Of a stretch of 64,000 nucleotides of DNA, positions 1 through 64,000 are shown piece after piece. The stretch spans positions 1 to 64,000 of the forward strand of contig NZ_VDGI01000017.1 in the NCBI RefSeq assembly GCF_006861825.1. Direction: 5' to 3'. Positions within the stretch are counted from its first letter, which is position 1. Each line of letters opens with the position of its first letter. Both the position numbers and the translations under genes were made by a program. The notes beneath the pieces were generated by a model, which saw only the letters and a list, made by a program, of their open reading frames with translations, ran no database searches and had not been told where the DNA came from. This DNA comes from Psychrobacillus vulpis (GTDB lineage: Bacteria > Bacillota > Bacilli > Bacillales_A > Planococcaceae).

Positions 1-35
1 TTCACTTCTACTGGATAACTGACTCTTGTTCCCAT
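1..35 (-). CDS. N-terminal fragment of a putative transposase OrfA (partial)
   Basis: An ATG at 35 on the minus strand is preceded by GGAGGTG at good spacing and opens MGTRVSYPVEV before the window edge. This start resembles the helix-turn-helix OrfA of Bacillus IS3-family elements, recalled from family knowledge. Only eleven codons are visible, so the function is tentative. Confidence 0.4.
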   Translation of the reverse strand, partial: MGTRVSYPVEV

Positions 36-127
36 AGAAAAAACACCTCCGTATTGAATTTAGGTATTGTATACCCGCTTTTCAACGAAAGGTGTTTTTA
101 TTTGTCTCATTTTTTTAGGTCAGTGCA
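1..127 (-). mobile_element. End of an IS3-family (IS150-like) insertion sequence, truncated by the window edge
   Basis: The leftward strand from about 127 begins TGCACTGACC, then an A-run and ATGAGACA. This resembles the left terminal repeat of IS150-group elements, which start TG and contain ACTG-ACC-AAA-GACA. It is followed by about 90 bases of leader, a strong ribosome-binding site and the start of a small reading frame that runs off the window. The right end and the transposase body are not visible, so the family call rests on the terminus and eleven residues. Confidence 0.45.
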
Positions 128-218
128 AGAGGGGCTTTTAGCTTGTCGACAAATGCTTTTTTATGAATCAAAATGTATTAAGAACTTAATAATTATTGTG
201 CTTTTCCTGTAACAATCG

Positions 219-364
219 CTCCAGGCGGACGCTTTCCGCAGGCTCGCGCCAACAGGATGTTGGTCATGAAGGCGTTGCCGCAGGACGCGGCGATCTTAGC
301 CTTCCTACCTATTGCCTGTGGGTCTTGGACTGTCTCACTGTCCCGCAGGAGTCGCCACCTTCCA
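219..364. repeat. GC-rich hairpin repeat, degenerate copy
   Basis: This copy has the family's signature left arm (GGCGGACGCTTTCCGC) and right arm (CCCGCAGGAGTCGCC). The middle differs from other copies and appears rearranged. Its GC content is far above the surrounding AT-rich sequence. Open frames here are by-products of the composition. Confidence 0.7.
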
Positions 365-524
365 CACATTTTTATCTTCAATAAATAGAAAAGTGGACAA
401 TAAAAGCCTTTTCACTTGATGAGATGGGATAGTCAATTTGTAATTTTTATTAGATATTCCGAAAAACCTTTATTAATCACAGCATCTTCAGATTTCCACT
501 TTCAACTTTTGAAAAATAAGTAGG

Positions 525-662
525 GCCCGCCACGTAGACTCCTGTGGGAATAGCTTGAGCTGAAGACCCCGTAGGAAAGACACTGGCCCAACTTTATTTG
601 GCCAGTGTCTTTGCGGTGACGAGGAGGCTAAAGCCAAGCCCACGGAAAGCGAAGTGGCGGGC
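525..662. repeat. GC-rich hairpin repeat with an extra internal hairpin
   Basis: The element is bounded by a perfect 9 bp inverted repeat (GCCCGCCAC at 525-533, GTGGCGGGC at 654-662). Inside, GTGGG pairs with CCCAC. The apex holds a second perfect 13 bp hairpin (AAAGACACTGGCC at 576-588, its complement at 600-612) that is absent from the other copies. The orientation is opposite to the copy at 219. Confidence 0.8.
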
Positions 663-754
663 ACTGCTTGATTCTCTTACTAGTAAAATATGCTTTTGCA
701 ACCACATACATCTCTTATTAGTGAATAAATATTAAAACTTCAAACATTTGATAC

Positions 755-1243
755 TTATATTGAAAATGTCTGAATAAAACATGGTTCACCATCAACCAGC
801 TCACTTTTTTCATCAAATTCGATATTTAATTGTTTATATACCTTCTTCCAAAAAGAAACAGCAGGTACATTTTCAACGAGCTCTATTACAGTGTACCTCC
901 CATGTTTTTCAGCAAACAATTTTTGCAAAACTTGTTTACCTAACCCTTTACCTTTGTACTTATTTAATATAAAAATATCATTTACGCAATAGTCACTATC
1001 TTTTTTTAAAAAAGGTCTCTCTAATAATAATAAAAATCCTATAATACTATCTTCGTACTTTATAAAATACGGAGAAATACCTTCTATTTTCCAAAATGTA
1101 TGTAAATCCTCAAAATGAAAAAAACCATCTGCTGCAATATCAATATTTGTAGTAAATGTTGATAGGTCATGTAAATACAAAGAATACAGATTTCGTAATA
1201 TTGGTGACTCTATTTCTGAAACTACTTGAAGAGAGATAGTCAC
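755..1243 (-). CDS. GNAT-family N-acetyltransferase
   Basis: This 162-residue protein fits a single GNAT fold. The acetyl-CoA loop is visible as YKGKGLGKQVL near residues 94-105, after the strand DYCVNDIFIL. Proteins of this family transfer acetyl from acetyl-CoA to an amine; the substrate is not evident. The start is GTG, chosen because AGGAGG lies seven bases upstream. The next gene, a lipoprotein, ends the same leftward run 18 bases upstream, so the two may be co-transcribed. Confidence 0.75.
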   Translation of the reverse strand: MTISLQVVSEIESPILRNLYSLYLHDLSTFTTNIDIAADGFFHFEDLHTFWKIEGISPYFIKYEDSIIGFLLLLERPFLKKDSDYCVNDIFILNKYKGKGLGKQVLQKLFAEKHGRYTVIELVENVPAVSFWKKVYKQLNIEFDEKSELVDGEPCFIQTFSI

Positions 1244-1261
1244 AATATTTTCCTCCTAATT

Positions 1262-1996
1262 TTATTTACTTAAAATAAACTCTTTAGTTACTTGAAGGAT
1301 TTCCTCTTGAACTCCTTTTGTATTTTGGTTTTCCACCCAATAACCTACATGATAAAGATGACCGTTATAATAAGAATATAATTCATTAGCAGATGTTACC
1401 ATAGTACCTACACGTTCTTCTTTTTCATTGTACATATAATACCTATAAGCAAGTCCTCCATTTGTATTAATCACTTGATGAAAAATTGGTATTTCATCTG
1501 TTAAGATTTCTTTTTTAATCTCATTTCCCACAGTATCCGTTTTTTCTTTGGAGAAATCATATTTTTCAAGTGGATTTTCATCTACTTCCGTAACTGAAAT
1601 GATGAGAAATTCTTCTGGTTGACCATACTCAGAGTTATTAAGATATGTGAGTTGTAGTTGATTTTGTAAATTTCCCTGCTCATCTTTTGATGTAACAACA
1701 TATGCAGTTTGTTCATTTACTTCAAAAGGCAGCTTTTTCGAATTAACAAGATGCACGGATTTCTTCATGGATTCAGGTACAAGCGCTAACATCTTATCAA
1801 TTGGCAAAGGCTTATAATATATAACATTTTGCCTATGATCAAGCTCATCAACTGACTTAAAATATTCACTATATGTGAGACCATCCCCTTTAGCTTTCTC
1901 TAAAATGGAACGATCTTCTTTACTGATGCAGCCAGTCATTATAAAGGTTATCATCAATAGGAGAAAAATAGATTTAGGCTTACTATTACCAATCAC
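1262..1996 (-). CDS. Putative lipoprotein of unknown function
   Basis: The 244-residue product has a basic N-terminus, a hydrophobic stretch and a lipobox ending MTGC with Cys23, so it should be diacylated and held on the outer face of the membrane. The mature part is charged and hydrophilic, with no motif I recognise. The GTG start is supported by GAGG eight bases upstream. It lies just upstream of the acetyltransferase gene in the same direction. No function is proposed. Confidence 0.6.
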   Translation of the reverse strand: MIGNSKPKSIFLLLMITFIMTGCISKEDRSILEKAKGDGLTYSEYFKSVDELDHRQNVIYYKPLPIDKMLALVPESMKKSVHLVNSKKLPFEVNEQTAYVVTSKDEQGNLQNQLQLTYLNNSEYGQPEEFLIISVTEVDENPLEKYDFSKEKTDTVGNEIKKEILTDEIPIFHQVINTNGGLAYRYYMYNEKEERVGTMVTSANELYSYYNGHLYHVGYWVENQNTKGVQEEILQVTKEFILSK

Positions 1997-2026
1997 TTGG
2001 AATACCTCGTTTCTAAATAAGTTTTT

Positions 2027-2200
2027 TCACTGAGTGTCAGCTTTCTCCTTATTAACAGTTAATAATTCCTTTAATGTTATATGAATATTATTTAAGCTAA
2101 TGATAATAAATCCCAACATAACAAAAGTAACGACTTCACCTGTAATGAAAGAAACTAAACCAAGTACTATAAAAAACAGACTATATAGCCAATTATTCAT
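2027..2200 (-). CDS. Small two-helix membrane protein
   Basis: About 57 residues starting MNNWLYSLFF, with two hydrophobic segments (about 4-20 and 24-42) and a short charged tail. The ATG at 2200 is chosen because AGGTG lies eight bases before it; further in-frame ATGs at 2206 and 2218 have poorer sites. It lies between the lipoprotein gene and another small gene, all leftward, as a probable accessory operon. I do not recognise the family. Confidence 0.5.
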   Translation of the reverse strand: MNNWLYSLFFIVLGLVSFITGEVVTFVMLGFIIISLNNIHITLKELLTVNKEKADTQ

Positions 2201-2234
2201 TTTCATCTCACCTACCATTTCTTTTGACTCTTTG

Positions 2235-2381
2235 TTAATAAAAGTGCTTCCATAGACGAACTAAAACTCTTGGAAAGAAGACGATTATGTTCCAAATCAC
2301 TTCCAATATGATAGAATCACGAATCTCCATCAGAATGCTTTTGAAAAAACCTGCTTCACCCTTATTTTTCTTTTCCATCAT
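2235..2381 (-). CDS. Small protein with one amphipathic or membrane segment
   Basis: About 48 residues beginning MMEKKNKGEAGFF and ending in an aromatic and basic stretch (FFPRVLVRLWKHFY). The start at 2381 is preceded by AAGGG at eight bases. Residues 17-40 are hydrophobic enough for membrane association. It is the first gene of the small leftward cluster and is divergent from the methyltransferase. The function is unknown. Confidence 0.45.
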   Translation of the reverse strand: MMEKKNKGEAGFFKSILMEIRDSIILEVIWNIIVFFPRVLVRLWKHFY

Positions 2382-2487
2382 CTTAATATCCCTTACTTTT
2401 ATTATTCTTTTATCGTAATTCAAACTCTTTCCTACAATTAGTATAGCAATGACGCATACTATAGCTGTATTAATAAGGGGGAATTCG

Positions 2488-3201
2488 ATGTCTAATGCTT
2501 ATTTGGATTTATTGGCATATTTCGGTATTGGCGGAGCACATCCCGGAGGCTTCAATCTAACTCAATCTATATTGGAAGATGTAAACATTCAGCCAATTCA
2601 TTCTGTTCTAGATATAGGTTGTGGAACTGGACAGACTGCAGCTTTTTTAGCTAATAGGTTTAATTGTAAAGTGACTGCGATAGATAACCACCCAGTTATG
2701 CTAAAAAAAGCTCAGGAACGATCCAAAAATAGTGAAGCCTCTTTCCAAGTGTTCGAGAGAGATGTACAAAATTTAAACTTTATGGATAATTCCTTTGATT
2801 TCATAATATCCGAGTCTGTTATTATTTTTACTCAGATTTCGAAGACGTTAAATGAACTTTCAAGAGTATTAAACAGTAATGGATGTTTGATCATAATTGA
2901 AATGACAGCTGAACAAAATCTATCAGAAGAATTACAAAGAAAAGTATGTAGCCTCTACGGCATCCATGAAATTTTAAGTGAAGAGGAGTGGATATTGCGG
3001 TTACGGGAAGTTGGATTTAGTCAAATTGAAATCATAAATACACCAGCTGAACTTCCTCAAAGTGAAATTAATGACATAAATCAATCAATAAATATAAATA
3101 AGGATTTCTATGATTTATGGGAAGAGCATAACCATTTCATACATCATTATCGACATTTAATAGGCTATCGTGCTTTTAAATGCCAATTAAATGAAAAATG
3201 A
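2488..3201 (+). CDS. Class I SAM-dependent methyltransferase
   Basis: The SAM-binding motif I, VLDIGCGTGQTAAFL, lies near residues 42-56, followed by the acidic motif II (VTAIDN) and a post-I region typical of the Methyltransf_11/25 fold. The acceptor substrate cannot be told. The ATG at 2488 is used because AAGGGGG lies six bases upstream; the frame is open further upstream but without a site. The protein has 237 residues and stands alone, divergent from the small leftward cluster. Confidence 0.75.
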   Translation: MSNAYLDLLAYFGIGGAHPGGFNLTQSILEDVNIQPIHSVLDIGCGTGQTAAFLANRFNCKVTAIDNHPVMLKKAQERSKNSEASFQVFERDVQNLNFMDNSFDFIISESVIIFTQISKTLNELSRVLNSNGCLIIIEMTAEQNLSEELQRKVCSLYGIHEILSEEEWILRLREVGFSQIEIINTPAELPQSEINDINQSININKDFYDLWEEHNHFIHHYRHLIGYRAFKCQLNEK

Positions 3202-3229
3202 TATCTTTTTTAGAATACTGTTCTGCACT

Positions 3230-4090
3230 CTACAATAACTTCTCAATAGCAAATTTGGAACCTGCTATTATTTCTTCTGAAGATTTGGTATATAACTCGT
3301 CATTACGAAAAGGACCATGCTTCTTCTGGAATGTGTCAACAATTTGATAACCTAAATGATAACCTATCCATTTTGGAAATTTGCTTCTGACTCTACCATA
3401 TAGAAAAAGTTGATGATTTTTAACTCCACTAATATTTAACGATCGTATAAAGTGATGTTTCCATATTTCAGAAGCTTCCTCAAATGAATAAAGATTTGTC
3501 CATGGGCCTAACCACTTTTCACCATACAGATCCTTGACCGCATACTCACCAAGACCTTCAATGATGAGCGAATCCCTTAGAGTAATTTTTTCAGGGGCTA
3601 AATCTAAATAGTTTAGTCGACAAACGTGATTATACTCATGTGCTAATAATGCCTTTATTTCTCCTGAACTAAGATCGGGAGACACAAATAAAAATAAGGC
3701 CCCTCTAAATGCTACACCATTTTTTTTAGGTATTTGCTCCGTTGATTTCAAATTGCCTATCTTTATTGGAAAAATATAGATGGAAACCTTTGGACCATTC
3801 CATAATTTTTTTAGTAATCTATATTCCTTCTTAACAATTTGCCAAACCTTTTTGGTTTCCATTTCTTTTACTATTTCTTTTATATTCAACCATTCATCAG
3901 GCTCAAATAATCCATAGTTTAGAAGTTCATATTGCCATACTTCTGGATTTACTTTTGGAGTTAATTTCATAAGTGGTTCACATAATATCTCACGTTGTAA
4001 ATAAGCTGAACCTCTTCCAGACTGCTCCTCGCATAATTCAACAAATTTATATAACCAACTCTGTGTTTGTATTACCGGCAAATATCTCAT
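3230..4090 (-). CDS. DUF2268-type predicted Zn-dependent protease
   Basis: The 286-residue protein carries a zincin signature HEYNH (His151, Glu152, His155) followed about 20 residues later by a GLGEY segment that could supply the third metal ligand. This matches the DUF2268/YjaZ-like putative protease family; substrates are unknown. No signal peptide is visible, so it is probably cytoplasmic. The ATG at 4090 directly abuts the AAAAAGG site; the TTG at 4081 (codon 4), nine bases from that site, is a reasonable alternative start. Confidence 0.65.
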   Translation of the reverse strand: MRYLPVIQTQSWLYKFVELCEEQSGRGSAYLQREILCEPLMKLTPKVNPEVWQYELLNYGLFEPDEWLNIKEIVKEMETKKVWQIVKKEYRLLKKLWNGPKVSIYIFPIKIGNLKSTEQIPKKNGVAFRGALFLFVSPDLSSGEIKALLAHEYNHVCRLNYLDLAPEKITLRDSLIIEGLGEYAVKDLYGEKWLGPWTNLYSFEEASEIWKHHFIRSLNISGVKNHQLFLYGRVRSKFPKWIGYHLGYQIVDTFQKKHGPFRNDELYTKSSEEIIAGSKFAIEKLL

Positions 4091-4201
4091 CCTTTTTCAT
4101 TTTTTTGTCTTTTTTATTCTTCCATGATTTTAGAAACTTTATATTTCCTTTAGTCTTTCAACCTCTAGACTATTGTCTATTACGTAATATTATTAGTTGC
4201 A

Positions 4202-4233
4202 TATGTTAATAGGACATACGTGTATGTTAATAG
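4202..4233. promoter_or_regulatory. Direct repeat of an 11 bp motif upstream of the Gly-rich protein gene
   Basis: TATGTTAATAG occurs at 4202-4212 and again at 4223-4233, exactly 21 bases apart (two helical turns), just upstream of the ribosome-binding site at 4240. A short palindrome (ACATAC..GTATGT) lies between. The spacing suits a dimeric regulator or a sigma-factor site; neither is proven. Confidence 0.35.
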
Positions 4234-4256
4234 TCTCGAAAGGAGGATGAAAACGA

Positions 4257-4520
4257 ATGAGTCAATCTAATGTATATAGTCAATGTTGTAGGTATCATGG
4301 GCAGAGGGTAAGAATTACTTGTGATGATGGTAGAGTTCACATAGGGGAAATTACTAGAGTTAGTAGAAATATGGTCTGGATTCGACCAGATAATAATCTT
4401 GGTGGTTATGGCTTAGGATTCTTTGGAGATGGATTTGGATTTGGGGGATTTAGATTTGGATTTGGCATCGCTCTTGGTGCGATTACTGCTATCGTTCTCG
4501 CTTCAGCATTTTTTTGGTGA
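4257..4520 (+). CDS. Small protein: Sm-like N-terminus, Gly/Phe-rich linker, C-terminal hydrophobic helix
   Basis: This is an 87-residue protein with AAAGGAGG upstream. Residues about 10-45 (GQRVRITCDDGRVHIGEITR, then MVWIRP) read like a small five-stranded Sm/LSm-type barrel. A stretch of Gly and Phe follows (GFFGDGFGFGGF at about 53-64), then a hydrophobic helix ending in FFW. A cysteine pair is near the N-terminus. The composition recalls small spore-surface or membrane proteins of Bacillaceae, but no family was recognised. It is followed by a strong terminator and stands alone. Confidence 0.6.
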   Translation: MSQSNVYSQCCRYHGQRVRITCDDGRVHIGEITRVSRNMVWIRPDNNLGGYGLGFFGDGFGFGGFRFGFGIALGAITAIVLASAFFW

Positions 4521-4619
4521 ATCATATCCTATCCTATGCAAAATAATTTCACGATTCCACAAGCATTGTCTAACATCCATTAAATTTAAGGATTTCACAT
4601 ACTTATCACTTGGAAATTG

Positions 4620-4663
4620 AAAAAAGGGAATGGGTCATCCAAGTAGCCTCTATTCCCTTTTTT
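4620..4663 (+). terminator. Rho-independent terminator
   Basis: An inverted repeat AAAAAAGGGAAT / ATTCCCTTTTTT encloses a 20-base loop. T-rich ends on both strands suit termination of the Gly-rich gene (rightward) and of the facing acetyltransferase gene (leftward). Confidence 0.7.
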
Positions 4664-4683
4664 AACATTTTCTCCTACTGTTT

Positions 4684-5172
4684 TTATCTCCATTCATGTT
4701 CTAAAACACTATATAACAGAGAATCTCTCCATCCATCTTTTACGAATAAATCTTCGCGTATTTGGACTTCCTTAGTCATGCCTATTTTTTCTAACACTTT
4801 GGATGAAGCAATATTTTTAGGGTCACAAGTAGCATAAATACGATGAAGCTGAAATTGAGAAAAGCCGAATTCGATTAAAAGTTTTGCAACTTCTGTAGCT
4901 ATCCCTTTCCCCCAATAATCCGTGTGCACAATATATCCAATCTCCCCGTTCTTATTTCGAACATCTCGAATATTGAATTCTCCTGCCCCAACCATTTTTT
5001 CATTTTCCTTTTCAATTATTGCAAAAATAAATCGATTTCTTTCTTCTTTTTTCGCATCTATCAAAACTTGTTTTACAAACTCCTTTGTTTCCTGTTCACT
5101 GTTTGGCCCCCAAGGTTGATATTGGCAAACGATTGCTTTGGAAACTAATCTTTCGCTTTTTAGAGTAATCAT
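4684..5172 (-). CDS. RimJ/RimL-type GNAT acetyltransferase
   Basis: The protein of about 162 residues begins MITLKSERL, the usual opening of the RimJ/RimL group. It has GEIGYIVHTDYWGKGIATEV (acetyl-CoA loop) followed by the group's ATCDPKNIASSKVLEKIGM segment. It probably acetylates a protein N-terminus or small amine. The start at 5172 is chosen because AAGG lies eight bases upstream; a GTG at 5181 is less well placed. It is monocistronic between the Gly-rich gene and the germination operon. Confidence 0.8.
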   Translation of the reverse strand: MITLKSERLVSKAIVCQYQPWGPNSEQETKEFVKQVLIDAKKEERNRFIFAIIEKENEKMVGAGEFNIRDVRNKNGEIGYIVHTDYWGKGIATEVAKLLIEFGFSQFQLHRIYATCDPKNIASSKVLEKIGMTKEVQIREDLFVKDGWRDSLLYSVLEHEWR

Positions 5173-5365
5173 ACCTTGCACCTTTCTTTACCTTACTATT
5201 TTATTTATTATCTCTACTCATTTACTTTCTCTAAAAATGGGGAATATCCTTTTTTATGATAAATCCAAATGTTATCATTCACTTTCTATAACTTTATACG
5301 TTTAATTTAAAGCTAAATGATGCATACTTCCTCTATGCTTCAAGTACAAACGGAGGAGATTCACT

Positions 5366-6931
5366 ATGAGTTTTTTTAGAAAATCTATTTCTAACTCTCC
5401 TGAACCTAAAGATTCTTCAACTACTACAGAAACATTATATTTACATACAGAACTTCTAGAAAATATTAAAAAAATAAAAGAAGCTACAGGAAATAGTAAT
5501 GATGTCGTTATTCGTGAGATGCAAATTGGTAAATCAGAAAAACTACTAATCGCCATTATTTATACAGATGGCCTAGCTGACAAAACTGTTATTACAGATT
5601 TCATCATGAAATCATTGGAACTAGACATAGATATTTCTTCAGACTCTATTTCCAAAAAGGTTTCTCAATCTCTGAAAGATTATTGTTTGACAGTAGGTGA
5701 TGCGAAAGACATCACTGATTTTAAAACACTATATAGTGCAATATTAAATGGTGAAAGCGTAATCCTAGTAGACGGACATTCAGTAGGTATATCTGCCAGC
5801 ACTAAACACGCTAAGGATAGAGCTGTTACAGAACCTACAACTGAATCTGTTATTCGTGGACCTCGTGAAGCATTCACAGAAACCTTAAGGACTAATACCG
5901 CTTTGATTCGACGAAAGATTAAAGACCCTAATCTTTGGATTGTCTCGAGAATAGTGGGACGAGTGACTCAAACAGATATTGCTATTATGTATATTAGCGG
6001 AATTGCAAACGATAAAATTGTAGAAGAGGTTCTTTCACGTGTAGACCGAATTGATATAGATGGAATACTAGAAAGCGGATATATTGAGGAATTTATACAA
6101 GACAACTCGTTTACCCTTTTCCCAACTATCTATAGCACTGAGCGCCCTGATGTAATTGCTGCAGAACTGCTTGAAGGTAGAGTGGCCATCTTTGTGGATG
6201 GTACACCTATTGTGCTTATTGTCCCGGCTCTGTTTACAACTTTTATACAATCTGCTGAGGATCACTATCAACGTGCTGATGTGAGCTCACTTATTCGTAT
6301 ATTAAGATACGTCGGAATAAGTATTGCTTTACTTGGACCATCACTTTATATTTCAATCACCACATTCCACCAAGAAATGCTACCTACACCTATGCTCATT
6401 AGCATTGCTTCGCAGCGAGAAGGAGTTCCATTTCCTGCTTTTGTAGAAGCGCTTGGGATGGAGCTTGCCTTTGAAATTTTGAGAGAAGCTGGTCTGCGGA
6501 TGCCTAGAACAATTGGTCCTGCTGTCTCCATTGTAGGCACATTAGTTATTGGACAAGCTGCAGTAGAAGCAGGTATAGTTTCAGCTGCTATGGTTATCGT
6601 CGTATCAATAACTGCAATATGTAGTTTCCTATTTCCATCCTATGCTTTATCTAATGCTATTCGTATACTACGCTTCCCACTTATGATATTAGCGGGAATG
6701 TTTGGCTTGTTTGGTGTAGTCATTGGAATGATTGCTCTAACCCTACATTTATGTAGCCTCCGTTCCTTCGGAGTTCCATATATGAGCCCTTTAGCACCGT
6801 TTATTCCATCTGATCAAAAAGACACTATACTACGTTTTCCACGTTGGGCCCAATTGACACGACCACGTCTTATCAATAAAAAAAATGCAACTAGTGGAAC
6901 CTTTCATAAAAATACTAAAAAAAGAAAATAG
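5366..6931 (+). CDS. Spore germinant receptor subunit A (GerA/GerKA family)
   Basis: The 521-residue protein follows the GerA plan. It has a hydrophilic N-terminal domain (about 1-290, including VVIREMQIG, and SVILVDG-type strands) and a membrane domain from about 295 with several helices and the conserved IASQREGVPFPAFVEALGME segment. A subunits sit in the inner spore membrane and open as a nutrient-gated channel with B and C. GGAGGAG precedes the ATG. It is the first gene of a four-gene operon ordered A-C-D-B. The germinant cannot be inferred from sequence. Confidence 0.9.
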   Translation: MSFFRKSISNSPEPKDSSTTTETLYLHTELLENIKKIKEATGNSNDVVIREMQIGKSEKLLIAIIYTDGLADKTVITDFIMKSLELDIDISSDSISKKVSQSLKDYCLTVGDAKDITDFKTLYSAILNGESVILVDGHSVGISASTKHAKDRAVTEPTTESVIRGPREAFTETLRTNTALIRRKIKDPNLWIVSRIVGRVTQTDIAIMYISGIANDKIVEEVLSRVDRIDIDGILESGYIEEFIQDNSFTLFPTIYSTERPDVIAAELLEGRVAIFVDGTPIVLIVPALFTTFIQSAEDHYQRADVSSLIRILRYVGISIALLGPSLYISITTFHQEMLPTPMLISIASQREGVPFPAFVEALGMELAFEILREAGLRMPRTIGPAVSIVGTLVIGQAAVEAGIVSAAMVIVVSITAICSFLFPSYALSNAIRILRFPLMILAGMFGLFGVVIGMIALTLHLCSLRSFGVPYMSPLAPFIPSDQKDTILRFPRWAQLTRPRLINKKNATSGTFHKNTKKRK

Positions 6932-6966
6932 CATTACAAAAATATTTGATAAAGGGAAGGTTCAAT

Positions 6967-8163
6967 ATGAAAAAGAAAATACTGTTTTTGTTATTTCTTT
7001 GCCTTCCCCTTTTTTTAAGTGGATGCTGGAGCAAACGTGAATTAAATGAGCTTGCTATAACGGTAGCAATAGGGATTGATAAAGTGGACGACCAATACGA
7101 GGTATCTGTTCAAATAGTCGATCCAGGTGAAGTTTCTGCAAGGAATCCGAGTGCAAATAGAACTTCTGTAAATGTTTACCATGCAAAAGGAAAAAGTATA
7201 TTCGAAGCTATAAGACGCATGACAACTGTAACTCCAAGAAAGCTGTACTTCGCTCATATACAAATATTGATTCTAGGTGAAGATTTAGCAAAAGAAGGAA
7301 TCAGTGATGCGTTAGAATTGTTTGTAAGAGATCATGAAATTCGGAACGACTTCTATATTATTGTATCTGAGGAAACGACTGCTAAAGAAATATTAGAAAT
7401 AATAACACCTTTAGAAAAAATTCCTGCGAACAAAATGTTTAATTCTCTCGATGTTTCAGAAAGTACTTGGGCAACAACAAGTACAGTCCAATTAGATGAA
7501 TTAGCTAACCAGCTCAGTAAAAAAGAAAAAAACACTATATTGTCTGCTATTACAATAAAAGGAGATCCAAAGCAAGGTATAGAGCAATCGAATGTTCAGA
7601 AAATCGATGCACCAGCTAAATTGCAATACTCTGGATTAGCAGTATTTAAACAAGACAAACTAGTTGGCTCATTAAGTGAAGACGAAAGTAAAGGATATAA
7701 CTTTTTAAAAAATAAAGTAAAAAGTACAGTAGAAATCATTTCTTGTCCTAATGGTGGGCAGCTAACAACCGAATTGTTTAGTGCTAAAACAAAAGTAAAA
7801 GGAAAAATAAAAAACGGGTCTCCATCTATAGATGTTTCCGTTACAGTCAATCAAAATGTTGGAGTAGTAGAATGTAATATTGATCTAACAAAAAAAGAAA
7901 CAATTGATCTGATAAATAAAGAAACGAGTGAATCGATTAAAGAAAAAATACATCAGACACTTGAAATTCTTCAGAAAGATTATAAAGCAGATGTTTTAGA
8001 ATTCGGAGAAGCTATTCATCGTACTGACCATAAAGAATGGAATAAAATAAAAAATGATTGGGTTCAATTGTTTCCAGAATTAAAGATTAACGTTTCTGTA
8101 GATGTAAAGACAAGAGGTTTAGGAACAATGCAAAATTCTATCATACACAATTCCAAGGAGTAA
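6967..8163 (+). CDS. Spore germinant receptor subunit C, lipoprotein (GerC/GerKC family)
   Basis: The product starts MKKKILFLLF and has a lipobox LSGC with Cys20, followed by the family's WSKRELNELAI and ITVAIGID signatures. C subunits are lipoproteins on the outer face of the inner spore membrane and are needed for receptor function. The start at 6967 has AAGGGAAGG upstream; an in-frame ATG at 6946 lies before the site and would spoil the signal peptide. It follows subunit A by 35 bases. At 398 residues the length is normal for the family. Confidence 0.9.
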   Translation: MKKKILFLLFLCLPLFLSGCWSKRELNELAITVAIGIDKVDDQYEVSVQIVDPGEVSARNPSANRTSVNVYHAKGKSIFEAIRRMTTVTPRKLYFAHIQILILGEDLAKEGISDALELFVRDHEIRNDFYIIVSEETTAKEILEIITPLEKIPANKMFNSLDVSESTWATTSTVQLDELANQLSKKEKNTILSAITIKGDPKQGIEQSNVQKIDAPAKLQYSGLAVFKQDKLVGSLSEDESKGYNFLKNKVKSTVEIISCPNGGQLTTELFSAKTKVKGKIKNGSPSIDVSVTVNQNVGVVECNIDLTKKETIDLINKETSESIKEKIHQTLEILQKDYKADVLEFGEAIHRTDHKEWNKIKNDWVQLFPELKINVSVDVKTRGLGTMQNSIIHNSKE

Positions 8164-8169
8164 ACATTC

Positions 8170-8403
8170 GTGCTTTTTAGTATAGCAATACTATTAATCG
8201 TTACTGTCATTTTGCTTTTTGAAATACCCAATCTTTCAAAAAAGAATTATACCAAGGATATTTGGGCTTTTTCTATTTTACTATTGATAGGTACAAGCTT
8301 GAGTATTGCATTGGCTTTCCAAGTAAAGATTCCAAATCCTTTAGATATGATTACTTTTGTTCTTCAACCATTAAGCGATTTAATAATGAAGCCTTTAAAG
8401 TAA
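8170..8403 (+). CDS. Small two-helix protein, probable germinant receptor D subunit
   Basis: This 77-residue protein has two hydrophobic helices (about 2-18 and 31-49). Its GTG start lies nine bases after AAGGAG, which overlaps the end of the C-subunit gene. Short two-helix D subunits of about 75 residues are known beside some receptor operons, such as B. subtilis gerKD, and modulate receptor activity. The call rests on size, topology and position between C and B, not on a recognised motif. Confidence 0.65.
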   Translation: MLFSIAILLIVTVILLFEIPNLSKKNYTKDIWAFSILLLIGTSLSIALAFQVKIPNPLDMITFVLQPLSDLIMKPLK

Positions 8404-8470
8404 AACAAATATCTAAATATTAATGAGAAGTTGGATGAAATAATTTAATTGCAAAAGAGGGAAGCAAATA

Positions 8471-9568
8471 GTGGGGAAATTCGTAATTAGCGTTCGCCAA
8501 TTTATGGTTATATTAATTCTTTATGGAGTCGGTACATCTATCTTAAATATTCCAGCGAGTATTACGGGAGAGGCTAAACAGGACGCATGGATTTCTTCAA
8601 TATTAGGGGTAGTAATAAGTTTATTAATAATAAAACTATACATTACTGTAGGAAACCTTGCTCCTAATCTGTCACTAGTAGAGATTTATGAACAGATTTT
8701 AGGTAAATGGATTGGAAAGCTTGTGTCTCTTACTTTTATAATAGTTACCCTTTTAGCTGCAGGAGAATTAGTATTTTATGTTAGTAATTTCATGCGGACA
8801 GAAATCATACCTGAAACACCTGCATATGCTATTAATATACTCTTTGTTCTCGTTATCGTCTATGCAACTTATTTAGGAATAGAAACCTTTGCTCGTTCCG
8901 CAGAGATACTTTTTCCATTTTTTGTTCTCTTATTTATCATTTTTGTCGTTTTAATTTCTCCTCAAATCGATTTTCATAATGTACAACCTGTACTAGAAGT
9001 AGGAGCAAAGCCTTTAATATCTAGTACCTTTATTTTTATAAGTGGATTTTCGCTTCCTTTGTTTGTTTTGTTAATGCTATTTCCTTCCATTATCAACGAA
9101 AATAAAGATTCTGGAAAAGCATTTTACTTAGGCACTATTATCGCAGGAATTATCCTAATCATTGTAATTGCTTTGCCAATTTTGGTATTAGGTGCTGAAA
9201 CCACATCACAACGTACATTCCCAAGCTACGCTTTAGCCCAGAGAATATCAATAGGAAATTTTTTAGAACGCATTGAAGTTATTATGGGATTTATGTGGAT
9301 TATCACGATCTTTATTAGAACTATAATGTATTTTTATGCCTCAGTAATAGGCCTGACACAAATACTGAAACTCCAAGATTATCGTTCTATTGTATTGCCA
9401 TTAGGTATGATTTTAGTTGTCCTTTCATTAATTGTTCATCCGAACATAATTCATTCTAATTTATATGACAAGGAGATTTGGCCTATTTTAGCATTGATTC
9501 ACGGGCTATTCCTTCCTTTGTTATTGATAGTAGTAGCTAAAGTTCGAAATTCTTTCAAACCAAAATAA
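8471..9568 (+). CDS. Spore germinant receptor subunit B (GerB/GerKB family)
   Basis: The 365-residue integral membrane protein has about ten helices and the amino-acid/polyamine transporter-like fold of GerB proteins. Its opening ISVRQFMVILILYGVGTSIL is typical. B subunits are thought to bind the germinant and so set specificity. The start is GTG with AGAGGGAAG six bases upstream. It closes the operon 67 bases after the D-type gene. Confidence 0.9.
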   Translation: MGKFVISVRQFMVILILYGVGTSILNIPASITGEAKQDAWISSILGVVISLLIIKLYITVGNLAPNLSLVEIYEQILGKWIGKLVSLTFIIVTLLAAGELVFYVSNFMRTEIIPETPAYAINILFVLVIVYATYLGIETFARSAEILFPFFVLLFIIFVVLISPQIDFHNVQPVLEVGAKPLISSTFIFISGFSLPLFVLLMLFPSIINENKDSGKAFYLGTIIAGIILIIVIALPILVLGAETTSQRTFPSYALAQRISIGNFLERIEVIMGFMWIITIFIRTIMYFYASVIGLTQILKLQDYRSIVLPLGMILVVLSLIVHPNIIHSNLYDKEIWPILALIHGLFLPLLLIVVAKVRNSFKPK

Positions 9569-9594
9569 GTGTATTCATTGTGCTTTTTTGGGAT

Positions 9595-9647
9595 GCATCT
9601 TGTATAGTCATCCTATTTTAGTTGAATGCCAACTTTATACGAGATGC
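9595..9647 (+). other. Long hairpin after the germination operon
   Basis: GCATCT-T-GTATA at 9595-9606 pairs with TATAC-G-AGATGC at 9636-9647, giving a 12 bp stem with one G-U pair and a 29-base loop that holds a smaller AGT/ACT stem. There is no T-run, so it is not a classical terminator. It may stabilise the 3' end of the operon transcript. Confidence 0.4.
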
Positions 9648-9710
9648 AATTATCGTATTCCATGTAGTCGATTAAAACTGTATGAATTTACTATATTTAC
9701 AATATAAAAC

Positions 9711-9748
9711 AAACCAATTCACAATTAATAAATAGGTTGTTCAGACGT
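9711..9748. repeat. Left member of an inverted pair of short hairpins flanking a repeat cluster
   Basis: The sequence around AACCAATTCA and AATAGGTTGTTCAGAC is an imperfect hairpin. Its reverse complement closely matches the hairpin at 10502-10538. The pair brackets the GC-rich repeat cluster. Confidence 0.45.
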
Positions 9749-9756
9749 AGACAAAC

Positions 9757-9887
9757 AGTTGATTTCCGCTGCGGGCGAACGCTTTCCGTGGGCGTGGCTT
9801 GAGCCTCTTTGGTCGCCTACGCTCCCTAAAGGGTCTCAAGACTCACGCTATTCCCACAGGAGTCGTCGCCCTCCGCTCCAATCAACT
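9757..9887. repeat. GC-rich hairpin repeat, complete copy (subtype with AGTTGATT ends)
   Basis: The element is bounded by AGTTGATT at 9757-9764 and AATCAACT at 9880-9887. Inner arms pair as GTGGG/CCCAC, GCGTG/CACGC and CTTGAG/CTCAAG, so the whole 131 bp can fold as one hairpin. Confidence 0.8.
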
Positions 9888-9890
9888 AGT

Positions 9891-10103
9891 GCACTGAAAA
9901 AAACTAGGTGATGGATAAGTTAACAATACTCCATAGATAAGAAAAACGTTGAAATGGCTCCCTTTCCGTGGGCGTTGCCTCAGCCTCCTCGCTTCGCTGT
10001 GGGGTCTTCGACTAACGCTATTCCCACAGGAGTGTCGCCTTTTTCAACGATTTTCTAGAAAAGAAAAAATATTTTTCATAAAAAATAGACAGTTTTTCAG
10101 TGC
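9891..10103. mobile_element. Non-autonomous element with GCACTGAAAAA terminal inverted repeats (copy 1)
   Basis: GCACTGAAAAA at 9891-9901 and TTTTTCAGTGC at 10093-10103 bound 213 bp that contain a GC-rich hairpin repeat and no plausible gene. Two similar units of nearly the same size occur at 44738 and 44968. A further GCACTGAAAAA starts at 10120, sixteen bases after this unit. Confidence 0.55.
9940..10056. repeat. GC-rich hairpin repeat (subtype with AGAAAATCGTTGAAA ends)
   Basis: The ends AGAAAAACGTTGAAA (9940-9954) and TTTCAACGATTTTCT (10042-10056) are complementary with one mismatch. Inner arms pair as GTGGG/CCCAC and GCGTT/AACGC. It lies inside the 213 bp element at 9891-10103. Confidence 0.8.
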
Positions 10104-10171
10104 TCTTACTACGTTAAGGGCACTGAAAAACTCTAATTAGTATTTTTGTAGGAACTATTTGCTGTATTTAT

Positions 10172-10306
10172 TTAAGAGAATTTAGCGCGACGCATGAGAC
10201 TCCTGCGGGAAAGTGAGACAGACGAGACCCCGCACGAAGCAGAGCGAAGGAGGAGGCTCGTCGCTCGCCCGCGGAAAGCGAATGCCAAAGCGATAAATTC
10301 TCTTAA
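10172..10306. repeat. GC-rich hairpin repeat, complete copy (subtype with TTAAGAGAATTTA ends)
   Basis: A perfect 13 bp terminal inverted repeat (TTAAGAGAATTTA at 10172-10184, TAAATTCTCTTAA at 10294-10306) encloses CCTGCGGG and CCCGCGG arms. The orientation is reversed relative to the copies at 9757 and 9940. Confidence 0.8.
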
Positions 10307-10350
10307 CGACTATTTGAAAGAAAATTTATTAGAATAACACTTTTTAAATA

Positions 10351-10423
10351 GCCTCCACGCTTCGCTGCGGGGTCTTCAGCTAACGCTATTCCGGCAGGAG
10401 TGTCGCCTTTTCAACGATTTTCT
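10351..10423. repeat. GC-rich hairpin repeat, right half only
   Basis: This piece matches the right two-thirds of the copy at 9940, from GCCTCC through CTTCGCTGCGG to TTTTCAACGATTTTCT, and lacks the left arm. Its CCGGC differs from the CCCGC/CCCAC of intact copies, as expected once a pairing partner is lost. Confidence 0.7.
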
Positions 10424-10501
10424 AGTTTTAGACAAGCCCATCTTGTTCCAGTTATTTGAAGTTTATTAATTTATTTTTTCGTCTCCGTCTAGTCCACAGT
10501 C

Positions 10502-10538
10502 TGAACAAACCTATTCACAATCAATGAATAGGTTTGTT
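10502..10538. repeat. Hairpin, right member of an inverted pair; possible end of the mccB transcript
   Basis: GAACAAACCTATTCA pairs perfectly with TGAATAGGTTTGTTC around a seven-base loop, eight bases beyond the mccB stop. No T-run follows on the minus strand, so it would be an atypical terminator. A diverged inverted partner lies at 9711-9748. Confidence 0.5.
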
Positions 10539-10546
10539 CAAAATCA

Positions 10547-11680
<1,134 letters not shown>

Positions 11681-12613
11681 TTATTTCTCCTCCATAAATA
11701 AATCATATATTTTCTGACTTAAATAACGTTCGCTCGAATCTGGAAAAATCGTTACTATATGACTTCCTTCTTTTGCGATTTCTGCTTCTTTCAGTGCCGC
11801 GTAAAAAGCTGCTCCAGAAGAACTTCCAACTAGCAGACCTTCTTCTCTCGATAGTTTTTGCAATTGATGAAATGCATCCTTGTCACTAACAGTATGAATC
11901 CCATCAAAGTAAGAACGATCCATAAAGGTTGGTAAAAATTCCATACCAATCCCTTCCGTCACATGCGATCCAGCAGTTCCACCATTCAAAATCGATCCGA
12001 TTGGTTCCACAATTACCGTTTTCACATTTACATTTCGTTCTTTTAAAAATGTAGAAGTTCCCATGAATGTTCCACCAGAACCTGCCCCAGCAATAAACAC
12101 ATCTATTTGACCATCTAAATCACGCCATAATTCAGGGCCAAGTGTTTTTGTATAAGTATATGGATTTGCAGGATTAGAAAATTGAGATGGCGAAAAAGCA
12201 TTTTGTGTCCTCTCAACCAACTCACGTGCTTTATCAATAGCACCTTGCATTCCTAAAGAAGTATCCGTATTCACAATTTCTGCACCCAATGCTCGCATAA
12301 GGGTCTGTTTTTCTGTACTAAATTTTTGAGGCACGACAAAAATTACTTTATACCCTTTACCTATTGCAGCAAGGGCTATACCAATTCCAGTGTTTCCGGC
12401 AGTAGGCTCAATAATTGTTCCACCTGCCACAAGCTTCCCGGACTTTTCAGCATCTTCTATCAAGGATAATCCGAGACGGTCCTTCACACTACCGCCTGGA
12501 TTCAAATACTCCAACTTCGCAAATATTCTACAATTATTTGGAATCGGAATATGAGTAATTTCAATAGTAGGTGTATTTCCTACTAATTCTTGTACACTGC
12601 GATAAATTTTCAT
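11681..12613 (-). CDS. mccA: Cystathionine beta-synthase, O-acetylserine-dependent
   Basis: This 310-residue PLP enzyme of the cysteine synthase family has Lys44 in GGSVKDR as Schiff-base residue, TAGNTG at 71-76 for substrate and GAGSGGT at 176-182 for the phosphate. MccA condenses O-acetylserine with homocysteine to cystathionine; plain cysteine synthase would look similar, but the neighbours favour MccA. The ATG overlaps the luxS stop by one base (TAATG), indicating translational coupling; GAGGAA lies six bases upstream. Confidence 0.85.
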   Translation of the reverse strand: MKIYRSVQELVGNTPTIEITHIPIPNNCRIFAKLEYLNPGGSVKDRLGLSLIEDAEKSGKLVAGGTIIEPTAGNTGIGIALAAIGKGYKVIFVVPQKFSTEKQTLMRALGAEIVNTDTSLGMQGAIDKARELVERTQNAFSPSQFSNPANPYTYTKTLGPELWRDLDGQIDVFIAGAGSGGTFMGTSTFLKERNVNVKTVIVEPIGSILNGGTAGSHVTEGIGMEFLPTFMDRSYFDGIHTVSDKDAFHQLQKLSREEGLLVGSSSGAAFYAALKEAEIAKEGSHIVTIFPDSSERYLSQKIYDLFMEEK

Positions 12614-13083
12614 TACGCTTCCTCTTTATAAATTTGTCGCCATTCCTCTTTTTTCGAAAGCATTTCTATAGCGATTTCTTTTGCACCTTCTAAGCTATGG
12701 CTTGCTGCCCAACCACATTGCACTTCATTACAAGCTGGAACTTCTGTTGCTTCCAACACATCTTGCAATGTCTTTTCTAAAATCTCTAAAATTTCATCAT
12801 AGTTTTCAAGATTAATAACCGATAAATAAAAACCAGTTTGACATCCCATTGGACTAATATCCACTACTTGTTCTGTATGATTACGTATATTTTCCGCCAT
12901 TAAATGCTCTAATGAATGCAAGCTTGGCATTTTCATATGTTCTTTATTTGGCTGCTTAAAACGAATATCGTATTTGTAAATTTCATCTCCATGAACGCCT
13001 ACTTTTGTACCTGCTAAGCGAACAAATGGTGCCATAACCTTTGTGTGATCTAGGTTAAAACTTTCAACATTCATTTTTTTCAT
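12613..13083 (-). CDS. luxS: S-ribosylhomocysteine lyase
   Basis: LuxS cleaves S-ribosylhomocysteine to homocysteine and DPD, the precursor of AI-2. The metal ligands are His56 and His60 in HSLEH and Cys123 in VQCGW; catalytic Glu59 and Cys81 (MGCQTG) are present. The 156-residue form starting [10 protein letters not shown] matches the staphylococcal type. The ATG at 13083 is chosen because AAGGAG lies eight bases before it; the ATG at 13089 is only two bases from the site. It sits in the slot that mtnN occupies in the B. subtilis yrrT operon. Confidence 0.95.
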
Positions 13084-13085
13084 TT

Positions 13086-13739
13086 TCATAGCTCCTTATT
13101 TTTCGACGCATCCATTAACCAAACAAAATCATTCATTTTTGTAAAGCTCACATGAAAACCTGCCTCTTCGAATAATTTAGTTAGTATGGGAATGGTCGTA
13201 TAATATTCTCTTTCTAAATCGTCTGCTACGTGATGAAAACCACGATTTCTCTCTTTTGCAATTTGTGCTTGCTTTGCTTCTTCTGTAATAAAAACAGTAT
13301 CCGCAAAAACGACTTTACCATTTGTAGGCAAAAGCTTTGCATACTCTTTCAATGCTTCTCCTTTTTCATCGTCTGTTAAATGATGAAAAACATATGAGCT
13401 AACAATTGCATCTATACTTTCTATACCCACATTAAATTGGAGTAAATCGCCATCTAATACCTCAATAGAAGGAAATCGTTCTGATGTAATTTTACGCATC
13501 ATTGTATTTGGTTCAATACCAATGACCGAAACGCACGTTTCTAGTAACTTAGCTGTTAAATTTCCAGTACCAGTTCCAAATTCAATAACTGTGCCTGATA
13601 CTCGATTAGCTACTTCATTCAATATATTGTCATATCCATCAAACACATCTCGATACTCAGGATCCTCTCCTGAAACAGATGCATCATATGAATGTACCCA
13701 CTCATCGAAAATATCTATAAATTCTCTTCCCATAAACAA
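13086..13739 (-). CDS. yrrT: YrrT-like SAM-dependent methyltransferase
   Basis: The 217-residue class I methyltransferase has motif I as [16 protein letters not shown] near residues 49-64, preceded by the YrrT opening [14 protein letters not shown]. YrrT heads the operon for recycling S-adenosylhomocysteine to cysteine in B. subtilis; its methyl acceptor is unknown. The stop lies two bases before the chosen luxS start. A good extended -10 promoter lies about 65 bases upstream. Confidence 0.85.
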
Positions 13740-13800
13740 ACCCCTTTTTTAAAATATATTATTCCGAGTTGAATACTTTGCTTTAGGCTTAATATAAATA

Positions 13801-13828
13801 GTTATAACATATTCAAATAAATTGTCAA
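13801..13828 (-). promoter_or_regulatory. Sigma-A promoter of the yrrT-luxS-mccA-mccB operon
   Basis: On the minus strand TTGACA (13828-13823) is followed after 16 bases by TATAAC (13806-13801), with TG one base before the -10 (extended -10). It reads toward yrrT. A CymR operator is expected from B. subtilis but cannot be asserted here. Confidence 0.65.
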
Positions 13829-13966
13829 ATATGAAAATCGAAAGCGACACTGGTATTTAATCTTGATAGGCTAGAATATTGACTGTCACTAAACACTCTT
13901 CGTTTAAGTGGATATTTATTGTCCAAACTAACCTAAATTAGAGCAATACTACTAGGAGTACTATAC

Positions 13967-14001
13967 AAAAAAAGAGCCCCTCCTATTTAGGAGAAACCCT
14001 C
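13967..14001 (-). terminator. Leftward terminator-like hairpin without an obvious gene
   Basis: On the minus strand GAG..CTCCT-aaat-AGGAG..CTC is followed by seven T residues. No leftward gene lies directly upstream of it on that strand; the nearest feature to the right is a rightward small gene. Confidence 0.5.
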
Positions 14002-14009
14002 TACTTCTA

Positions 14010-14378
14010 TTGTATGCAAGTTTGTTTTATATCTACGGGCGGCTTGTTAAAGCTATAGAAATTATTAAAGACTACATAAGGAAGAACAAATATGAGATGA
14101 TAATGATACTAGATTATATGGAGGATGAAGTCATTTTGAGGTTCTGGAGTTTCTTTTTCGCATTTATCATCGCAAAAATCATATTGGAACAGTCGATTTT
14201 GAAGTTTGACTTTTTCCAATATAGTTTATTTAATAACTTTACTTGGATTAAGTTATTAAGTTTAATAGTAGAAGTAATCATCTTTTCAGTAGTATTTATC
14301 GTTTTTTATTACTTATTTACAAACTTCAGCAAATGGAAAATGCGTATCAAATATGAGTTAGCTCAGAAAAAGAAGTAA
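14010..14378 (+). CDS. Small membrane protein of unknown function
   Basis: Two hydrophobic segments (about residues 46-62 and 84-104 counting from 14010) and a basic tail KWKMRIKYELAQKKK suggest a two-helix membrane protein. The start is unclear: the ATG at 14010 has no ribosome-binding site, while a TTG at 14136 lies 11 bases after GGAGG. The stop lies inside the following terminator stem. The family is not recognised. Confidence 0.5.
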   Translation: MYASLFYIYGRLVKAIEIIKDYIRKNKYEMIMILDYMEDEVILRFWSFFFAFIIAKIILEQSILKFDFFQYSLFNNFTWIKLLSLIVEVIIFSVVFIVFYYLFTNFSKWKMRIKYELAQKKK

Positions 14379-14414
14379 CTTCCCCGAGAACACTGAGAGG
14401 AAGTTACCTTTTTT
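14375..14414 (+). terminator. Rho-independent terminator
   Basis: GTAACTTCC at 14375-14383 pairs with GGAAGTTAC at 14399-14407, followed by CTTTTTT. It serves the rightward small gene; the facing acetyltransferase gene may use the same stem. Confidence 0.85.
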
Positions 14415-14416
14415 GT

Positions 14417-14920
14417 CTATTTTTTATTACTTAAATTATATCCTTCATTTATCGCATCCCAATTAAGTGGTCTAGCCATGCTGTTTTCAATCCATTCCAA
14501 TGGCTTAAAACCAAATTGTGCATAGAGAGAATGTGCATCTCTCGTACCTAAGTGGAAGCTTGTTCCTTTTAACTTAGGATGTTCAGTAATGATACCCATT
14601 AACCATTTGCTAAGACCACGTCCTCTATAGTCCGGAAGTATGAAAACATCCCCTAGCCAAGAATATCTCACTAGATCAGACACAACACGCGCGAAACCAA
14701 TTTGTTTTGGTGAGCCAGTAGTTGGATTTCCGTCATAAATTCCGTAACAAATAATCGAATTATCAATAGATGCTACTATTAATTCTTTCGAAACACCTGT
14801 AAGCCAATAAGACTCTTTACTTAAAAAATTATGTATAACTTCAACATCTAACAAACTTTTATCAGTACTAATAAAAAATCCATCTTTGTTTAATAACTCT
14901 TGTTGTTCATTCACTAACAT
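14417..14920 (-). CDS. GNAT-family N-acetyltransferase
   Basis: The 167-residue GNAT protein has the acetyl-CoA loop DYRGRGLSKWLM near residues 97-108, after strand GDVFILP. A QFGFKPLEW segment near the C-terminus is typical of this group. GGAGG precedes the ATG. It forms a leftward pair with the membrane protein gene upstream (25-base gap). The substrate is unknown. Confidence 0.78.
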   Translation of the reverse strand: MLVNEQQELLNKDGFFISTDKSLLDVEVIHNFLSKESYWLTGVSKELIVASIDNSIICYGIYDGNPTTGSPKQIGFARVVSDLVRYSWLGDVFILPDYRGRGLSKWLMGIITEHPKLKGTSFHLGTRDAHSLYAQFGFKPLEWIENSMARPLNWDAINEGYNLSNKK

Positions 14921-14945
14921 TTTTGTTCCTCCAATAGAATTTCCA

Positions 14946-15383
14946 TCATTCTAAAATTTGATAGTCCTTTGTTTTAATGAAAGCTATATCATTTTCATCA
15001 GAAAAGTTGACGAGTTCTTCGAATATATGCGTTGGTGAAAAATCAAAAAGGCGAATATTAAACCCCTTTCTCACCTGTATAATAGCTCCCTTAGTTGCCC
15101 ATCCAAAACGCTTGAATTTCATTTGCTTAATTTGATATGGATGAATTACTTTTTTATAAATAGGTATTATCCAAACAAAAACCTGATACGTTAAATGTTT
15201 TTCGGCTATATTCATTCGATACTGAATAAGAAATGATAGTAAAATGAAAAAAAGTAGTGCAATTATAAAATACGAAAAGCCATCAGAAAAGTTACTTGAT
15301 TGTCTATTCGCCAAGCCTACCCATCCAGTTACTACAAGCGATACAAACAAAACAGATTTCTGGGTTGTTGCATGAAAAGTCAT
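14946..15383 (-). CDS. Membrane protein with a possible bacterial PH-like domain
   Basis: In this 145-residue protein, residues about 10-27 and 35-53 are hydrophobic. The rest (IAEKHLTYQVFVWIIPIYKK, then IHPYQIKQMKF and GFNIRLF) looks like the beta-rich bPH-like segment found after paired helices in many Firmicute membrane proteins. That resemblance is by eye only. AAGGTGAG lies upstream of the ATG. It is probably co-transcribed with the acetyltransferase. Confidence 0.5.
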   Translation of the reverse strand: MTFHATTQKSVLFVSLVVTGWVGLANRQSSNFSDGFSYFIIALLFFILLSFLIQYRMNIAEKHLTYQVFVWIIPIYKKVIHPYQIKQMKFKRFGWATKGAIIQVRKGFNIRLFDFSPTHIFEELVNFSDENDIAFIKTKDYQILE

Positions 15384-15500
15384 TTTTCTCTCACCTTTTT
15401 CAATAATAAAAGTATTTCTTGTTGCCCTGTCTATCTTTGCTTATATGCTCCTTACACCTAGTATTTATCTAAAAATTCTAATATAATATTAACCTACCTA

Positions 15501-15509
15501 TGTTATAAT
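15501..15509 (+). promoter_or_regulatory. Extended -10 promoter element
   Basis: TGTTATAAT gives a perfect TATAAT with a TGn extension, about 90 bases upstream of the small gene at 15598. No good -35 hexamer is visible, which an extended -10 can tolerate. Confidence 0.45.
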
Positions 15510-15597
15510 TGTAAATACTTACCTACAAATACAATCGTTACTATTTCATTAGAACTGAAGTTTAGTATCATCTATTTTTCAAAAAAGGGGTAATAGA

Positions 15598-15738
15598 ATG
15601 GGAAATCTTGAAAAGGAATATCCAATTTTAAAAGAGGATCGTCGACGAAGTGAGAGTAAGAACAAAAACATTAAATCACTAATTCTACTAGGAATTGGAT
15701 TTGCTAGTATCCTTATTAAGCTTTTATTCTATAATTGA
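15598..15738 (+). CDS. 46-residue single-helix membrane peptide
   Basis: An ATG at 15598 lies eight bases after AAAAAAGGGG. The peptide begins MGNLEKEYPILKEDRRRSES and ends in a hydrophobic helix (SLILLGIGFASILIKLLF). The charged front and single C-terminal helix suggest a tail-anchored membrane peptide. It sits 32 bases before the S66 peptidase gene in the same direction and may be co-transcribed. The family is not recognised. Confidence 0.55.
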   Translation: MGNLEKEYPILKEDRRRSESKNKNIKSLILLGIGFASILIKLLFYN

Positions 15739-15770
15739 TTTTGAAAATAATTTTAAGGAGAATCTAATCA

Positions 15771-16772
15771 ATGACATTGTTGAATCGCATAAAACAAGGG
15801 GACAAGATTGGGATTTACTCCCCTTCGTCCCCAATCACTTTTTCTTCACCAAAACGATCTAAGCGAGCTATTTCATTTTTACAATCTAAAGGCTTTGAAA
15901 TTGTAGAGGGGTGTCTAACTGGCAAGCATGATCATTATCGCTCTGGAACTATTCAAGATAGAGCAAACGAATTAAATGAGCTTATAAGAAATCCAGACAT
16001 CAGCTGTATTATGTCAACGATTGGTGGAACTAATTCTAATGCACTCTTGCCTTACATTGACTATGAAGCTTTTAAGAAGAATCCTAAAATCATGATTGGT
16101 TATTCGGATGCGACAGCAATTTTATTAGGCATTTATGCTCAAACCGGAATACCAACATTTTACGGTCCAGCTTTAGTGCCTTCATTTGGGGAATTTGAGC
16201 CATTTGTTCATAATACATATGAGTATTTCAGTGAAATGTTAATAGAGGAACAATGTATTCCTTTTACAGTTCCTACTCCCCCTTACTGGACTGATGAACC
16301 TCTTAATTGGGAGGTAAAAACTGATGATAAACAACAGAGACCAAATGAATGGAATTGTGTAAATGAAGGTTCTGCACATGGAAGATTAATTGGTGGGAAT
16401 CTAAATGCAATGTATGGTATTTGGGGAAGTCCTTATATGCCAGTCATACAAGAAGGAGATATTCTTTTAATTGAGGATACGATGAAAACGGCATCTGTTG
16501 TTGAAAAGAATTTTAATCTTTTAAAATTGAACGGTGTATTCGACCGTGTATCTGGAATTATATTAGGAAAACATGAGCTATTTGATGATCAAGGGACTGG
16601 AAGAAAGCCATATGAAATTTTAGCGGAAACAATAGGCAAAATGGAGGTTCCAATTTTAGCAGACTTTGATTGTTGCCATACCCACCCAATGCTAACGATG
16701 CCTATTGGACGTAATGTAAAATTAGATGCAACGAATAAAGAAGTAACTATTATGGAGCATTGGATTAAATGA
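15771..16772 (+). CDS. S66-family peptidase (LD-carboxypeptidase / MccF-like)
   Basis: The 333-residue protein shows the S66 Ser-Glu-His triad: Ser112 in GYSDATA, Glu235 in LLIEDT and His303 in the CHTHPMLTMPIG region. S66 enzymes include LD-carboxypeptidase A, which trims muropeptide tetrapeptides, and MccF, which inactivates microcin C-type nucleotide peptides. The YSDAT-type motif and length fit the MccF-like branch. AAGGAG precedes the ATG. Its stop overlaps the next gene's start (ATGA). Confidence 0.85.
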   Translation: MTLLNRIKQGDKIGIYSPSSPITFSSPKRSKRAISFLQSKGFEIVEGCLTGKHDHYRSGTIQDRANELNELIRNPDISCIMSTIGGTNSNALLPYIDYEAFKKNPKIMIGYSDATAILLGIYAQTGIPTFYGPALVPSFGEFEPFVHNTYEYFSEMLIEEQCIPFTVPTPPYWTDEPLNWEVKTDDKQQRPNEWNCVNEGSAHGRLIGGNLNAMYGIWGSPYMPVIQEGDILLIEDTMKTASVVEKNFNLLKLNGVFDRVSGIILGKHELFDDQGTGRKPYEILAETIGKMEVPILADFDCCHTHPMLTMPIGRNVKLDATNKEVTIMEHWIK

Positions 16773-17320
16773 TGAATATACAAGCGGTATTCATTGATCG
16801 GGATGGCACTATTGGTGGCACTGGGCATTTTATTCATCCAAAGGACTTCAAACCTTATGACTTTAGCCAAGAAGCATTTCAATTGCTTAAAGAACATGGA
16901 ATCAAAACCATTGCATTCACAAATCAACACCGAATAAGTCGAAAAGAAGCTTCTATTCAGGAATTTCAAGAAGAGTTTAATACTTATGGCTTTCATGATG
17001 CATTTATTTGTCCTCATAGTGAAAATGATAATTGTAATTGCCATAAACCTAGACCAGGAATGTTATTAGATGCTGCTCGTAAACACAATTTAGACCTTAA
17101 GAAGTGTGTAGTGATCGGGGATGTTGGGTTAACTGATATGTTGGCTGCTCATGCAGTTGGTGCAATGAAAATATTAGTTTTAACTGGGTGGGGGCCAAGT
17201 TCCTTGACTCAATATCGAGAGGCTTGGAAGGAAGCTCAACCGGATTTTATAGCGGAAAATCTGTTGGAAGCTGTTCAATGGTTGTTAAATAATCATACAA
17301 AAATGCAGGGAGGAACGTAA
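16769..17320 (+). CDS. HAD-IIIA family hydrolase (histidinol-phosphatase-like)
   Basis: Motif I is FIDRDGT (Asp10, Asp12), motif II is in AFTNQ, the lysine is in CNCHKPRPGM and motif IV is VIGDVGLTDMLAA. The Cys-rich CNCH segment resembles the zinc loop of HisB-N/GmhB-type phosphatases. It acts on a small phosphorylated metabolite; the substrate is unknown. It is translationally coupled to the S66 peptidase gene by a four-base overlap and is followed by a strong terminator. Confidence 0.82.
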   Translation: MMNIQAVFIDRDGTIGGTGHFIHPKDFKPYDFSQEAFQLLKEHGIKTIAFTNQHRISRKEASIQEFQEEFNTYGFHDAFICPHSENDNCNCHKPRPGMLLDAARKHNLDLKKCVVIGDVGLTDMLAAHAVGAMKILVLTGWGPSSLTQYREAWKEAQPDFIAENLLEAVQWLLNNHTKMQGGT

Positions 17321-17338
17321 TCCTCTCTGCATTTTTTT
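17301..17338 (+). terminator. Rho-independent terminator
   Basis: AAATGCAGGGAGGA pairs with TCCTCTCTGCATTT, followed by a T-run. The stop codon of the HAD gene lies in the loop. Confidence 0.85.
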
Positions 17339-17410
17339 CATTTCTACATCTAGTACCCCAATAAGATTATCGTTTTTAGTGAAAATGGAACACGGTATTT
17401 GTATTAAATC

Positions 17411-17797
17411 TTATTTAATGATTGACTGTAATGCCTCTTTTAATTCAACTCTAGCCTTGAATACACCAAAAATCTTTATTGAATTTATTGTTTTTAGTGC
17501 TAGTTCTTGCTCTATGTCATCGGATAACACGAGCATTCCAACAACTTTAATAGAGAGGCTTTTCTTTTCATTTAAAAGTTTTTCAAGTGTTTTACGATTA
17601 TAAATACTAACTCCCATAATAAAATGCTTTTGTGTGATCACTTGATCCACGACTTGGGAGTGAGTAGTTAGCTGATTTCGAATTGATGTTTTAATAAAAT
17701 CGGTACGATTAGAATAAAAGCCCTGCTCAATTAATAAATCTACTTTCCCCAAATCCACTACATTCATATTAATCGTTATTTTTTCCGTTTCCGCCAT
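17411..17797 (-). CDS. Ribbon-helix-helix (CopG-like) protein with a C-terminal domain
   Basis: Residues 6-45 (KITINMNVVDLGKVDLLIEQ, then GFYSNRTDFIKTSIR) fit a ribbon-helix-helix DNA-binding domain: a short strand, then two helices with a SNRTDFI turn. The remaining 80 residues form a small alpha/beta-looking domain of unknown role. It is probably a local transcriptional regulator, but no target site was recognised. AAGGGGATGG lies upstream. It stands alone between the HAD gene and a hairpin repeat. Confidence 0.65.
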   Translation of the reverse strand: MAETEKITINMNVVDLGKVDLLIEQGFYSNRTDFIKTSIRNQLTTHSQVVDQVITQKHFIMGVSIYNRKTLEKLLNEKKSLSIKVVGMLVLSDDIEQELALKTINSIKIFGVFKARVELKEALQSIIK

Positions 17798-17861
17798 CTC
17801 AACACCATCCCCTTACCATCCATTTTCATTAGTCTATCACACTAAAATAATTATTGAAAGC

Positions 17862-17998
17862 AGTGATTTCCGCTGAGGGCGAACGCTTTCCGCGGGCGTG
17901 GCTTGAGCCTCTTTGGTCGCTATGCTCCCTGCCAGCGAAGCGAGGAGGCTAAGGCAACGCCCGCGGAAAGGGAGCCATTTCAACGATTTTCTTATCTA
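17862..17998. repeat. GC-rich hairpin repeat, chimera of two left halves
   Basis: The left part matches the left half of the copy at 9757; the right part is the reverse complement of the left half of the subtype at 44801. The join still gives a perfect 14 bp stem, CTTTCCGCGGGCGT at 17886-17899 with its complement at 17957-17970. Confidence 0.75.
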
Positions 17999-18049
17999 TA
18001 TTTTTAAAACTCCGTCTGGCCAAGCAGATTATAGGGACTTTCCTCTTAA

Positions 18050-18095
18050 AAATAAAAAGACTGTAGCCAACTCGTTTTTTGAGTGTCTAAAGTCT
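18050..18095 (-). terminator. Leftward terminator of the Nudix-fet operon
   Basis: AGACT..TAG..AACTC pairs with GAGT..CTA..AGTCT around a T-rich loop, followed on the minus strand by TTTTTATTTTT. A sibling hairpin with the same AGACTGT arms lies at 46031-46074. Confidence 0.7.
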
Positions 18096-18118
18096 GAAAA
18101 TTCCACATGTATGTTTTT

Positions 18119-18880
18119 TTAAATAATCTTTTCCTCAATATACTTCAACAAAATCGGTTCTAAGTAATCTTCTTTTAACGAGTGATTATTTTCTATAAAG
18201 TCTAGTACATTAGCTTTCTCTAATAAAACGAAGATAAACTCTTCAAATTCAGGCTGCTCACCTTTGTCAATCAAGTTCTTATTATGTTTATCAAATAATG
18301 CATGAAGCTCTTGAGCAGTTAAGTCCACTTTCAGCTCATACATAACAGCCAAAAAATCATATGTTCCTTTGCTTTTTACAAATTTAGGGATAAATGATTT
18401 TGTATAAGGAGATTCAATTTGCAAACCCATTTCTTCCCTTAATTCTTTTCCGATACTTTTGGACAGATTAAAAATATAGCCTTCTAAATCTGACTTATCT
18501 AATCCCCCTCCTGTAAATTGTAATCGACCAGGTGTCGAAGTATTTTGATTCATCCGACCAAAGGCAATATAATTATCGCTTGTTATTACGGATACACAAG
18601 TAAAAATAACTTTACAAGGATACGCACAATCTTCATGTCGAATCGTGTATAAAAAGTGTTTGTAGTCTGTTTCGGCTACGGTTACTTGAAGTTCTTCAGA
18701 TGTTTTGTTAATTTCCGTAATGGTAAATACTTCCCCGTTACGAAAATGGGGATTTTGTTTTACTTGCTCATCCCAAAAATTTTGATGCTGCACTCGAATA
18801 TTTTTCGGTAATTCTAAAGGAGTTTGATCATATGTCACGATTACTTTGGCAGGCGTTTTTTCAATTAATATTGGTTTCAC
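18119..18880 (-). CDS. Nudix-domain protein
   Basis: In this 253-residue protein a Nudix box is readable around residues 118-147 (GGGLDKSDLEG, then IGKELREEMGL) with the REEMG core intact and a few extra residues in the loop. Nudix proteins hydrolyse nucleoside diphosphate-linked compounds or serve as effectors; the substrate is unknown. It begins one base after the fetB stop and closes the leftward GNAT-fetA-fetB operon. The operon link to the exporter is unusual and unexplained. Confidence 0.72.
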   Translation of the reverse strand: MKPILIEKTPAKVIVTYDQTPLELPKNIRVQHQNFWDEQVKQNPHFRNGEVFTITEINKTSEELQVTVAETDYKHFLYTIRHEDCAYPCKVIFTCVSVITSDNYIAFGRMNQNTSTPGRLQFTGGGLDKSDLEGYIFNLSKSIGKELREEMGLQIESPYTKSFIPKFVKSKGTYDFLAVMYELKVDLTAQELHALFDKHNKNLIDKGEQPEFEEFIFVLLEKANVLDFIENNHSLKEDYLEPILLKYIEEKII

Positions 18881-18881
18881 A

Positions 18882-19637
18882 TTATTCCTCCCGATTTTTC
18901 AATTGCAAATCCTTCGTGAATAATTTTTTGTAACACAATATACTTAATAACATACTCGTAATCGCAGATGAACTAGTAAATACAAATATGATTAGTATTT
19001 GATAACGAACGGCTTCTACAGGGTCTGCTCCAGCGACAATCATTCCAGTCATCATGCCAGGAAGTTGCACTAGCCCTACTGTTTTCATAGTATCAATTGT
19101 TGGAATCATACTATATTTAACCGATCGCTTCAGTACATCCTGCACCGCTTGTCGACCTGTTGCCCCTAGAGAAAGTAACGTTTCGATTTCTCCTCTGGAG
19201 CTTTTTATTTCTCGTTTTAATTGTGTTAAAAATAAACCACAAGCTATCATGGCATTCCCAATTGTCATCCCACTTATCGGGATAATGTACTGAGGGGTAG
19301 CTTCAATAATTTGAAGACTAAGTAAAAGTCCCATCATTAATATTTCCATCGTTGCAATCGCAAGTATAATTCTCCAAATGACTCCTGACATACCATTCGC
19401 TCGTCTTGACGTATTTCTAGCAGCAACAACTATCATGACGCAAACAATCAATACTATAAGGAGTAGATTTTCTGACTTAAATACAAATTGCAAAACATAT
19501 CCTACTGCTAGTAGCTGAATTGCTGATCGAATAGTTCCAACTGCAATTTCCTTTTCCAAATCAAGCTTTTGCCAAACTGATACAAGCATCGTAATAACAA
19601 CAAATAATAATGTAAAACTTAGTGCTAATAGACTCAT
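18882..19637 (-). CDS. fetB: ABC transporter permease, FetB/UPF0014 family
   Basis: The 251-residue protein has about seven hydrophobic segments. It carries the UPF0014 hallmarks AIQLLAVGYVLQ, the RxNG pattern (SRRANGMSG) and LPGMMTGMIVAGADP. In E. coli FetAB exports iron and protects against oxidative stress. Its start overlaps the fetA stop by four bases (ATGA), so ATPase and permease are made together. The iron role is transferred from E. coli and is not shown here. Confidence 0.82.
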   Translation of the reverse strand: MSLLALSFTLLFVVITMLVSVWQKLDLEKEIAVGTIRSAIQLLAVGYVLQFVFKSENLLLIVLIVCVMIVVAARNTSRRANGMSGVIWRIILAIATMEILMMGLLLSLQIIEATPQYIIPISGMTIGNAMIACGLFLTQLKREIKSSRGEIETLLSLGATGRQAVQDVLKRSVKYSMIPTIDTMKTVGLVQLPGMMTGMIVAGADPVEAVRYQILIIFVFTSSSAITSMLLSILCYKKLFTKDLQLKNREE

Positions 19638-20362
19638 ATCATCACCTGACTAGGAAAATCATTACCATTTTCAAAAAATACTTCCGTCTTTGAATCTATC
19701 GCTAATGTTCCATCTTCCATATACCAAATGCGCTCACTTATTTTTTTTGCTTGTTCCGTATCATGAGTAACCCAAATGAAAGACGTTCCTTTTTCCAAAT
19801 GGAATTTTACTAAAAGCTGCTCCACATATTCCTTACTTTGCTGATCGAGGGAAGCAGTAATCTCATCAAGGAGTAGGATAGAAGGGCTTATCAATAATGA
19901 ACGCACTAATGATACTCTTTGCTTCTCGCCTCCAGATAAATCCGTTGCTTGTTTTCCCCAATCGAGATCACTAAGTCCTACATCCTTCATTAACTCTCGT
20001 GCAAAGTTTTCATCAAATGTACTATTATGCAATTTACTAACTGTTTTTAAATTATCCTCAATTGTTCCTGGAAGCATGACTGCTTGCTGTGCAACATAAC
20101 ATATATTCATGCGCCAAATACGAGTATCTGTGTCCTTAGCGGAGACACCTTTGAAACAAACATCACCATTATCTACGGTGTCTAGTAGAGCAAGCATTCG
20201 GAGTAATGTACTCTTCCCTTGTCCTGATTTACCGAGTAGAGCAATACGTTCTGGCTTTTGAAGTGTAGCTGTAATATTTGCAAATAAAAATGAGCGACTT
20301 GTTTCTTCATTAGATTCCCAATAATTTTTAGTTATATTTTTTAATTCGAACAAAGTTGTCAT
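19634..20362 (-). CDS. fetA: ABC transporter ATP-binding protein, FetA type
   Basis: Walker A is GKSGQGKSTLL, the signature is DLSGGEKQRV, Walker B is ILLLDEITASLD and the switch His is in VTHD. The start at 20362 (MTTLFELKN) is chosen because GGGAAG lies about eight bases upstream and because it makes a clean ATGA overlap with the preceding acetyltransferase gene. It pairs with FetB downstream. The length of 242 residues is normal. Confidence 0.85.
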   Translation of the reverse strand: MTTLFELKNITKNYWESNEETSRSFLFANITATLQKPERIALLGKSGQGKSTLLRMLALLDTVDNGDVCFKGVSAKDTDTRIWRMNICYVAQQAVMLPGTIEDNLKTVSKLHNSTFDENFARELMKDVGLSDLDWGKQATDLSGGEKQRVSLVRSLLISPSILLLDEITASLDQQSKEYVEQLLVKFHLEKGTSFIWVTHDTEQAKKISERIWYMEDGTLAIDSKTEVFFENGNDFPSQVMI

Positions 20363-20892
20363 TTGTGTTCTTCCCATTCTTCTCTTAATAGACCCATTCG
20401 TATCGAGTCATAGTAAATACCATTATATAGCCGACATTTACGAAGTCTTGCTTCCATTGTCATACCTAGCTTTTCGCCTACTTTTATCATACGTTCATTA
20501 CCTGACCAAGTTGTATAGCCTACACGCACAAGTGGTAATTCATGAAATAAATGAGTAATCCACATTCGAAGCGCTTCCGTTCCTATTCCGCCACTCCAAT
20601 GATTTGGATCATAAATTACAATACCCATTTCTATCCATAGTGATTCTTCATGCTCCCAATAATAACAAAGGGATCCTACTAACTCGTCGTCTACATAAAT
20701 ACCCCAATAATCTTCTTGGTTAATGTATTGATCTTTTTTCTCTAAAAATTGATCTAATGTTTTCGACTCATATGGAAAATAAGGAGCATCCCATTTCTTC
20801 CATTCTGGTGCTTCTTCTCTTGCACTTAATTCCCATAGTCGGATCATTTCTTCTTCGGTTACTGGCCTAATCGTTACTATTCTCACTTTCAT
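20359..20892 (-). CDS. GNAT acetyltransferase (RimJ/RimL-like) coupled to fetA
   Basis: The 177-residue product contains HWSGGIGTEALRMWI (acetyl-CoA loop) and GNERMIKVGEKLGMTMEARLR, typical of RimJ/RimL proteins. It is the first gene of the four-gene operon GNAT-fetA-fetB-Nudix and overlaps fetA by ATGA. The substrate is unknown; tight coupling suggests a shared condition rather than a shared complex. Confidence 0.8.
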   Translation of the reverse strand: MKVRIVTIRPVTEEEMIRLWELSAREEAPEWKKWDAPYFPYESKTLDQFLEKKDQYINQEDYWGIYVDDELVGSLCYYWEHEESLWIEMGIVIYDPNHWSGGIGTEALRMWITHLFHELPLVRVGYTTWSGNERMIKVGEKLGMTMEARLRKCRLYNGIYYDSIRMGLLREEWEEHK

Positions 20893-21024
20893 GACCCCTG
20901 TCCTACTTGCATATACATAATTTTAGCATAATATTGATAATATAGACTGTTCCCTTTATATACTTTATTGTGTTAAATTGTTATATAACAAAAATTATTT
21001 ATTACCAAAGGAGTGACACAAACA

Positions 21025-22380
21025 TTGGGTGGAAATCAGCAATTACAACGTGGACTAGAACAACGGCATATCACCCTAATGTCTTTAGGAGCTGCAATAG
21101 GAGTCGGATTATTTTTAGGGTCCGCTACAGCTATAAGACTAGCAGGACCTGCAATTCTTATTTCATACATACTTGGAGGACTTGCAATATTAATCATTAT
21201 GCGTGCACTTGGTGAAATGGCAGTACACAATCCGGTTGCTGGGTCATTCAGTAGATACGCTAAGGATTATTTAGGGCCTCTTGCAGGTTATATAACAGGA
21301 TGGAATTATTGGTTTTTATGGGTTGTTACATGTATGGCGGAGATTACAGCTGTAGGAGTTTATATGCAAATGTGGTATCCAGATACACCAAGTTGGATAT
21401 GGGCATTAGCAGCACTTGTTATAATGACATTAGTAAATTTAATCGCCGTGAAAGCGTATGGTGAGTTTGAATTTTGGTTTGCACTTATTAAAATTGTCGC
21501 TATTTTAGCAATGATATTCGTTGGGTTAGGAGTCATTCTTTTTGGTTTAGGGAATGGTGGTGTTTCAATAGGCATAAGTAATTTATGGGCGAACGGCGGC
21601 TTTGCACCAAATGGAGTAACAGGTATTTTGATGTCTTTACAAATGGTGATGTTTGCTTATTTAGGTGTTGAAATGATTGGTGTTACCGCTGGAGAAGCGA
21701 AAAATCCAAAAACGGTTATCCCTCGTGCAATTGATACTGTCTTTTGGCGTATTTTACTCTTTTACGTTGGTGCTTTATTTGTCATCATGTCTATATATCC
21801 ATGGAATGAAATTGGCAACAATGGTAGCCCTTTCGTTTTAATGTTTGAGAAAATTGGAATTGGACCTGCTGCTGGCATTATTAATTTCGTTGTTTTAACA
21901 GCTGCATTATCAAGCTGTAATAGTGGAATTTTTAGCACTGGACGTATGTTATTTAATTTAGCTGAACAAAGGCAAGCGTCTGCTTCCTTTAAGAAGATTA
22001 GCAGAACCGGTGTGCCTTCGAAAGCAATCTTATTTTCTGCATTATTATTACTTGTAGGGGTAATACTGAATTATCTTGTTCCTGAAAAAGTGTTTATATG
22101 GGTAACAAGTATTTCAACCTTCGGAGCAGTTTGGACTTGGGGCATTATTTTATTATCTCAATTAAAGTTCCGTAAAACGCTATCTAAGGGTGAGGTTTCA
22201 AGGTTAACGTATAAAGCTCTACTTTATCCATTTGGTTCTTACTTGGCACTTGCTTTTTTAGTGTTAGTATTAGGGCTCATGGCATACTTCCCAGATACAC
22301 GTATTGCTTTAATTGTAGGGCCCATTTGGATCATTGGATTAGTGTTTGTCTATTATAAAAAAGGTTTCGATAAACGTTGA
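21025..22380 (+). CDS. Amino-acid permease of the APC superfamily
   Basis: The protein has about twelve helices and the AAT-family motifs LEQRHITLMSLGAAIGVGLF and YLGVEMIGVTAGEAKNP. It resembles the B. subtilis AlaP/YbxG/ProY group, which imports small neutral amino acids; the exact substrate cannot be assigned. The TTG at 21025 is preferred because AAAGGAG ends 11 bases before it; the in-frame GTG at 21013 overlaps that site. It is a single gene with a terminator about 100 bases downstream. Confidence 0.85.
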   Translation: MGGNQQLQRGLEQRHITLMSLGAAIGVGLFLGSATAIRLAGPAILISYILGGLAILIIMRALGEMAVHNPVAGSFSRYAKDYLGPLAGYITGWNYWFLWVVTCMAEITAVGVYMQMWYPDTPSWIWALAALVIMTLVNLIAVKAYGEFEFWFALIKIVAILAMIFVGLGVILFGLGNGGVSIGISNLWANGGFAPNGVTGILMSLQMVMFAYLGVEMIGVTAGEAKNPKTVIPRAIDTVFWRILLFYVGALFVIMSIYPWNEIGNNGSPFVLMFEKIGIGPAAGIINFVVLTAALSSCNSGIFSTGRMLFNLAEQRQASASFKKISRTGVPSKAILFSALLLLVGVILNYLVPEKVFIWVTSISTFGAVWTWGIILLSQLKFRKTLSKGEVSRLTYKALLYPFGSYLALAFLVLVLGLMAYFPDTRIALIVGPIWIIGLVFVYYKKGFDKR

Positions 22381-22392
22381 TCTTTTTGAGGG

Positions 22393-22476
22393 ATTGAGCG
22401 ATTTCTCGTGATCATTGAGCGATTATCTGCAAAGATTGAGCTATTCCAGCGCATCATTGAGCGATTCACCAATAAA
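22393..22476. repeat. Four tandem 21 bp repeats (attgagcgatt core)
   Basis: The core ATTGAGCGATT (third copy ATTGAGCTATT) starts at 22393, 22414, 22435 and 22456, exactly 21 bases apart; the second half of each unit is variable. One frame on each strand stays open across the units (IERF.. or NRS..), but neither has a start with a ribosome-binding site. Confidence 0.85.
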
Positions 22477-22512
22477 GCCCTTCATTTCAACTTAGAAATG
22501 AAGGGCTTTTCT
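22474..22512. terminator. Bidirectional terminator
   Basis: AAAGCCCTTCATTTC and GAAATGAAGGGCTTT form a perfect 15 bp stem with a six-base loop between the permease gene and the facing S9 peptidase gene. T-runs flank both sides. Confidence 0.88.
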
Positions 22513-22518
22513 TTATAC

Positions 22519-24495
22519 TTAAATATATTTCTCGAACCATCCTACAATTTGGTCCAGTCGAGTTAACCGCAAGTTAGGTAAACCAGTACGCGATAGATTG
22601 TGATCGGCCTCTGGGAAACGAACAAAACTCGTTTCTTTCCCTAGTGCTTTTAATGAAATATATAGCTGTTGCGCTTGTTCAATTGGGCAACGATAGTCAT
22701 TTTCACTATGCAAAATAAGTAAAGGCGTTTCCACATTTGCCACATATTTTAGCGGTGAATGATTCCATAGTTTATCGATATCCGTCATATCTGCTCCAAT
22801 TTGCCATTCACTGAAGTAATAACCAATATCGGATACACCATAAAAACTAATCCAGTTCGAAATAGATCGTTGTGTAACTGCAGCCTTAAAGCGATTCGTA
22901 TGGCCAACGATCCAATTCGTCATAAATCCACCATAGCTTCCTCCAGTTACTCCAAGTCTACTTTCATCGATCCAGTCGTTTTCTTTTAATACATAATCTA
23001 GACCAGACATAATATCCTCATAGTCTCCGCCACCATAATCACCACGAACTGCATCGACAAATAGTTGACTATAACTATGACTTCCACGTGGATTCACATA
23101 TAACACACCATATCCTTTTGCAGCTAATAACTGCATCTCATGGAAAAATGTATTTGTATACATTGCATGGGGTCCTCCATGTATTTCGACAATCAGAGGA
23201 TACTTCTCCCCTTTCTTATATCCTGCAGGTTTCATCAACCATCCATGGACATCCCAATCTTTTGCACCTTTATAAACGATTGCTTCTGGTTCGACAAGTT
23301 CTACTTTATCTAAAAATGACTCATTAAATTGTGTTAGAGTTGTTCTTTCACCAGTCGCCAAATTTTGCTTAAATAATTCCCCGGGAAATATTGCGTTACT
23401 AATTGTCGCAAGTGCGAACGTACCAGTTGCATCTATATCATATCCATAAACATGCTCGTTTTCGCCCGTAGCAGGGTACAATTCACCTTCTAATGAAGCG
23501 AAATAAAGGCGAACATCCCCCATTGTAGATACTTGGAAGTACAAATGATTATCATTCGTCCATACTACGTCTGGTGCAATAGCACCTTGTTGAAAATCTG
23601 CTACTGAGAAATCTCCGATTGGTGCATCGATACCTTCCGTTAATACTTGTCGAATGCCTGTATTCATTTCATACACATAAACTTCAGAATGTGTTGCATT
23701 TTGAAAATTCCGAGGCATGCCCACAAATGCAATATACTGATCGTCTTTAGAAAAGGCAGCTCCACCAAAATAACCATCTTCATCGATAATAACTGTTTCT
23801 TCCTTTGTAACCACATCGACTAAATACATTGGTTGACGGAATGAAAAGTCTTGATTTTGGTCACGATTTACTCCGAAGACTAGCTTCTTTCCATCATGAG
23901 ATACAGCGTGTAGATTATATTGAAAATTTCCTTCTGTAAATTGGGTCAACTGCTCCGAAGCTAAATCAATAAACCCAATTTGTTTGTACACATCTTTTGG
24001 AAGTAAACCGACACCATCCGAATGATATTTCATTTTATCTACAGCATAGGCTTCAGGTAGTTTATTTTCTTCCTTTTCTAGTTCATCTGTCCAAGCTTTA
24101 CCTTCCTTTAGAGACGCAGTGAACCATACTCTTTCTCCACATGGAGACCATAAGTAGGAGGACACACCTTTCTCCAAATTAGTATATTTTTTTGCCTCTC
24201 CTCCGCTAGCAGGAAGAATATACAATTGATTTGTTTCTTCTCGGTTGGATAGAAAAGCAATATATTTTCCGTCTTTAGACCATTGTGGAGAAGAGATTCT
24301 TTCCTTTTTATATGTCCATTGGGTAATCTCCTCTGTTTCCAAATCCACATGATATAAATATGCATAGTATTTATTGTCTTTTTCATCCATTTGGGTTCGA
24401 ATAAACACTGCTTCTTTTCCATTTGGCGCAAAAACAGGGTTTGTTATAGAATGCAGTTTAAATAAGTCGGTAGTTTCTAATTTTCTTTTAGACAT
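22519..24495 (-). CDS. S9-family (prolyl oligopeptidase/acylaminoacyl-type) serine peptidase
   Basis: In this 658-residue protein, an N-terminal beta-propeller (about 1-390, with repeated SPQWSKDGKYIAF and WSPCGERVWF-type blades) precedes an alpha/beta-hydrolase domain. The triad is Ser520 in GGSYGGF, Asp600 in SENDYRCP and His632 in EADHN. Such enzymes cleave short peptides or acyl-amino acids in the cytoplasm. The closest B. subtilis counterpart by plan is YuxL. It is a single leftward gene with AGAGAGG before the ATG. No signal peptide is present. Confidence 0.88.
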   Translation of the reverse strand: MSKRKLETTDLFKLHSITNPVFAPNGKEAVFIRTQMDEKDNKYYAYLYHVDLETEEITQWTYKKERISSPQWSKDGKYIAFLSNREETNQLYILPASGGEAKKYTNLEKGVSSYLWSPCGERVWFTASLKEGKAWTDELEKEENKLPEAYAVDKMKYHSDGVGLLPKDVYKQIGFIDLASEQLTQFTEGNFQYNLHAVSHDGKKLVFGVNRDQNQDFSFRQPMYLVDVVTKEETVIIDEDGYFGGAAFSKDDQYIAFVGMPRNFQNATHSEVYVYEMNTGIRQVLTEGIDAPIGDFSVADFQQGAIAPDVVWTNDNHLYFQVSTMGDVRLYFASLEGELYPATGENEHVYGYDIDATGTFALATISNAIFPGELFKQNLATGERTTLTQFNESFLDKVELVEPEAIVYKGAKDWDVHGWLMKPAGYKKGEKYPLIVEIHGGPHAMYTNTFFHEMQLLAAKGYGVLYVNPRGSHSYSQLFVDAVRGDYGGGDYEDIMSGLDYVLKENDWIDESRLGVTGGSYGGFMTNWIVGHTNRFKAAVTQRSISNWISFYGVSDIGYYFSEWQIGADMTDIDKLWNHSPLKYVANVETPLLILHSENDYRCPIEQAQQLYISLKALGKETSFVRFPEADHNLSRTGLPNLRLTRLDQIVGWFEKYI

Positions 24496-24607
24496 TCATA
24501 AATTCCTCTCTTTCAAAAAGACTCTATAATTATTTCGACATGCGAAATCTTTTTCCTTCTTTGAACATAAAAACGACTACAAAGTCCTTAAACTTTATTC
24601 ATTGAAG

Positions 24608-24642
24608 TAAAAAAGCTGCTCCCTTTTATTAAAAGGAGCAGC
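24608..24642 (-). terminator. Terminator of lcfB
   Basis: On the minus strand GCTGCTCCTTTT pairs with AAAAGGGAGCAGC (one bulged base), followed by six T residues, just after the lcfB stop. Confidence 0.85.
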
Positions 24643-24648
24643 ACTACT

Positions 24649-26196
24649 TTAAACAGTCTGTTTTTTTAGAGAACGACGTAATATTTTCCCTGTCGTATTT
24701 TTAGGGAGTTCCTCTAAAAATTCAAAACGCTTTGGAACTTTATATTTTGCTAGCTTTTCTGAACAGTAATCATGAAGCTGAGCTTCCGTTAGTGAAGGAT
24801 CTTTTTTCACTACAAATGCCAATACTTCCTCTCCGAAGGTTGGATCTGGGACTCCAACTACAGCTGCTTCGACTATGCTTGGATGCCCAAATAATACTTC
24901 CTCTACTTCACGTGGATACACATTGTAACCTCCAACGATAATCATGTCTTTCTTACGATCAACAATATAGAAGTAGCCTTCCTCATCTTGTCTTGCAAGG
25001 TCCCCAGTATACAACCAGCCGTTACGGATAGCGTATTCCGTTTCCTCTGGCATTTTATAATACCCCTTCATCACATTAGGACCTCGAACAACTAATTCCC
25101 CAACCTTTCCAATCGGAACCTCTTCCCCTAGCTCGTTGACAACTTTATTTTCCACGTTCACAATGTTCGTTCCAATGGAACCTGGTTTACGATCACGATC
25201 TAGTGGGTTAAAGCATGTAACTGGAGATGCTTCCGATAATCCATATCCTTCTGAAATACGTACTTTAAATTTCTCTTCAAAATTATGAAGTAATGCCACT
25301 GGCAATGAAGAGCCACCTGAAATCGCTAAACGAAGTGTTGAGAAGTCTTCTACATTTCCATTTGGATATTGATATAAAAAGTTATACATTGTCGGTACAC
25401 CAGCAAATACTGTAGCTTTATGTTCTTTCGCAATGTCAAAAACATCTTGTGGACTAAATCTAGGAACTAGTAATAATGTTGCCCCAACTAATAAAGGAGC
25501 GTTGACAACTACAGTAAGTGCAAATACATGAAATACTGGTAAAGCAGTAATGACACGATCATTAGTATTAATACTCAAATACTCCGCAACGTCACGTGCA
25601 TTAGAATAAATATTACTATATGTAAGCATCGCGCCTTTTGGCTGACCAGTTGTCCCAGATGTGTACAAAATTACTGCATTATCATCTTCTGAAACTTCCA
25701 CAGGTGCAGAATCTGGTGAAGTATCAGAAAGTAATAATGTAAACGATTTCACTTTTGTTTTTAAAGCATCAGGCAATGCACGTAATTTATCTGCTGTATC
25801 AGGTTGAGTTTCACAAATGATATAATTTTCGACAGATGTAAACACCCCTGCTGCCTTTTCTACTAATGGGAGTAATGCATCTAACGCAATAATTGCTTTC
25901 GCATCACTATTTTTTACTATATAACTTATCTCATCTGGTGTATAAATTGGATTGATTGGAACTGCGGTTGCCCCTAAACGCATAGTTGCATATAAAGAAA
26001 TTAGAAAATGTGGAGAATTTCCAAGTAAAAATCCTACATGGTCGCCCTTTTCAATTCCAATTGATTTCAGTGCAGTTGCGAATTTTTCTACCGATTGTTC
26101 AAATTCTGCATAACTCGTATCTTTCCCCATAAAATGATACGCTACTTTTTCTGGATGCTCCCTAGCAATTTGCTGAACACGTGAAACTAAACTCAT
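24649..26196 (-). CDS. lcfB: Long-chain fatty-acid-CoA ligase
   Basis: The 515-residue AMP-forming acyl-CoA synthetase has the P-loop YTSGTTGQPKGAML, the adenine motif YGLSEASP, the hinge and ANL motifs YTGDLARQDEEGYFYIVDRK and the C-terminal catalytic Lys in TGKILRR. The start at 26196 (MSLVSRVQQIA) is chosen for GGGAGA eight bases upstream; the longer frame would include the FadR operator. A perfect FadR palindrome lies 24 bases upstream of the start, and B. subtilis lcfB (yhfL) is a known FadR target. Confidence 0.92.
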   Translation of the reverse strand: MSLVSRVQQIAREHPEKVAYHFMGKDTSYAEFEQSVEKFATALKSIGIEKGDHVGFLLGNSPHFLISLYATMRLGATAVPINPIYTPDEISYIVKNSDAKAIIALDALLPLVEKAAGVFTSVENYIICETQPDTADKLRALPDALKTKVKSFTLLLSDTSPDSAPVEVSEDDNAVILYTSGTTGQPKGAMLTYSNIYSNARDVAEYLSINTNDRVITALPVFHVFALTVVVNAPLLVGATLLLVPRFSPQDVFDIAKEHKATVFAGVPTMYNFLYQYPNGNVEDFSTLRLAISGGSSLPVALLHNFEEKFKVRISEGYGLSEASPVTCFNPLDRDRKPGSIGTNIVNVENKVVNELGEEVPIGKVGELVVRGPNVMKGYYKMPEETEYAIRNGWLYTGDLARQDEEGYFYIVDRKKDMIIVGGYNVYPREVEEVLFGHPSIVEAAVVGVPDPTFGEEVLAFVVKKDPSLTEAQLHDYCSEKLAKYKVPKRFEFLEELPKNTTGKILRRSLKKQTV

Positions 26197-26219
26197 ATTC
26201 TCGTCTCCCATCCCTAATT

Positions 26220-26237
26220 TGAATGAATATTCATTCA
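26220..26237. promoter_or_regulatory. FadR operator upstream of lcfB
   Basis: TGAATGAATATTCATTCA is a perfect 18 bp palindrome and fully matches the Bacillus FadR consensus TGAATGAMTANTCATTCA. It lies just upstream of the lcfB ribosome-binding site, consistent with repression relieved by long-chain acyl-CoA. Confidence 0.9.
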
Positions 26238-26387
26238 TTACCCCTAATTTATTATATAAGAAAAGTTTTGATAATTCAATAAAAACAAAATATTGATAAT
26301 CTATCACCAAAAGTTACTAGAAAGAAAACCTTCCAAGCAGACAATCAATTCCTCCCTTATTATTGCTCTTAATTAAGTAGAGATATA

Positions 26388-27665
26388 CTATCTATTAATC
26401 TTTTCAAATTTAATATTATGATTTTCTAATACAAAATTTTGTACAATTTCTATAGCATCTTTAAGAGGTTTGCTATCGGTATATTCAATATTATCCTCAG
26501 GTGTATGAATTTTATCAAATCTTTCTTGGGAAATAGTTATAGCTTGATAATTAGACCTCATAAAAGGTACGTGATCACTATAAGAAGTAGCCACTTTCTC
26601 AATATGTTCATTACTAGTTATGTTCATCTCTTTGGCAATTGCAGTAAGTTTTTCACTCAAAAGATTACTTGCGGGCTCTTCCCCGAAAAAGGTAATTTCC
26701 CCACCATCTTTCACACCTATACAATCTAAATTGATATTTAAAATAGACTGATATTGAGAAGAGATTTCTTCAACAAATTCTGTACTTCCTACTAAACCAC
26801 TTTCTTCAGCATTAAATGCAACAAAAATAATATCAGATGCAAATGCTTGTTTCTTCGAATCGTCTTTTAAAATAGATGCTAAATTCATTAACGCAGTTAT
26901 TCCTGTCGCGTTATCCACACTTCCTAAGAAAGTAGTGTCTCCAGCAGTACCCATATGGTCGAAATGAGCAGAAATTACAATCGCTTGTTTCTTATTGCTT
27001 CTACTACTTGAAATTTTCCCAACTACATTATGCGCAGTAATTTGTTCAAACGGGCCCGAATAATTGAGCTCAATATTTTTAATCTTTTCTTCATTGGATT
27101 TTAAATAAGTATAGAATGAATCTGTTATTTGAAATACAGAACCTCCAAGAACAGCATGCATGGAGGTTTTGCGAAATGTCTCTGTTCTAACAAATTGTAT
27201 TGCAACATTTTCACTTTCATCCTGCAGCTCATCTGTTATGAGAATCTTTCCTTTACTTTCAGAAAAACTTATTGGTAATTCTAAGTTGACATCGAAATCC
27301 GTATATTTTTCCATCCAATCAGTACCATAGGAGAAATCTTTCTTTTGTCCGTCTTGAAGGTTGACGACCAGATGGCTTTGTATTTTTACAGGATTGAAAA
27401 AATACATTTCAAATGGCATTAAGTAATCTTTCTTTTTTACTGGCACTAGCTCCAATTGTTTAAATTGTTTTGCTATTTCATCTCTCGCGAGGTTATTTCC
27501 TTTCGTTCCAGTTTGTCTCCCTTGAAATTTTTCAGATGACCAATACGAAATCTCTTCCTTTAACTTTTCCTCTGACAAATTATTTATAATTGTTTTGTTA
27601 CATCCACTTAATAAGACTAGTATGAAAACAATAAAGAGCAACGATCGGTGTTTAGAATGTTTCAT
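26388..27665 (-). CDS. M28-family aminopeptidase lipoprotein
   Basis: The 425-residue protein has a lipobox LLSGC with Cys22, so it should be anchored outside the membrane. Zinc-site motifs of M28 peptidases are in order: SAHFDHMG, SVDNATGI, FNAEESGLVGS, LDCIGV and YSDHVPF. It probably removes N-terminal residues from extracellular peptides. GGGAGG lies eight to nine bases before the ATG. It is a single gene between lcfB and the ABC permease. Confidence 0.85.
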   Translation of the reverse strand: MKHSKHRSLLFIVFILVLLSGCNKTIINNLSEEKLKEEISYWSSEKFQGRQTGTKGNNLARDEIAKQFKQLELVPVKKKDYLMPFEMYFFNPVKIQSHLVVNLQDGQKKDFSYGTDWMEKYTDFDVNLELPISFSESKGKILITDELQDESENVAIQFVRTETFRKTSMHAVLGGSVFQITDSFYTYLKSNEEKIKNIELNYSGPFEQITAHNVVGKISSSRSNKKQAIVISAHFDHMGTAGDTTFLGSVDNATGITALMNLASILKDDSKKQAFASDIIFVAFNAEESGLVGSTEFVEEISSQYQSILNINLDCIGVKDGGEITFFGEEPASNLLSEKLTAIAKEMNITSNEHIEKVATSYSDHVPFMRSNYQAITISQERFDKIHTPEDNIEYTDSKPLKDAIEIVQNFVLENHNIKFEKINR

Positions 27666-27762
27666 TTGTATAACCTCCCTCCCCTAGTGTTTATATACTT
27701 TATGATATTTCAAAAAAATAAATACAAATTTGCTTTTGTCTATATCGAATAAATTTAAATAC

Positions 27763-27792
27763 AAAAAAGCACCATGATTTCTCATGATGCTT
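27763..27792 (-). terminator. Terminator of the Bce-like operon
   Basis: On the minus strand AAGCATCATGA pairs with TCATGGTGCTT (one G-U), followed by a T-run. The permease stop codon lies within the stem. Confidence 0.8.
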
Positions 27793-29719
27793 GTATATGT
27801 GCAATATATCTCCAACGAATTAGATAAAAGTAAGAAACTTGAATAACCGTGAATGCTATTAAAACAAGTAACATTTCCATAGCAATAGAAACGGCTGCTA
27901 AATCCACCCATACAGCTTGTAAGAAAATAAATGAAAATGTACTATGCACCATGGCAAGTCCCCAAGGTAAAAAGAATTGGGGAATCAACTGTCGATTGAC
28001 TATTTTCACAAGTTCTTGATCTGTTACACCCATTCTTCGAAGAACGTCATACTGTTTTTTGTCACGTTCTAAATCGGTATATAGCTTGAAGTAAACGAAG
28101 CTTCCTGCAGCTAGCAATAGAACTGCAGCAACGAGCAATCCAGTAAAGAGCAACAAAGAGAATGTAGCACGAATAATGGAATAGTTTAATCCTGGATTAA
28201 CAAAATAAAACGGATTGGGATTTATATTAGAGGTACCCATTGTGTTAATCATTATCTTGTCCAAGTCTACCCCTACATCTTTTGTTCGTAACCATTCTGG
28301 AACATGAAATGCATAAAACGTTGAAGTTGATTCTTTTAATCCATAACCAAATAAAGGTTCAGTCACTAATCGATAATCTTCGTCGTTTATAATAATCGTT
28401 CTATTTTTAATCCCTAACGACGGAAATACGAAATGTTTATATTGCCCAACAATTTGAATAGGTACACTACTTTCTTCCAATACCGTTTGTTCTTCTTGTT
28501 GACTTAGCGTTCTAAAATCTTCTTGTGTACTCGGTACTAGTATTGCTTCTCCTTGCTCCAAATCTATAAGTGGAGTTTTTAAAGGAATAGCTAAACTATT
28601 GAATTCAGATTCTTTAATTAAATTTACTACTTCTTGTGAACTGGAGGACGTCTGCTTTTTCACTTGAAACTTGATCAGCTCATAGGATAAATTTTCTCTT
28701 TGCAATTCATGAGATAGCTGCATGATATGTGCTTCCTCAAATGGATTATCCCATTCACTCGAATAAAAAATACTGACTGGGTTTAATTCTCGATATTGCG
28801 AAGTAAACGAAGTAAAGGACGTGACAACTCCTACGGACAAAAATGCAAGCGTCGACACAATCGTGACAACAAAGAACATACGTGCATTTTCTCTTACCTT
28901 AATAGAACCTTCTGCAAATGCTAATAAACGGAATGGATGCCAATACAGATTTTTTCGTTTTCGAATCTGACTTATTAGAAATAATATGCTATCTGAAAAA
29001 AAGAAGTATGTACCTATAGTTGCTAATAAAATTATAATGAAAGTAAGAAAGACGTTTATTTGGATTAGCGAAATCAATACCAAACTATAAGCTGTGAAAA
29101 GTAAAACTATACCTAAAATTGCTTTCCAACGAATATATTCGACTTGTCCATTATGCTTCCAATAACCTTTTAATAATTGGACAATTTCATTTTTTCGAAT
29201 GAAAACAACACTACTAATGGAGATAATAATAAATAATGTTAAAAAAACAACAATCGTTAAAGCAAATGGCTTCCATGATAAATAAAGTGGCAAATTGTCC
29301 AACAAAAATAATTCTCGAATGACCATAAAGAAAAACTTAGAGAATGCAAACCCCCAAAAAATACCTACTGTAATCGATATGGCTCCAATAATCATCGTCT
29401 CTAAAAAAATCAATCGATTTAACTGCGTCTTTTCCATTCCTAAATTTAATAGCAAACCAAACTCTTTAGATCTTGCTTGTAAAAAAGCACTCATGGAATA
29501 GAATAAAAAAAACAAAGTAAAAATGATAAGAATAATTTCAGCAATTAGCATCCCGCCAAATGCAATATCTCTTAAAAATTGATCTTCGATATTAGGGTGA
29601 AACATTAACATCGAATATACAAAGAAAACCATCACAGAAAAAATACTCGCCATAAAAAATGCAGCGTATACTCTACTATTTCGAATTACATTATGATAAG
29701 CGAATTGTTGAAAGGTCAT
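27782..29719 (-). CDS. BceB-type ABC transporter permease (peptide antibiotic resistance)
   Basis: The 645-residue permease has about ten helices and a large extracytoplasmic domain (about residues 300-530), the mark of BceB/VraG proteins. It opens MTFQQFAYHNVIRNSRVYAAFF-like and ends with the FtsX-type helices. In Bce modules the permease binds the target of peptide antibiotics, such as lipid II cycle intermediates, and signals to the kinase. It overlaps the ATPase gene by 29 bases. The drug specificity cannot be read from sequence. Confidence 0.87.
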   Translation of the reverse strand: MTFQQFAYHNVIRNSRVYAAFFMASIFSVMVFFVYSMLMFHPNIEDQFLRDIAFGGMLIAEIILIIFTLFFLFYSMSAFLQARSKEFGLLLNLGMEKTQLNRLIFLETMIIGAISITVGIFWGFAFSKFFFMVIRELFLLDNLPLYLSWKPFALTIVVFLTLFIIISISSVVFIRKNEIVQLLKGYWKHNGQVEYIRWKAILGIVLLFTAYSLVLISLIQINVFLTFIIILLATIGTYFFFSDSILFLISQIRKRKNLYWHPFRLLAFAEGSIKVRENARMFFVVTIVSTLAFLSVGVVTSFTSFTSQYRELNPVSIFYSSEWDNPFEEAHIMQLSHELQRENLSYELIKFQVKKQTSSSSQEVVNLIKESEFNSLAIPLKTPLIDLEQGEAILVPSTQEDFRTLSQQEEQTVLEESSVPIQIVGQYKHFVFPSLGIKNRTIIINDEDYRLVTEPLFGYGLKESTSTFYAFHVPEWLRTKDVGVDLDKIMINTMGTSNINPNPFYFVNPGLNYSIIRATFSLLLFTGLLVAAVLLLAAGSFVYFKLYTDLERDKKQYDVLRRMGVTDQELVKIVNRQLIPQFFLPWGLAMVHSTFSFIFLQAVWVDLAAVSIAMEMLLVLIAFTVIQVSYFYLIRWRYIAHIQAS

Positions 29720-30464
29720 TTACGTTTCCACCTAATAAAGACAATACATTTAAGATACGTTGAAAAAATGTTTGTCTTCGATCATCTTTATAAATTTCAT
29801 TAAAAAATTCACCATCTTTTATAAAGAGCACTCGATCACAGTAACTCGCTGCAATTGGATCATGTGTTACCATAATAATGGTTGTTTGGCTGACTTGATT
29901 CACTCGCGTCAATATTTCTAGTACATCTTTTGCTGCTTTTGAATCCAAATTTCCAGTTGGTTCATCTGCAAGTATAATAGCTGGTTCATGTATTAAAGCA
30001 CGACCAATTGCTGTTCTTTGTGCTTGCCCACCTGAAATTTCGGAAGGCCTTTTTTCCAAAATAGCTGTCAAATCCAAATGCTCTGCAATTTCCCTCACCT
30101 TTTCTTTCATTAATTCCACTGGTTGCCCATCAAGGGTTAGAGGTAGCACCATGTTTTCTTCAACTGTTAATGCAGGGAGCAAATTGAAATCTTGAAAAAC
30201 AAAACCAAGCTGTCTTCTTCTAAAAAGGGATAAATCATTTTTGGCAAGGTGAAGAGGATTCGTCCCATTAATAAGTATATCTCCAGAGGTCGGAATATCG
30301 ATTGTAGAAATAATATTTAGTAATGTCGTTTTCCCACTACCAGATGGGCCCATTACTGCTATAAACTCTCCTTTTTCAACTTCCAAACTAAGTTGATTTA
30401 TTGCAAGATGAGCTACCTTCCCCTCGTATACTTTCGTCACTTCTTCGAGTACTAATATCGACAT
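29691..30464 (-). CDS. BceA-type ABC transporter ATP-binding protein
   Basis: Walker A is GPSGSGKTTLL, the signature is SGGQAQRTAIGRAL, Walker B is IILADEPTGNLD and the switch is VTHD. The C-terminal extension FFNEIYKDDRRQTFFQRIL is characteristic of BceA. The start at 30464 (MSILVLEEVT) has GGAG eight bases upstream. It overlaps the kinase gene by 77 bases and the permease gene by 29 bases, so the operon is tightly packed. Confidence 0.88.
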   Translation of the reverse strand: MSILVLEEVTKVYEGKVAHLAINQLSLEVEKGEFIAVMGPSGSGKTTLLNIISTIDIPTSGDILINGTNPLHLAKNDLSLFRRRQLGFVFQDFNLLPALTVEENMVLPLTLDGQPVELMKEKVREIAEHLDLTAILEKRPSEISGGQAQRTAIGRALIHEPAIILADEPTGNLDSKAAKDVLEILTRVNQVSQTTIIMVTHDPIAASYCDRVLFIKDGEFFNEIYKDDRRQTFFQRILNVLSLLGGNVNDLSTIRLS

Positions 30465-31470
30465 CTTGATCACTCCGTTCTTCCTGTTCTTGCTGTTTAA
30501 ATATAATGGAGACAGTCGTTCCTTCTCCGGTTTTAGAGTTTATCCTCATTTCGTGTCCTAAGCGATTGCAGATTTCTTGAGCTAAGTACAATCCCATACC
30601 AGTGGATTCACCTGTTTTTCTACCATTTTCTCCAGTGAAAAATGCTTTTGTCACTCTTTTTAAATCCGAAGCAGGAATTCCAATTCCTTCATCTCGTACA
30701 GAAAAAACGGCAACATCATCATGTATATTTGTTTCAAAAAACACCTTTTTATTTTCCTCAAAAGTATACTTCACTGCATTAGTTAAAAATTGTGCAATGA
30801 CAAAACGGATCCATTTTGTATCAGTTGTAATAATACAGTTTTCTTCAATTGAAATAACAGGGAACACATGACTCCCTATAAATAAGCGCTTATTTGAAGT
30901 GACAACTTCTCTCACTAGTTGCTTTAAATTTACTTGTTCTATTTGCATATCCTCTTCGAATGTATCAAGTCTAGCATTCATTAATACAGCATCTAGACCT
31001 CTTTTTAATCGATCCATTTCCTCAGACACACTTCTAGAGTCAACATACTCATGTTCTTGTGTCATTAGCTCTATAACGGAAATGGGGGTTTTCATCTGGT
31101 GAACCCAACTGTTCATGAATTGTAAATGTCTGTTTTGCCTTGCATACAGTAATTGCACTTCTTTCTGATACAGTCGGTAAATATGTTGTAAATACGTTTC
31201 TACTTGTTTAATCTCTGGGGACTGTGCTTCTCGTTGTAAAACTACTTCTATTTTTGTTGGTACAGAAAGAATTTTTTTATAAAATGAAAATTTTTGTACA
31301 AATACTGCCCCTAAAAAAGTAACCGTTAATATACTACTAATAACGATTGAATAAATTGCTGTATCTACGTTTCGAAAACCATCTAGCCAATATAAGAGCA
31401 TAATAAACATAACTAATATTATGTGAAAGATAAGAAAGATTAAATGTTCTCGTATAAACAATCGGAACAT
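30388..31470 (-). CDS. BceS-type intramembrane-sensing histidine kinase
   Basis: Two helices near the N-terminus (about 10-28 and 38-57) leave an extracellular loop of only about ten residues, so it cannot sense ligands alone. His124 in WVHQMKTPI is the phosphorylation site; N, G1 and G2 boxes follow (FLTNAVKYT, DEGIGIP, GMGLYL). The last 30 residues (from KQQEQEERSDQDV) lie beyond the usual end and are read out of frame over the start of the ATPase gene. The regulator gene ends one base upstream. Confidence 0.88.
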   Translation of the reverse strand: MFRLFIREHLIFLIFHIILVMFIMLLYWLDGFRNVDTAIYSIVISSILTVTFLGAVFVQKFSFYKKILSVPTKIEVVLQREAQSPEIKQVETYLQHIYRLYQKEVQLLYARQNRHLQFMNSWVHQMKTPISVIELMTQEHEYVDSRSVSEEMDRLKRGLDAVLMNARLDTFEEDMQIEQVNLKQLVREVVTSNKRLFIGSHVFPVISIEENCIITTDTKWIRFVIAQFLTNAVKYTFEENKKVFFETNIHDDVAVFSVRDEGIGIPASDLKRVTKAFFTGENGRKTGESTGMGLYLAQEICNRLGHEMRINSKTGEGTTVSIIFKQQEQEERSDQDVDISTRRSDESIRGEGSSSCNKST

Positions 31471-31471
31471 A

Positions 31472-32176
31472 TTAAGATTCCTCCGAACTTAATATCAAAC
31501 GATAGCCCGCTCCTCGGACAGTTTCAATCGTAGAAGTAACATTGTAATCTGCAAGTTTTTTTCGAACGCGGGTCATATTTACATTTAACGTATTTTCATC
31601 TACAAATGACTGATCATCCCAAAGATCTTCAAGCAACTGCTCTCTAGATACAAGCTTTGGGTGATTTCTCATAAGAAGTTCTAAAATAGTACACTCTTTC
31701 TTTTGTAAAGGTATTTCCTCAGAAGGTGTGTGCAATTCCATTCTTTCTAAAAATAACTGCAGCTTCCCAACTTTTACTATACGTTCTTCTTGTTTTGCTG
31801 CATATTCACCATAAGTTCTTCTCAAATGACTTCTTATTTTCGCAAGGACGATTTCATAATGAAAAGGTTTCGTAATAAAATCATCCCCACCATTTTCTAA
31901 AGCAAAAACTTGATCCATCTCACCAGATCTAGCAGAAACAAAAATAATTGGGCAAGTCGTATGTTGGCGAAGCTGACGGCACCAATAATAGCCATCGTAC
32001 GATGGTAAATTTACATCTAATAATACTAAATGAGGGTCAAAAGCTTGGAACTCCTCTATAATGTTTTCGAAATCTTGAATAGTATGCACTTCATAATGAT
32101 ATTTACGTAAAGTATCTGCAAGTAATGCAGCAATTTTCCGATCATCTTCTACTACTAAAACACGATGTACCGTCAC
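31472..32176 (-). CDS. BceR-type OmpR-family response regulator
   Basis: The receiver domain (about 1-118) has the phosphoacceptor Asp54 in LLDVNLP and acidic residues in VVEDD; a winged-helix DNA-binding domain follows (about 135-234). GTG at 32176 is the likely start: GAGGAGG ends six to seven bases upstream and the protein then begins MTVHRVLVVEDD. It is the first gene of the R-S-A-B module. Target promoters usually lie upstream of the transporter genes; none is visible within this packed operon. Confidence 0.87.
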   Translation of the reverse strand: MTVHRVLVVEDDRKIAALLADTLRKYHYEVHTIQDFENIIEEFQAFDPHLVLLDVNLPSYDGYYWCRQLRQHTTCPIIFVSARSGEMDQVFALENGGDDFITKPFHYEIVLAKIRSHLRRTYGEYAAKQEERIVKVGKLQLFLERMELHTPSEEIPLQKKECTILELLMRNHPKLVSREQLLEDLWDDQSFVDENTLNVNMTRVRKKLADYNVTSTIETVRGAGYRLILSSEES

Positions 32177-32213
32177 TTGAATCCTCCTCAACAAACAATC
32201 TCTCTCTATCATA

Positions 32214-32247
32214 ACAAAAAAAAGAGCCTAACATACGTTAGACTCTA
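32214..32247 (-). terminator. Terminator of lplJ
   Basis: On the minus strand AGAGTCTAAC pairs with GTTAGGCTCT around a four-base loop, followed by eight T residues. Confidence 0.88.
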
Positions 32248-32256
32248 CATTGTATC

Positions 32257-33249
32257 TTAATAAATAAGTTGTACTAATTCCTCTTTACTAATACCACCAA
32301 AATATTTTGGTACATCAATTAGCTCAAGTGCTTCATCAATTGCTTGTTTACTATACGGAATTCCAGTTAATAATTTTTCTACTTCATCCATATCGCCTAC
32401 ACCAAAGAAATCACCATAAATTTTTACTTCTTCGATAATCCCTTTATTTACTTCTAATCGTACATCCACCCCACCTGTTGGGAATCGATGTGAATGCTTC
32501 ATATTAAATTTAGGGGATTTTCCATAGTTCCAATCCCATTGTTGATAGCGTTCTTTCGAAAGCGCATGGATGTTAGCCCAATCTTCTTCCGTAAGCTCCC
32601 AATATTGAATATTTTCTGATCCACCGAATATCGAAGATAGGATTTCAGAACGAAATTGTTCAATCGTCATTGGTTCTTTTAATAGTTCCGCGATGTTTGT
32701 CACACGGCTTCGAATGGATTTAATACCTTTAGATTCAATTTTTTCTTTACTAACTTTTAAAGCAGAAACGACCGCATCAATCTCTGTATCAAACATCAAA
32801 GTCCCGTGGCTAAACATTCTTCCCTTAGTAGAAAATTGTGCATTTCCAGAGATTTTTTTACCTTCAGCTAAAATATCATTTCGCCCAGACAACTCAGCAT
32901 TTACGCCCATTTTATGTAAAGCGTCCACAACTGGTTGCGTGAACTTTTTAAAATTACGGAAGCTGTCGCCATCATCTTTCGTTAAAAAACTAAAATTCAA
33001 GTTCCCTAAATCATGGTAAACAGCTCCACCACCAGAAAGTCTACGCACCGGAATAATACCGTTCTTTTCCACAAACTCTGTATTAATTTCTTCTATTGTA
33101 TTTTGGTTTCTTCCAATAATAATAGAAGGTTCATTTATGTAAAACAAAAGAAAAGAATCTTTATCTACATCCATTGTTTTTAAAGCATACTCTTCAATTG
33201 CAAGGTTAATACGTGGATCTGTTATACCTTTGTTATCTATAAAATACAT
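32257..33249 (-). CDS. lplJ: Lipoate-protein ligase
   Basis: This 330-residue enzyme of the LplA type has RRLSGGGAVYHDLGNLNFSF (lipoyl-AMP binding, start of the catalytic core) and SGNAQ with the following KGRMFSHGTLM, and a C-terminal accessory domain. It ligates free lipoate to the E2 and GcvH proteins. The third of three consecutive ATGs (33249) lies eight bases from AAAGGAG and is the best start. B. subtilis lplJ (yhfJ) is likewise near yhfH and lcfB. Confidence 0.92.
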   Translation of the reverse strand: MYFIDNKGITDPRINLAIEEYALKTMDVDKDSFLLFYINEPSIIIGRNQNTIEEINTEFVEKNGIIPVRRLSGGGAVYHDLGNLNFSFLTKDDGDSFRNFKKFTQPVVDALHKMGVNAELSGRNDILAEGKKISGNAQFSTKGRMFSHGTLMFDTEIDAVVSALKVSKEKIESKGIKSIRSRVTNIAELLKEPMTIEQFRSEILSSIFGGSENIQYWELTEEDWANIHALSKERYQQWDWNYGKSPKFNMKHSHRFPTGGVDVRLEVNKGIIEEVKIYGDFFGVGDMDEVEKLLTGIPYSKQAIDEALELIDVPKYFGGISKEELVQLIY

Positions 33250-33297
33250 CATCATCTCTCCTTTATTTATATTTTAACCGAAAGATCCGTTAATGTG

Positions 33298-33327
33298 TTG
33301 ACAAACGTTTTTGTGTTATATTACAAT
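33298..33327 (+). promoter_or_regulatory. Sigma-A promoter of yhfH
   Basis: TTGACA at 33298-33303 and TACAAT at 33322-33327 are 18 bases apart, about 45 bases upstream of the yhfH start. Confidence 0.6.
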
Positions 33328-33372
33328 CTAAATAACTTAAACAGTTATATAACAGATGGAGGTGGAACAACT

Positions 33373-33498
33373 ATGTTAGAAAACGTAATTGAATTTTTCC
33401 GTAACCTACCAAAGAAAAAATGCGATAAATGTGGTGAACCGATAGAAGAGCAACATGAGTGCTATGGAAATCACTGTGATAAATGCAACACCCTATAA
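33373..33498 (+). CDS. yhfH: YhfH-family zinc-ribbon small protein
   Basis: This 41-residue protein has two CxxC pairs, KCDKCGEPI and HCDKCN, that should bind one zinc; the opening MLENVIEFFRNLPKKKC is the YhfH pattern. ATGGAGG lies upstream. It is divergent from lplJ, as in the B. subtilis neighbourhood. The function of the family is unknown. Confidence 0.85.
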   Translation: MLENVIEFFRNLPKKKCDKCGEPIEEQHECYGNHCDKCNTL

Positions 33499-33510
33499 TT
33501 TGAAAAATTA

Positions 33511-33548
33511 AGCCAGCCGGATTATCCCCTTCCAGCTGGCTTTTTTTA
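33511..33548 (+). terminator. Terminator of yhfH
   Basis: AAGCCAGC pairs with GCTGGCTT, with additional pairs inside, followed by a T-run. Confidence 0.88.
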
Positions 33549-33631
33549 ATTTCTTCTTTAAAACGTTCTCTATTGAAAGTAGAAATAACTTAGCAAAACA
33601 AATTTTCTCACGAACAATAATTTAAACAAAT

Positions 33632-33670
33632 AAAAACGCCTATCTCTAGATTTCAAGAGATAGACGTTTT
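33632..33670 (-). terminator. Terminator of yhgE
   Basis: On the minus strand AAAACGTCTATCTCT pairs with AGAGATAGGCGTTTTT, ending in a T-rich stretch just past the yhgE stop. Confidence 0.85.
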
Positions 33671-33673
33671 CGA

Positions 33674-35863
33674 TTATGCTTCGGCTGTTTGTCTAGAATA
33701 GCGTTTTTTGAACACTAACATGAAATAGCCAAATGTTAATGCTAAACATACGACCATAAACCCAATTAGTACACCACTGCTAAACCAGAAATGACTCATA
33801 TCTCCTGTCGAGATAGCCGCTTTAAAGCTTTGAACTGAATAAGTCATCGGTAAAAACTTATTGAATATTTGTAATGGCTGAGGAATCATTTCTAATGGGA
33901 ATGTTCCTGCACTTGTAGTTAATTGAAGAATTAACACAAGTATCGCTACAAATCGTCCAGAATCACTTAAAACGGAAACAAATAATTGGATCATCGCTAA
34001 GAATGTAAAGCTTGTAATAATCGCAGTAAGTATGAACATACCCACGTTTTGTGTCTCTAATTTTAGGGCGAATAATGCTATTGCCACTACAATTAGGGAC
34101 TGTATTATTCCAACAACCGCTAGTACTGTTACTTTACTTGTAAACCATGAAGCTCCATTTGTCGGCTTAATAGCTGGTTGTACGAATGGGAATACGATTG
34201 AAATTAGTAATGCCCCAACAAATAAACCGAGTGACAAGAAATAAGGAGTAAATCCTGTACCGTAGTTTGGTACTGCATTGACTTCTTCCACTTTCACATC
34301 TACAGGAGAAGCGACCATATCATAAGTTGAATCATTTGCGCTAACTTCTCCAACTTCGTCACTTGCACCTTGTAAACTAGATTGCAGTGTATTTGTTCCA
34401 TCAGCTAATTCTTTCGTTCCGTCTGCTAGTTTTGTAGATCCTTCTGCAAGCTCTCCAGAACTGTCTGCAAGTGTTCCTGTTCCTTCTTGAAGTTTCGTTG
34501 AACCAATTGCTAGCTGATCTAAACCACTAACTAGGTTGGAGGAACCCGAATATGCTTTTTGAACTCCAGTAGTAAATTCTTTCATTTTTTCAGCTATTGT
34601 ATTTGTTCCTACTGCCAAATTTGAAGTTCCTTCTACTAATTTTGCTGATGATTCATTTAGTTTGGCAACGCCTTGACCAGCTTGTGTATACGCACCACTT
34701 AATTGCGTTGCTCCATTGTGCACCTGAGTTGTACCATTTGATAATGCAGTTGTTCCATCAGCTAGTTTTTCCAGACCAGCTGTTACAGTTGAACTTCCAG
34801 ACTCTAATTGTTTAAGAGATTCTTTTAATGCTGTAGCCTGCTCAGCTGGAAGTGTAGCACTTATTTGTTCTAACTGCCCTGAAAGTGCTTGAATACCCGC
34901 TGTTACCTTCGATGAACCTTGTGTCAATTGGTTAGTACTTTCATTCAATGTAGTAGAGCTACTTTGTAGTTTTGCTAAGGATGTTAATAACTCTTTTTCT
35001 TTTTCGCTTAGTAATTGGTAACTTTCATTCAGCTTAGCAACTCCAGCAGTATACTCCGTAATTCCATTTTGTAATGCTTCTGCACCTGTTGCTGTTTTCA
35101 CTGTACCGTCCTTTAATTGGATGGAACCATCAGATAATTGAGAAAGTCCTTCGTTTAATTGCTTAGAACCATTTGCAGCTGATTGTATTCCTTCTGCAAC
35201 TGTACTAGTTCCATCACGAAGCTCAATTGTACTACTTGCTAACTGTTCTAAATAACCTTTTAAGTCACTTGCTCCATTATTAATTTCCGAAGCACCATCT
35301 TTTAATTTACCAGCACCTTCTGATGCCTCAGTAAAACCATCACCAAGTTTTGTAATCGAAGAGAAAAGCTGCTCTGCGTAAGTAGAAGAAACTTCTTTAT
35401 TCACTTCCGCACGAATTTGATTCATAGCCGATTCTCCAATTTGAGATGAAAGGAAGTTATACCCTTCATTCGCTTTATACGTAATAACCATTTTTTGAGG
35501 TGTCTCATCTAGTAATGTTGTTGCATGCTGAGAAAAATTTTCAGGAATTTCAATTAATAAATAATAATCTTCGTCTAATAAACCTTGTTCTGCCTCTTCT
35601 TTTGAAACCGACTGGAAATTGAACTCCTTACTATCAATTAAATTATCAGTCAAGTCATCACCAGCAACAAGTTTTTCACCATTAATTTCGGCACCTTCGT
35701 CAGAGTTAACGATTGCTACCGGTAAATCTTTTAAATTTGCATATGGATCCCAAAAAGCCCACAAAAACATCCCCGCGTACAAGACAGGAATAAATAAAAC
35801 CGCAATTATTGGAACCAATAGTTTTCGATTCGAAAAAATCGCTTTCCATTCTGCTTTTATCAT
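33674..35863 (-). CDS. yhgE: YhgE/Pip-family membrane protein
   Basis: The 729-residue protein has one N-terminal helix (about 12-34), a long extracytoplasmic region and about five C-terminal helices from about residue 540. The middle (about 170-500) repeats a short LxxGTxxL/LADGTKEL pattern typical of YhgE/Pip, giving extended helical repeats. The family includes Pip (phage infection protein) and ESX/YukE-linked proteins. CTAGGAGG precedes the ATG. It is the likely target of the neighbouring TetR repressor. Confidence 0.88.
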   Translation of the reverse strand: MIKAEWKAIFSNRKLLVPIIAVLFIPVLYAGMFLWAFWDPYANLKDLPVAIVNSDEGAEINGEKLVAGDDLTDNLIDSKEFNFQSVSKEEAEQGLLDEDYYLLIEIPENFSQHATTLLDETPQKMVITYKANEGYNFLSSQIGESAMNQIRAEVNKEVSSTYAEQLFSSITKLGDGFTEASEGAGKLKDGASEINNGASDLKGYLEQLASSTIELRDGTSTVAEGIQSAANGSKQLNEGLSQLSDGSIQLKDGTVKTATGAEALQNGITEYTAGVAKLNESYQLLSEKEKELLTSLAKLQSSSTTLNESTNQLTQGSSKVTAGIQALSGQLEQISATLPAEQATALKESLKQLESGSSTVTAGLEKLADGTTALSNGTTQVHNGATQLSGAYTQAGQGVAKLNESSAKLVEGTSNLAVGTNTIAEKMKEFTTGVQKAYSGSSNLVSGLDQLAIGSTKLQEGTGTLADSSGELAEGSTKLADGTKELADGTNTLQSSLQGASDEVGEVSANDSTYDMVASPVDVKVEEVNAVPNYGTGFTPYFLSLGLFVGALLISIVFPFVQPAIKPTNGASWFTSKVTVLAVVGIIQSLIVVAIALFALKLETQNVGMFILTAIITSFTFLAMIQLFVSVLSDSGRFVAILVLILQLTTSAGTFPLEMIPQPLQIFNKFLPMTYSVQSFKAAISTGDMSHFWFSSGVLIGFMVVCLALTFGYFMLVFKKRYSRQTAEA

Positions 35864-35885
35864 AATATACCCTCCTAGAACTTTG

Positions 35886-35908
35886 TGACCAAAATGTCCA
35901 AATGGTCA
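35886..35908. promoter_or_regulatory. Putative YhgD operator at yhgE
   Basis: A 23 bp site of form TGAC-N15-GTCA (TGACCAAAATG ... GGTCA) lies between yhgE and yhgD. The site upstream of yhgD, read on the other strand, shares TGACC-n-AAATG and the terminal GTCA at the same spacing. Confidence 0.55.
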
Positions 35909-35919
35909 TTTTACTTCAA

Positions 35920-35947
35920 AAAAATGAGTCTCAAATTAAGAGACTAC
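35920..35947 (-). terminator. Terminator of yhgD
   Basis: On the minus strand AGTCTCT pairs with GAGACT, then CATTTTTTT. The stem overlaps the end of yhgD. Confidence 0.65.
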
Positions 35948-36500
35948 GGAAAATAGTATCTTGAATAATATGTGAAATCTCCTCTTCTGACAGTGATTGG
36001 TCATGTGTTATGTTCCAATCATTTACAAAAGCTAAATAAGCCTTCAACAATAAATATGCTACCAACTCACTATTTACTTGTCGAATTTCACCTTTTTCAA
36101 TATACTTGTCAATCTTTACTTTCACAAATGAGACTATTGCATACTCCACTTGTTTTAAAACTTGTTGAACAGTGGGAGTTCTCAAATCTTTTTCCTCATC
36201 TACAATTTTTGCAAACAACTGATGAGTTTCACGAAACTCCAACATTTTCATCAGCGCAAGATGTGCGTTTTCTTGGAATGTACGATCCTCTTTTATCACA
36301 TTTGTTGCTTCCTGCTTCATTTCGGCAATCATTCGCAGGACAATCTCTTGAAAAAGGACTTCCTTATTTTCAAAAAATGTATAAATAGTACCCTTTCCAA
36401 CATTTGCTATTTTTGCTATTTGATCCATTGTAGTAGCCTTATATCCGAAAAGCGAAAAAGATCTCGTTGCAGCTGTTATGATTTCCTGCTTACGGTCCAT
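35931..36500 (-). CDS. yhgD: TetR-family transcriptional regulator
   Basis: In this 189-residue protein the helix-turn-helix domain is at about 1-50 (RKQEIITAATRSFSLFGYKA, then TMDQIAKIANVGKGTIYTFF), which is diagnostic for TetR. The rest is a helical ligand-binding domain. It precedes yhgE as in B. subtilis and very probably represses both. GGAGAG precedes the ATG. The ligand is unknown. Confidence 0.88.
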   Translation of the reverse strand: MDRKQEIITAATRSFSLFGYKATTMDQIAKIANVGKGTIYTFFENKEVLFQEIVLRMIAEMKQEATNVIKEDRTFQENAHLALMKMLEFRETHQLFAKIVDEEKDLRTPTVQQVLKQVEYAIVSFVKVKIDKYIEKGEIRQVNSELVAYLLLKAYLAFVNDWNITHDQSLSEEEISHIIQDTIFRSLLI

Positions 36501-36522
36501 TTGTTTTCTCTCCTAACAAAAA

Positions 36523-36545
36523 TGACTAGAAAACCATTTCGGTCA
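36523..36545. promoter_or_regulatory. Putative YhgD autoregulatory operator
   Basis: A 23 bp TGAC-N15-GTCA site lies 22 bases before the yhgD start. On the minus strand it reads TGACCGAAATG ... TAGTCA, matching the site at 35886. A further CTAGTCA extends the dyad outward. Confidence 0.55.
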
Positions 36546-36591
36546 TCTAGTCATTATATTACTCCGATCTTATATACATTGCAAGCTTTTT

Positions 36592-37059
36592 TTAATGTTT
36601 ATGCCCTTCACCCATTGAATTATCACTATCATCAGGCATTACTTTGCTCATATCAGGATTTCCTACTTTTAATTCTTGCTTTGGCATTACATGTAGCCCA
36701 CGTGCTGTTGTATGAGCAAACATGTAGTAAATCCCGTCATGATCAAATGTATAGTTCACTTCATAGACTCCATCTTTCGTTAACTTTCCATCTAACATTG
36801 TACCGTGTTCACGCATACCTGATTCCCATACTTCGAATTCTACTTTATCTGCATCATCCACTACTTTGTCGCCTTGTGTTACTTTTGCAGAAAGCTTAAT
36901 ATCTTCTCCTACTGGTAATGTCTCAGGCGTTTGAATAACTACAACAATCTCTTCCAGTGTCCCCTCATTGTGTGAACCTCCATTAGTTGTTGCCTCGTTA
37001 TTGGAACAACCTACTAATGCTAATGTTGTTAATGCAATCACAGTCAATACTTTTTTCAT
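36592..37059 (-). CDS. YtkA/FixH-like lipoprotein with a Met/His-rich tail
   Basis: The 155-residue product has lipobox ALVGC with Cys18. The mature part is an Ig-like beta domain of the YtkA type (PETLPVGEDIKLSAKV, then FEVWESG and GVYEVNYTFDHDGIYYMF). The C-terminus is rich in Met and His (LHVMPK, MSKVMP, MGEGHKH), which suggests soft-metal binding such as copper. The start at 37059 makes an ATGA overlap with the kinase gene; GGGAGG is ten bases upstream. It is the last gene of the four-gene operon. Confidence 0.7.
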   Translation of the reverse strand: MKKVLTVIALTTLALVGCSNNEATTNGGSHNEGTLEEIVVVIQTPETLPVGEDIKLSAKVTQGDKVVDDADKVEFEVWESGMREHGTMLDGKLTKDGVYEVNYTFDHDGIYYMFAHTTARGLHVMPKQELKVGNPDMSKVMPDDSDNSMGEGHKH

Positions 37060-38450
37060 AAGAATGTATCCTCCCAAATTGGTAACGTTAAGTACACAGT
37101 AGTTCCTTTTCCTATTTCACTTGTAAATGCTAGCTTTCCTCTTTGTACGGTAACTAATTGTAAAGCTATTGATAGACCTAATCCAGTTCCACCATCAAAA
37201 CGACTTCTTGCTTTATTTACTCTATAAAAACGTTCTGTAATATGCGGCAGATGTTCAGCTTCCATTCCACAGCCTTCATCTTTAATCTTTATAGTCGTAT
37301 CTTTTTTTGTCGTTTCATTTTCAATCCGAATAGTAGACTGATTTGGAGAATATCGGATAGCATTTTCCAAAATGTTTATAAAAATTTGTTTTGTCTTTTG
37401 TTCATCTGCCGAAAGTATTGTTTCTTCGTCTAATTTCACTTTAAATGTGATTTCTTTTTCATCTGCAATTGGTTTAACAAGCTGAAGTACTTCTCGTATA
37501 GCTTCTGCTAATATAATTGGACCAATTTCTACCTCATCTACATTTTCTGATCTAGCAACAGTAAGTAAATCATTCGTTAACTTTTGCATTCGATTCGCTT
37601 CACGTACGATGAGAGTATAAATTTCTGCCTTCTTCTCTTCTTGTATAAGATGTTGTTCGAATGCTTCACCGTACCCTTTAATATAACTAATTGGGGTTCT
37701 TAGTTCATGCGATACAACAGAAAGGAAGTCTCGCTTTTTTTTATCTTCTTCTTGGATCGATGCTGCCATTTTGTTAAAGGTGAGCGCCAGTTCCCCAACT
37801 TCATCCTGAGATTTCACTTCCACTCGAGTACTGTAATTTCCAGCAGCCATCGAAATGGAAGCTTCTTTCAGTTTGGCTAATGGGGTCAAAACCTTTTGCA
37901 AACTTTTGAAGCTAATATATGCCATTGCAATTAATAATAATGAAACACTAATAACTAAAAAAAGTATATCTTTAGAAGCCAATTCCGTAATTTTAGTTAG
38001 TGGTACATATACATAAATGATTCCTTCTAATCGATTTTCATCAACAAGTGGGAAAATAACAGAAACTACATCACGATCAAATCTACTTTCAAAGCCACGC
38101 TTTGTAACAGAGTTTCCGGCAATTAGCTCTGCTCGCTCTTCCGCCCCTATTAAGCTGTCATAATCTATTTCAAAAGGCAAACAAGCACTTAGTTCTCGTG
38201 GATTTCGAACAGTGAAAACTTCAATGTTAGAAAACCGATTAAATTCCTCTGTTTGTTTAATAAAGTCGTCTGTTACAACTCCACCCTTATATGTACTTTG
38301 AAGATTTTTTGCAACTTCTTTCATAGAATTCTCCGTGTCCTGTACATAAAGTTCTTCATATAAGAAATTAGTAAATATGACTAAAAAAACAATGGTAGTT
38401 GCGATAAACACAAGTAAAAGCATCCAAATCTTAAAGGATAACTTTTTCAT
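37056..38450 (-). CDS. Sensor histidine kinase with HAMP domain
   Basis: In this 464-residue protein, helices at about 9-29 and 162-181 enclose an extracytoplasmic sensor domain of about 130 residues. A HAMP linker follows, then His248 in VVSHELRTP and N (NILENAIRYSP), G1 (DEGCGM) and G2 (GTGLGLSIA) boxes. The signal is unknown; flanking lipoproteins may present it. Overlaps of four bases with the regulator gene and the YtkA-like gene indicate translational coupling. Confidence 0.88.
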   Translation of the reverse strand: MKKLSFKIWMLLLVFIATTIVFLVIFTNFLYEELYVQDTENSMKEVAKNLQSTYKGGVVTDDFIKQTEEFNRFSNIEVFTVRNPRELSACLPFEIDYDSLIGAEERAELIAGNSVTKRGFESRFDRDVVSVIFPLVDENRLEGIIYVYVPLTKITELASKDILFLVISVSLLLIAMAYISFKSLQKVLTPLAKLKEASISMAAGNYSTRVEVKSQDEVGELALTFNKMAASIQEEDKKKRDFLSVVSHELRTPISYIKGYGEAFEQHLIQEEKKAEIYTLIVREANRMQKLTNDLLTVARSENVDEVEIGPIILAEAIREVLQLVKPIADEKEITFKVKLDEETILSADEQKTKQIFINILENAIRYSPNQSTIRIENETTKKDTTIKIKDEGCGMEAEHLPHITERFYRVNKARSRFDGGTGLGLSIALQLVTVQRGKLAFTSEIGKGTTVYLTLPIWEDTFL

Positions 38451-39121
38451 CCATTTACCTCAAAACGATAGCCTATTCCCCAAACAGTTTCGATGTATTT
38501 CGAAGCAACCTTCCCTAATTTTAAACGCAATGTTTTAATATGCGTATCTACTGTTCGAGTCCCACCTTCATAGCCTATTCCCCAAAGCAGTTCTAGTAGT
38601 TGATCCCGAGAAAAGACCTTTCCTTCGTTCTCCATAAAAAGAAGCATGAGTTCATATTCTTTTAATGTAAGAACAAGCTTTCTATCTTCACTTTTTACTT
38701 GTCTTGCGACTGTGTCAATTTCAATTATCCCTTTGGTTAAGACGTCGCTATTTGTTGAAATTCCAGTTCTTCTTAGAAGTGCATTGATTCTCGCAGTTAG
38801 TTCTATTGCAGTAAAAGGTTTTACAATGTAATCGTCCCCGCCAAGCTCAAGGCCTTTTACTAAATCACTTTTTGCATCGAGCGCAGTTAAGAAAATAATG
38901 GGTACCTGCGAAAATCTTCTAATTTCTTTGCACACAGTAAAACCATCTTTTTTTGGCATCATAACGTCCAAAAGAACAAGATCTATATCCCTTTTTTGAA
39001 CAATTTGAATTGCATCATCCCCATCTTCTGCCTGAACTACTTGAAGTCCATCTTTTTGCAAATGCATTTCGATTAATCTTCGCATATCCCGTTCATCATC
39101 TACTACTAATATAGTCGTCAT
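38447..39121 (-). CDS. OmpR-family response regulator
   Basis: The 224-residue protein has a receiver domain with Asp52 in LLDVMMP and VVDDE, and a winged-helix output domain with the recognition region EGGTRTVDTHIKTLRLKLG. GAGGTGAG lies upstream of the ATG. It is coupled to the kinase and to the upstream lipoprotein gene by ATGA overlaps. Targets are unknown; the operon's own promoter is a natural candidate. Confidence 0.88.
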   Translation of the reverse strand: MTTILVVDDERDMRRLIEMHLQKDGLQVVQAEDGDDAIQIVQKRDIDLVLLDVMMPKKDGFTVCKEIRRFSQVPIIFLTALDAKSDLVKGLELGGDDYIVKPFTAIELTARINALLRRTGISTNSDVLTKGIIEIDTVARQVKSEDRKLVLTLKEYELMLLFMENEGKVFSRDQLLELLWGIGYEGGTRTVDTHIKTLRLKLGKVASKYIETVWGIGYRFEVNG

Positions 39122-40062
39122 TTGCTCACCTCCCTTGTAACTAGCTGAAATGGACCCTTTCCAACTTTAAGTTTTTCTATTATTTTTCCATTTTGTAAAA
39201 AGTATACTTGATGATCATCATATCCTGCGACAACGATGCAATCTTCAAAAGCTTTAATCGAAAAAGGATTCGCACCAACTTTAATAGACGAAAGGAGCTC
39301 TCCATCCTTTGAAAACTCAGATACATTGTTACTACCATGACTAACAGTAAAAATATTTCCATCGGAAGTATCTGTGAAATCTATTGGCATCATTGGTGCT
39401 TCTATTTCACCTTGCAGTTCACCACTAACCAAATTATACTTTCGAATGACCTTGTTTGGCTGACTACCTGCACCGTGTCCACCAAGCCATAGCTCATCTC
39501 CATTCAAATAAAGACCATGGGAAGAGGTTGGTATATTCCATGTTCGATCTAATTTTAAATCTCCTAATGAAAAAACAGACATAAGCGTATCTTTGAAATT
39601 TACAACGTACAAATACTGTTCATCTGCAATCATGGACATTGGATATCTTCCTGCATCGGCTTTCGCAATTTCATTTCCCTTTATATCAAATGAAGTAACA
39701 GTATTCTCTTTTCCATTTGCTACATAAATAGTATCTTCTACTGCATATGCAAACGTAGTTCCTTCATGAACTGGAAATGAAGTGATTTTTTTACCTGTAG
39801 ATAACTGGATGAGTTCTGCTCTATCTAAAGAGTAGCCATAGAGAAAAATATAATCATTTAAAACAAGTGTGAAGCCCGTGTATGCGGCATCCAATTTCCA
39901 TGTCTCGATTACTTCTTGATCTTTTGATATAAAATCAATAGATGAATCTAATGTGTTTAAACTCGCAACAAAATCAGTGGACGAATCAATGGAATTATAT
40001 GAGTTATCTGAACAAGCTACAAGAATCCAGCTTAAAAATAATAAGTCTAATATTTTTCTCAA
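39118..40062 (-). CDS. Lipoprotein with a YncE/SMP-30-like beta-propeller
   Basis: TTG at 40062 is the likely start: AAGGAGG ends eight bases upstream and the product then begins MRKILDLLFLSWILVAC with Cys17 as lipid-modified residue. The mature 298 residues are repeated blades such as SMIADEQYLYVVNFKDTLM and KVGANPFSIKAFEDCIVVAG, like YncE-type propellers. It probably folds outside the membrane as a binding or sensing protein. It is the first gene of the operon. Confidence 0.7.
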   Translation of the reverse strand: MRKILDLLFLSWILVACSDNSYNSIDSSTDFVASLNTLDSSIDFISKDQEVIETWKLDAAYTGFTLVLNDYIFLYGYSLDRAELIQLSTGKKITSFPVHEGTTFAYAVEDTIYVANGKENTVTSFDIKGNEIAKADAGRYPMSMIADEQYLYVVNFKDTLMSVFSLGDLKLDRTWNIPTSSHGLYLNGDELWLGGHGAGSQPNKVIRKYNLVSGELQGEIEAPMMPIDFTDTSDGNIFTVSHGSNNVSEFSKDGELLSSIKVGANPFSIKAFEDCIVVAGYDDHQVYFLQNGKIIEKLKVGKGPFQLVTREVSK

Positions 40063-40267
40063 AAATTCGCCCTCCTTTCTTCCTATTCTATCGAAGATGT
40101 GTGAAAAAAGTTTGAAATACAAACGAAAGATTTTTTACGTTTAAAAACAGATTCTCGTGGACACTCATCTGTATTTGAGAGTTGTCAGCTGAGCGATGGA
40201 GCCTCGACGTAAAAACACTTGTAGAAAATTATCCAAATGTACAATATTTTATAATTTCCTAAAGCGT

Positions 40268-40315
40268 AAAAAAATTGTCCCAAAAGCCAATATTACATCG
40301 ACTTTTAAGACAACT
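40268..40315 (-). terminator. Terminator after hemH
   Basis: On the minus strand TTGTC..AAAAG pairs with CTTTT..GACAA, followed by seven T residues, about 40 bases past the hemH stop. Confidence 0.7.
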
Positions 40316-40353
40316 TACTGAAAATTAATATTAGATTACTGTCTCAATGATGA

Positions 40354-41283
40354 TTAAGCACGAAGTTGTTTTAATACTACATCTGCCATTGCATCGATGA
40401 ATAAAGCTTGATCATTAGGCATTGCTGGTCGAATATATGTAGCACCGATTTCATCACAAACAACTTTACATTCATAGTCGTTATCGTAAAGTACTTCTAA
40501 GTGTTCTGCAACGAAACCAACTGGAGTGTAAACAAAAGTTGTAAATCCTTTTTCTTCATGCAATTCACGTGTTAAATCTTGTACGTCTGGACCAATCCAA
40601 GGTTCTGGTGTTTGTCCCGCACTTTGCCATCCAACTGCATAGTTCTTCACACTTGAAGCTTTTGCGATTAAATCTGCAGTTTCGTTCAATTGGTCTGCGT
40701 ATGGGTCACCCATCGCAAGAATTTTTTCTGGTAAAGAATGTGCTGAAACGATTAAACAAGCTTTGTCACGTTGCTCTTCCTTCAATGAAGCAAATGCTTC
40801 ACTTACTTTCTCGCTCCAATATTGGATAAACTTCGGTTCGTCATACCAGCTTTCTACTGAAGTAATTTTTAGGTTACCAAGTTTCTCTGCTTCTTCTTTA
40901 ATACGACCGTTATACGATTTAATAGAGAACGTTGAGAAGTGAGGCGCTAACACAATAGAAACGGCTTCTGTAATTCCATCCTTATGCATTTGTTCCACAG
41001 CATCTTCCAAGAAAGGTTCAATATGCTTTAAACCAATGTACACTTTGAATTCAATTTCATCTTGCACTTCATTCAATCGTTTACACAGACCTTCTGCTTG
41101 GTTTTGCGTAATTTTCGCTAACGGAGAAATTCCTCCAATAGCTTTATAACGATTTGTTAAATCTTCTAACGCTTCCTCGCTTGGTTTACGACCATGTCTA
41201 ATATGCGTATAGTAGCGTTCAATATCTGCTTCTTCGTATGGTGTCCCATATGCCATTACTAATAGTCCCATTGTTTTTTTCAT
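40354..41283 (-). CDS. hemH: Ferrochelatase (coproporphyrin ferrochelatase)
   Basis: The protein of about 309 residues aligns by eye along its length with B. subtilis Hem[43 protein letters not shown] with the metal-site His, SAHSLPEKI and [13 protein letters not shown] with the acidic metal ligand. In Gram-positive bacteria it inserts iron into coproporphyrin. The ATG at 41283 has GAGGTG at suitable distance. It follows hemE by 20 bases. No hemY follows, unlike B. subtilis hemEHY. Confidence 0.95.
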
Positions 41284-41303
41284 GATTGTCACCTCTAAAA
41301 AGT

Positions 41304-42356
41304 TTAGTTAGATTTTGCTGCAATAAGTTCTTTACTATATTCATGAATAAAAGTTGTTAAACGTTTTAATGTATCAGGGTTTACTTCTGGGAAAACACCG
41401 TGTCCAATATTAAAAATATGTCCCGGTTGAGCAACACCTTGTTCAATAATTACTTTTGCTCGTTTTTCAATTTCTGCCCAATCAGCTATTAAGAAGGATG
41501 GATCTAAGTTACCTTGAAGAGGCTTCGTCATTCCTTTTGCACGAGCTTCCTCAATTGATAAACGCCAATCTAACCCTACTACGTCAACAGGTAGATCATG
41601 CCATTCCATTGCTAAATGACTCGCTCCAACTCCAAAAGTGATAAGTGGTACACCAGTTTCACGAAGTTCTGAGAAAATACGTGTCATAATAGGTTTAATA
41701 AAGATTCGATAATCTTCTACATTTAAAGCTCCTACCCATGAGTCGAAAATTTGAATCGCTTTTGCTCCAGCTTTTACTTGAGCTTTTATATAAACAATAA
41801 TCATATCCGCAAGCTTGTCCATTAAAGTGAACCATGCTTCTGGTTCAGATACCATAAATGCTTTTGTTTTGTTATAGCTTTTAGATGGGCCGCCTTCAAT
41901 CATATAACTTGCTAAAGTAAAAGGCGCTCCTGCAAAACCGATTAATGGAACATTTAACTGTTCAGTTGTTAACAATTTAATCGTTTTTAATACAAAAGGC
42001 ACATCATCTTCTGGAGATAAATCACCAAGATTGTGCACATCTTGTACGGTACGAATTGGATTAGAAATGACTGGACCAACACCAGCTTTTATTTTTACAT
42101 CTACACCAATACCTGGAAGAGGTGTTACAATATCTTTATACAAAATTGCAGCATCTACGTTGTAATTTTCAACTGGTAGACGTGTAACATATGCACATAG
42201 CTCTGGCTCATGCGTAATTTGCTCTAATGAGTACTTTTCTTTTATTTTTCTATATTCCGGTTGAGATCTTCCCGCTTGCCTCATATACCAAACTGGGGTG
42301 TGCGTAACTTGTTCTCCTCGTGCAGCACGAAGTAGTGTATCGTTAAAAGTTGTCAT
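41304..42356 (-). CDS. hemE: Uroporphyrinogen decarboxylase
   Basis: The protein of about 350 residues has the N-terminal UROD signature [16 protein letters not shown] and the later [17 protein letters not shown]; the catalytic Asp is in [10 protein letters not shown]. It converts uroporphyrinogen III to coproporphyrinogen III. The start at 42356 ([11 protein letters not shown]) fits family length and follows AAGGTAGG. It is the first gene of hemE-hemH. Confidence 0.95.
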
Positions 42357-42420
42357 TCCATTTTTTCCTACCTTTCTTCTCATATCAAATTTACTTTGGC
42401 TTATTTTACTCCTGCGCAAG

Positions 42421-42525
42421 CTCGTCGTAGAAACAGTTCATCAGCTTTCTCGATGTATTTCTTTATAAAATCTGTGCCATCAGCCAGGGGATTAACCTAA
42501 TTCAACAGGCAATAGGGCACACTAC
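42421..42525. repeat. Dispersed intergenic repeat (TCTGTGCCAT..GCCAG family)
   Basis: The stretch around 42468-42506 (TCTGTGCCATCAGCCAGGGG, then TTAACCTAATTCA) matches 57914-57953 with a few substitutions. Both copies lie in intergenic DNA upstream of leftward genes. It belongs to a third repeat family, distinct from the hairpin repeats. Confidence 0.55.
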
Positions 42526-42806
42526 TAAAATGGATAATTTTTTCTAAATCTTCACACCATTTTTAGAACTGCATGACTGCTACAACTAATGCTTCGCTTT
42601 CATATCACCAAACATTTGCTTTATAAGGTTACTTGTTATCTATTCAAATATACGTTTCCACTATAGCCTTTCTCTCCTTTATTGTATATATATATAGTGT
42701 AATTGTCATAAATTTGTCCTGTATTTCCAGTCTTTATTTGGACAAAGAGTTTTTAAACATTCATAAATGGGAAAAGTAATAGAAATATTAAATTGGAGGA
42801 CTTAGT

Positions 42807-43298
42807 ATGAATTTTTATATGACATCTGGAACACCTGAATTTATGGAATCACTAAAAGCAAAATACGCAAAGGAAGACATGTATCATCTTCATGGATTAG
42901 GAAACTCCGTATTAATACATGAAACCTCTGGAAAATCCTTTTTTCAAGCTCCAAGAAAATTTGAGGTAATGGAAACTTTAGGTCAATTGTCCGAGAAAGG
43001 ATATTTCGTTTTACAGCATGTACCCGTCTCGGAGGAAGGTCGTCCCATTTTTGAATATAAGTACACACATTTAACAAGTACTATAGAAAGAGAACCTGGA
43101 TTCATCGCACTTCGTGTTTTAAAACCGATTAAATCGGACACGTATATTATATTAACTCAGTGGACTGGTTCAAACAGTTTTGATGTATGGCAGAAATCAG
43201 TAGCATTTGACTTCGATAAAATTGCAGATAAACAAAAATTGTTTACGAGTGCACCATACATCTCCACCTATAAGTCCATTAAAAACGAGGAAGCCTAA
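42807..43298 (+). CDS. hmoB: Heme-degrading monooxygenase, HmoB-like
   Basis: This 163-residue protein ends in an ABM-type ferredoxin-like domain (about 75-150: REPGFIALRVLKPIKSD, TYIILTQWTGSNSFDVWQKS), matching B. subtilis HmoB/YhgC. HmoB opens the heme ring and frees iron. Its position divergent from hemE matches the B. subtilis order (yhgC beside hemEH). GGAGG precedes the ATG. Confidence 0.85.
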   Translation: MNFYMTSGTPEFMESLKAKYAKEDMYHLHGLGNSVLIHETSGKSFFQAPRKFEVMETLGQLSEKGYFVLQHVPVSEEGRPIFEYKYTHLTSTIEREPGFIALRVLKPIKSDTYIILTQWTGSNSFDVWQKSVAFDFDKIADKQKLFTSAPYISTYKSIKNEEA

Positions 43299-43314
43299 TA
43301 AAGGCTTCTTTTTT
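43289..43314 (+). terminator. Terminator of hmoB
   Basis: GAAGCCT pairs with AGGCTTC, followed by a T-run; the stop codon is in the loop. Confidence 0.82.
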
Positions 43315-43356
43315 CTGCTATAATGTAAGCAATATATTAAATGGAGGGTTAAGAAA

Positions 43357-44529
43357 ATGAACATGGAATTAGTAGAAAAGCTAGATTGCGCTTTTGAAGA
43401 TATGGTAGTTATTCGCCGTTACTTACATATGCATCCAGAGGTTTCATTTAAAGAAACGAAAACTGCCCAGTATATTCAAGATTTTTACGCAGATTTAGGT
43501 ATTCCGTTTCAAGCAAATGTAGGAGGCAATGGAGTTGTAGCAAGAGTGAAAGGTGCTAAACCTGGTAAAACAGTAGCGCTTCGAGCAGACTTTGACGCTC
43601 TTCCAATTCAAGATGAAAAAGATGTACCTTATAAATCTACAGTTGATGGTGTAATGCATGCATGTGGACATGACGGACATACAGCTGCATTACTTATTCT
43701 TGCACGAACAATGAATCAATTAAAAGAACAGCTAACTGGTGAATATGTATTTGTCCATCAGCATGCAGAGGAGTATGCACCTGGTGGAGCAAAACCGATG
43801 ATTGAAGCTGGTTGTTTAGATGGAGTAGACGTTATTTTTGGTACTCATCTATGGTCATTAATTCCTTTTGGGACTATTGAGTACAAATCGGGTCCTATTA
43901 TGGCTGCAGCCGATCGTTTTGAAATTACAGTGCAAGGTAGAGGCGGGCATGGTGCAAATCCCCACCAAGCAAAGGATGCAATTGTTGCAGCTTCTCAACT
44001 TGTTGTCAACTTACAGCAACTTGTATCTAGACGAGTAAACCCTACGGAATCTGCTGTACTTTCAGTCGGTTCATTTGTAGCGGAAAATGCATTTAATATT
44101 ATTGCAGATTCAGCAAAACTTGCTGGTACAGTGCGTACCTTTAATCCAGAAGTTCGTGATTTAATGGAAAATGAGTTAAAACGTGTTATAGAAGGTACTT
44201 GTATTGCAAATGATTGTACATATTCATTCAAATATGACCGAGGATACCCACCAGTTATTAATCACAAACTAGAAACTGAATTTCTAGAAAAAGTTGCAAG
44301 TGAAGTCCCTGGGGTAGAAAATGTGCAGGAATCTATTCTTCATATGATAGGTGAAGACTTCGGCTATTATTTAGAAGAAATTCCAGGAACATTTTTCTTT
44401 ACAGGCGCAATGCCTCAAGGAGAGGTTTTCCCACATCATAGCCCGAAATTTGATTTTGATGAACGAGCAATGCTCCTTGCTGCAAAAACACTAGGTTTAG
44501 CTGCTATTCAATATCAAAACGAGGAATAA
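43357..44529 (+). CDS. yhaA: M20D amidohydrolase (N-acyl-L-amino-acid amidohydrolase type)
   Basis: In this 390-residue protein the metal ligands are Cys103 and His105 in HACGHDGH, Glu138/139 in QHAEEYAPGG, His164 in FGTHLW and the C-terminal His in FPHHSPKFDFDE. A lid domain (about 185-290) contains QGRGGHGANPHQ. The enzyme removes acyl groups from N-acyl amino acids or related amides. GGAGGG lies seven bases before the ATG. In B. subtilis yhaA is also beside the ecs genes. Confidence 0.88.
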   Translation: MNMELVEKLDCAFEDMVVIRRYLHMHPEVSFKETKTAQYIQDFYADLGIPFQANVGGNGVVARVKGAKPGKTVALRADFDALPIQDEKDVPYKSTVDGVMHACGHDGHTAALLILARTMNQLKEQLTGEYVFVHQHAEEYAPGGAKPMIEAGCLDGVDVIFGTHLWSLIPFGTIEYKSGPIMAAADRFEITVQGRGGHGANPHQAKDAIVAASQLVVNLQQLVSRRVNPTESAVLSVGSFVAENAFNIIADSAKLAGTVRTFNPEVRDLMENELKRVIEGTCIANDCTYSFKYDRGYPPVINHKLETEFLEKVASEVPGVENVQESILHMIGEDFGYYLEEIPGTFFFTGAMPQGEVFPHHSPKFDFDERAMLLAAKTLGLAAIQYQNEE

Positions 44530-44622
44530 AGAAATCTCAAATCTAATTTGATAGTTTATTAGAATCAACCATAATCTGGATTACTTTAGTTTGGATTATT
44601 TCTCTACTACACTATTAATACG

Positions 44623-44662
44623 AACCGAGGAAGTGACACAGTCATTTCCTCGGTTCTCTTTT
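44623..44662 (+). terminator. Terminator of the M20 amidohydrolase gene
   Basis: AACCGAGGAA pairs perfectly with TTCCTCGGTT, followed by CTCTTTTTT. Confidence 0.88.
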
Positions 44663-44737
44663 TTGGTAATCGTGTAGAGGATGTTGTATCCGTCGCACTC
44701 CAGTAATTTTGAGCCTCTACGTTCACTATGCTCATGG

Positions 44738-44951
44738 GCACTGAAAAAGTCCCTATAATTCGACTTTGCCAGATGAGGTAGTCCAATATTCCAATAAATA
44801 AGAAAATCGTTGAAGCGGCTCCCTTTCCGCGGGCGTTGCCTCAGTCTCCTCGCTTCGCTGCGGGGTCTTCGGCTACACTATTCCCGCAGGAGTGTCGCCT
44901 TTTTCAACGATTTTCTAGTATTTTCTTAAATAATTGACAGCTTTTCAGTGC
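44738..44951. mobile_element. Non-autonomous element with GCACTGAAAAA ends (copy 2)
   Basis: GCACTGAAAAA at 44738-44748 and CTTTTCAGTGC at 44941-44951 bound 214 bp, nearly identical in size to copy 1 at 9891 (213 bp). The interior again carries one hairpin repeat (44801-44916). Confidence 0.55.
44801..44916. repeat. GC-rich hairpin repeat, intact copy
   Basis: The ends AGAAAATCGTTGAA and TTCAACGATTTTCT are perfect complements; inner arms are GCGGG/CCCGC, where the copy at 9940 has GTGGG/CCCAC. Confidence 0.82.
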
Positions 44952-45028
44952 TTCAAGCGTAGGGAGGGAACTGAAAAAGTTACTATAATTCTGCTTTACC
45001 AGATGGGTGTCCAATATTCCTATAAATA

Positions 45029-45313
45029 TGAAAATCGTTGAAACGGCTCCCTTTCCGGAGGCCACTGAAAAACCAAAATTCAGAAAATAAAGTCACCACT
45101 TGAGAAGTATATTTGTATCAAAATTGGCATGACGTCCCCATAAACACCCTAAAAAGTGAAGGAATTATGGGATTTCGTTTTTATTTTTTGAAAAAAAATG
45201 ACTTTTTCAGTGGCCTCCCTTTCCGCGGGCGTTGCCTTAGCCTCCTCGCTGCGCTGCGGGGTCTTCGGCTAACGCTATTCCCGCAGGAGTGTCGCCTTTT
45301 TCAACGATTTTCT
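45029..45313. repeat. GC-rich hairpin repeat split by a 162 bp insertion
   Basis: The left arm (45029-45056) and the remainder (45219-45313) join into a copy like that at 44801, with GCGGG/CCCGC and GCGTT/AACGC stems. The insertion point is after CTCCCTTTCC. Confidence 0.78.
45057..45218. mobile_element. 162 bp MITE-like element
   Basis: Perfect 16 bp terminal inverted repeats, GGAGGCCACTGAAAAA at 45057-45072 and its complement at 45203-45218, enclose AT-rich DNA with no gene. CTTTCC is duplicated on either side (45051-45056, 45219-45224), and the flanks reconstitute an intact hairpin repeat. This is direct evidence of a past insertion. Confidence 0.8.
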
Positions 45314-45710
45314 AGAAATGAAAAAGTATTTATACTAAAAATCATACTATTTTGCAGTGCCCTCGCTATACACCCTGCAGGCTCTTAAGACTCATGCATT
45401 CCCACAGGAGTCTTCACTCCCCGTTCCAAATCAACAAGTTCTATGAAAAATGGGTATAATGACGAAAACAAATCAATCAACGTTAACAGCTGAAAATGCT
45501 AACAATGGAGCAGTATATTTAATTTCTTTAATTCCACCTTTTCAAATTTTTCAAAAGGTAACCGATTACAGCTTCCAACTATGTACTAGATGGGCTTGCC
45601 GAAAACTAATTAAACGATTGTTATCATTTCTATTTGATTGAGTTTATGATTTCGGCTTCTTGTCACCATTTCACATCAACTCAAGATTAAAATAGAAAGG
45701 TAACAATAGT

Positions 45711-45829
45711 TTGGAGAAGCGTCCGCTCGACTCCTGCGGGAAAAGCGAGGCAGACGAGACCCCGCACGAAGCAAAGCGAAGGAGGAGGCTCGGAGCTCGT
45801 CCGCGGAAAGCGAGCGGTTAGCTTCGGAA
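45711..45829. repeat. GC-rich hairpin repeat (GGAGAAGCGTCCGCTCG subtype)
   Basis: The ends TTGGAGAAGCGTCCGCTCG and CGAGCGGTTAGCTTCGGAA are imperfect complements; inner arms CCTGCGGG and TCCGCGG pair with one G-U. Confidence 0.75.
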
Positions 45830-45928
45830 AATCTAATCAATCCTATATAGAAAACTCATTTTTTCTGTCTATTTCAATTAATAAATGAATGAGTAAAATA
45901 GAAAAGTTGCACTTAGCTTTTTATTGGT

Positions 45929-46003
45929 CTGGAGAAGCGTCCGCTCGACTCCTGCGGGAAAGGCTCGGCGCTCGCCCACGGAAAGCGATCGGTTAGACTA
46001 TGG
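45929..46003. repeat. GC-rich hairpin repeat, internally deleted twin of the copy at 45711
   Basis: It shares both ends and the flanks (AATAGAAA before, CTAATCAAT-CTATATA after) with the copy at 45711 but lacks about 45 central bases. The shared flanks show that a larger segment was duplicated in tandem. Confidence 0.75.
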
Positions 46004-46030
46004 AAAACCTAATCAATTCTATATAAAAAT

Positions 46031-46074
46031 AAAAAAGACTGTGACAAACTTGTTTTAGTGTTTGTCTACAGTCT
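46031..46074 (-). terminator. Terminator of ecsAB
   Basis: On the minus strand AGACTGTAGACAAAC pairs with GTTTGTCACAGTCT, followed by a T-run. The arms resemble the terminator at 18050. Confidence 0.8.
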
Positions 46075-46104
46075 GTAGGCTATGATTTACCGACAGCCCT
46101 TTTC

Positions 46105-47301
46105 TTATTTTTTACTCATTCGAACCGTTAGTTCCGATATAACGTATACTGCAATCGGAACCAGCAACATAAGTAACGAATAATTCCCTTGAATAAGTAC
46201 TCCTAGTAATACAAATATTGCTTGTACCAATTGAATCATACGAAGCAATTTATTTACAGCTGCCTTTCTAGCATCCGGATTAATAGGGAATAGCAAATCC
46301 ATTCGGAATTCATGACCAGATAGCAGTGCATGTTTTAGCTGAATAACTGTTGCAAATGCAAGTGCACTGGAGAAAACAATCGCTACTATTGGAAATGGTA
46401 TGAAAACAGTCCCTAGAACCGATAAAAAAGTTAATCGAACCCATAAATAAAAATAATCGTCTGTTCGAATTAACGTTCGCATTACTAAGTAAAGCTGCGC
46501 ATTCTTTTGCCCATTTGGAACAATCTTATAAAAACTATTTAACCATTTTCTTCTCTTTATCTTTCCTCGAATATGGGGAACATCTGTAAAATAATTAGCA
46601 AATCGGTAAAAACGCATCATGCGAGATTGTTCCACTTCGATGAAATGGTCGAATGGAAATGACATCTCTTTTTTCTTTTTTTGCCAAGCAACAAGATATA
46701 TCACACAAATAATTACTATCCCCAATGCGACAATAAAGTTTGCATTTAAGATGAAATATAATGCTGAAAACATTAAAAGAAATCTCACAAAACGATCTAC
46801 CCACACATACTTACCATTTGAAGCACATCGATAATTAAATTCAACAAGCATACTCCAACTTTTAATGATTAAGACAAGTATAAAAAGAACAAAAACCTCA
46901 TTTTTCGATACCCCACCTACTTTTGTAAGCAGTGGTATGGAGACAATAAATGAAGCGATAGCAATAAAGACACTAGAAAAATATGTCCATCTCAAAGCTA
47001 GTTTTAAATAATCATTTAACTTTGTTTCCAAAGGTAGAAAATAAACACTATCAGCTTGTTTCATTAGTGTCACGGGAGGACTAATCATGAATACCAGGCT
47101 TAAGATGAAAGCAACAAGTAAAAAAGCTGGAAAATTTGTAGGTGCTGTTTTTAGCCATTCACTATAAGCATACCCCGCTGCTCCTATTACAAAAACAAGC
47201 ACAATTGCAATATGACCAGAAAAGATATACTTTAAGTATTTTTGCAACTCATTTATATAAAATACGAATCGTTTATTCCATACATCACGCAAGTTGTTCA
47301 T
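46105..47301 (-). CDS. ecsB: EcsB, ABC transporter membrane subunit
   Basis: The 398-residue protein has about ten hydrophobic helices and the EcsB opening LRDVWNKRFVFYINELQKYL. With EcsA it forms a transporter needed in B. subtilis for normal secretion, site-2 protease (RasP) activity and competence. It overlaps ecsA by 17 bases. No ecsC follows; a repeat cluster occupies that place. Confidence 0.9.
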   Translation of the reverse strand: MNNLRDVWNKRFVFYINELQKYLKYIFSGHIAIVLVFVIGAAGYAYSEWLKTAPTNFPAFLLVAFILSLVFMISPPVTLMKQADSVYFLPLETKLNDYLKLALRWTYFSSVFIAIASFIVSIPLLTKVGGVSKNEVFVLFILVLIIKSWSMLVEFNYRCASNGKYVWVDRFVRFLLMFSALYFILNANFIVALGIVIICVIYLVAWQKKKKEMSFPFDHFIEVEQSRMMRFYRFANYFTDVPHIRGKIKRRKWLNSFYKIVPNGQKNAQLYLVMRTLIRTDDYFYLWVRLTFLSVLGTVFIPFPIVAIVFSSALAFATVIQLKHALLSGHEFRMDLLFPINPDARKAAVNKLLRMIQLVQAIFVLLGVLIQGNYSLLMLLVPIAVYVISELTVRMSKK

Positions 47302-48034
47302 CTTGTTGTTCCTTTGTCATTTCGATATATAGGTCATCTAACGTTGCATGTGGCATTTTAAAAACAGCTCGCAAATCATCCATCGTTCCTTGTGCTCTAA
47401 TTTTCCCGTTGTGTAAAAGTAGAATTCGATCACAATATCTTTCTGCAGTAGATAATATATGTGTAGACATTAGAACAGATGCCCCATCTTCTTTTCTAGC
47501 TTGCATTTGATCGAGCAGTGACTGTATTCCAAGTGGATCTAAACCTACAAATGGTTCATCGATAATATATAAAGAAGGGCTTACTAAAAAGGCACACATA
47601 ATCATAACTTTTTGGCGCATTCCTTTTGAAAAATGCGTTGGGAACCAGTTTAGCCTCTTCTCCATTCTAAACTCTTTTAATAGAGAGTCTTTTCTCGCTT
47701 CAAATACAGATTGGTCTAAGTTATATGCCATTGCAGTCAACTGCAGATGCTCATTTAACGTCAATTCATCATATAAAACAGGAGTTTCTGGAATATATGA
47801 AAAAGAAGATCTATATAATGCTGGGTCCTCTATCATCGTTTTTCCATTTAACCGAATGTCTCCCTCTGCTGCGTTCATCGTCCCAATAATATGTTTAATT
47901 GTTGTACTTTTCCCTGCTCCATTCAATCCAATTAATCCAACTAACTCTCCTTTACCTATTGAAAAATTTAGATTGTGTAATACAGGCTTTCTCGTATATC
48001 CACCTGTCACATTATTTACTTCTAATACTGTCAT
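47285..48034 (-). CDS. ecsA: EcsA, ABC transporter ATP-binding subunit
   Basis: Walker A is GLNGAGKSTT, the signature is FSKGMRQKV, Walker B is LYIIDEPFVGLD and the switch is STH. The YSSxx-type Q-loop segment SFSYIPETPVLYDELT is typical of EcsA. It partners EcsB downstream. Position beside hit, divergent, matches B. subtilis. Confidence 0.92.
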   Translation of the reverse strand: MTVLEVNNVTGGYTRKPVLHNLNFSIGKGELVGLIGLNGAGKSTTIKHIIGTMNAAEGDIRLNGKTMIEDPALYRSSFSYIPETPVLYDELTLNEHLQLTAMAYNLDQSVFEARKDSLLKEFRMEKRLNWFPTHFSKGMRQKVMIMCAFLVSPSLYIIDEPFVGLDPLGIQSLLDQMQARKEDGASVLMSTHILSTAERYCDRILLLHNGKIRAQGTMDDLRAVFKMPHATLDDLYIEMTKEQQDEQLA

Positions 48035-48100
48035 TTTTGCACCTCATCTCTACTAAATAGTTTACCAAAGCTAAAACGAAAAATCATTTCTAATTAGAAA

Positions 48101-48216
48101 TGCGCAAGCGCCTATGTCTGCCCCGACAGGCAAATGGGGAAAAGCGAGGAGGCAGCTCCTCAGCCACCACAGCTTTTTCACATTTGACCCCGAGGGGCAA
48201 GGCGCTGGAGCTGGAT
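48101..48216. repeat. Second hairpin repeat family (GCGCAAGCGCC ... AAGGCGCTGGAGC)
   Basis: AGCGCCT at 48107-48113 pairs with AGGCGCT at 48200-48206; inner pairs are GCCCC/GGGGC and CAAATG/CATTTG. The flavour matches a dispersed repeat I recall from other Bacillaceae genomes. It lies between the divergent ecsA and hit genes. Confidence 0.65.
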
Positions 48217-48397
48217 CGATACTGTTACAAAAACCACCTTGAAAAATTGCTTGTCCTTCTTCTAAACTAGATTCTGCACATAAACTAGAAGATGTTACGA
48301 TACATCTATCTTTCCTAAAACTAAATTACATAATTTTTTCAACAGTCTGTTTCATTATATGGTAAACTCATCGTAACAATGAATAGGAGGTTTTTAC

Positions 48398-48823
48398 ATG
48401 AGTGAATGTATTTTTTGTAAAATAATTGACGGTTCCATTCCTAGTGCAAAAATTTATGAGGACGAGCATGTATATGCATTTATGGATATAATGCCACTGA
48501 CAAAAGGACACGCCCTTGTTATTCCTAAAAACCATAAAGAAAATGTCTATGATTTATCTGAAGAAGAAGCAAGTAATTTGTTTAAAGTTGTCCCAAAAAT
48601 CGCGACAGTGTTAAAAGAAACATTCGGTCCTGTTGGCATGAATCTACTAAATAATAATGGGGCACCTGCTGGACAAAGTGTTTTCCATTTTCACTTACAT
48701 TTTATCCCACGCTACGATCAAACAGATGGTTTCCGTGCTACATGGAATACAAAAGAAAAAACATATACACCTGAAATTATTCAAGATTTGGCAAAAGAAT
48801 TATTCGAGAAGTTAAAGAACTAG
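48398..48823 (+). CDS. hit: HIT-family nucleotide-binding protein
   Basis: This 141-residue protein has the histidine triad HFHLHFIP and an N-terminal CIFCKI that with later His residues binds zinc. HIT proteins hydrolyse nucleotide-phosphoramidates or diadenosine polyphosphates. TAGGAGG precedes the ATG. Divergent from ecsA, as in B. subtilis. Confidence 0.93.
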   Translation: MSECIFCKIIDGSIPSAKIYEDEHVYAFMDIMPLTKGHALVIPKNHKENVYDLSEEEASNLFKVVPKIATVLKETFGPVGMNLLNNNGAPAGQSVFHFHLHFIPRYDQTDGFRATWNTKEKTYTPEIIQDLAKELFEKLKN

Positions 48824-48913
48824 TTATTGCAATCAAAGTAAAAAAGCCTTACAATCATAGGTAAGTTTCTTGCTAACGATCAAGAGGATACGTTAGAGGA
48901 AGCTTACAAATTA

Positions 48914-48946
48914 GAGCTTAGAAAAGCTGAGGAGAGATGAGAATTG
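48914..48946 (+). promoter_or_regulatory. TRAP-like triplet array over the trpP ribosome-binding site
   Basis: Triplets start every five bases: GAG 48914, TAG 48919, AAG 48924, GAG 48929, GAG 48934, GAG 48939, with the TTG start at 48944. TRAP binds (G/U)AG triplets separated by two or three bases and represses trpP translation in B. subtilis. Presence of mtrB in this organism is not known. Confidence 0.5.
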
Positions 48947-49468
48947 AATACAAAAAATTTAGTATTAATGGCCCTATTGATAGCGGTCGGTGCAGTTCTG
49001 TATATTATTATCCCCGGATTTAATGGTGGGATGAAGCCAGATTTCATGTTAACGATGATGTTTATTGGCATTCTATTGTTCCCTGAAGTAAAAAGTGTAT
49101 TTTTACTTGGTATTTCAACAGGAATTATTTCTGGTTTGTTTTCTACATTTCCAGGAGGATTTGTTCCGAATGTCATTGATAAAACCGTAACTGCATTTGT
49201 TTTCTTGGGATTAGTCCTTTTACTTGGTAAATACGCTAAAAAAATTCCTGCTGCAATTGTTCTTACATGTGTAGGAACGCTAGTATCTGGAACTATATTT
49301 TTATCTAGTGCTATTTTCGTATTTGATGCAGATGCACTATTTAAAGAATTATTTGTTTTAGTCGTACTTCCTGCAATCGTCATCAATGCAGTTGCATTCT
49401 TTGTTATCTATCCGATTGTCGGAAAACTAATTAAACGGTCAAAATTCGAAACAGCAATATCAGTTTAA
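48944..49468 (+). CDS. trpP: TrpP-like tryptophan transporter
   Basis: The 174-residue protein has about five helices and the TrpP pattern MNTKNLVLMALLIAVGAVLY, GGMKPDFMLTMMFIG and STFPGGFVPNVIDK. TrpP is an S-component-like carrier for tryptophan uptake. The start is TTG, nine bases after GAGGAG. Position after hit and before yhaH matches B. subtilis. Confidence 0.88.
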   Translation: MNTKNLVLMALLIAVGAVLYIIIPGFNGGMKPDFMLTMMFIGILLFPEVKSVFLLGISTGIISGLFSTFPGGFVPNVIDKTVTAFVFLGLVLLLGKYAKKIPAAIVLTCVGTLVSGTIFLSSAIFVFDADALFKELFVLVVLPAIVINAVAFFVIYPIVGKLIKRSKFETAISV

Positions 49469-49475
49469 AATATTC

Positions 49476-49504
49476 GCTTTCCTTTTTAAGGAAAGCTTTT
49501 TTTA
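49476..49504 (+). terminator. Terminator of trpP
   Basis: GCTTTCC pairs with GGAAAGC, followed by seven T residues. Confidence 0.85.
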
Positions 49505-49659
49505 TTGCTTTTCAATCGATATATCTATTTTACCGATTTCGTTCTATCCAACTAGCTCTAGTATTTCGTAAGAATCACCAATCTCTTTTCTTGCTTACAA
49601 TATTATGTTTTAATTATGTCAAGGAAAGGAATAATATTTATAAGCAAAGGGGGAGTCAA

Positions 49660-50034
49660 ATGAAAACAACACATTTTATATTAGGGATTCTAACTGGTGC
49701 AGTTGTTGGAGCATCTACCGTCCTTCTTTCCACTCCACAATCCGGTGGCGAGTTTCGTTCTACTTTGAAATCTACTTCACTTGATGTTCGTGACAAAGTA
49801 TCAGATGTGAAGCAGCAGCTTCAACAACTTAAAAACTCGATTACACTATTAGGTAAAGAATCTAAAGAAGTGATTCCTCAAACTATTGATGAACTAAAAT
49901 CGAGCGTTGCCCAATGGCAAAATGAAACTGCTCCAATTCAAGAGCAGCTTCAAGCAGAAATCACTTCGATTCAACAAGCAGTGGAAGAATTAGAGCGAAC
50001 GCTTCCAAAACCCCAAAAAACATTTACAGAATAA
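49660..50034 (+). CDS. yhaH: YhaH, YtxH-domain protein
   Basis: This 124-residue protein has an N-terminal hydrophobic Gly-rich segment (FILGILTGAVVGASTVLL) and a long helical tail with regularly spaced Lys, Gln and Glu, as in YtxH-type proteins. The start at 49660 has AAAGGGGGAG upstream; the frame is open further up but lacks a site. The role is unknown, possibly stress-related. Confidence 0.82.
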   Translation: MKTTHFILGILTGAVVGASTVLLSTPQSGGEFRSTLKSTSLDVRDKVSDVKQQLQQLKNSITLLGKESKEVIPQTIDELKSSVAQWQNETAPIQEQLQAEITSIQQAVEELERTLPKPQKTFTE

Positions 50035-50036
50035 AA

Positions 50037-50089
50037 AAAGAGGTATGCATTTAGTCACTAATGATGATTAAACGCATTACCTCTTTTTC
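50037..50089 (+). terminator. Terminator of yhaH
   Basis: AGAGGTATGC pairs imperfectly with GCATTACCTCT, followed by a T-run. Confidence 0.7.
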
Positions 50090-50184
50090 TATCACTTATT
50101 ATTTTATTCATAATATTTATTTATTTTGTTTCAACTTACTTACTTTCTTGCTATAATATTCGAAAGAAAATAATCGGGAGAGTA

Positions 50185-50727
50185 GTGATTGAAATGACAG
50201 GACAGGATTATACGATGAAAGAAGCAATGCTCTATAGTCAGCGTATTGCACAACTTTCAAAAGCACTATGGAAAGCAGTTGAAAAAGATTGGCAAGCATG
50301 GATAAAACCTTATGATTTGAATATTAATGAACATCATATTTTATGGATATCTTATCATTTAGAAGGTGCTACTATTTCGGATGTAGCTAAGTTTGGAGTT
50401 ATGCATGTTTCCACAGCATTTAATTTTTCGAAGAAATTAGAGGAGCGCGGACTACTCGCTTTTTCTAAAAGAGATACCGATAAGCGCAATACATATGTAG
50501 ATGTGACGCCAGAAGGAAAAACATTACTTGAAGAAATGTATGAAAACTATCATGATACGCCTCACTCCGTTATAGATGGTTCGTTACCAATGAAGGATCT
50601 GTACGGGAAGTTTCCAGAATTTTTAGATGTTATGGCGGTAATACGAAATATTTACGGAGATGACTTTATGGAAATTTTTGAGCGCTCTATTAAAAATATT
50701 GATAATACCTTTAAACAAACTGAGTAA
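50185..50727 (+). CDS. scoC: ScoC (Hpr), MarR-family transition-state regulator
   Basis: The 180-residue protein carries the nearly invariant Hpr core [20 protein letters not shown] and [20 protein letters not shown] (winged helix recognition region), then DKRNTYV. ScoC represses extracellular proteases, oligopeptide uptake and sporulation genes in B. subtilis. The GTG at 50185 or the ATG at 50194 may be used; GGGAG is four bases from the first. The C-terminus is shorter than in B. subtilis. Confidence 0.93.
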
Positions 50728-50845
50728 CACCAACCGTTGTAAGCGCTCTAAAATTTTTAATAATTTTTGTATTGCTTTTTACAAGTAAACATCGTATTGT
50801 ATGTATCTGAAAGATATCCATCAATATTTAGGAGATGCATACAAT

Positions 50846-51391
50846 TTGCACTGTTGGAAAACAATTAATGTGAAAAAACAATATGGTTTGGACCGACTAT
50901 TTCTACTGTCTTCTCTTCTAGTAATAACCGTTTTTTCTTTCGCATATGTTCTGTTAGGAATTATAAACGATACATCTAAATCAGATGATTACTTTTGGAT
51001 ATTTGTGCTTGCTTTTTTTAGCATTTATCCAACTCATAAATTATTTCACTATATTCCACTATTTCGTTTCAGAGATAAAGTGAGATTTTCTATAAAAAAA
51101 CAATTTGGCTTTTTGCCGATAGTTTCTATTCGTATTTTTGAGCCTATTAATAAAAATATATTCGTTTTTTCGTTATTAGCACCATTTATTTTTATCAATT
51201 TAGCTCTTCTTACTGCAGCATTACTTTTACCTATATTCGCACATTACTTTACAATTTTGTTAGCTTATCATTGTGGTATGTGTTTGATCGATTTAATATA
51301 TGTGAAAAATTTACTTAAATCACCGAAGAAGGCACTTATCGAAGAAACAGATGCAGGTTATGAAATATTAATAGCTACCGTCCATACTTAA
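50846..51391 (+). CDS. DUF3267-type membrane protein (putative zincin), YhaJ-like
   Basis: The protein opens CWKTINVKKQYG and has about four helices; THKLFHYIPL and the later AYHCGMCLIDL are the conserved His-containing segments of the DUF3267 group, which resembles membrane metallopeptidases. TTG at 50846, 11 bases after AGGAG, gives the length usual in the family; an ATG at 50801 lacks a site. Position after scoC is consistent with B. subtilis yhaJ. Confidence 0.7.
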   Translation: MHCWKTINVKKQYGLDRLFLLSSLLVITVFSFAYVLLGIINDTSKSDDYFWIFVLAFFSIYPTHKLFHYIPLFRFRDKVRFSIKKQFGFLPIVSIRIFEPINKNIFVFSLLAPFIFINLALLTAALLLPIFAHYFTILLAYHCGMCLIDLIYVKNLLKSPKKALIEETDAGYEILIATVHT

Positions 51392-51460
51392 CAATAACTA
51401 CTACTTGTAAACTATGTTCCTTCTTTGATATGCTTACTAGTATATGAAGGGAGTCTAGAC

Positions 51461-51646
51461 ATGATTATATTTACGTTAGTTCTATTCTCAGCATTTTATT
51501 TGCTACAAATTAATCGAATGACATATGCACTAATAATGTCGAGAGAAATTCCTGAAGAAAAACATACGAAGATCTTCCGTACGATTAACATACTAATCAC
51601 GATTCTTCTTGTTTCCTTCTACGTGGAATTAGTTTATACAGTTTAA
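51461..51646 (+). CDS. Small membrane protein
   Basis: A 61-residue protein with helices at about 1-17 and 41-59. AAGGGAG lies nine bases before the ATG at 51461. It lies between the DUF3267 gene and a terminator and is probably co-transcribed. The family is not recognised. Confidence 0.6.
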   Translation: MIIFTLVLFSAFYLLQINRMTYALIMSREIPEEKHTKIFRTINILITILLVSFYVELVYTV

Positions 51647-51660
51647 GGATAAAAAAAAGT

Positions 51661-51697
51661 TGACCCAATCATTTAATGATGCTGGGTCATTTCTTTT
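51661..51697 (+). terminator. Rho-independent terminator
   Basis: TGACCCA pairs with TGGGTCA, followed by TTTCTTTT. Confidence 0.72.
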
Positions 51698-51759
51698 GAT
51701 ATAATAGGAATGAAAAGAGGAACCAAGATCGTCTTACACGATCTTAGTCCATCCCTTCT

Positions 51760-51852
51760 TTAGTAAAGAAACGCTGCTCCCACAATGATTAACAAAATAA
51801 ACAGTACAACAATCAGTGCAAATCCGGAGCTGGAATTAGAATGTCCACTCAT
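51760..51852 (-). CDS. YjcZ-family sporulation peptide
   Basis: A 30-residue peptide, MSGHSNSSSGFALIVVLFIL followed by LIIVGAAFLY, with GGGAGGTG upstream on the minus strand. A short Ser/Gly head and FALIVVLFILLIIVGA helix define the YjcZ family of small spore-associated peptides. It faces prsA in the opposite direction. An AAGATCG/CGATCTT hairpin lies about 10 bases beyond the stop. Confidence 0.85.
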   Translation of the reverse strand: MSGHSNSSSGFALIVVLFILLIIVGAAFLY

Positions 51853-51989
51853 TTTAAACACCTCCCATTCCATGTATCCTATGCGATACTTCAAATATTC
51901 GGTAGGCAAATGATAGGGAACCATTTTCGTTTTTATTTCGTTTATGTTATAGTAACAACTGCAGCATGAAGAAGTTAGGAGAGAATTTC

Positions 51990-52919
51990 ATGAAAAAAAC
52001 AGTATTGTCATTAACACTTGCAGCATCTGTTCTTGCACTAGGAGCATGTAGCAATGATTCTGCAAACAGCAGTGAAGTAATTGCCACATCAAAGGTTGGA
52101 AATGTCACACAAAGCGAATTATATGAAGAAATGAAATCATCAATTGGCGATCAAGCATTTCAACTTCTAATGATCGAAAAAGTACTATCATCTAAGTATA
52201 AAGTTACGGAAGATGAAGTAAATGACCAGTTAAAAGCGGACAAGGAGCAATTTGGTGAAAACTTTGAAGCGATAATTGGACAACAAGGCTATACAGAAGA
52301 ATCTTATAAAAAATATTTAGAACTTAATTTATTGCAAGAAAAAGCTTTAACTGAAGATGTAAAAGTAACTGAAGAAGAAGTTAAAGCAGAATATGAAAAT
52401 ATTAAAAATGAAATAAATGCTCGTCACGTTCTAGTAGCAGATGAAGAAACAGCGAAAAAAGTAAAAGCTGAACTTGAATCTGGTAAAGACTTTGCAGAAG
52501 TTGCAAAAGAATATTCTACAGAACCTGCTGCGCAAAATACTGGTGGAGAACTAGGTTGGTTTGGAAAAGGACAAATGGTAGCGGAATTTGAAGATGCTGC
52601 ATTCAAATTAGAGAAAAACGTTATTAGTGATCCAGTTAAAACACAACATGGTTTCCATGTAATCGAAGTAACTGATAAACGTACGATCAAAGAATCATAT
52701 GAAGATAAAAAGGCAGAACTTGAGAAAAAATTAAAACTTGAGAAAGCTGACACTTCTACATTATTACCAAAAGTAGCAAAAATGATGAAAGATGCAGACA
52801 TTAAAATCAAAGACAAAGACTTAGAGACTGCACTTGATGAATTTTTAGCTGCTGCTGATGCTCCAAAAGAAGAAACAAATGCAACGGAAGAATCAGATAC
52901 AACTAAGAGCGAGAAATAA
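51990..52919 (+). CDS. prsA: PrsA, foldase lipoprotein (parvulin PPIase)
   Basis: The product of about 309 residues has lipobox LALGAC with Cys20, a SurA-like helical part and a parvulin domain at about 125-220 (NARHVLVADEETA, then GGELGWFGKGQMVAEFEDAA and HGFHVIEV). PrsA helps secreted proteins fold outside the membrane. The start at 51990 follows AGGAG by nine bases; an in-frame ATG at 51966 is upstream of the site. The C-terminal tail is acidic. Confidence 0.95.
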   Translation: MKKTVLSLTLAASVLALGACSNDSANSSEVIATSKVGNVTQSELYEEMKSSIGDQAFQLLMIEKVLSSKYKVTEDEVNDQLKADKEQFGENFEAIIGQQGYTEESYKKYLELNLLQEKALTEDVKVTEEEVKAEYENIKNEINARHVLVADEETAKKVKAELESGKDFAEVAKEYSTEPAAQNTGGELGWFGKGQMVAEFEDAAFKLEKNVISDPVKTQHGFHVIEVTDKRTIKESYEDKKAELEKKLKLEKADTSTLLPKVAKMMKDADIKIKDKDLETALDEFLAAADAPKEETNATEESDTTKSEK

Positions 52920-52936
52920 TATCTAACTATAAAAGA

Positions 52937-52974
52937 AGCGTAAAAGCCCTCTAATGAGCTTTTACGCTTTTTTG
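52937..52974. terminator. Bidirectional terminator between prsA and yhaM
   Basis: AGCGTAAAAGC pairs with GCTTTTACGCT, followed by a T-run; the facing yhaM ends directly beside it. Confidence 0.85.
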
Positions 52975-53913
52975 TTATTCAAATGTCGGCTTATAGAAAG
53001 AACGATTTTCAAGTGGAAATAAACGCTCCGTAAATTCACCTGGATTTGTTTTATCTAACGCACGATTCAGCATATTCATTTTCGCATCAATGTTATCAAT
53101 ATAATGCAAGATTTCCGCTTCTCGAACCATTGGACGCTTCGGACTTCCCCACTCTTCTTTTCCATGATGAGAAAGTACCATATGTTGAAGAAGCATTACC
53201 TCTTCACCTTCAATTTGTAACTCTTCTGCCGCTTTGGAAATTTCATTTACCATAATCGTAATATGACCAAGCAAGTTCCCTTCAATCGTATAGGTTGTTG
53301 CAACAGGTCCAGAAAGTTCTAATACTTTTCCTATGTCATGCAAAATAATCCCTGCATACAGAAGGTCTTTATTTAGTGTTGGATACAACACACATAATGC
53401 TTTCCCTAGTTTTAACATCGAAACAACATGATCAATTAATCCTGAAGCATAATCATGATGATTTTTCGTTGCAGCTGGGAAAGTCATAAACGCTGGTTGA
53501 TGTTTTTTCAATAAGTGTCGAGTAATTCGTTGTATTAATGGATTTTTCATTTCAAAGAAATATTGTAATAATTCTTCCAACAGTTCTTCTTTCGACTTCT
53601 CAGCAGATGGTACAAGATCATTAACCGTTATGGATTCATCCGATTTAGCTGGTCGAATACTTTTCACGCGAAGCTGAAATTTCCCTCGATAGTCTTGGAT
53701 TTCCCCACCTACCCGAACAATTTGACTTGCAGCAAATAATTTTTCATGCTCTTCGTTCGTATCCCATAGCTTTGCTTCGATGTCACCACTTTTATCTTGC
53801 AAAACAAGAGACATAAAAGGCTTTCCAACCGTAGTTACGCCTTTCGTTGATTGTTTTATTAGTAAGAAATGATCTACTGGATCCCCTACTCGTAGTTGTG
53901 TAATACCTTTCAT
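52975..53913 (-). CDS. yhaM: YhaM, 3'-5' exoribonuclease
   Basis: In this 312-residue protein an OB-fold (about 10-95: [28 protein letters not shown]) precedes an HD domain with [12 protein letters not shown] and [11 protein letters not shown], the metal-binding residues. YhaM degrades RNA and single-stranded DNA from the 3' end. It overlaps yhaN by four bases and closes yhaO-yhaN-yhaM. Confidence 0.93.
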
Positions 53914-56630
53914 TTTACAATCCCTCCACTTCCGGCTAATAAAGTCGCTACTTGTACGATATGAGCTTCCTTCCAGACATACCGCATATTTTCATGACAT
54001 GTAAAATACAGTAGTTGATAATCATTTTGTATATCTGACATTAATTGTACCACTTGTTGTACTCGGAAACGATCGAAATGTACAAATGGATCATCCATAA
54101 TTATTGGAAAAGGAGCTTCGTTTTTCAATGATATAGCAAGTGACATCCGAAGTGAAATGTAGGCTTGCTCTTTTGTTGCTTGACTAAGTTCAGCAATCCG
54201 AAAACGCTGACCATTTGATTTGATTGCTTCAAAGGTTCCATCCGGTGTGAGCACAAGATGTTCATATGAACTACCCGTAAGCATTTTAAAATAATTTTGA
54301 GCTAATTCTAATACTTCTGGCAGACGTTCTTCCTTTAACTGCATCATCATTTGTTTAATAGCTTCTACTACCGCTTTATAAGAAGACCATTTCTTTACGT
54401 ATTCATGAAGTTCTGCTTTTTTCTGTTCAAGCTTTTGCAAAATCTCACTATGTTGCTCTTCATTTAATAGTTTATTTGTTTTGTATTGTAAAGATGCTTT
54501 TTCTTCAACTAATTCATTTCTTCGAGTTTGAAGTATTTGTAGTTTATCATTGCTTTCTTTTTCAAAAGAATCATCAAATTCATCTAATCCAATATCTATA
54601 CTTCCTAGCTGCATCTGAATATGGTGTAATTCTTTTTCAAATGATACTCTTTGTTCAAACAAAGTATGCGCTAAATAATAATCATTTGCAGATTTCACTT
54701 CTGCCTCATAGAATAGCTCTTGAATACTTTGTTCGTACGCTTCAAGCAAGGTTGTATTTTCTTTTTGCTTAATAGTAATCTCCTTTATCTTACTATTAAT
54801 GGATTCATGCTCCTCTACCTTTTTCTTTTCAGACAAATAATGCTCTCGAAGCTGATGGAATAACATATCTTCTATTAAGGATAGATTCGCTACTCTTTTG
54901 GCTTGTTGTATTAATTCTTGCATTCTCTCTCTTACTTCATATAAAGTAATTTCCATTTGATCTAGTTGTATTTGTAGCTCTTGTATAATTCGAAGTCTAT
55001 TAAATAGTTCTTTTAATAAGTTCGATGAGAGCTTACTACTTAAATGGTAGTTCTCCAAAAAAATTTGCACATCTTGATGATTCTTTTGCTTTTCACTTTC
55101 CAATACATGTATTGTATTCTCTAACTGCCCAACTTGCTCTTTTAAGGATAGTTCTTCTTTCTTCAAAATACTTTCATACATTTTTACGTCAGTTGATTGC
55201 TTCATCGTTTTTGGTATAAAATAAAACGCTGCAAACACAAAAAAGCTTATAATTACAGCTATTAGCGTAAACATCCAATTCGACAGTAGAAAACCTAGGA
55301 GGACTCCCATTAATATAATGGCACTACTATACACTATTGAAAATCCATTAGTTTTGTTATTTTCCAAGGAAGTAGCTTTATTACTGTGCTTCCACTCTTG
55401 AATACGGGCTTGTTGCTTTCGAAGATCTTCAGATTTGACTTGAAGGAATCGATTCTCTTGTTTCAATTCAACTTCAAGTTGTTCATGTTTTTTTAATAAC
55501 GATACGAGCTTTTCTTCTTGTTGAATGGATACGTCTGCCTTTACGATATCCGTTAAGTTCTTTTCCCAGTCTATTCCTACTAATGCTAACTGTTGCATTT
55601 GGTTTTGCAATGTCCTATTGTGTTCTTCTTCTATTTGAATCCGTTTAGCTTTCAACTGATGCCATTCTGTTTCATATGCTAGAAAAGATTGTAATGACTC
55701 TAATTGATTTACCGTCATTATTTCGTTGTTCTTCTTTAAATCCTTAAGATTTTCACTTAATTGTTCTATTGCAATTTTTACATTCACTTCTTTTTCTCTT
55801 AGGATTTCATAACGTCGAATTCCATCTATAGGGAAGTTTTGGTGCTTTACTTTTTCTAGTGCATTTACTAGTTCTATTTGTTTTTCTTTAATTGGCTTTA
55901 ATTGCTTCCATTGTATAAATCGTTTTAACTCCGTTGTTACTGTTTTTTCTAGTTCGCTACACTCTACTATTTGCTGTTCAATTTCTTTTAAACGTTTAAT
56001 AGAAGGTTCGTATTTATCTACTTCCTCTAGATGCAATTTCCATTCTGCTTCTATCGATCTTATTTCCTCTATTTTTTGATTGATAACCGGTTTTTTTCCA
56101 CTTGGCTTAAACAGTTCTCCCATTTCTTTAACAAACTGCGCTTCTAAAATCGATAAAGTATCCATGCCGGTCGTTCCAGAAGAAAGTAAAGTTCGAGTTA
56201 ACTCTTCCTCCGTCATTTTTTCAAACCCTTGTAATTGAAGCATTGAAAATGAAAATATCGCTTCGAAATCTGAACGATTATAGGAATGTAGCAAGCTAGT
56301 TAGTTCTTTTTCTCCACCTCGTGTTCCATTTTCAAAGTAAAGAGTAACATCCCCACTCGCTTTCCCTTTTACACGTTCTATTACAACTCGACCTTGTTGT
56401 TCATCCAATAATTGAATCTTACCTCCGTAGGTAGCTCCACTTTTTGGTTCGTATCTTAATACTTGTGCATTTTTTTGTGGGAACCCAAAAAGTATATGCA
56501 ATATAAATTGCTGAATTGTAGATTTCCCTGCTTCATTTTCACCATAAAAGATGTTCATTCCTGCATTTAAATCTATTTGTACATTCTCATGTTTTCCAAA
56601 GCCGTAAATATGGAGTTTTTCTATTTTCAT
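53910..56630 (-). CDS. yhaN: YhaN, SbcC/Rad50-like ATPase with a membrane hairpin
   Basis: In this 906-residue protein the N-terminal Walker A is [10 protein letters not shown] and the C-terminal Walker B is [12 protein letters not shown], with long coiled coils between. Two adjacent hydrophobic helices lie near residues 430-475 ([20 protein letters not shown] and the next), at the position of the Rad50 hook, so the coiled-coil tip may be in the membrane. With YhaO it should form an SbcCD-like nuclease. Overlaps yhaM by ATGA. Confidence 0.87.
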
Positions 56631-56633
56631 CGT

Positions 56634-57845
56634 TTATTCACTCCTCTGTGCAACAACTTTAGACAATAGCTGTTCTACCTCTTCTATGATTTCTTTCGTT
56701 AAGTCTGTTTCGATTGGGACAAGATATCTACTTCCTTTTGGATGCTGATACAGTTCCTTTAAAGTATACTTCCAATCGAAAGTGTTCCATTGTTGTATCA
56801 ATTGCAATAGCATAGCAGATTCTTTTAATGTATCTTTTGACATTTCAAGTTTAAGCTGTTGTACGATAATAAAAGGATTTTTTTCGTCCATGCACTCTTG
56901 AATCACGGAAAGCCATTCTTCTTTAGTCGTTGATTGGAGCAGATCTTCCGTATCTTCCAATATATTAGTAAGTATTAAATCTACAATTGAATTACCATTT
57001 GATGCGCTATATGAAGTCAGCTTTTCTTCAATGCGAGCTATTAAATCGTTTGCATGGACGACACCTTCACAAGATACTTCTATTTCATCATAAATAAAAG
57101 AAGACGAGGGGATAAAATGAAGGACTGAATTCCCTTTTGATAAAGAGACATCATAGAATCCCTTCATTCCTTTTTCATTTCGATGCCTGCTTTGCGTATT
57201 TCCAGGATATACGATTGGAGGATCATTATGAAGAACTTGTCTTTTGTGAATATGACCAAGAGCCCAATAATCGTAGCCCTTCCCTATTAAATCGCTTTTA
57301 CGAAAAGGAGCATAAACATCATGTTCTTCATTTCCTTCCACACTACCATGAAGCATTCCTATATGGTATTCACTAGCATCTTTCACTGATGGATAATAAC
57401 GATGCATCGCTTCATTAATATGACGTTCCTTATAACTAAAACCAGTTACATGAACTTTTTTCCCTCTTACCTCAATCATTTTCGTTTCTACTTCTTCACC
57501 AAATACTTGTACATTATCTGGCAGCTGAAATCTCACCCATTTCCCACTTAAATGATCATGGTTGCCATAGCATAGAAAAACAGGAATTCCCTCCGACTGG
57601 AGAGATTCCATCCCTTTTTGAAATATATGCTGCGCACGTAAGCTTCTATTTTCTCCATCGTAAATATCTCCAACAATTAGTACAAAATCTGGCTTATTTT
57701 CTAACGCATACTCGATAATTCTAGTAAAAGCATGAAATGTACTCTCGCATATATCTTTCCATCTACTTTGCGGAATGGATGAAATACCTTTAAAAGGACT
57801 ATCCAAATGCAAATCTGCTATATGAAGAAAACGAATTTCTGCCAT
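56634..57845 (-). CDS. yhaO: YhaO, SbcD/Mre11-like metallophosphoesterase
   Basis: This 403-residue protein has the calcineurin-like nuclease motifs HIADLHLDSPF, LIVGDIYDGENR, CYGNHDHLS, GMLHGSVEGN and ALGHIHKRQ in order. The C-terminal part (about 300-400) should contact YhaN. GAGGGGTG lies before the ATG. It is the first gene of the operon. Confidence 0.9.
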   Translation of the reverse strand: MAEIRFLHIADLHLDSPFKGISSIPQSRWKDICESTFHAFTRIIEYALENKPDFVLIVGDIYDGENRSLRAQHIFQKGMESLQSEGIPVFLCYGNHDHLSGKWVRFQLPDNVQVFGEEVETKMIEVRGKKVHVTGFSYKERHINEAMHRYYPSVKDASEYHIGMLHGSVEGNEEHDVYAPFRKSDLIGKGYDYWALGHIHKRQVLHNDPPIVYPGNTQSRHRNEKGMKGFYDVSLSKGNSVLHFIPSSSFIYDEIEVSCEGVVHANDLIARIEEKLTSYSASNGNSIVDLILTNILEDTEDLLQSTTKEEWLSVIQECMDEKNPFIIVQQLKLEMSKDTLKESAMLLQLIQQWNTFDWKYTLKELYQHPKGSRYLVPIETDLTKEIIEEVEQLLSKVVAQRSE

Positions 57846-57864
57846 TTAGTACACCCCTCATCAA

Positions 57865-57975
57865 TTTGTCCTTGGCGTATTCGCTTCCACATTTTCCATC
57901 GAACTAATTCGATGAAATATCTGTGACATCCGCCAGTGGCTTTAACCTTATTCAGCTCCCTGAATGGGAGGAAGT
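57865..57975. repeat. Dispersed intergenic repeat, second copy of the TCTGTG family
   Basis: TCTGTGACATCCGCCAGTGG and TTAACCTTATTCA (about 57918-57953) match the copy at 42468-42506. This fills most of the 308-base gap upstream of yhaO. Confidence 0.6.
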
Positions 57976-58064
57976 TTTGACATTCTTCTCACTACTTATA
58001 GAAGTAGAAGACTTCTGCTAAATAAATTCAAAATAGAATATTTGTTCTTATTTTACCATAAGGA

Positions 58065-58100
58065 AAAGATTGCATACAATTAAATGTGTGCAATCTTTTA
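58065..58100. terminator. Hairpin, probable terminator of the small leftward cluster
   Basis: AGATTGCATAC pairs with GTGTGCAATCT; T-rich sequence follows on both strands. It lies about 55 bases beyond the stop of the gene at 58154. Confidence 0.55.
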
Positions 58101-58153
58101 AGTAAATATATCCTATTAAATAAATAGATCATTGAACAGCTTAAATGAATTGG

Positions 58154-58354
58154 TTAATTAAGCATTCTTCGCTCTTTTTTTATCTGTTGAATTGTTACGA
58201 TCAATCCAGTAAAACCAGCAGTAAAGGAACAAGGCACACTATAAATTAGATATTTCCATTGCTCGGTAAATAATGAAATAAACAAAAATATTATTGGAAA
58301 TCCAATTAATACAAATAGCGAAACGAATAATGCCCATTTAGTATTATTTTTCAT
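58154..58354 (-). CDS. Small membrane protein
   Basis: A 66-residue protein with two hydrophobic helices (about 8-27 and 34-57) and a basic tail QQIKKERRMLN. AGGAGG lies upstream of the ATG. It follows the DUF2178-like gene and the Xre gene in the same direction and is probably co-transcribed. Family not recognised. Confidence 0.6.
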   Translation of the reverse strand: MKNNTKWALFVSLFVLIGFPIIFLFISLFTEQWKYLIYSVPCSFTAGFTGLIVTIQQIKKERRMLN

Positions 58355-58411
58355 ATTAATTACCTCCTTAAACTGAAAAAGCTAGAATTTATCAATATCC
58401 TTTTAGTAAAT

Positions 58412-58723
58412 TTAGTTCGATTTATTAGCAATAATTGCACCAATTCCGTAAGAACTCATATGAACTACCCATATCCCCGTTAACAAGAAAAAAGCAAAAC
58501 TTGGCCCTTCCATAACAATAATAATCATCCATACAATTAAAATTGTTATTGTCGTAACTAACCAAGATAAGGAGCGGGCTTTTTCATGTATTCTAATATA
58601 ACGCTCATCAAACCATCTCCTCTTCTTCCCTATTCTTCTCATGATTAAAAACACAATCACCATCACTACAATCGCAAGAGGTAAACCTACCAAAAATGAT
58701 AATAAATCAAAATCCTCATACAT
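58412..58723 (-). CDS. Multi-helix small membrane protein of an Xre-linked operon
   Basis: A 103-residue protein with helices at about 8-30 and a pair at about 52-95, separated by a charged linker RRIGKKRRWFDERYIRIHEK. Its layout (helices around a DERY..I..KA segment) resembles the DUF2178 or DUF3796-like proteins that are often paired with short Xre regulators. The start at 58723 has GAGGAGG seven bases upstream. The stop of the Xre gene lies two bases before it. Confidence 0.62.
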   Translation of the reverse strand: MYEDFDLLSFLVGLPLAIVVMVIVFLIMRRIGKKRRWFDERYIRIHEKARSLSWLVTTITILIVWMIIIVMEGPSFAFFLLTGIWVVHMSSYGIGAIIANKSN

Positions 58724-58725
58724 AC

Positions 58726-58923
58726 CTATTCCTCCTCGTATATGAATATTTCCTCTATCGCACATTGGAACAATTTCGAGAGCTTAAAAGCTAATGTAAT
58801 GGAAGGATTATACCGTCCTTTTTCTAACGATATAATCGTTTGTCTGGAAACATCCAGCAAGGCTGATAGCTCATCTTGTGTCATTCCTAAAGCAATCCGC
58901 TTTTCTCTTACTAAATTTTCCAT
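58726..58923 (-). CDS. Short Xre-family transcriptional regulator
   Basis: A 65-residue single helix-turn-helix protein: LVREKRIALGMTQDELSALL, DVSRQTIISLEKGRYNPS, then a helical end with EEIFIYEEE. The family (YozG/YgzD-type) commonly sits before a small membrane protein. The start at 58923 has AAGGTGG upstream. Three matching operators at its promoter suggest autoregulation. Extended frame upstream is spurious. Confidence 0.85.
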   Translation of the reverse strand: MENLVREKRIALGMTQDELSALLDVSRQTIISLEKGRYNPSITLAFKLSKLFQCAIEEIFIYEEE

Positions 58924-58942
58924 GTGTATAACCACCTTCTTT

Positions 58943-59003
58943 GTAAAGCTAACTTTACGTAAAGTATACTTTACTTGCAAAACCATTGTCAAGCTCACTT
59001 TAC
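58943..59003 (-). promoter_or_regulatory. Promoter and three operator copies for the Xre operon
   Basis: GTAAAGTATACTTTAC (58959-58974) is a perfect 16 bp palindrome. Abutting it is GTAAAGCTAACTTTAC (58943-58958); a third, GTCAAGCTCACTTTAC, is at 58988-59003. On the minus strand TTGACA (58992-58987) and TATACT (58968-58963) are 18 bases apart, so the operators cover the -35, the -10 and the transcription start. Confidence 0.8.
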
Positions 59004-59064
59004 ATTTCCTTTTAACATTTTTTATGTATAATAATATGTAAGTATAATAAAGGGGTGTTGTTTC

Positions 59065-59250
59065 ATGAAATCGTATAAATTTACTGCATTTGAACCAACA
59101 GGGAAGCTAATCGTAGAAGAGACATGGACTTTCGAGAATGATGACGAAGCAAAGAAAAAAGGGGAAGCAGCAATCGAAGAAAAAGGACTCCTAGAAACTA
59201 CTCATCGTTTAGTTAATAGCGCAGGGAAGCTTGTATTATTCCACGTGTGA
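59065..59250 (+). CDS. yhzD: YhzD-like small protein
   Basis: A 61-residue protein, MKSYKFTAFEPTGKLIVEET onward, with a beta-strand, helix (DDEAKKKGEAAIEEKGL) and beta-strand plan. This fits the YhzD-type family located in the yha region of B. subtilis, by recall. AAAGGGGTG lies upstream. It is a single gene ending in a strong terminator. The function is unknown. Confidence 0.65.
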   Translation: MKSYKFTAFEPTGKLIVEETWTFENDDEAKKKGEAAIEEKGLLETTHRLVNSAGKLVLFHV

Positions 59251-59256
59251 TTTTAA

Positions 59257-59290
59257 GGGACTAAAACCGTATTGGTTTTAGTCCCTTTTT
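59257..59290 (+). terminator. Terminator of the YhzD-like gene
   Basis: GGGACTAAAACC pairs perfectly with GGTTTTAGTCCC, followed by five T residues. Confidence 0.92.
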
Positions 59291-59315
59291 AGGAAGTTTT
59301 TCTTTAGAAATGATT

Positions 59316-59378
59316 TTAGTTGAAATTTTGAATGATTTAGTTGGAATAATCGTATCGTTAGTTGGAAAAGGAAATTTT
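59316..59378. repeat. Three tandem 21 bp repeats (TTAGTTG core)
   Basis: TTAGTTG starts at 59316, 59337 and 59358, exactly 21 bases apart; downstream bases vary. A leftward frame reads as heptads with FQL at each turn. The period equals that of the unrelated repeat at 22393. Confidence 0.78.
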
Positions 59379-59383
59379 GACAT

Positions 59384-59421
59384 AAAAAGAGTTGCAGATT
59401 TCCATGGGATGATCTGCAACT
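59384..59421 (-). terminator. Terminator of the enoyl-CoA hydratase gene
   Basis: On the minus strand GTTGCAGAT pairs with ATCTGCAAC, followed by CTTTTT. Confidence 0.8.
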
Positions 59422-59431
59422 ACAATTTAAT

Positions 59432-60211
59432 TTACTTTCCTTTAAACTCCGGTTGACGTTTTTGAACAAATGCTTGTATGCCTTCTAAATGATCTACTGT
59501 TTTACGCATGGCGGATTGATTCTTCGCTTCTTTTTCGAGTATTAATTCTAATTCTTTTATTTGATTGGCATGTAAAATTTCTTTGGAAGCGATCATTGCA
59601 GCTAATGGAGATTTCATTAGCTTTTGTGCATAGGACATTGCAGTTGCCCACCCCAAGCCTTCTGACGCTACTTCATCGACAAGTCCTATTTCTTTTGCTT
59701 CTTTTCCTTTAAATATTTGACCACTCCACATAAGCTGTTTTGCTCTTGGGATTCCTACTCTCTCTTTTAAGAAGAAATGGCCTCCGCCATCTGGTATTAG
59801 TCCTATACCTATAAAATTCATCGCCAGTTTACTATTTTCTTCTGCGATAATAATATCGCATGCTAGTACCATACTAAGACCAAGCCCCGCTGCTGCTCCG
59901 TGGACAGAAGCTATTGTAATTTGTGGCGAAGTATATAAAGCCATTGCAATACGTGAAACATATGACATCGCTTCTTCTATATTAAATGGATTGTCTGTAT
60001 CTAACATTGCTTTAATATCTCCACCTGCAGAAAATGCACGTCCTTCTCCCTTTAATAGAAGCACTTGAACGGAAGTATCTTGTTTAATGGACTCGAGACA
60101 TTCTGCAAGTTCTTTCATCATTACACCATTCATCGAATTCATTGCATCCGGTCGATTCAATATTAAAGTTGCAATTCGCCCTTCTTTTTCTAATAACAAT
60201 GTTTTATACAT
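59432..60211 (-). CDS. Enoyl-CoA hydratase/isomerase family protein
   Basis: In this 259-residue crotonase-fold protein, AFSAGGDIKAML (oxyanion hole) and the ASVHGAAAGLGLSMVLACDI and GIGLIPDGGG segments are diagnostic. The second acidic residue usual in hydratases is replaced in context GLIPDGG, as in many family members. B. subtilis has YhaR in this neighbourhood. A FadR-like site lies 17 bases upstream, so it likely serves fatty-acid breakdown. Confidence 0.85.
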   Translation of the reverse strand: MYKTLLLEKEGRIATLILNRPDAMNSMNGVMMKELAECLESIKQDTSVQVLLLKGEGRAFSAGGDIKAMLDTDNPFNIEEAMSYVSRIAMALYTSPQITIASVHGAAAGLGLSMVLACDIIIAEENSKLAMNFIGIGLIPDGGGHFFLKERVGIPRAKQLMWSGQIFKGKEAKEIGLVDEVASEGLGWATAMSYAQKLMKSPLAAMIASKEILHANQIKELELILEKEAKNQSAMRKTVDHLEGIQAFVQKRQPEFKGK

Positions 60212-60227
60212 AACTCTTTCCCCTTTA

Positions 60228-60245
60228 TAAGTGAATAGTCATTCA
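60228..60245. promoter_or_regulatory. FadR-like operator upstream of the enoyl-CoA hydratase gene
   Basis: TAAGTGAATAGTCATTCA matches the FadR consensus TGAATGAMTANTCATTCA at 16 of 18 positions (the ambiguity codes counted as matches). It lies at nearly the same distance from its start codon as the lcfB operator. Confidence 0.65.
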
Positions 60246-60309
60246 TTAATTACTATTTCGACAATCTCTACATAATTCCTTCTTCTATTCATGAAATACT
60301 TATAAGAAC

Positions 60310-60346
60310 AAAAAAAGAATCTCCCACATTTTTTGTGGAAGATTCT
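60310..60346 (-). terminator. Terminator of yheA
   Basis: On the minus strand AGAATCTTCCACA pairs with TGTGGGAGATTCT, followed by seven T residues. Confidence 0.9.
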
Positions 60347-60353
60347 ATAAAAT

Positions 60354-60698
60354 TTAAATGCCTTCGTATAACTCTTGTACAGGTTTTATTAATACACGAT
60401 TAACTTCTTCAATTAATTGGCTTAATCCCATTTCAGCTTGTAGCATATGAAAAATTTTCTCATTTCCTTGTGCAAGTTGTGCCGTTTTTTGTGCGTATTC
60501 TAATTCCTCACCAGAAATTTCTTCACCCTTCATTTGTTTCTCCTGAAGAGACAATTGAATTTTGCGGAAGCTTTTAAACAAGGCAAGTGCCTCTGGATCT
60601 TCTTTCACAGACTCGACAGCTGCTTTTACATTGGAGAACTCATCTGTTTTACGAAGTGTTGCTTCTAATTTGTTAATGTCATCATAGATATTAATCAT
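60354..60698 (-). CDS. yheA: YheA, YlbF/YmcA-family protein
   Basis: This 114-residue, all-helical protein has the YlbF/YmcA pattern: INKLEATLRKTDEFSNVKAA and ALALFKSFRKIQLSLQEKQM. Relatives YlbF, YmcA and YaaT act with RNase Y; YheA's role is less clear. AAGGAG lies upstream. It follows yheB by 20 bases, so the two form an operon. Confidence 0.9.
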   Translation of the reverse strand: MINIYDDINKLEATLRKTDEFSNVKAAVESVKEDPEALALFKSFRKIQLSLQEKQMKGEEISGEELEYAQKTAQLAQGNEKIFHMLQAEMGLSQLIEEVNRVLIKPVQELYEGI

Positions 60699-60718
60699 TT
60701 TTATTTTGCTCCTTTGAT

Positions 60719-61861
60719 TTAACTTGTAAAAAATACAATTAATCCTTGGATTATCCCAATAAGACCACCAAGAACCCCACCTAGTACTGTTATCATTTTA
60801 AACTCTTTTTTCGATATGCCAAGTACAATTTCTTCTAAACGCGCAACTGGGAAAGAATCAACTTGTTCTTTAACCATTTCTTCTAATTTCATTTTGCGTA
60901 ATATTTCCTCTAGCTTTGCTTCTGCTTCTATAAAAGCATATGAAATTAATTTTGGAACAAGCTTTGTTTGTGCCCATTCTGTTGCTTCTGGGAAATAATG
61001 AACTAAACTATGGTTCAGTCTCTCTTCTATTGCCAATTGTTTAGTCAAATATCCTTTCACATTAGCAATGACTGGTTCAAAATCGAATCCATCCATTATT
61101 TCTATAACAGGTCGATCTTTAAGCTTTTCCCATTCATTTTTTACGATTTTCTCCAACATATTTTTTGTTCCGGGTGCTCTTAAAAACTTTAATATCTCTG
61201 GCTGTACCTTACCAGCAAGAGAGGAAGATTCCCCAACGAACATTTGAATCATGCTTCCAAGTGTTCCTTTTGTTGAAAGAAAATCATCAATTAAATTTTT
61301 TACGGTCATTTTCCCTTCTTCCGAGACGAAAAATTCTTCACCTTTTAGAAGGATATACCCTACTATTTCTGCTACTTTACTATCCGCTTTCAGTTGCCAA
61401 TCTACTGGAGCAAGCTGACGGATCGTTTCATGCTCAAATCGAGTTTTTAAACGGTTAAATTGAATGTCCACTTGCTCATTAATTTTTTCATTTGCCATTG
61501 ATGCAACATTCTCAATACCGCCAAACATTAACCAATCTCCGATAGTTTTATCTGAAAGAAGAATCTTCTCATTTAATTGTTGAACAATTATTTTTGTCGT
61601 TTTCTCTTGCATTTCATCATTAAAATATTTTCTTTTAAAGATGTCAGGAGTTAGTAAGTGATTAATCACTGTGTTTCCTAATTGTTTTGCAAGTTCGTCA
61701 CGTCTTTTTGGTATTAACCCTGGTGTGAATGGAACCCGCCATGATCCAATATATTTTGCTTCATGTGGTCTAAATAACATTTTAATAGCATAGTGATTCG
61801 TTACTGCCCCAATAGCTGCTCCGACTGCTGCCATAAATACAATCGTCCATATTAACCCCAT
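60719..61861 (-). CDS. yheB: YheB, DUF445-family membrane protein
   Basis: The 380-residue protein has an N-terminal helix (about 2-22) followed by NHYAIKMLFRPHEAKYIGSW, the DUF445 hallmark, a long helical middle and a C-terminal helix (about 357-378, GGVLGGLIGIIQGLIVFF). The family's function is unknown; a membrane-tethered scaffold is a common guess. It precedes yheA. Confidence 0.9.
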   Translation of the reverse strand: MGLIWTIVFMAAVGAAIGAVTNHYAIKMLFRPHEAKYIGSWRVPFTPGLIPKRRDELAKQLGNTVINHLLTPDIFKRKYFNDEMQEKTTKIIVQQLNEKILLSDKTIGDWLMFGGIENVASMANEKINEQVDIQFNRLKTRFEHETIRQLAPVDWQLKADSKVAEIVGYILLKGEEFFVSEEGKMTVKNLIDDFLSTKGTLGSMIQMFVGESSSLAGKVQPEILKFLRAPGTKNMLEKIVKNEWEKLKDRPVIEIMDGFDFEPVIANVKGYLTKQLAIEERLNHSLVHYFPEATEWAQTKLVPKLISYAFIEAEAKLEEILRKMKLEEMVKEQVDSFPVARLEEIVLGISKKEFKMITVLGGVLGGLIGIIQGLIVFFTS

Positions 61862-61927
61862 CTATTTCACCTTTTTCCTCTAACTTCACACTTATTATAG
61901 CAGAGGAATGGTAAACTCTGAAATTAT

Positions 61928-62317
61928 TTACAACGCATTGTACATCATTGATAAACGGATCGCATGCTCTGTCTCGTCATGCATCGCCACAAATAATGGT
62001 GCATACGCTTGTTGAATTGGTATTTGTAGTAACATTTCTTTATACATTTCTGCAGCCTCTAGCTCATCTTTAACTGCACTTTTTGCACATGCCTTTAAAT
62101 TTATGCAGGAAGCGCGTTTTTGCAAGTTTTGTACAAAAGTCCCTGTCAGCATATAATAGAGTTGTTGGAACATTTCATAATGGCTTTTTTCATCCTCATA
62201 CATATGTTGAATAAATCCTTGCCAATATGGATCGCTCGTTAAATTATACATACTTTTGTAATAATGATAATCTGCATATTCATTTTGTATCGCTTTTTGT
62301 AAATTTTCTACAAACAA
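61928..62317 (-). CDS. Ferritin-like (rubrerythrin-type) domain protein
   Basis: A 129-residue four-helix protein with metal-binding patterns EYADYHYY, EDEKSHYEMFQ, DELEAAEMYKEML and HDETEHAIR (ExxH-type pairs at helix positions suited to a di-iron site). A Cys pair lies in the middle (ASCINLKACAKS). The TTG start at 62317 is seven bases after AAGGAG. Divergent from yheE. The role may be in spore coats or oxidative stress; unproven. Confidence 0.78.
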   Translation of the reverse strand: MFVENLQKAIQNEYADYHYYKSMYNLTSDPYWQGFIQHMYEDEKSHYEMFQQLYYMLTGTFVQNLQKRASCINLKACAKSAVKDELEAAEMYKEMLLQIPIQQAYAPLFVAMHDETEHAIRLSMMYNAL

Positions 62318-62389
62318 TTTGATGCTCCTTCGCTAGTCATTTCTACTAGTGTATGCGAGCAAATTATGTCACATGAAAGGTTGATATGT

Positions 62390-62593
62390 ATGTTACAGCA
62401 TTTTAGCTTTAAACCGCTTTTTGAAAACAAACAATTACCAGGTTGGTCTATTTCATTTTTCTATAAACAAACCAGATATACTGGAGAATACGATGCAGAT
62501 GGCACGATTAAATGGATAGGGGAAATACCTACGGAAGAAGAAACTGTTAAAAAAATGATTCATGAGCTAATGTTGTTTCATGTATATGATTAA
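62390..62593 (+). CDS. yheE: YheE-family (DUF5342) small protein
   Basis: A 67-residue protein beginning MLQHFSFKPLFENKQLPGW, with FSFYKQTRYTGEYDADGTIKW-type strands. This fits the YheE/DUF5342 pattern near yheA-yheB in B. subtilis. The ATG at 62390 has GAAAGG nine bases upstream; an upstream in-frame ATG at 62366 precedes the site. Function unknown. Confidence 0.72.
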   Translation: MLQHFSFKPLFENKQLPGWSISFFYKQTRYTGEYDADGTIKWIGEIPTEEETVKKMIHELMLFHVYD

Positions 62594-62636
62594 GAAAAGC
62601 GCTGGGGATACTATTTTCCCTAGCGCTTTTCTTATG
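62592..62636. terminator. Bidirectional terminator
   Basis: AAGAAAAGCGCT pairs with AGCGCTTTTCTT, with GGGA/TCCC extending the stem. It separates the convergent yheE and MFS genes. Confidence 0.85.
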
Positions 62637-63888
62637 AAGACCCCATTTTCTTTCTTCCAAATAAAATATAAAAATACGTTGCTGCAATTATATATAAAAT
62701 ACCTGTAATCGAAAATGTATAAGCATAGCCCCAATAGAATCCATATGCCATTACTAGCCCAGTAGATATTGCTCCTGTGCTAGCCCAACCGATATTAAAT
62801 ACCATTTGGTTTACCGAGTTTGCAAGCCCTTTGTATTTATCGTGAACTAGATCCATCGCAATCGCACTTTGTATCGGATTTCCAGCATTCATCAGTGCTT
62901 GACGAAGCAAAAAACCAACAGATGCAACTGCAAGTGAATTTGTATATCCTGTGATAAATAAAAAAGGAATAGAAAGTAGCTGGAATATCACTAATGCGCG
63001 AACTTGACCAACCTGTTTCACAAGTGCAGGACCTAACAACATCGCAACAGCTGTCATAGCAGATCCAAGTGACAAAACTAGCCCAATATAAGCATTCGAT
63101 GCGTCAAATCGATTAGAGAAATATAAATTTAAATAAGGAATAACTAATCCAGAGCCTGTTCCTATAAGCAAATTAGCAAATCCAAACAGCACAATAATCT
63201 TAATATTTCGCTTAAAATTACTAGGTAACTCTTTCTCTATTAAGTTTGTAGCTTTCTCTTTTTCCACTATATTCTCACTCGGTTTTAACCCGAATAATGG
63301 AAAAAGTCCGAATGTGAAAATAACTGCTCCCACTATCAATGCCCACTCTATAGATTCTTGAACAGACATACTAGCATACATATGTAGCACGTCCGCTAGT
63401 ACTCCTCCCCCTAAGCTTCCAATTACACTTGCAATCGTCACCAAAGAAAAGTGAATACTAAACAAATGCATTCGTTCACTAGCTTTTGAGTTCTCAGCTA
63501 AAAAAGGTACACCAGAAACTTGAACAAGTGCCATAAAAAGACCCGTAAAAAAAGCTGCATAGACGATAGACTGCTCCCCTTCTGAAACACTTCGGTAAAA
63601 GAGAGTGAAAGCCGTTATAGTAGTTCCTATAACAATAATCCATTTACGTCCAAAACGATCACTTAAAAAACCTGCTGGAATAAGCATAATAGCCGTTGCA
63701 AGCGAGGTCATGGAGATCACTTTACCGCTTACTGTCTCTGGAAAACCTAGTTCTTTTACATATAGATTGTACATTACTGAAAATACTCCCATTCCAATTT
63801 GGATGAGTATATTTGCAAGCATGAACAATCGTATATTTTTATTAAAAGAAGATATCTTCATTTTCCAATCTTGCATCCACTTAATCAT
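62632..63888 (-). CDS. Major facilitator superfamily transporter
   Basis: The 418-residue protein has about twelve helices in two halves split by a cytoplasmic loop (about 200-222). The MFS signature is ILIPAGFLSDRFGRKWIIVIG after helix 2. The substrate is not predictable; drug/metabolite efflux is typical of this group. GAGG precedes the ATG. The last gene in the window. Confidence 0.85.
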   Translation of the reverse strand: MIKWMQDWKMKISSFNKNIRLFMLANILIQIGMGVFSVMYNLYVKELGFPETVSGKVISMTSLATAIMLIPAGFLSDRFGRKWIIVIGTTITAFTLFYRSVSEGEQSIVYAAFFTGLFMALVQVSGVPFLAENSKASERMHLFSIHFSLVTIASVIGSLGGGVLADVLHMYASMSVQESIEWALIVGAVIFTFGLFPLFGLKPSENIVEKEKATNLIEKELPSNFKRNIKIIVLFGFANLLIGTGSGLVIPYLNLYFSNRFDASNAYIGLVLSLGSAMTAVAMLLGPALVKQVGQVRALVIFQLLSIPFLFITGYTNSLAVASVGFLLRQALMNAGNPIQSAIAMDLVHDKYKGLANSVNQMVFNIGWASTGAISTGLVMAYGFYWGYAYTFSITGILYIIAATYFYILFGRKKMGSS

Positions 63889-64000
63889 ACAGGACCTCTT
63901 TTTTATTTATTTCGTTTCTCTAAATATACGACTACCGGTAAAAAAGTTCAATAGCAAACATTAGATTACATACGCGATTTTAGATTCGAAGCCAGGGCAC
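63889..64000. other. Window end, no feature seen
   Basis: About 110 bases upstream of the MFS gene contain no gene, hairpin or promoter that I could support. Confidence 0.5.

Follow-up and report, generated by a model that had tools for sequence, protein, structure and literature searches.

What keeps the two arms of a repeated hairpin complementary when their sequence differs freely from copy to copy, and by what means does such a repeat spread? The question is raised by the window, a stretch of 64,000 nucleotides of the Psychrobacillus vulpis genome (contig NZ_VDGI01000017.1), in which GC-rich hairpins of 115-140 bp share two constant motifs in their interior, CTCCTGYGGGA and CCRCGGAAAG, but have stems that vary among copies while the arms still pair. 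The sequence-only reading had counted at least ten elements folding end to end; this holds for the six complete copies (at 525, 9757, 9940, 10171, 44801 and ~45707), which fold at -42.1 to -70.5 kcal/mol, as compared to a mean of -18.8 kcal/mol (SD 6.5) for 200 random 130-bp windows, and fails for the element at 17862, which is a chimera. Within each of the six, the outer arms are subtype-specific yet matching, as had been claimed.

At the left edge of the window, a degenerate, diverged hairpin (about 205-372; fold -60.4 kcal/mol) contains in its apical part a match to the Rfam family Bacillaceae-1 (RF01690; 249-315, minus strand, 73.7 bits against a cut-off of 35); no other window copy attains the gathering score of any Rfam family. 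It is followed by a complete hairpin with arms GCCCGCCAC/GTGGCGGGC (525-660, plus strand; -70.5 kcal/mol), in which another stem-loop (~573-616) replaces the apical loop. In the cluster at 9.7-10.4 kb, where units were delimited from sequence and hairpins from sequence and folding, a B-type hairpin with arms AGTTGATT/AATCAACT (9757-9888, minus strand; core 9782-9862, minus strand) is followed by an A-type unit (9890-10103) with the IS1182-like ends TGCACTGAAAAAA (9890-9902) and TTTTTCAGTGC (10093-10103), enclosing an A-type hairpin with arms AGAAAAACGTTGAAA/TTTCAACGATTTTCT (9940-10056, minus strand; core 9962-10032). Next to it lies a C-type unit (10118-10340), with left end GGGCACTGAAAAA (10118-10130) and a truncated right end, around a C-type hairpin with arms TTAAGAGAATTTA/TAAATTCTCTTAA (10171-10308, plus strand; core 10200-10278), and then the right part of a further A-type hairpin (10345-10427; repeat family D1, fold). 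The chimera (17862-17993; repeat families D4 and D7, fold) joins a B-type left half to an inverted A-type right half, so that its inner stem is intact and its outer arms have no match.

The third group is nested. A-type unit 1 (44736-44951; ends GGGCACTGAAAAA and CTTTTCAGTGC, from sequence) encloses an A-type hairpin (44801-44916, minus strand; core 44823-44892; sequence and fold), and A-type unit 2 (44967-45362; ends GGAACTGAAAAAG and TTTTGCAGTGCCC, assigned by eye) encloses what had been taken for a copy at 45029 and is a single A-type hairpin in two parts (45029-45056 and 45219-45313, both minus strand; core 45219-45289), interrupted at its base by a miniature element of 162 bp (45057-45218) with ends GGAGGCCACTGAAAAA/TTTTTCAGTGGCCTCC. 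The left part ends with the duplicated CTTTCC that stands on either side of this element, whose end and insertion site are identical to those at the full-length IS1182 transposase locus of the same genome. The copy at 45029 is thus split rather than truncated. By eye, the fragments at ~44710-44736 and 45361-45433 (the latter of repeat family D9) are probably the left and right remains of a single B-type hairpin that the A-type units interrupt. Further along, an E-type hairpin with arms TTTGGAGAAGC/GCTTCGGAAAA (~45707/45709-45833, plus strand; core 45731-45810; sequence and fold) has the arms of the P. vulpis IS1182 leader hairpin, and a shortened E-type copy follows at 45927-46012 (plus strand; repeat family D10, fold). 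Elsewhere in the genome, two B copies related to that at 9757 (L007 and L202) retain, by eye, an apparent decayed transposase start, in L007 together with an IS-type end.

The hairpins and the joint change of their arms are real. For the switch in the inner arm between GTGGG/CCCAC and GCGGG/CCCGC, which the sequence-only reading had singled out, 240 distinct copies collected with a search pattern that leaves both bases free show C-G in 215, T-A in 12, T-G in 7 and C-A in 6 (Fisher p = 1.4e-11, the copies not being independent). In an alignment of 46 diverse cores (45 of 63 representatives and one window copy; the 18 omitted comprise 3 with unusual apical loops, 6 from P. vulpis and 9 from the sister genomes G156 and G165 of kinds already included), 163 paired cells show a change in both partners, compared with 53 ± 6 after shuffling, with relatedness not removed; 82.2% of cells are paired, against 68.7 ± 0.7, and double-sided change occurs in 18 of the 24 base pairs. 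Sliding the structure along the alignment yields at most 55 double-change cells. Compensatory change is thus strong in comparison with both shuffles and slides, relatedness still included, and argues, as had been suggested, that the folded form is maintained. The companion idea, spread through the folded form, fared differently: copies with definable units sit inside transposon-type ends instead. As to RNA or cruciform DNA, mismatches of the G-T kind (88 cells) outnumber A-C (31), but only by 38 to 26 when columns are counted (p = 0.17); the G-T excess sits on the strand opposite the transposase mRNA, which would argue against the sense mRNA as the folded form.

We consider it probable, at roughly 0.6, that the repeats are one structured hairpin module belonging to mobile elements, whose transposases spread it. 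It is most clearly at home in the IS1182 leader, where it lies beyond the IS end and ahead of the start of the transposase gene, in the same orientation. In genome G049, all six hairpin copies lie 240 bp ahead of a match to DUF772 in constant relative orientation, and in genome G031, 9 of 13 lie 362 bp ahead of one, again in constant orientation (among the 10 of 15 DUF772 matches listed). The leader position recurs in several genera: among 30 DUF772 loci, one per genome, a hairpin is found within 700 bp upstream in sense orientation in 12, spanning six genera, and in antisense in 1 (sign test p = 0.003, loci taken as independent); the 1400 bp downstream contain none in sense and one in antisense. 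The full-length IS1182 transposase gene of P. vulpis is likewise preceded by a hairpin. Three transposases exceed the cut-off of 270 bits for the IS1182 model NF033551 (L250, 367; L298, 473; L341, 374), a 207-residue frame in G049 (L324) reaches 202 bits, below it, and the remaining loci are assigned to the IS1182 type by their DUF772 match only. The left element end is visible in L250, where the contig stops just past the gene, and one end each in G031 and G049. On the Peribacillus sp. R9-11 plasmid NZ_CP133764.1, the hairpin (224770-224899) lies directly upstream of a gene annotated, from 224984, as an IS1182 family transposase; this is one of five hairpin-bearing plasmid records, the other four having no IS1182 transposase within 2.5 kb.

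For many hairpins, no transposase is close by. Among 30 hairpin loci from as many genomes, 6 have a transposase gene or remnant within 1.5 kb, all on the expected side and strand, and 24 have no IS1182 transposase within that distance. Conversely, 18 of the 30 DUF772 loci have no hairpin when two mismatches are allowed; by eye, and with no shuffle control, about 12 of these show a plain terminator-like stem-loop instead. Two of the 18 do contain a copy, diverged but in sense orientation at L340 and reversed at L336. Genome G046 has 45 DUF772 matches, yet 6 strict-pattern hairpins. In L338, L341 and L342, a TATAAT box separates the hairpin from the start codon; the box is absent from the six loci of the second subgroup covered by the script (which missed three others); the hairpin may or may not, therefore, belong to the mRNA.

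Covariation could also arise free of selection, if template switching at replicating near-palindromes transferred the sequence of one arm to the other and the copies spread only as passengers. Exchange of arms is evident in the chimera at 17862 and in A-core copies in C-like arms (L071), outer arms are unrelated across families and closely matching within them, and tandem hairpin arrays differ in number between sister genomes (1 against 3). However, the CTCCT and GGAAAG that flank the basal stem are invariant while the stems vary, although partly by construction, as the search pattern required most of their letters, and the fixed position and orientation in IS1182 leaders would not be expected from palindrome correction alone. 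We regard this account as unlikely.

Passenger units are a further line of evidence for the mobile-element explanation. In P. vulpis, IS1182-like ends, scored as CACTGAAAAA-type with up to 2 mismatches, stand on both sides of 27 of 33 C copies and of 35 of 58 intact A copies, 62 of 91 together (shuffled flanks give 0 and 1). Against it, such ends bound just 1 of 7 E copies and 3 of 11 unsorted copies on both sides; for A copies with an insert, the count of 15 of 29 cannot be interpreted, because the insert supplies ends of its own. The same end precedes the P. vulpis IS1182 gene and L350, whose transposase is 69% identical. The A and C units of this genome are probable MITEs: their terminal inverted repeats correspond to those of an autonomous IS, and they lack a transposase gene. 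Short inserts in the hairpin are flanked by CTTTCC on both sides, a candidate target-site duplication, and 115 of 146 IS1182-type ends abut one hairpin site, a six-base class (64 of the 4096 hexamers) covering CTTTCC and GGAAAG. Because of this concentration, we infer that the hairpin also serves as a landing pad for IS1182-type elements.

Copies inside units with transposon-type ends occur in P. vulpis, G031, G049, G015, G156 and G165. The hairpin of G015 rides a miniature element, 208 bp long in all seven copies fetched, with 8-bp duplications at its borders: the flanking 8-mers are identical in 3, agree at 7 of 8 positions in 1 and at 6 of 8 in 3; its GG(G/C)TCT-type ends we take to be ISL3-like, the family name serving as a label only. 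In G156 and G165, GTGCCAGGCAC-like palindromes, also seen near RAYT genes, bound 13 of 17 K-type hairpins on both sides. Two vehicles are thus not IS1182, and we counted this against the explanation by IS1182 leaders.

The palindromes would also fit a REPIN-like system, in which a single-copy RAYT-like (Y1) transposase would directly move the hairpin in a folded, single-stranded form of its DNA. P. vulpis has one RAYT-like gene (NCBIfam REP_Tyr_transpos, 74.1 bits, below the cut-off of 80), and such a gene occurs in 95 of 200 genomes of the family, with a median of 4 hairpins where it is present against 1 where it is not (p = 7e-6; in 5000 permutations within genera, no value was as high). The enzyme tracking copy number that the sequence-only reading had called for thus exists in the RAYT-like gene, with no unrelated transposase as control, while DUF772 tracks it weakly (rho = 0.21, p = 0.03). 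On the other hand, 65 of the 105 genomes devoid of a RAYT-like gene have hairpins, up to 20; the core motif is missing from all 21 RAYT loci (gene and ~400 bp on each side, more for P. vulpis), where GTGCCWGGCAC is found instead (upstream in 8 of 21, against 3 occurrences in 1.6 Mb of background); and the RAYT-type palindrome occurs in just 1 of 282 flanks of P. vulpis copies. We accordingly reject RAYT as the general engine, the association with copy number being real and the gene linkage absent, and do not place the hairpin in the REPIN/RAYT system, for which its core would stand beside the RAYT gene; direct movement by this enzyme appears decidedly improbable, and RAYT fits a third vehicle.

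The 4.02-Mb P. vulpis genome has 258 pattern matches (141 distinct copies were analysed with flanks); a strict core pattern matches it 234 times and its reversal never; 140 of the 200 genomes of the family have the hairpin, reversed-pattern controls giving zero, and a search of phages with the B-type hairpin returned no match. By ORFs called with a simple script, 108 of 110 loci, some overlapping, fall outside coding sequence, and 45 of 106 lie between convergent genes, against 29 of 149 other gene pairs (p = 8e-5). Empty sites were sought in a pair of sister genomes, G156 and G165, whose long aligned blocks are 89-94% identical: 7 of 18 hairpin clusters in the fetched stretches have both flanks in the partner, representing four sites; for an eighth (L257 18543), the partner stretches hold the left flank only. 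None of the four is a clean empty site, the hairpin being present in both genomes with one copy decayed, so that this comparison yields no exact ends. In a comparison with four Psychrobacillus loci, the surroundings of the 9.7-10.4 kb cluster failed to align. That the hairpin is maintained for the benefit of the host, either transcribed as a regulatory RNA or ending transcription of host genes in both directions, is the least probable account: the covariation of paired columns, the enrichment between convergent genes and the Bacillaceae-1 match in a related hairpin are as it predicts, but copy number runs from 0 to 258 inside one genus, the number of intact copies differs at three of the four orthologous G156/G165 sites, and clustering at gene ends is equally expected from purging of harmful insertions.

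In the mobile-element module that we favor, the hairpin would work for the element, as shield, leader RNA or pad: most likely, it would shield the transposase gene from host transcription reading in, and solitary hairpins would offer relatives harmless intergenic landing pads. Selection on the folded leader would produce the compensatory changes. Elements that lose their transposase gene would be left as miniature elements or as solitary hairpins, and hairpins receiving one insertion after another would account for the nested clusters of the window.

In the literature searched, from which subscription journals were mostly absent and ISfinder was outside coverage, we found no paper on this hairpin. 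REP sequences are described as short intergenic palindromic repeats targeted by particular insertion sequences (2006, PMC1525189); the hairpin resembles them as an intergenic palindrome that receives insertion sequences, but is 115-140 bp long, covaries and is carried by the very insertion sequences that land in it. ISPpu9 of Pseudomonas putida is reported to reside in REPs and to have a transposase governed by a folded 5' region and by sRNAs (PMC8450116); IS and structure are different here. REPINs are described as high-copy, palindrome-bearing repeats, often clustered (PMC3116915, PMC2817692), all of which applies to the hairpin, except that its core adjoins no RAYT gene and its copies have other transposon ends. 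The IS1182 and ISL3 MITEs of Methanosarcina are described as short elements that are not autonomous but retain the ends of the full IS (PMC3852290), whereas the hairpin units have one structured cargo in common. By their description, Bcr1 and Bhal-1 of Bacillus genomes are repeated stem-loop families of like kind (PMC2267715), and Bhal-1 may be related; RF01690 is matched by one related window hairpin only.

More tentatively, and with the odds somewhat against it, the Bacillales IS1182 leader hairpin may be a self-provisioning system, at once a gene control element and the preferred landing site of relatives of the element, and two or more further kinds of mobile DNA, unrelated to one another (ISL3-like and RAYT/REP-bounded units), may have adopted its module, which would so be shared across transposon classes. 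On the mobile-element explanation, an unexplained repeat of many genomes in this family and its neighbors becomes a testable part of insertion sequences, and a case of a transposon that brings its own safe landing site; the natural compensatory changes in its stems may be used to ask whether RNA or DNA folding counts, and the case cautions that covarying hairpins from genome scans can be transposon parts, not host RNAs.

The folding of the hairpin, a GC-rich module of 115-140 bp with matching arms, is conserved, and its paired arms covary, as the sequence-only reading had proposed. In an alignment of 46 cores from P. vulpis and 31 other genomes (45 of them less than 90% alike, chosen by script, plus one copy from the window), a 24-pair structure is paired in 82.2% of 1085 cells, against 68.7% after shuffling, and 18 of the 24 pairs show changes on both sides. 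Double-change cells number 163, against 53.2 ± 6.4 in the shuffles (0 of 500 as high) and at most 55 in slid versions of the structure; kinship is removed in neither control, and the structure, being drawn from this same alignment, has an advantage over its slid versions. The measure of further pair types shows no excess over shuffles (83 of 500). RNAalifold alone yields 16 pairs, 9 with double changes, and the column pairs 24-79, 33-69 and 36-66 are formed in a minority of the 46 sequences. The proposed switch of the inner arms between GTGGG/CCCAC and GCGGG/CCCGC is likewise borne out: a search that fixed neither base gave 240 distinct copies, in which the basal stem has as its second pair C-G in 215 and T-A in 12, against T-G in 7 and C-A in 6. 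Mismatches, read in the CTCCTG orientation (antisense to the transposase), are G-T in 88 cells versus A-C in 31, or 38 versus 26 by columns (p 0.17).

End-to-end folding, claimed for all elements, holds for the six complete copies of the window (-42.1 to -70.5 kcal/mol, compared with -18.8 ± 6.5 for 200 random 130-bp windows) and does not extend to the copy at 17862, in which a B half is fused to an A half in inverted orientation. The 76 contigs of the P. vulpis genome (4,024,205 bases) contain 234 matches to the strict core pattern CTCCTGYGGGAA-N40-70-CCRCGGAAAG and none to its reversal. LuxS of this genome is 91% identical to that of Psychrobacillus sp. OK032, and the genes around it align, in keeping with the genus. 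Sorting by script took in 141 P. vulpis copies with flanks and assigned 84 to subtype A (arms AGAAAATCGTTGAAA), 34 to C (TTAAGAGAATTTA), 8 to E (TTTGGAGAAGC) and 3 to B (AGTTGATT); 12 stay unsorted, several of which are B or E by eye. Since both the copy at 17862 and locus L071, with C-like outer arms around A-type cores, are mixed, halves and arms get exchanged between hairpins. In the hairpin at 525, a long stem-loop (AAAGACACTGGCC/GGCCAGTGTCTTT, window 573-616) takes the place of the apical loop. A match to the Rfam Bacillaceae-1 RNA (window 249-315, minus strand) falls within the apical region of a degenerate copy, with others in fetched loci L107 (2283-2349 and 2392-2458), L084 (14056-14122) and L085 (20238-20305). 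Direct repeats of 21 bp (GATTGAGCGATT type) occur at window 22392-22466, directly downstream of an amino-acid permease-like gene.

Gathering copies in the genome and its relatives, as had been suggested, gives 258 matches in P. vulpis with a somewhat looser pattern, and copies in 140 of 200 family genomes and 16 of 19 genera; the reversed pattern has no match in the same 200. Congeners hold 0 to 26 copies, the sister genomes G156 and G165 95 and 91. Of 299 genomes sampled from the phylum, two carry the hairpin: P. vulpis itself and another member of its class, G466 (13 copies). It is also found at loci fetched by LuxS in Planococcus, Fictibacillus, Halobacillus and Oceanobacillus, and in plasmid records of Priestia, Peribacillus and Radiobacillus; the phage records searched gave no match.

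An enzyme gene tracking copy number was found in part: a RAYT-like (Y1 transposase) gene does so across the 200 genomes, but it was not found in 105 of them, 65 of which have hairpins. The association may arise because one palindrome, GTGCCWGGCAC (GTGCCAGGCAC-like), both flanks K-type hairpins and precedes the RAYT-like gene. It lies ~180-260 bp upstream of the gene at 8 of 21 loci (L052 3553-3563 on contig C12 in P. vulpis, and 7 of 20 further RAYT loci), versus 3 occurrences in 1.6 Mb of background, and is a candidate for the cognate repeat of this RAYT group. In G156 and G165, such palindromes stand on both sides of 13 of 17 K-type hairpins; the same holds for 1 of 33 B-type hairpins and for 2 of 8 of the remaining ones. 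Over half of the K-type copies are arrayed, with neighbours sharing the palindrome between them. Tandem arrays in these genomes (e.g. L171, L181, L262, L268, L270) repeat hairpin plus local flank in units of ~200-270 bp, with unequal copy numbers at orthologous sites (1 vs 3).

The vehicles of the hairpin, and its position and orientation, are directly observed. CACTGAAAAA-type ends bound 27 of 33 C and 35 of 58 intact A copies of P. vulpis on both sides (shuffled flanks: 0 and 1), as well as 1 of 7 E and 3 of 11 unsorted copies; the same end precedes the IS1182 gene of P. vulpis, L350 (transposase 69% identical) and L345, a locus with DUF772, the domain match by which transposase loci were picked. 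All seven copies fetched from genome G015 are 208-bp units with ISL3-like ends, their 8-bp flanking repeats being identical in three, 7/8 in one and 6/8 in three. A-type units of P. vulpis also occur in tandem (C13:77-1473, C44:77.5-78.9 kb, C9:64.0-65.1 kb, C12:66.4-67.5 kb), some close to contig ends or N runs; such arrays may not be fully assembled.

Insertion occurs at one hairpin site. Of 146 GGAGGSCACTGAAAAA ends in P. vulpis, 115 are preceded by a class of hexamers, 64 of the 4096 possible, that includes CTTTCC and GGAAAG, and all but one of the places listed read exactly CTTTCC/GGAAAG. This is a single site at the hairpin base, the six bases flanking the insert on both sides (e.g. 45051-45056 and 45219-45224). 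Additional units sit inside apical loops (L251). Because units land in hairpins in these two ways, nested clusters form; at 44710-45433, a B-type hairpin is seemingly split by two A-units, one itself interrupted by a short insert. At 108 of 110 loci, the hairpin falls outside the called ORFs, and it is overrepresented between convergent genes (45/106 vs 29/149, p 8e-5).

The hairpin also stands ahead of IS1182 transposase genes, the units being read off near-identical copies in other genomes. In G049, all six copies lie between the IS end and the transposase start (MTKNQTNEREQLEM...), with the DUF772 match 240 bp away in every case; in G031, 9 of 13 lie 362 bp from it, a tenth of that type having no DUF772 partner among the matches listed. 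Among 30 loci picked by transposase rather than by hairpin, one per genome, the hairpin stands within 700 bp upstream of DUF772 in sense at 12 (six genera) and in antisense at 1, and within 1400 bp downstream at 0 and 1, respectively. A plain, strong stem-loop occupies this position in about 12 of the remaining 18, often with T after it (judged by eye from the lowest-energy stretch, with no control); terminator-like stem-loops of this kind, again by eye, precede the start in L328, L331, L332, L339, L345, L346, L347 and L350. In P. vulpis, an E-type hairpin precedes the full-length IS1182 transposase gene (L250, 492 aa); the left end of this element directly adjoins the left half of an A-type hairpin, and the contig stops before the right side. 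On plasmid NZ_CP133764.1 of Peribacillus sp. R9-11, the hairpin likewise precedes a gene independently annotated as an IS1182 transposase; the four further hairpin-bearing plasmid records have no such gene within 2.5 kb. Of 30 loci picked by hairpin, 6 hold the gene or a remnant, in each case on the side and strand expected (L279, L281 and L282 resemble internal deletions), and 24 have none within 1.5 kb.

Insertion sequences targeting palindromic repeats (PMC1525189) and structured transposase leaders (PMC8450116) are both known; a literature search found no report of this hairpin, its covariation, or a leader hairpin doubling as landing site. The hairpin could protect the transposase gene against transcription entering from outside, or fold in the transposase leader. 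A TATAAT box between hairpin and start in L338 (the L250 gene), L341 and L342 suits the former; in a second IS1182 subgroup, no such box was seen in six loci examined by script (L322, L323 and L335 lying outside this set), which suits a leader RNA. The plain stem-loops would be in line with transposase genes generally needing a block in front of them.
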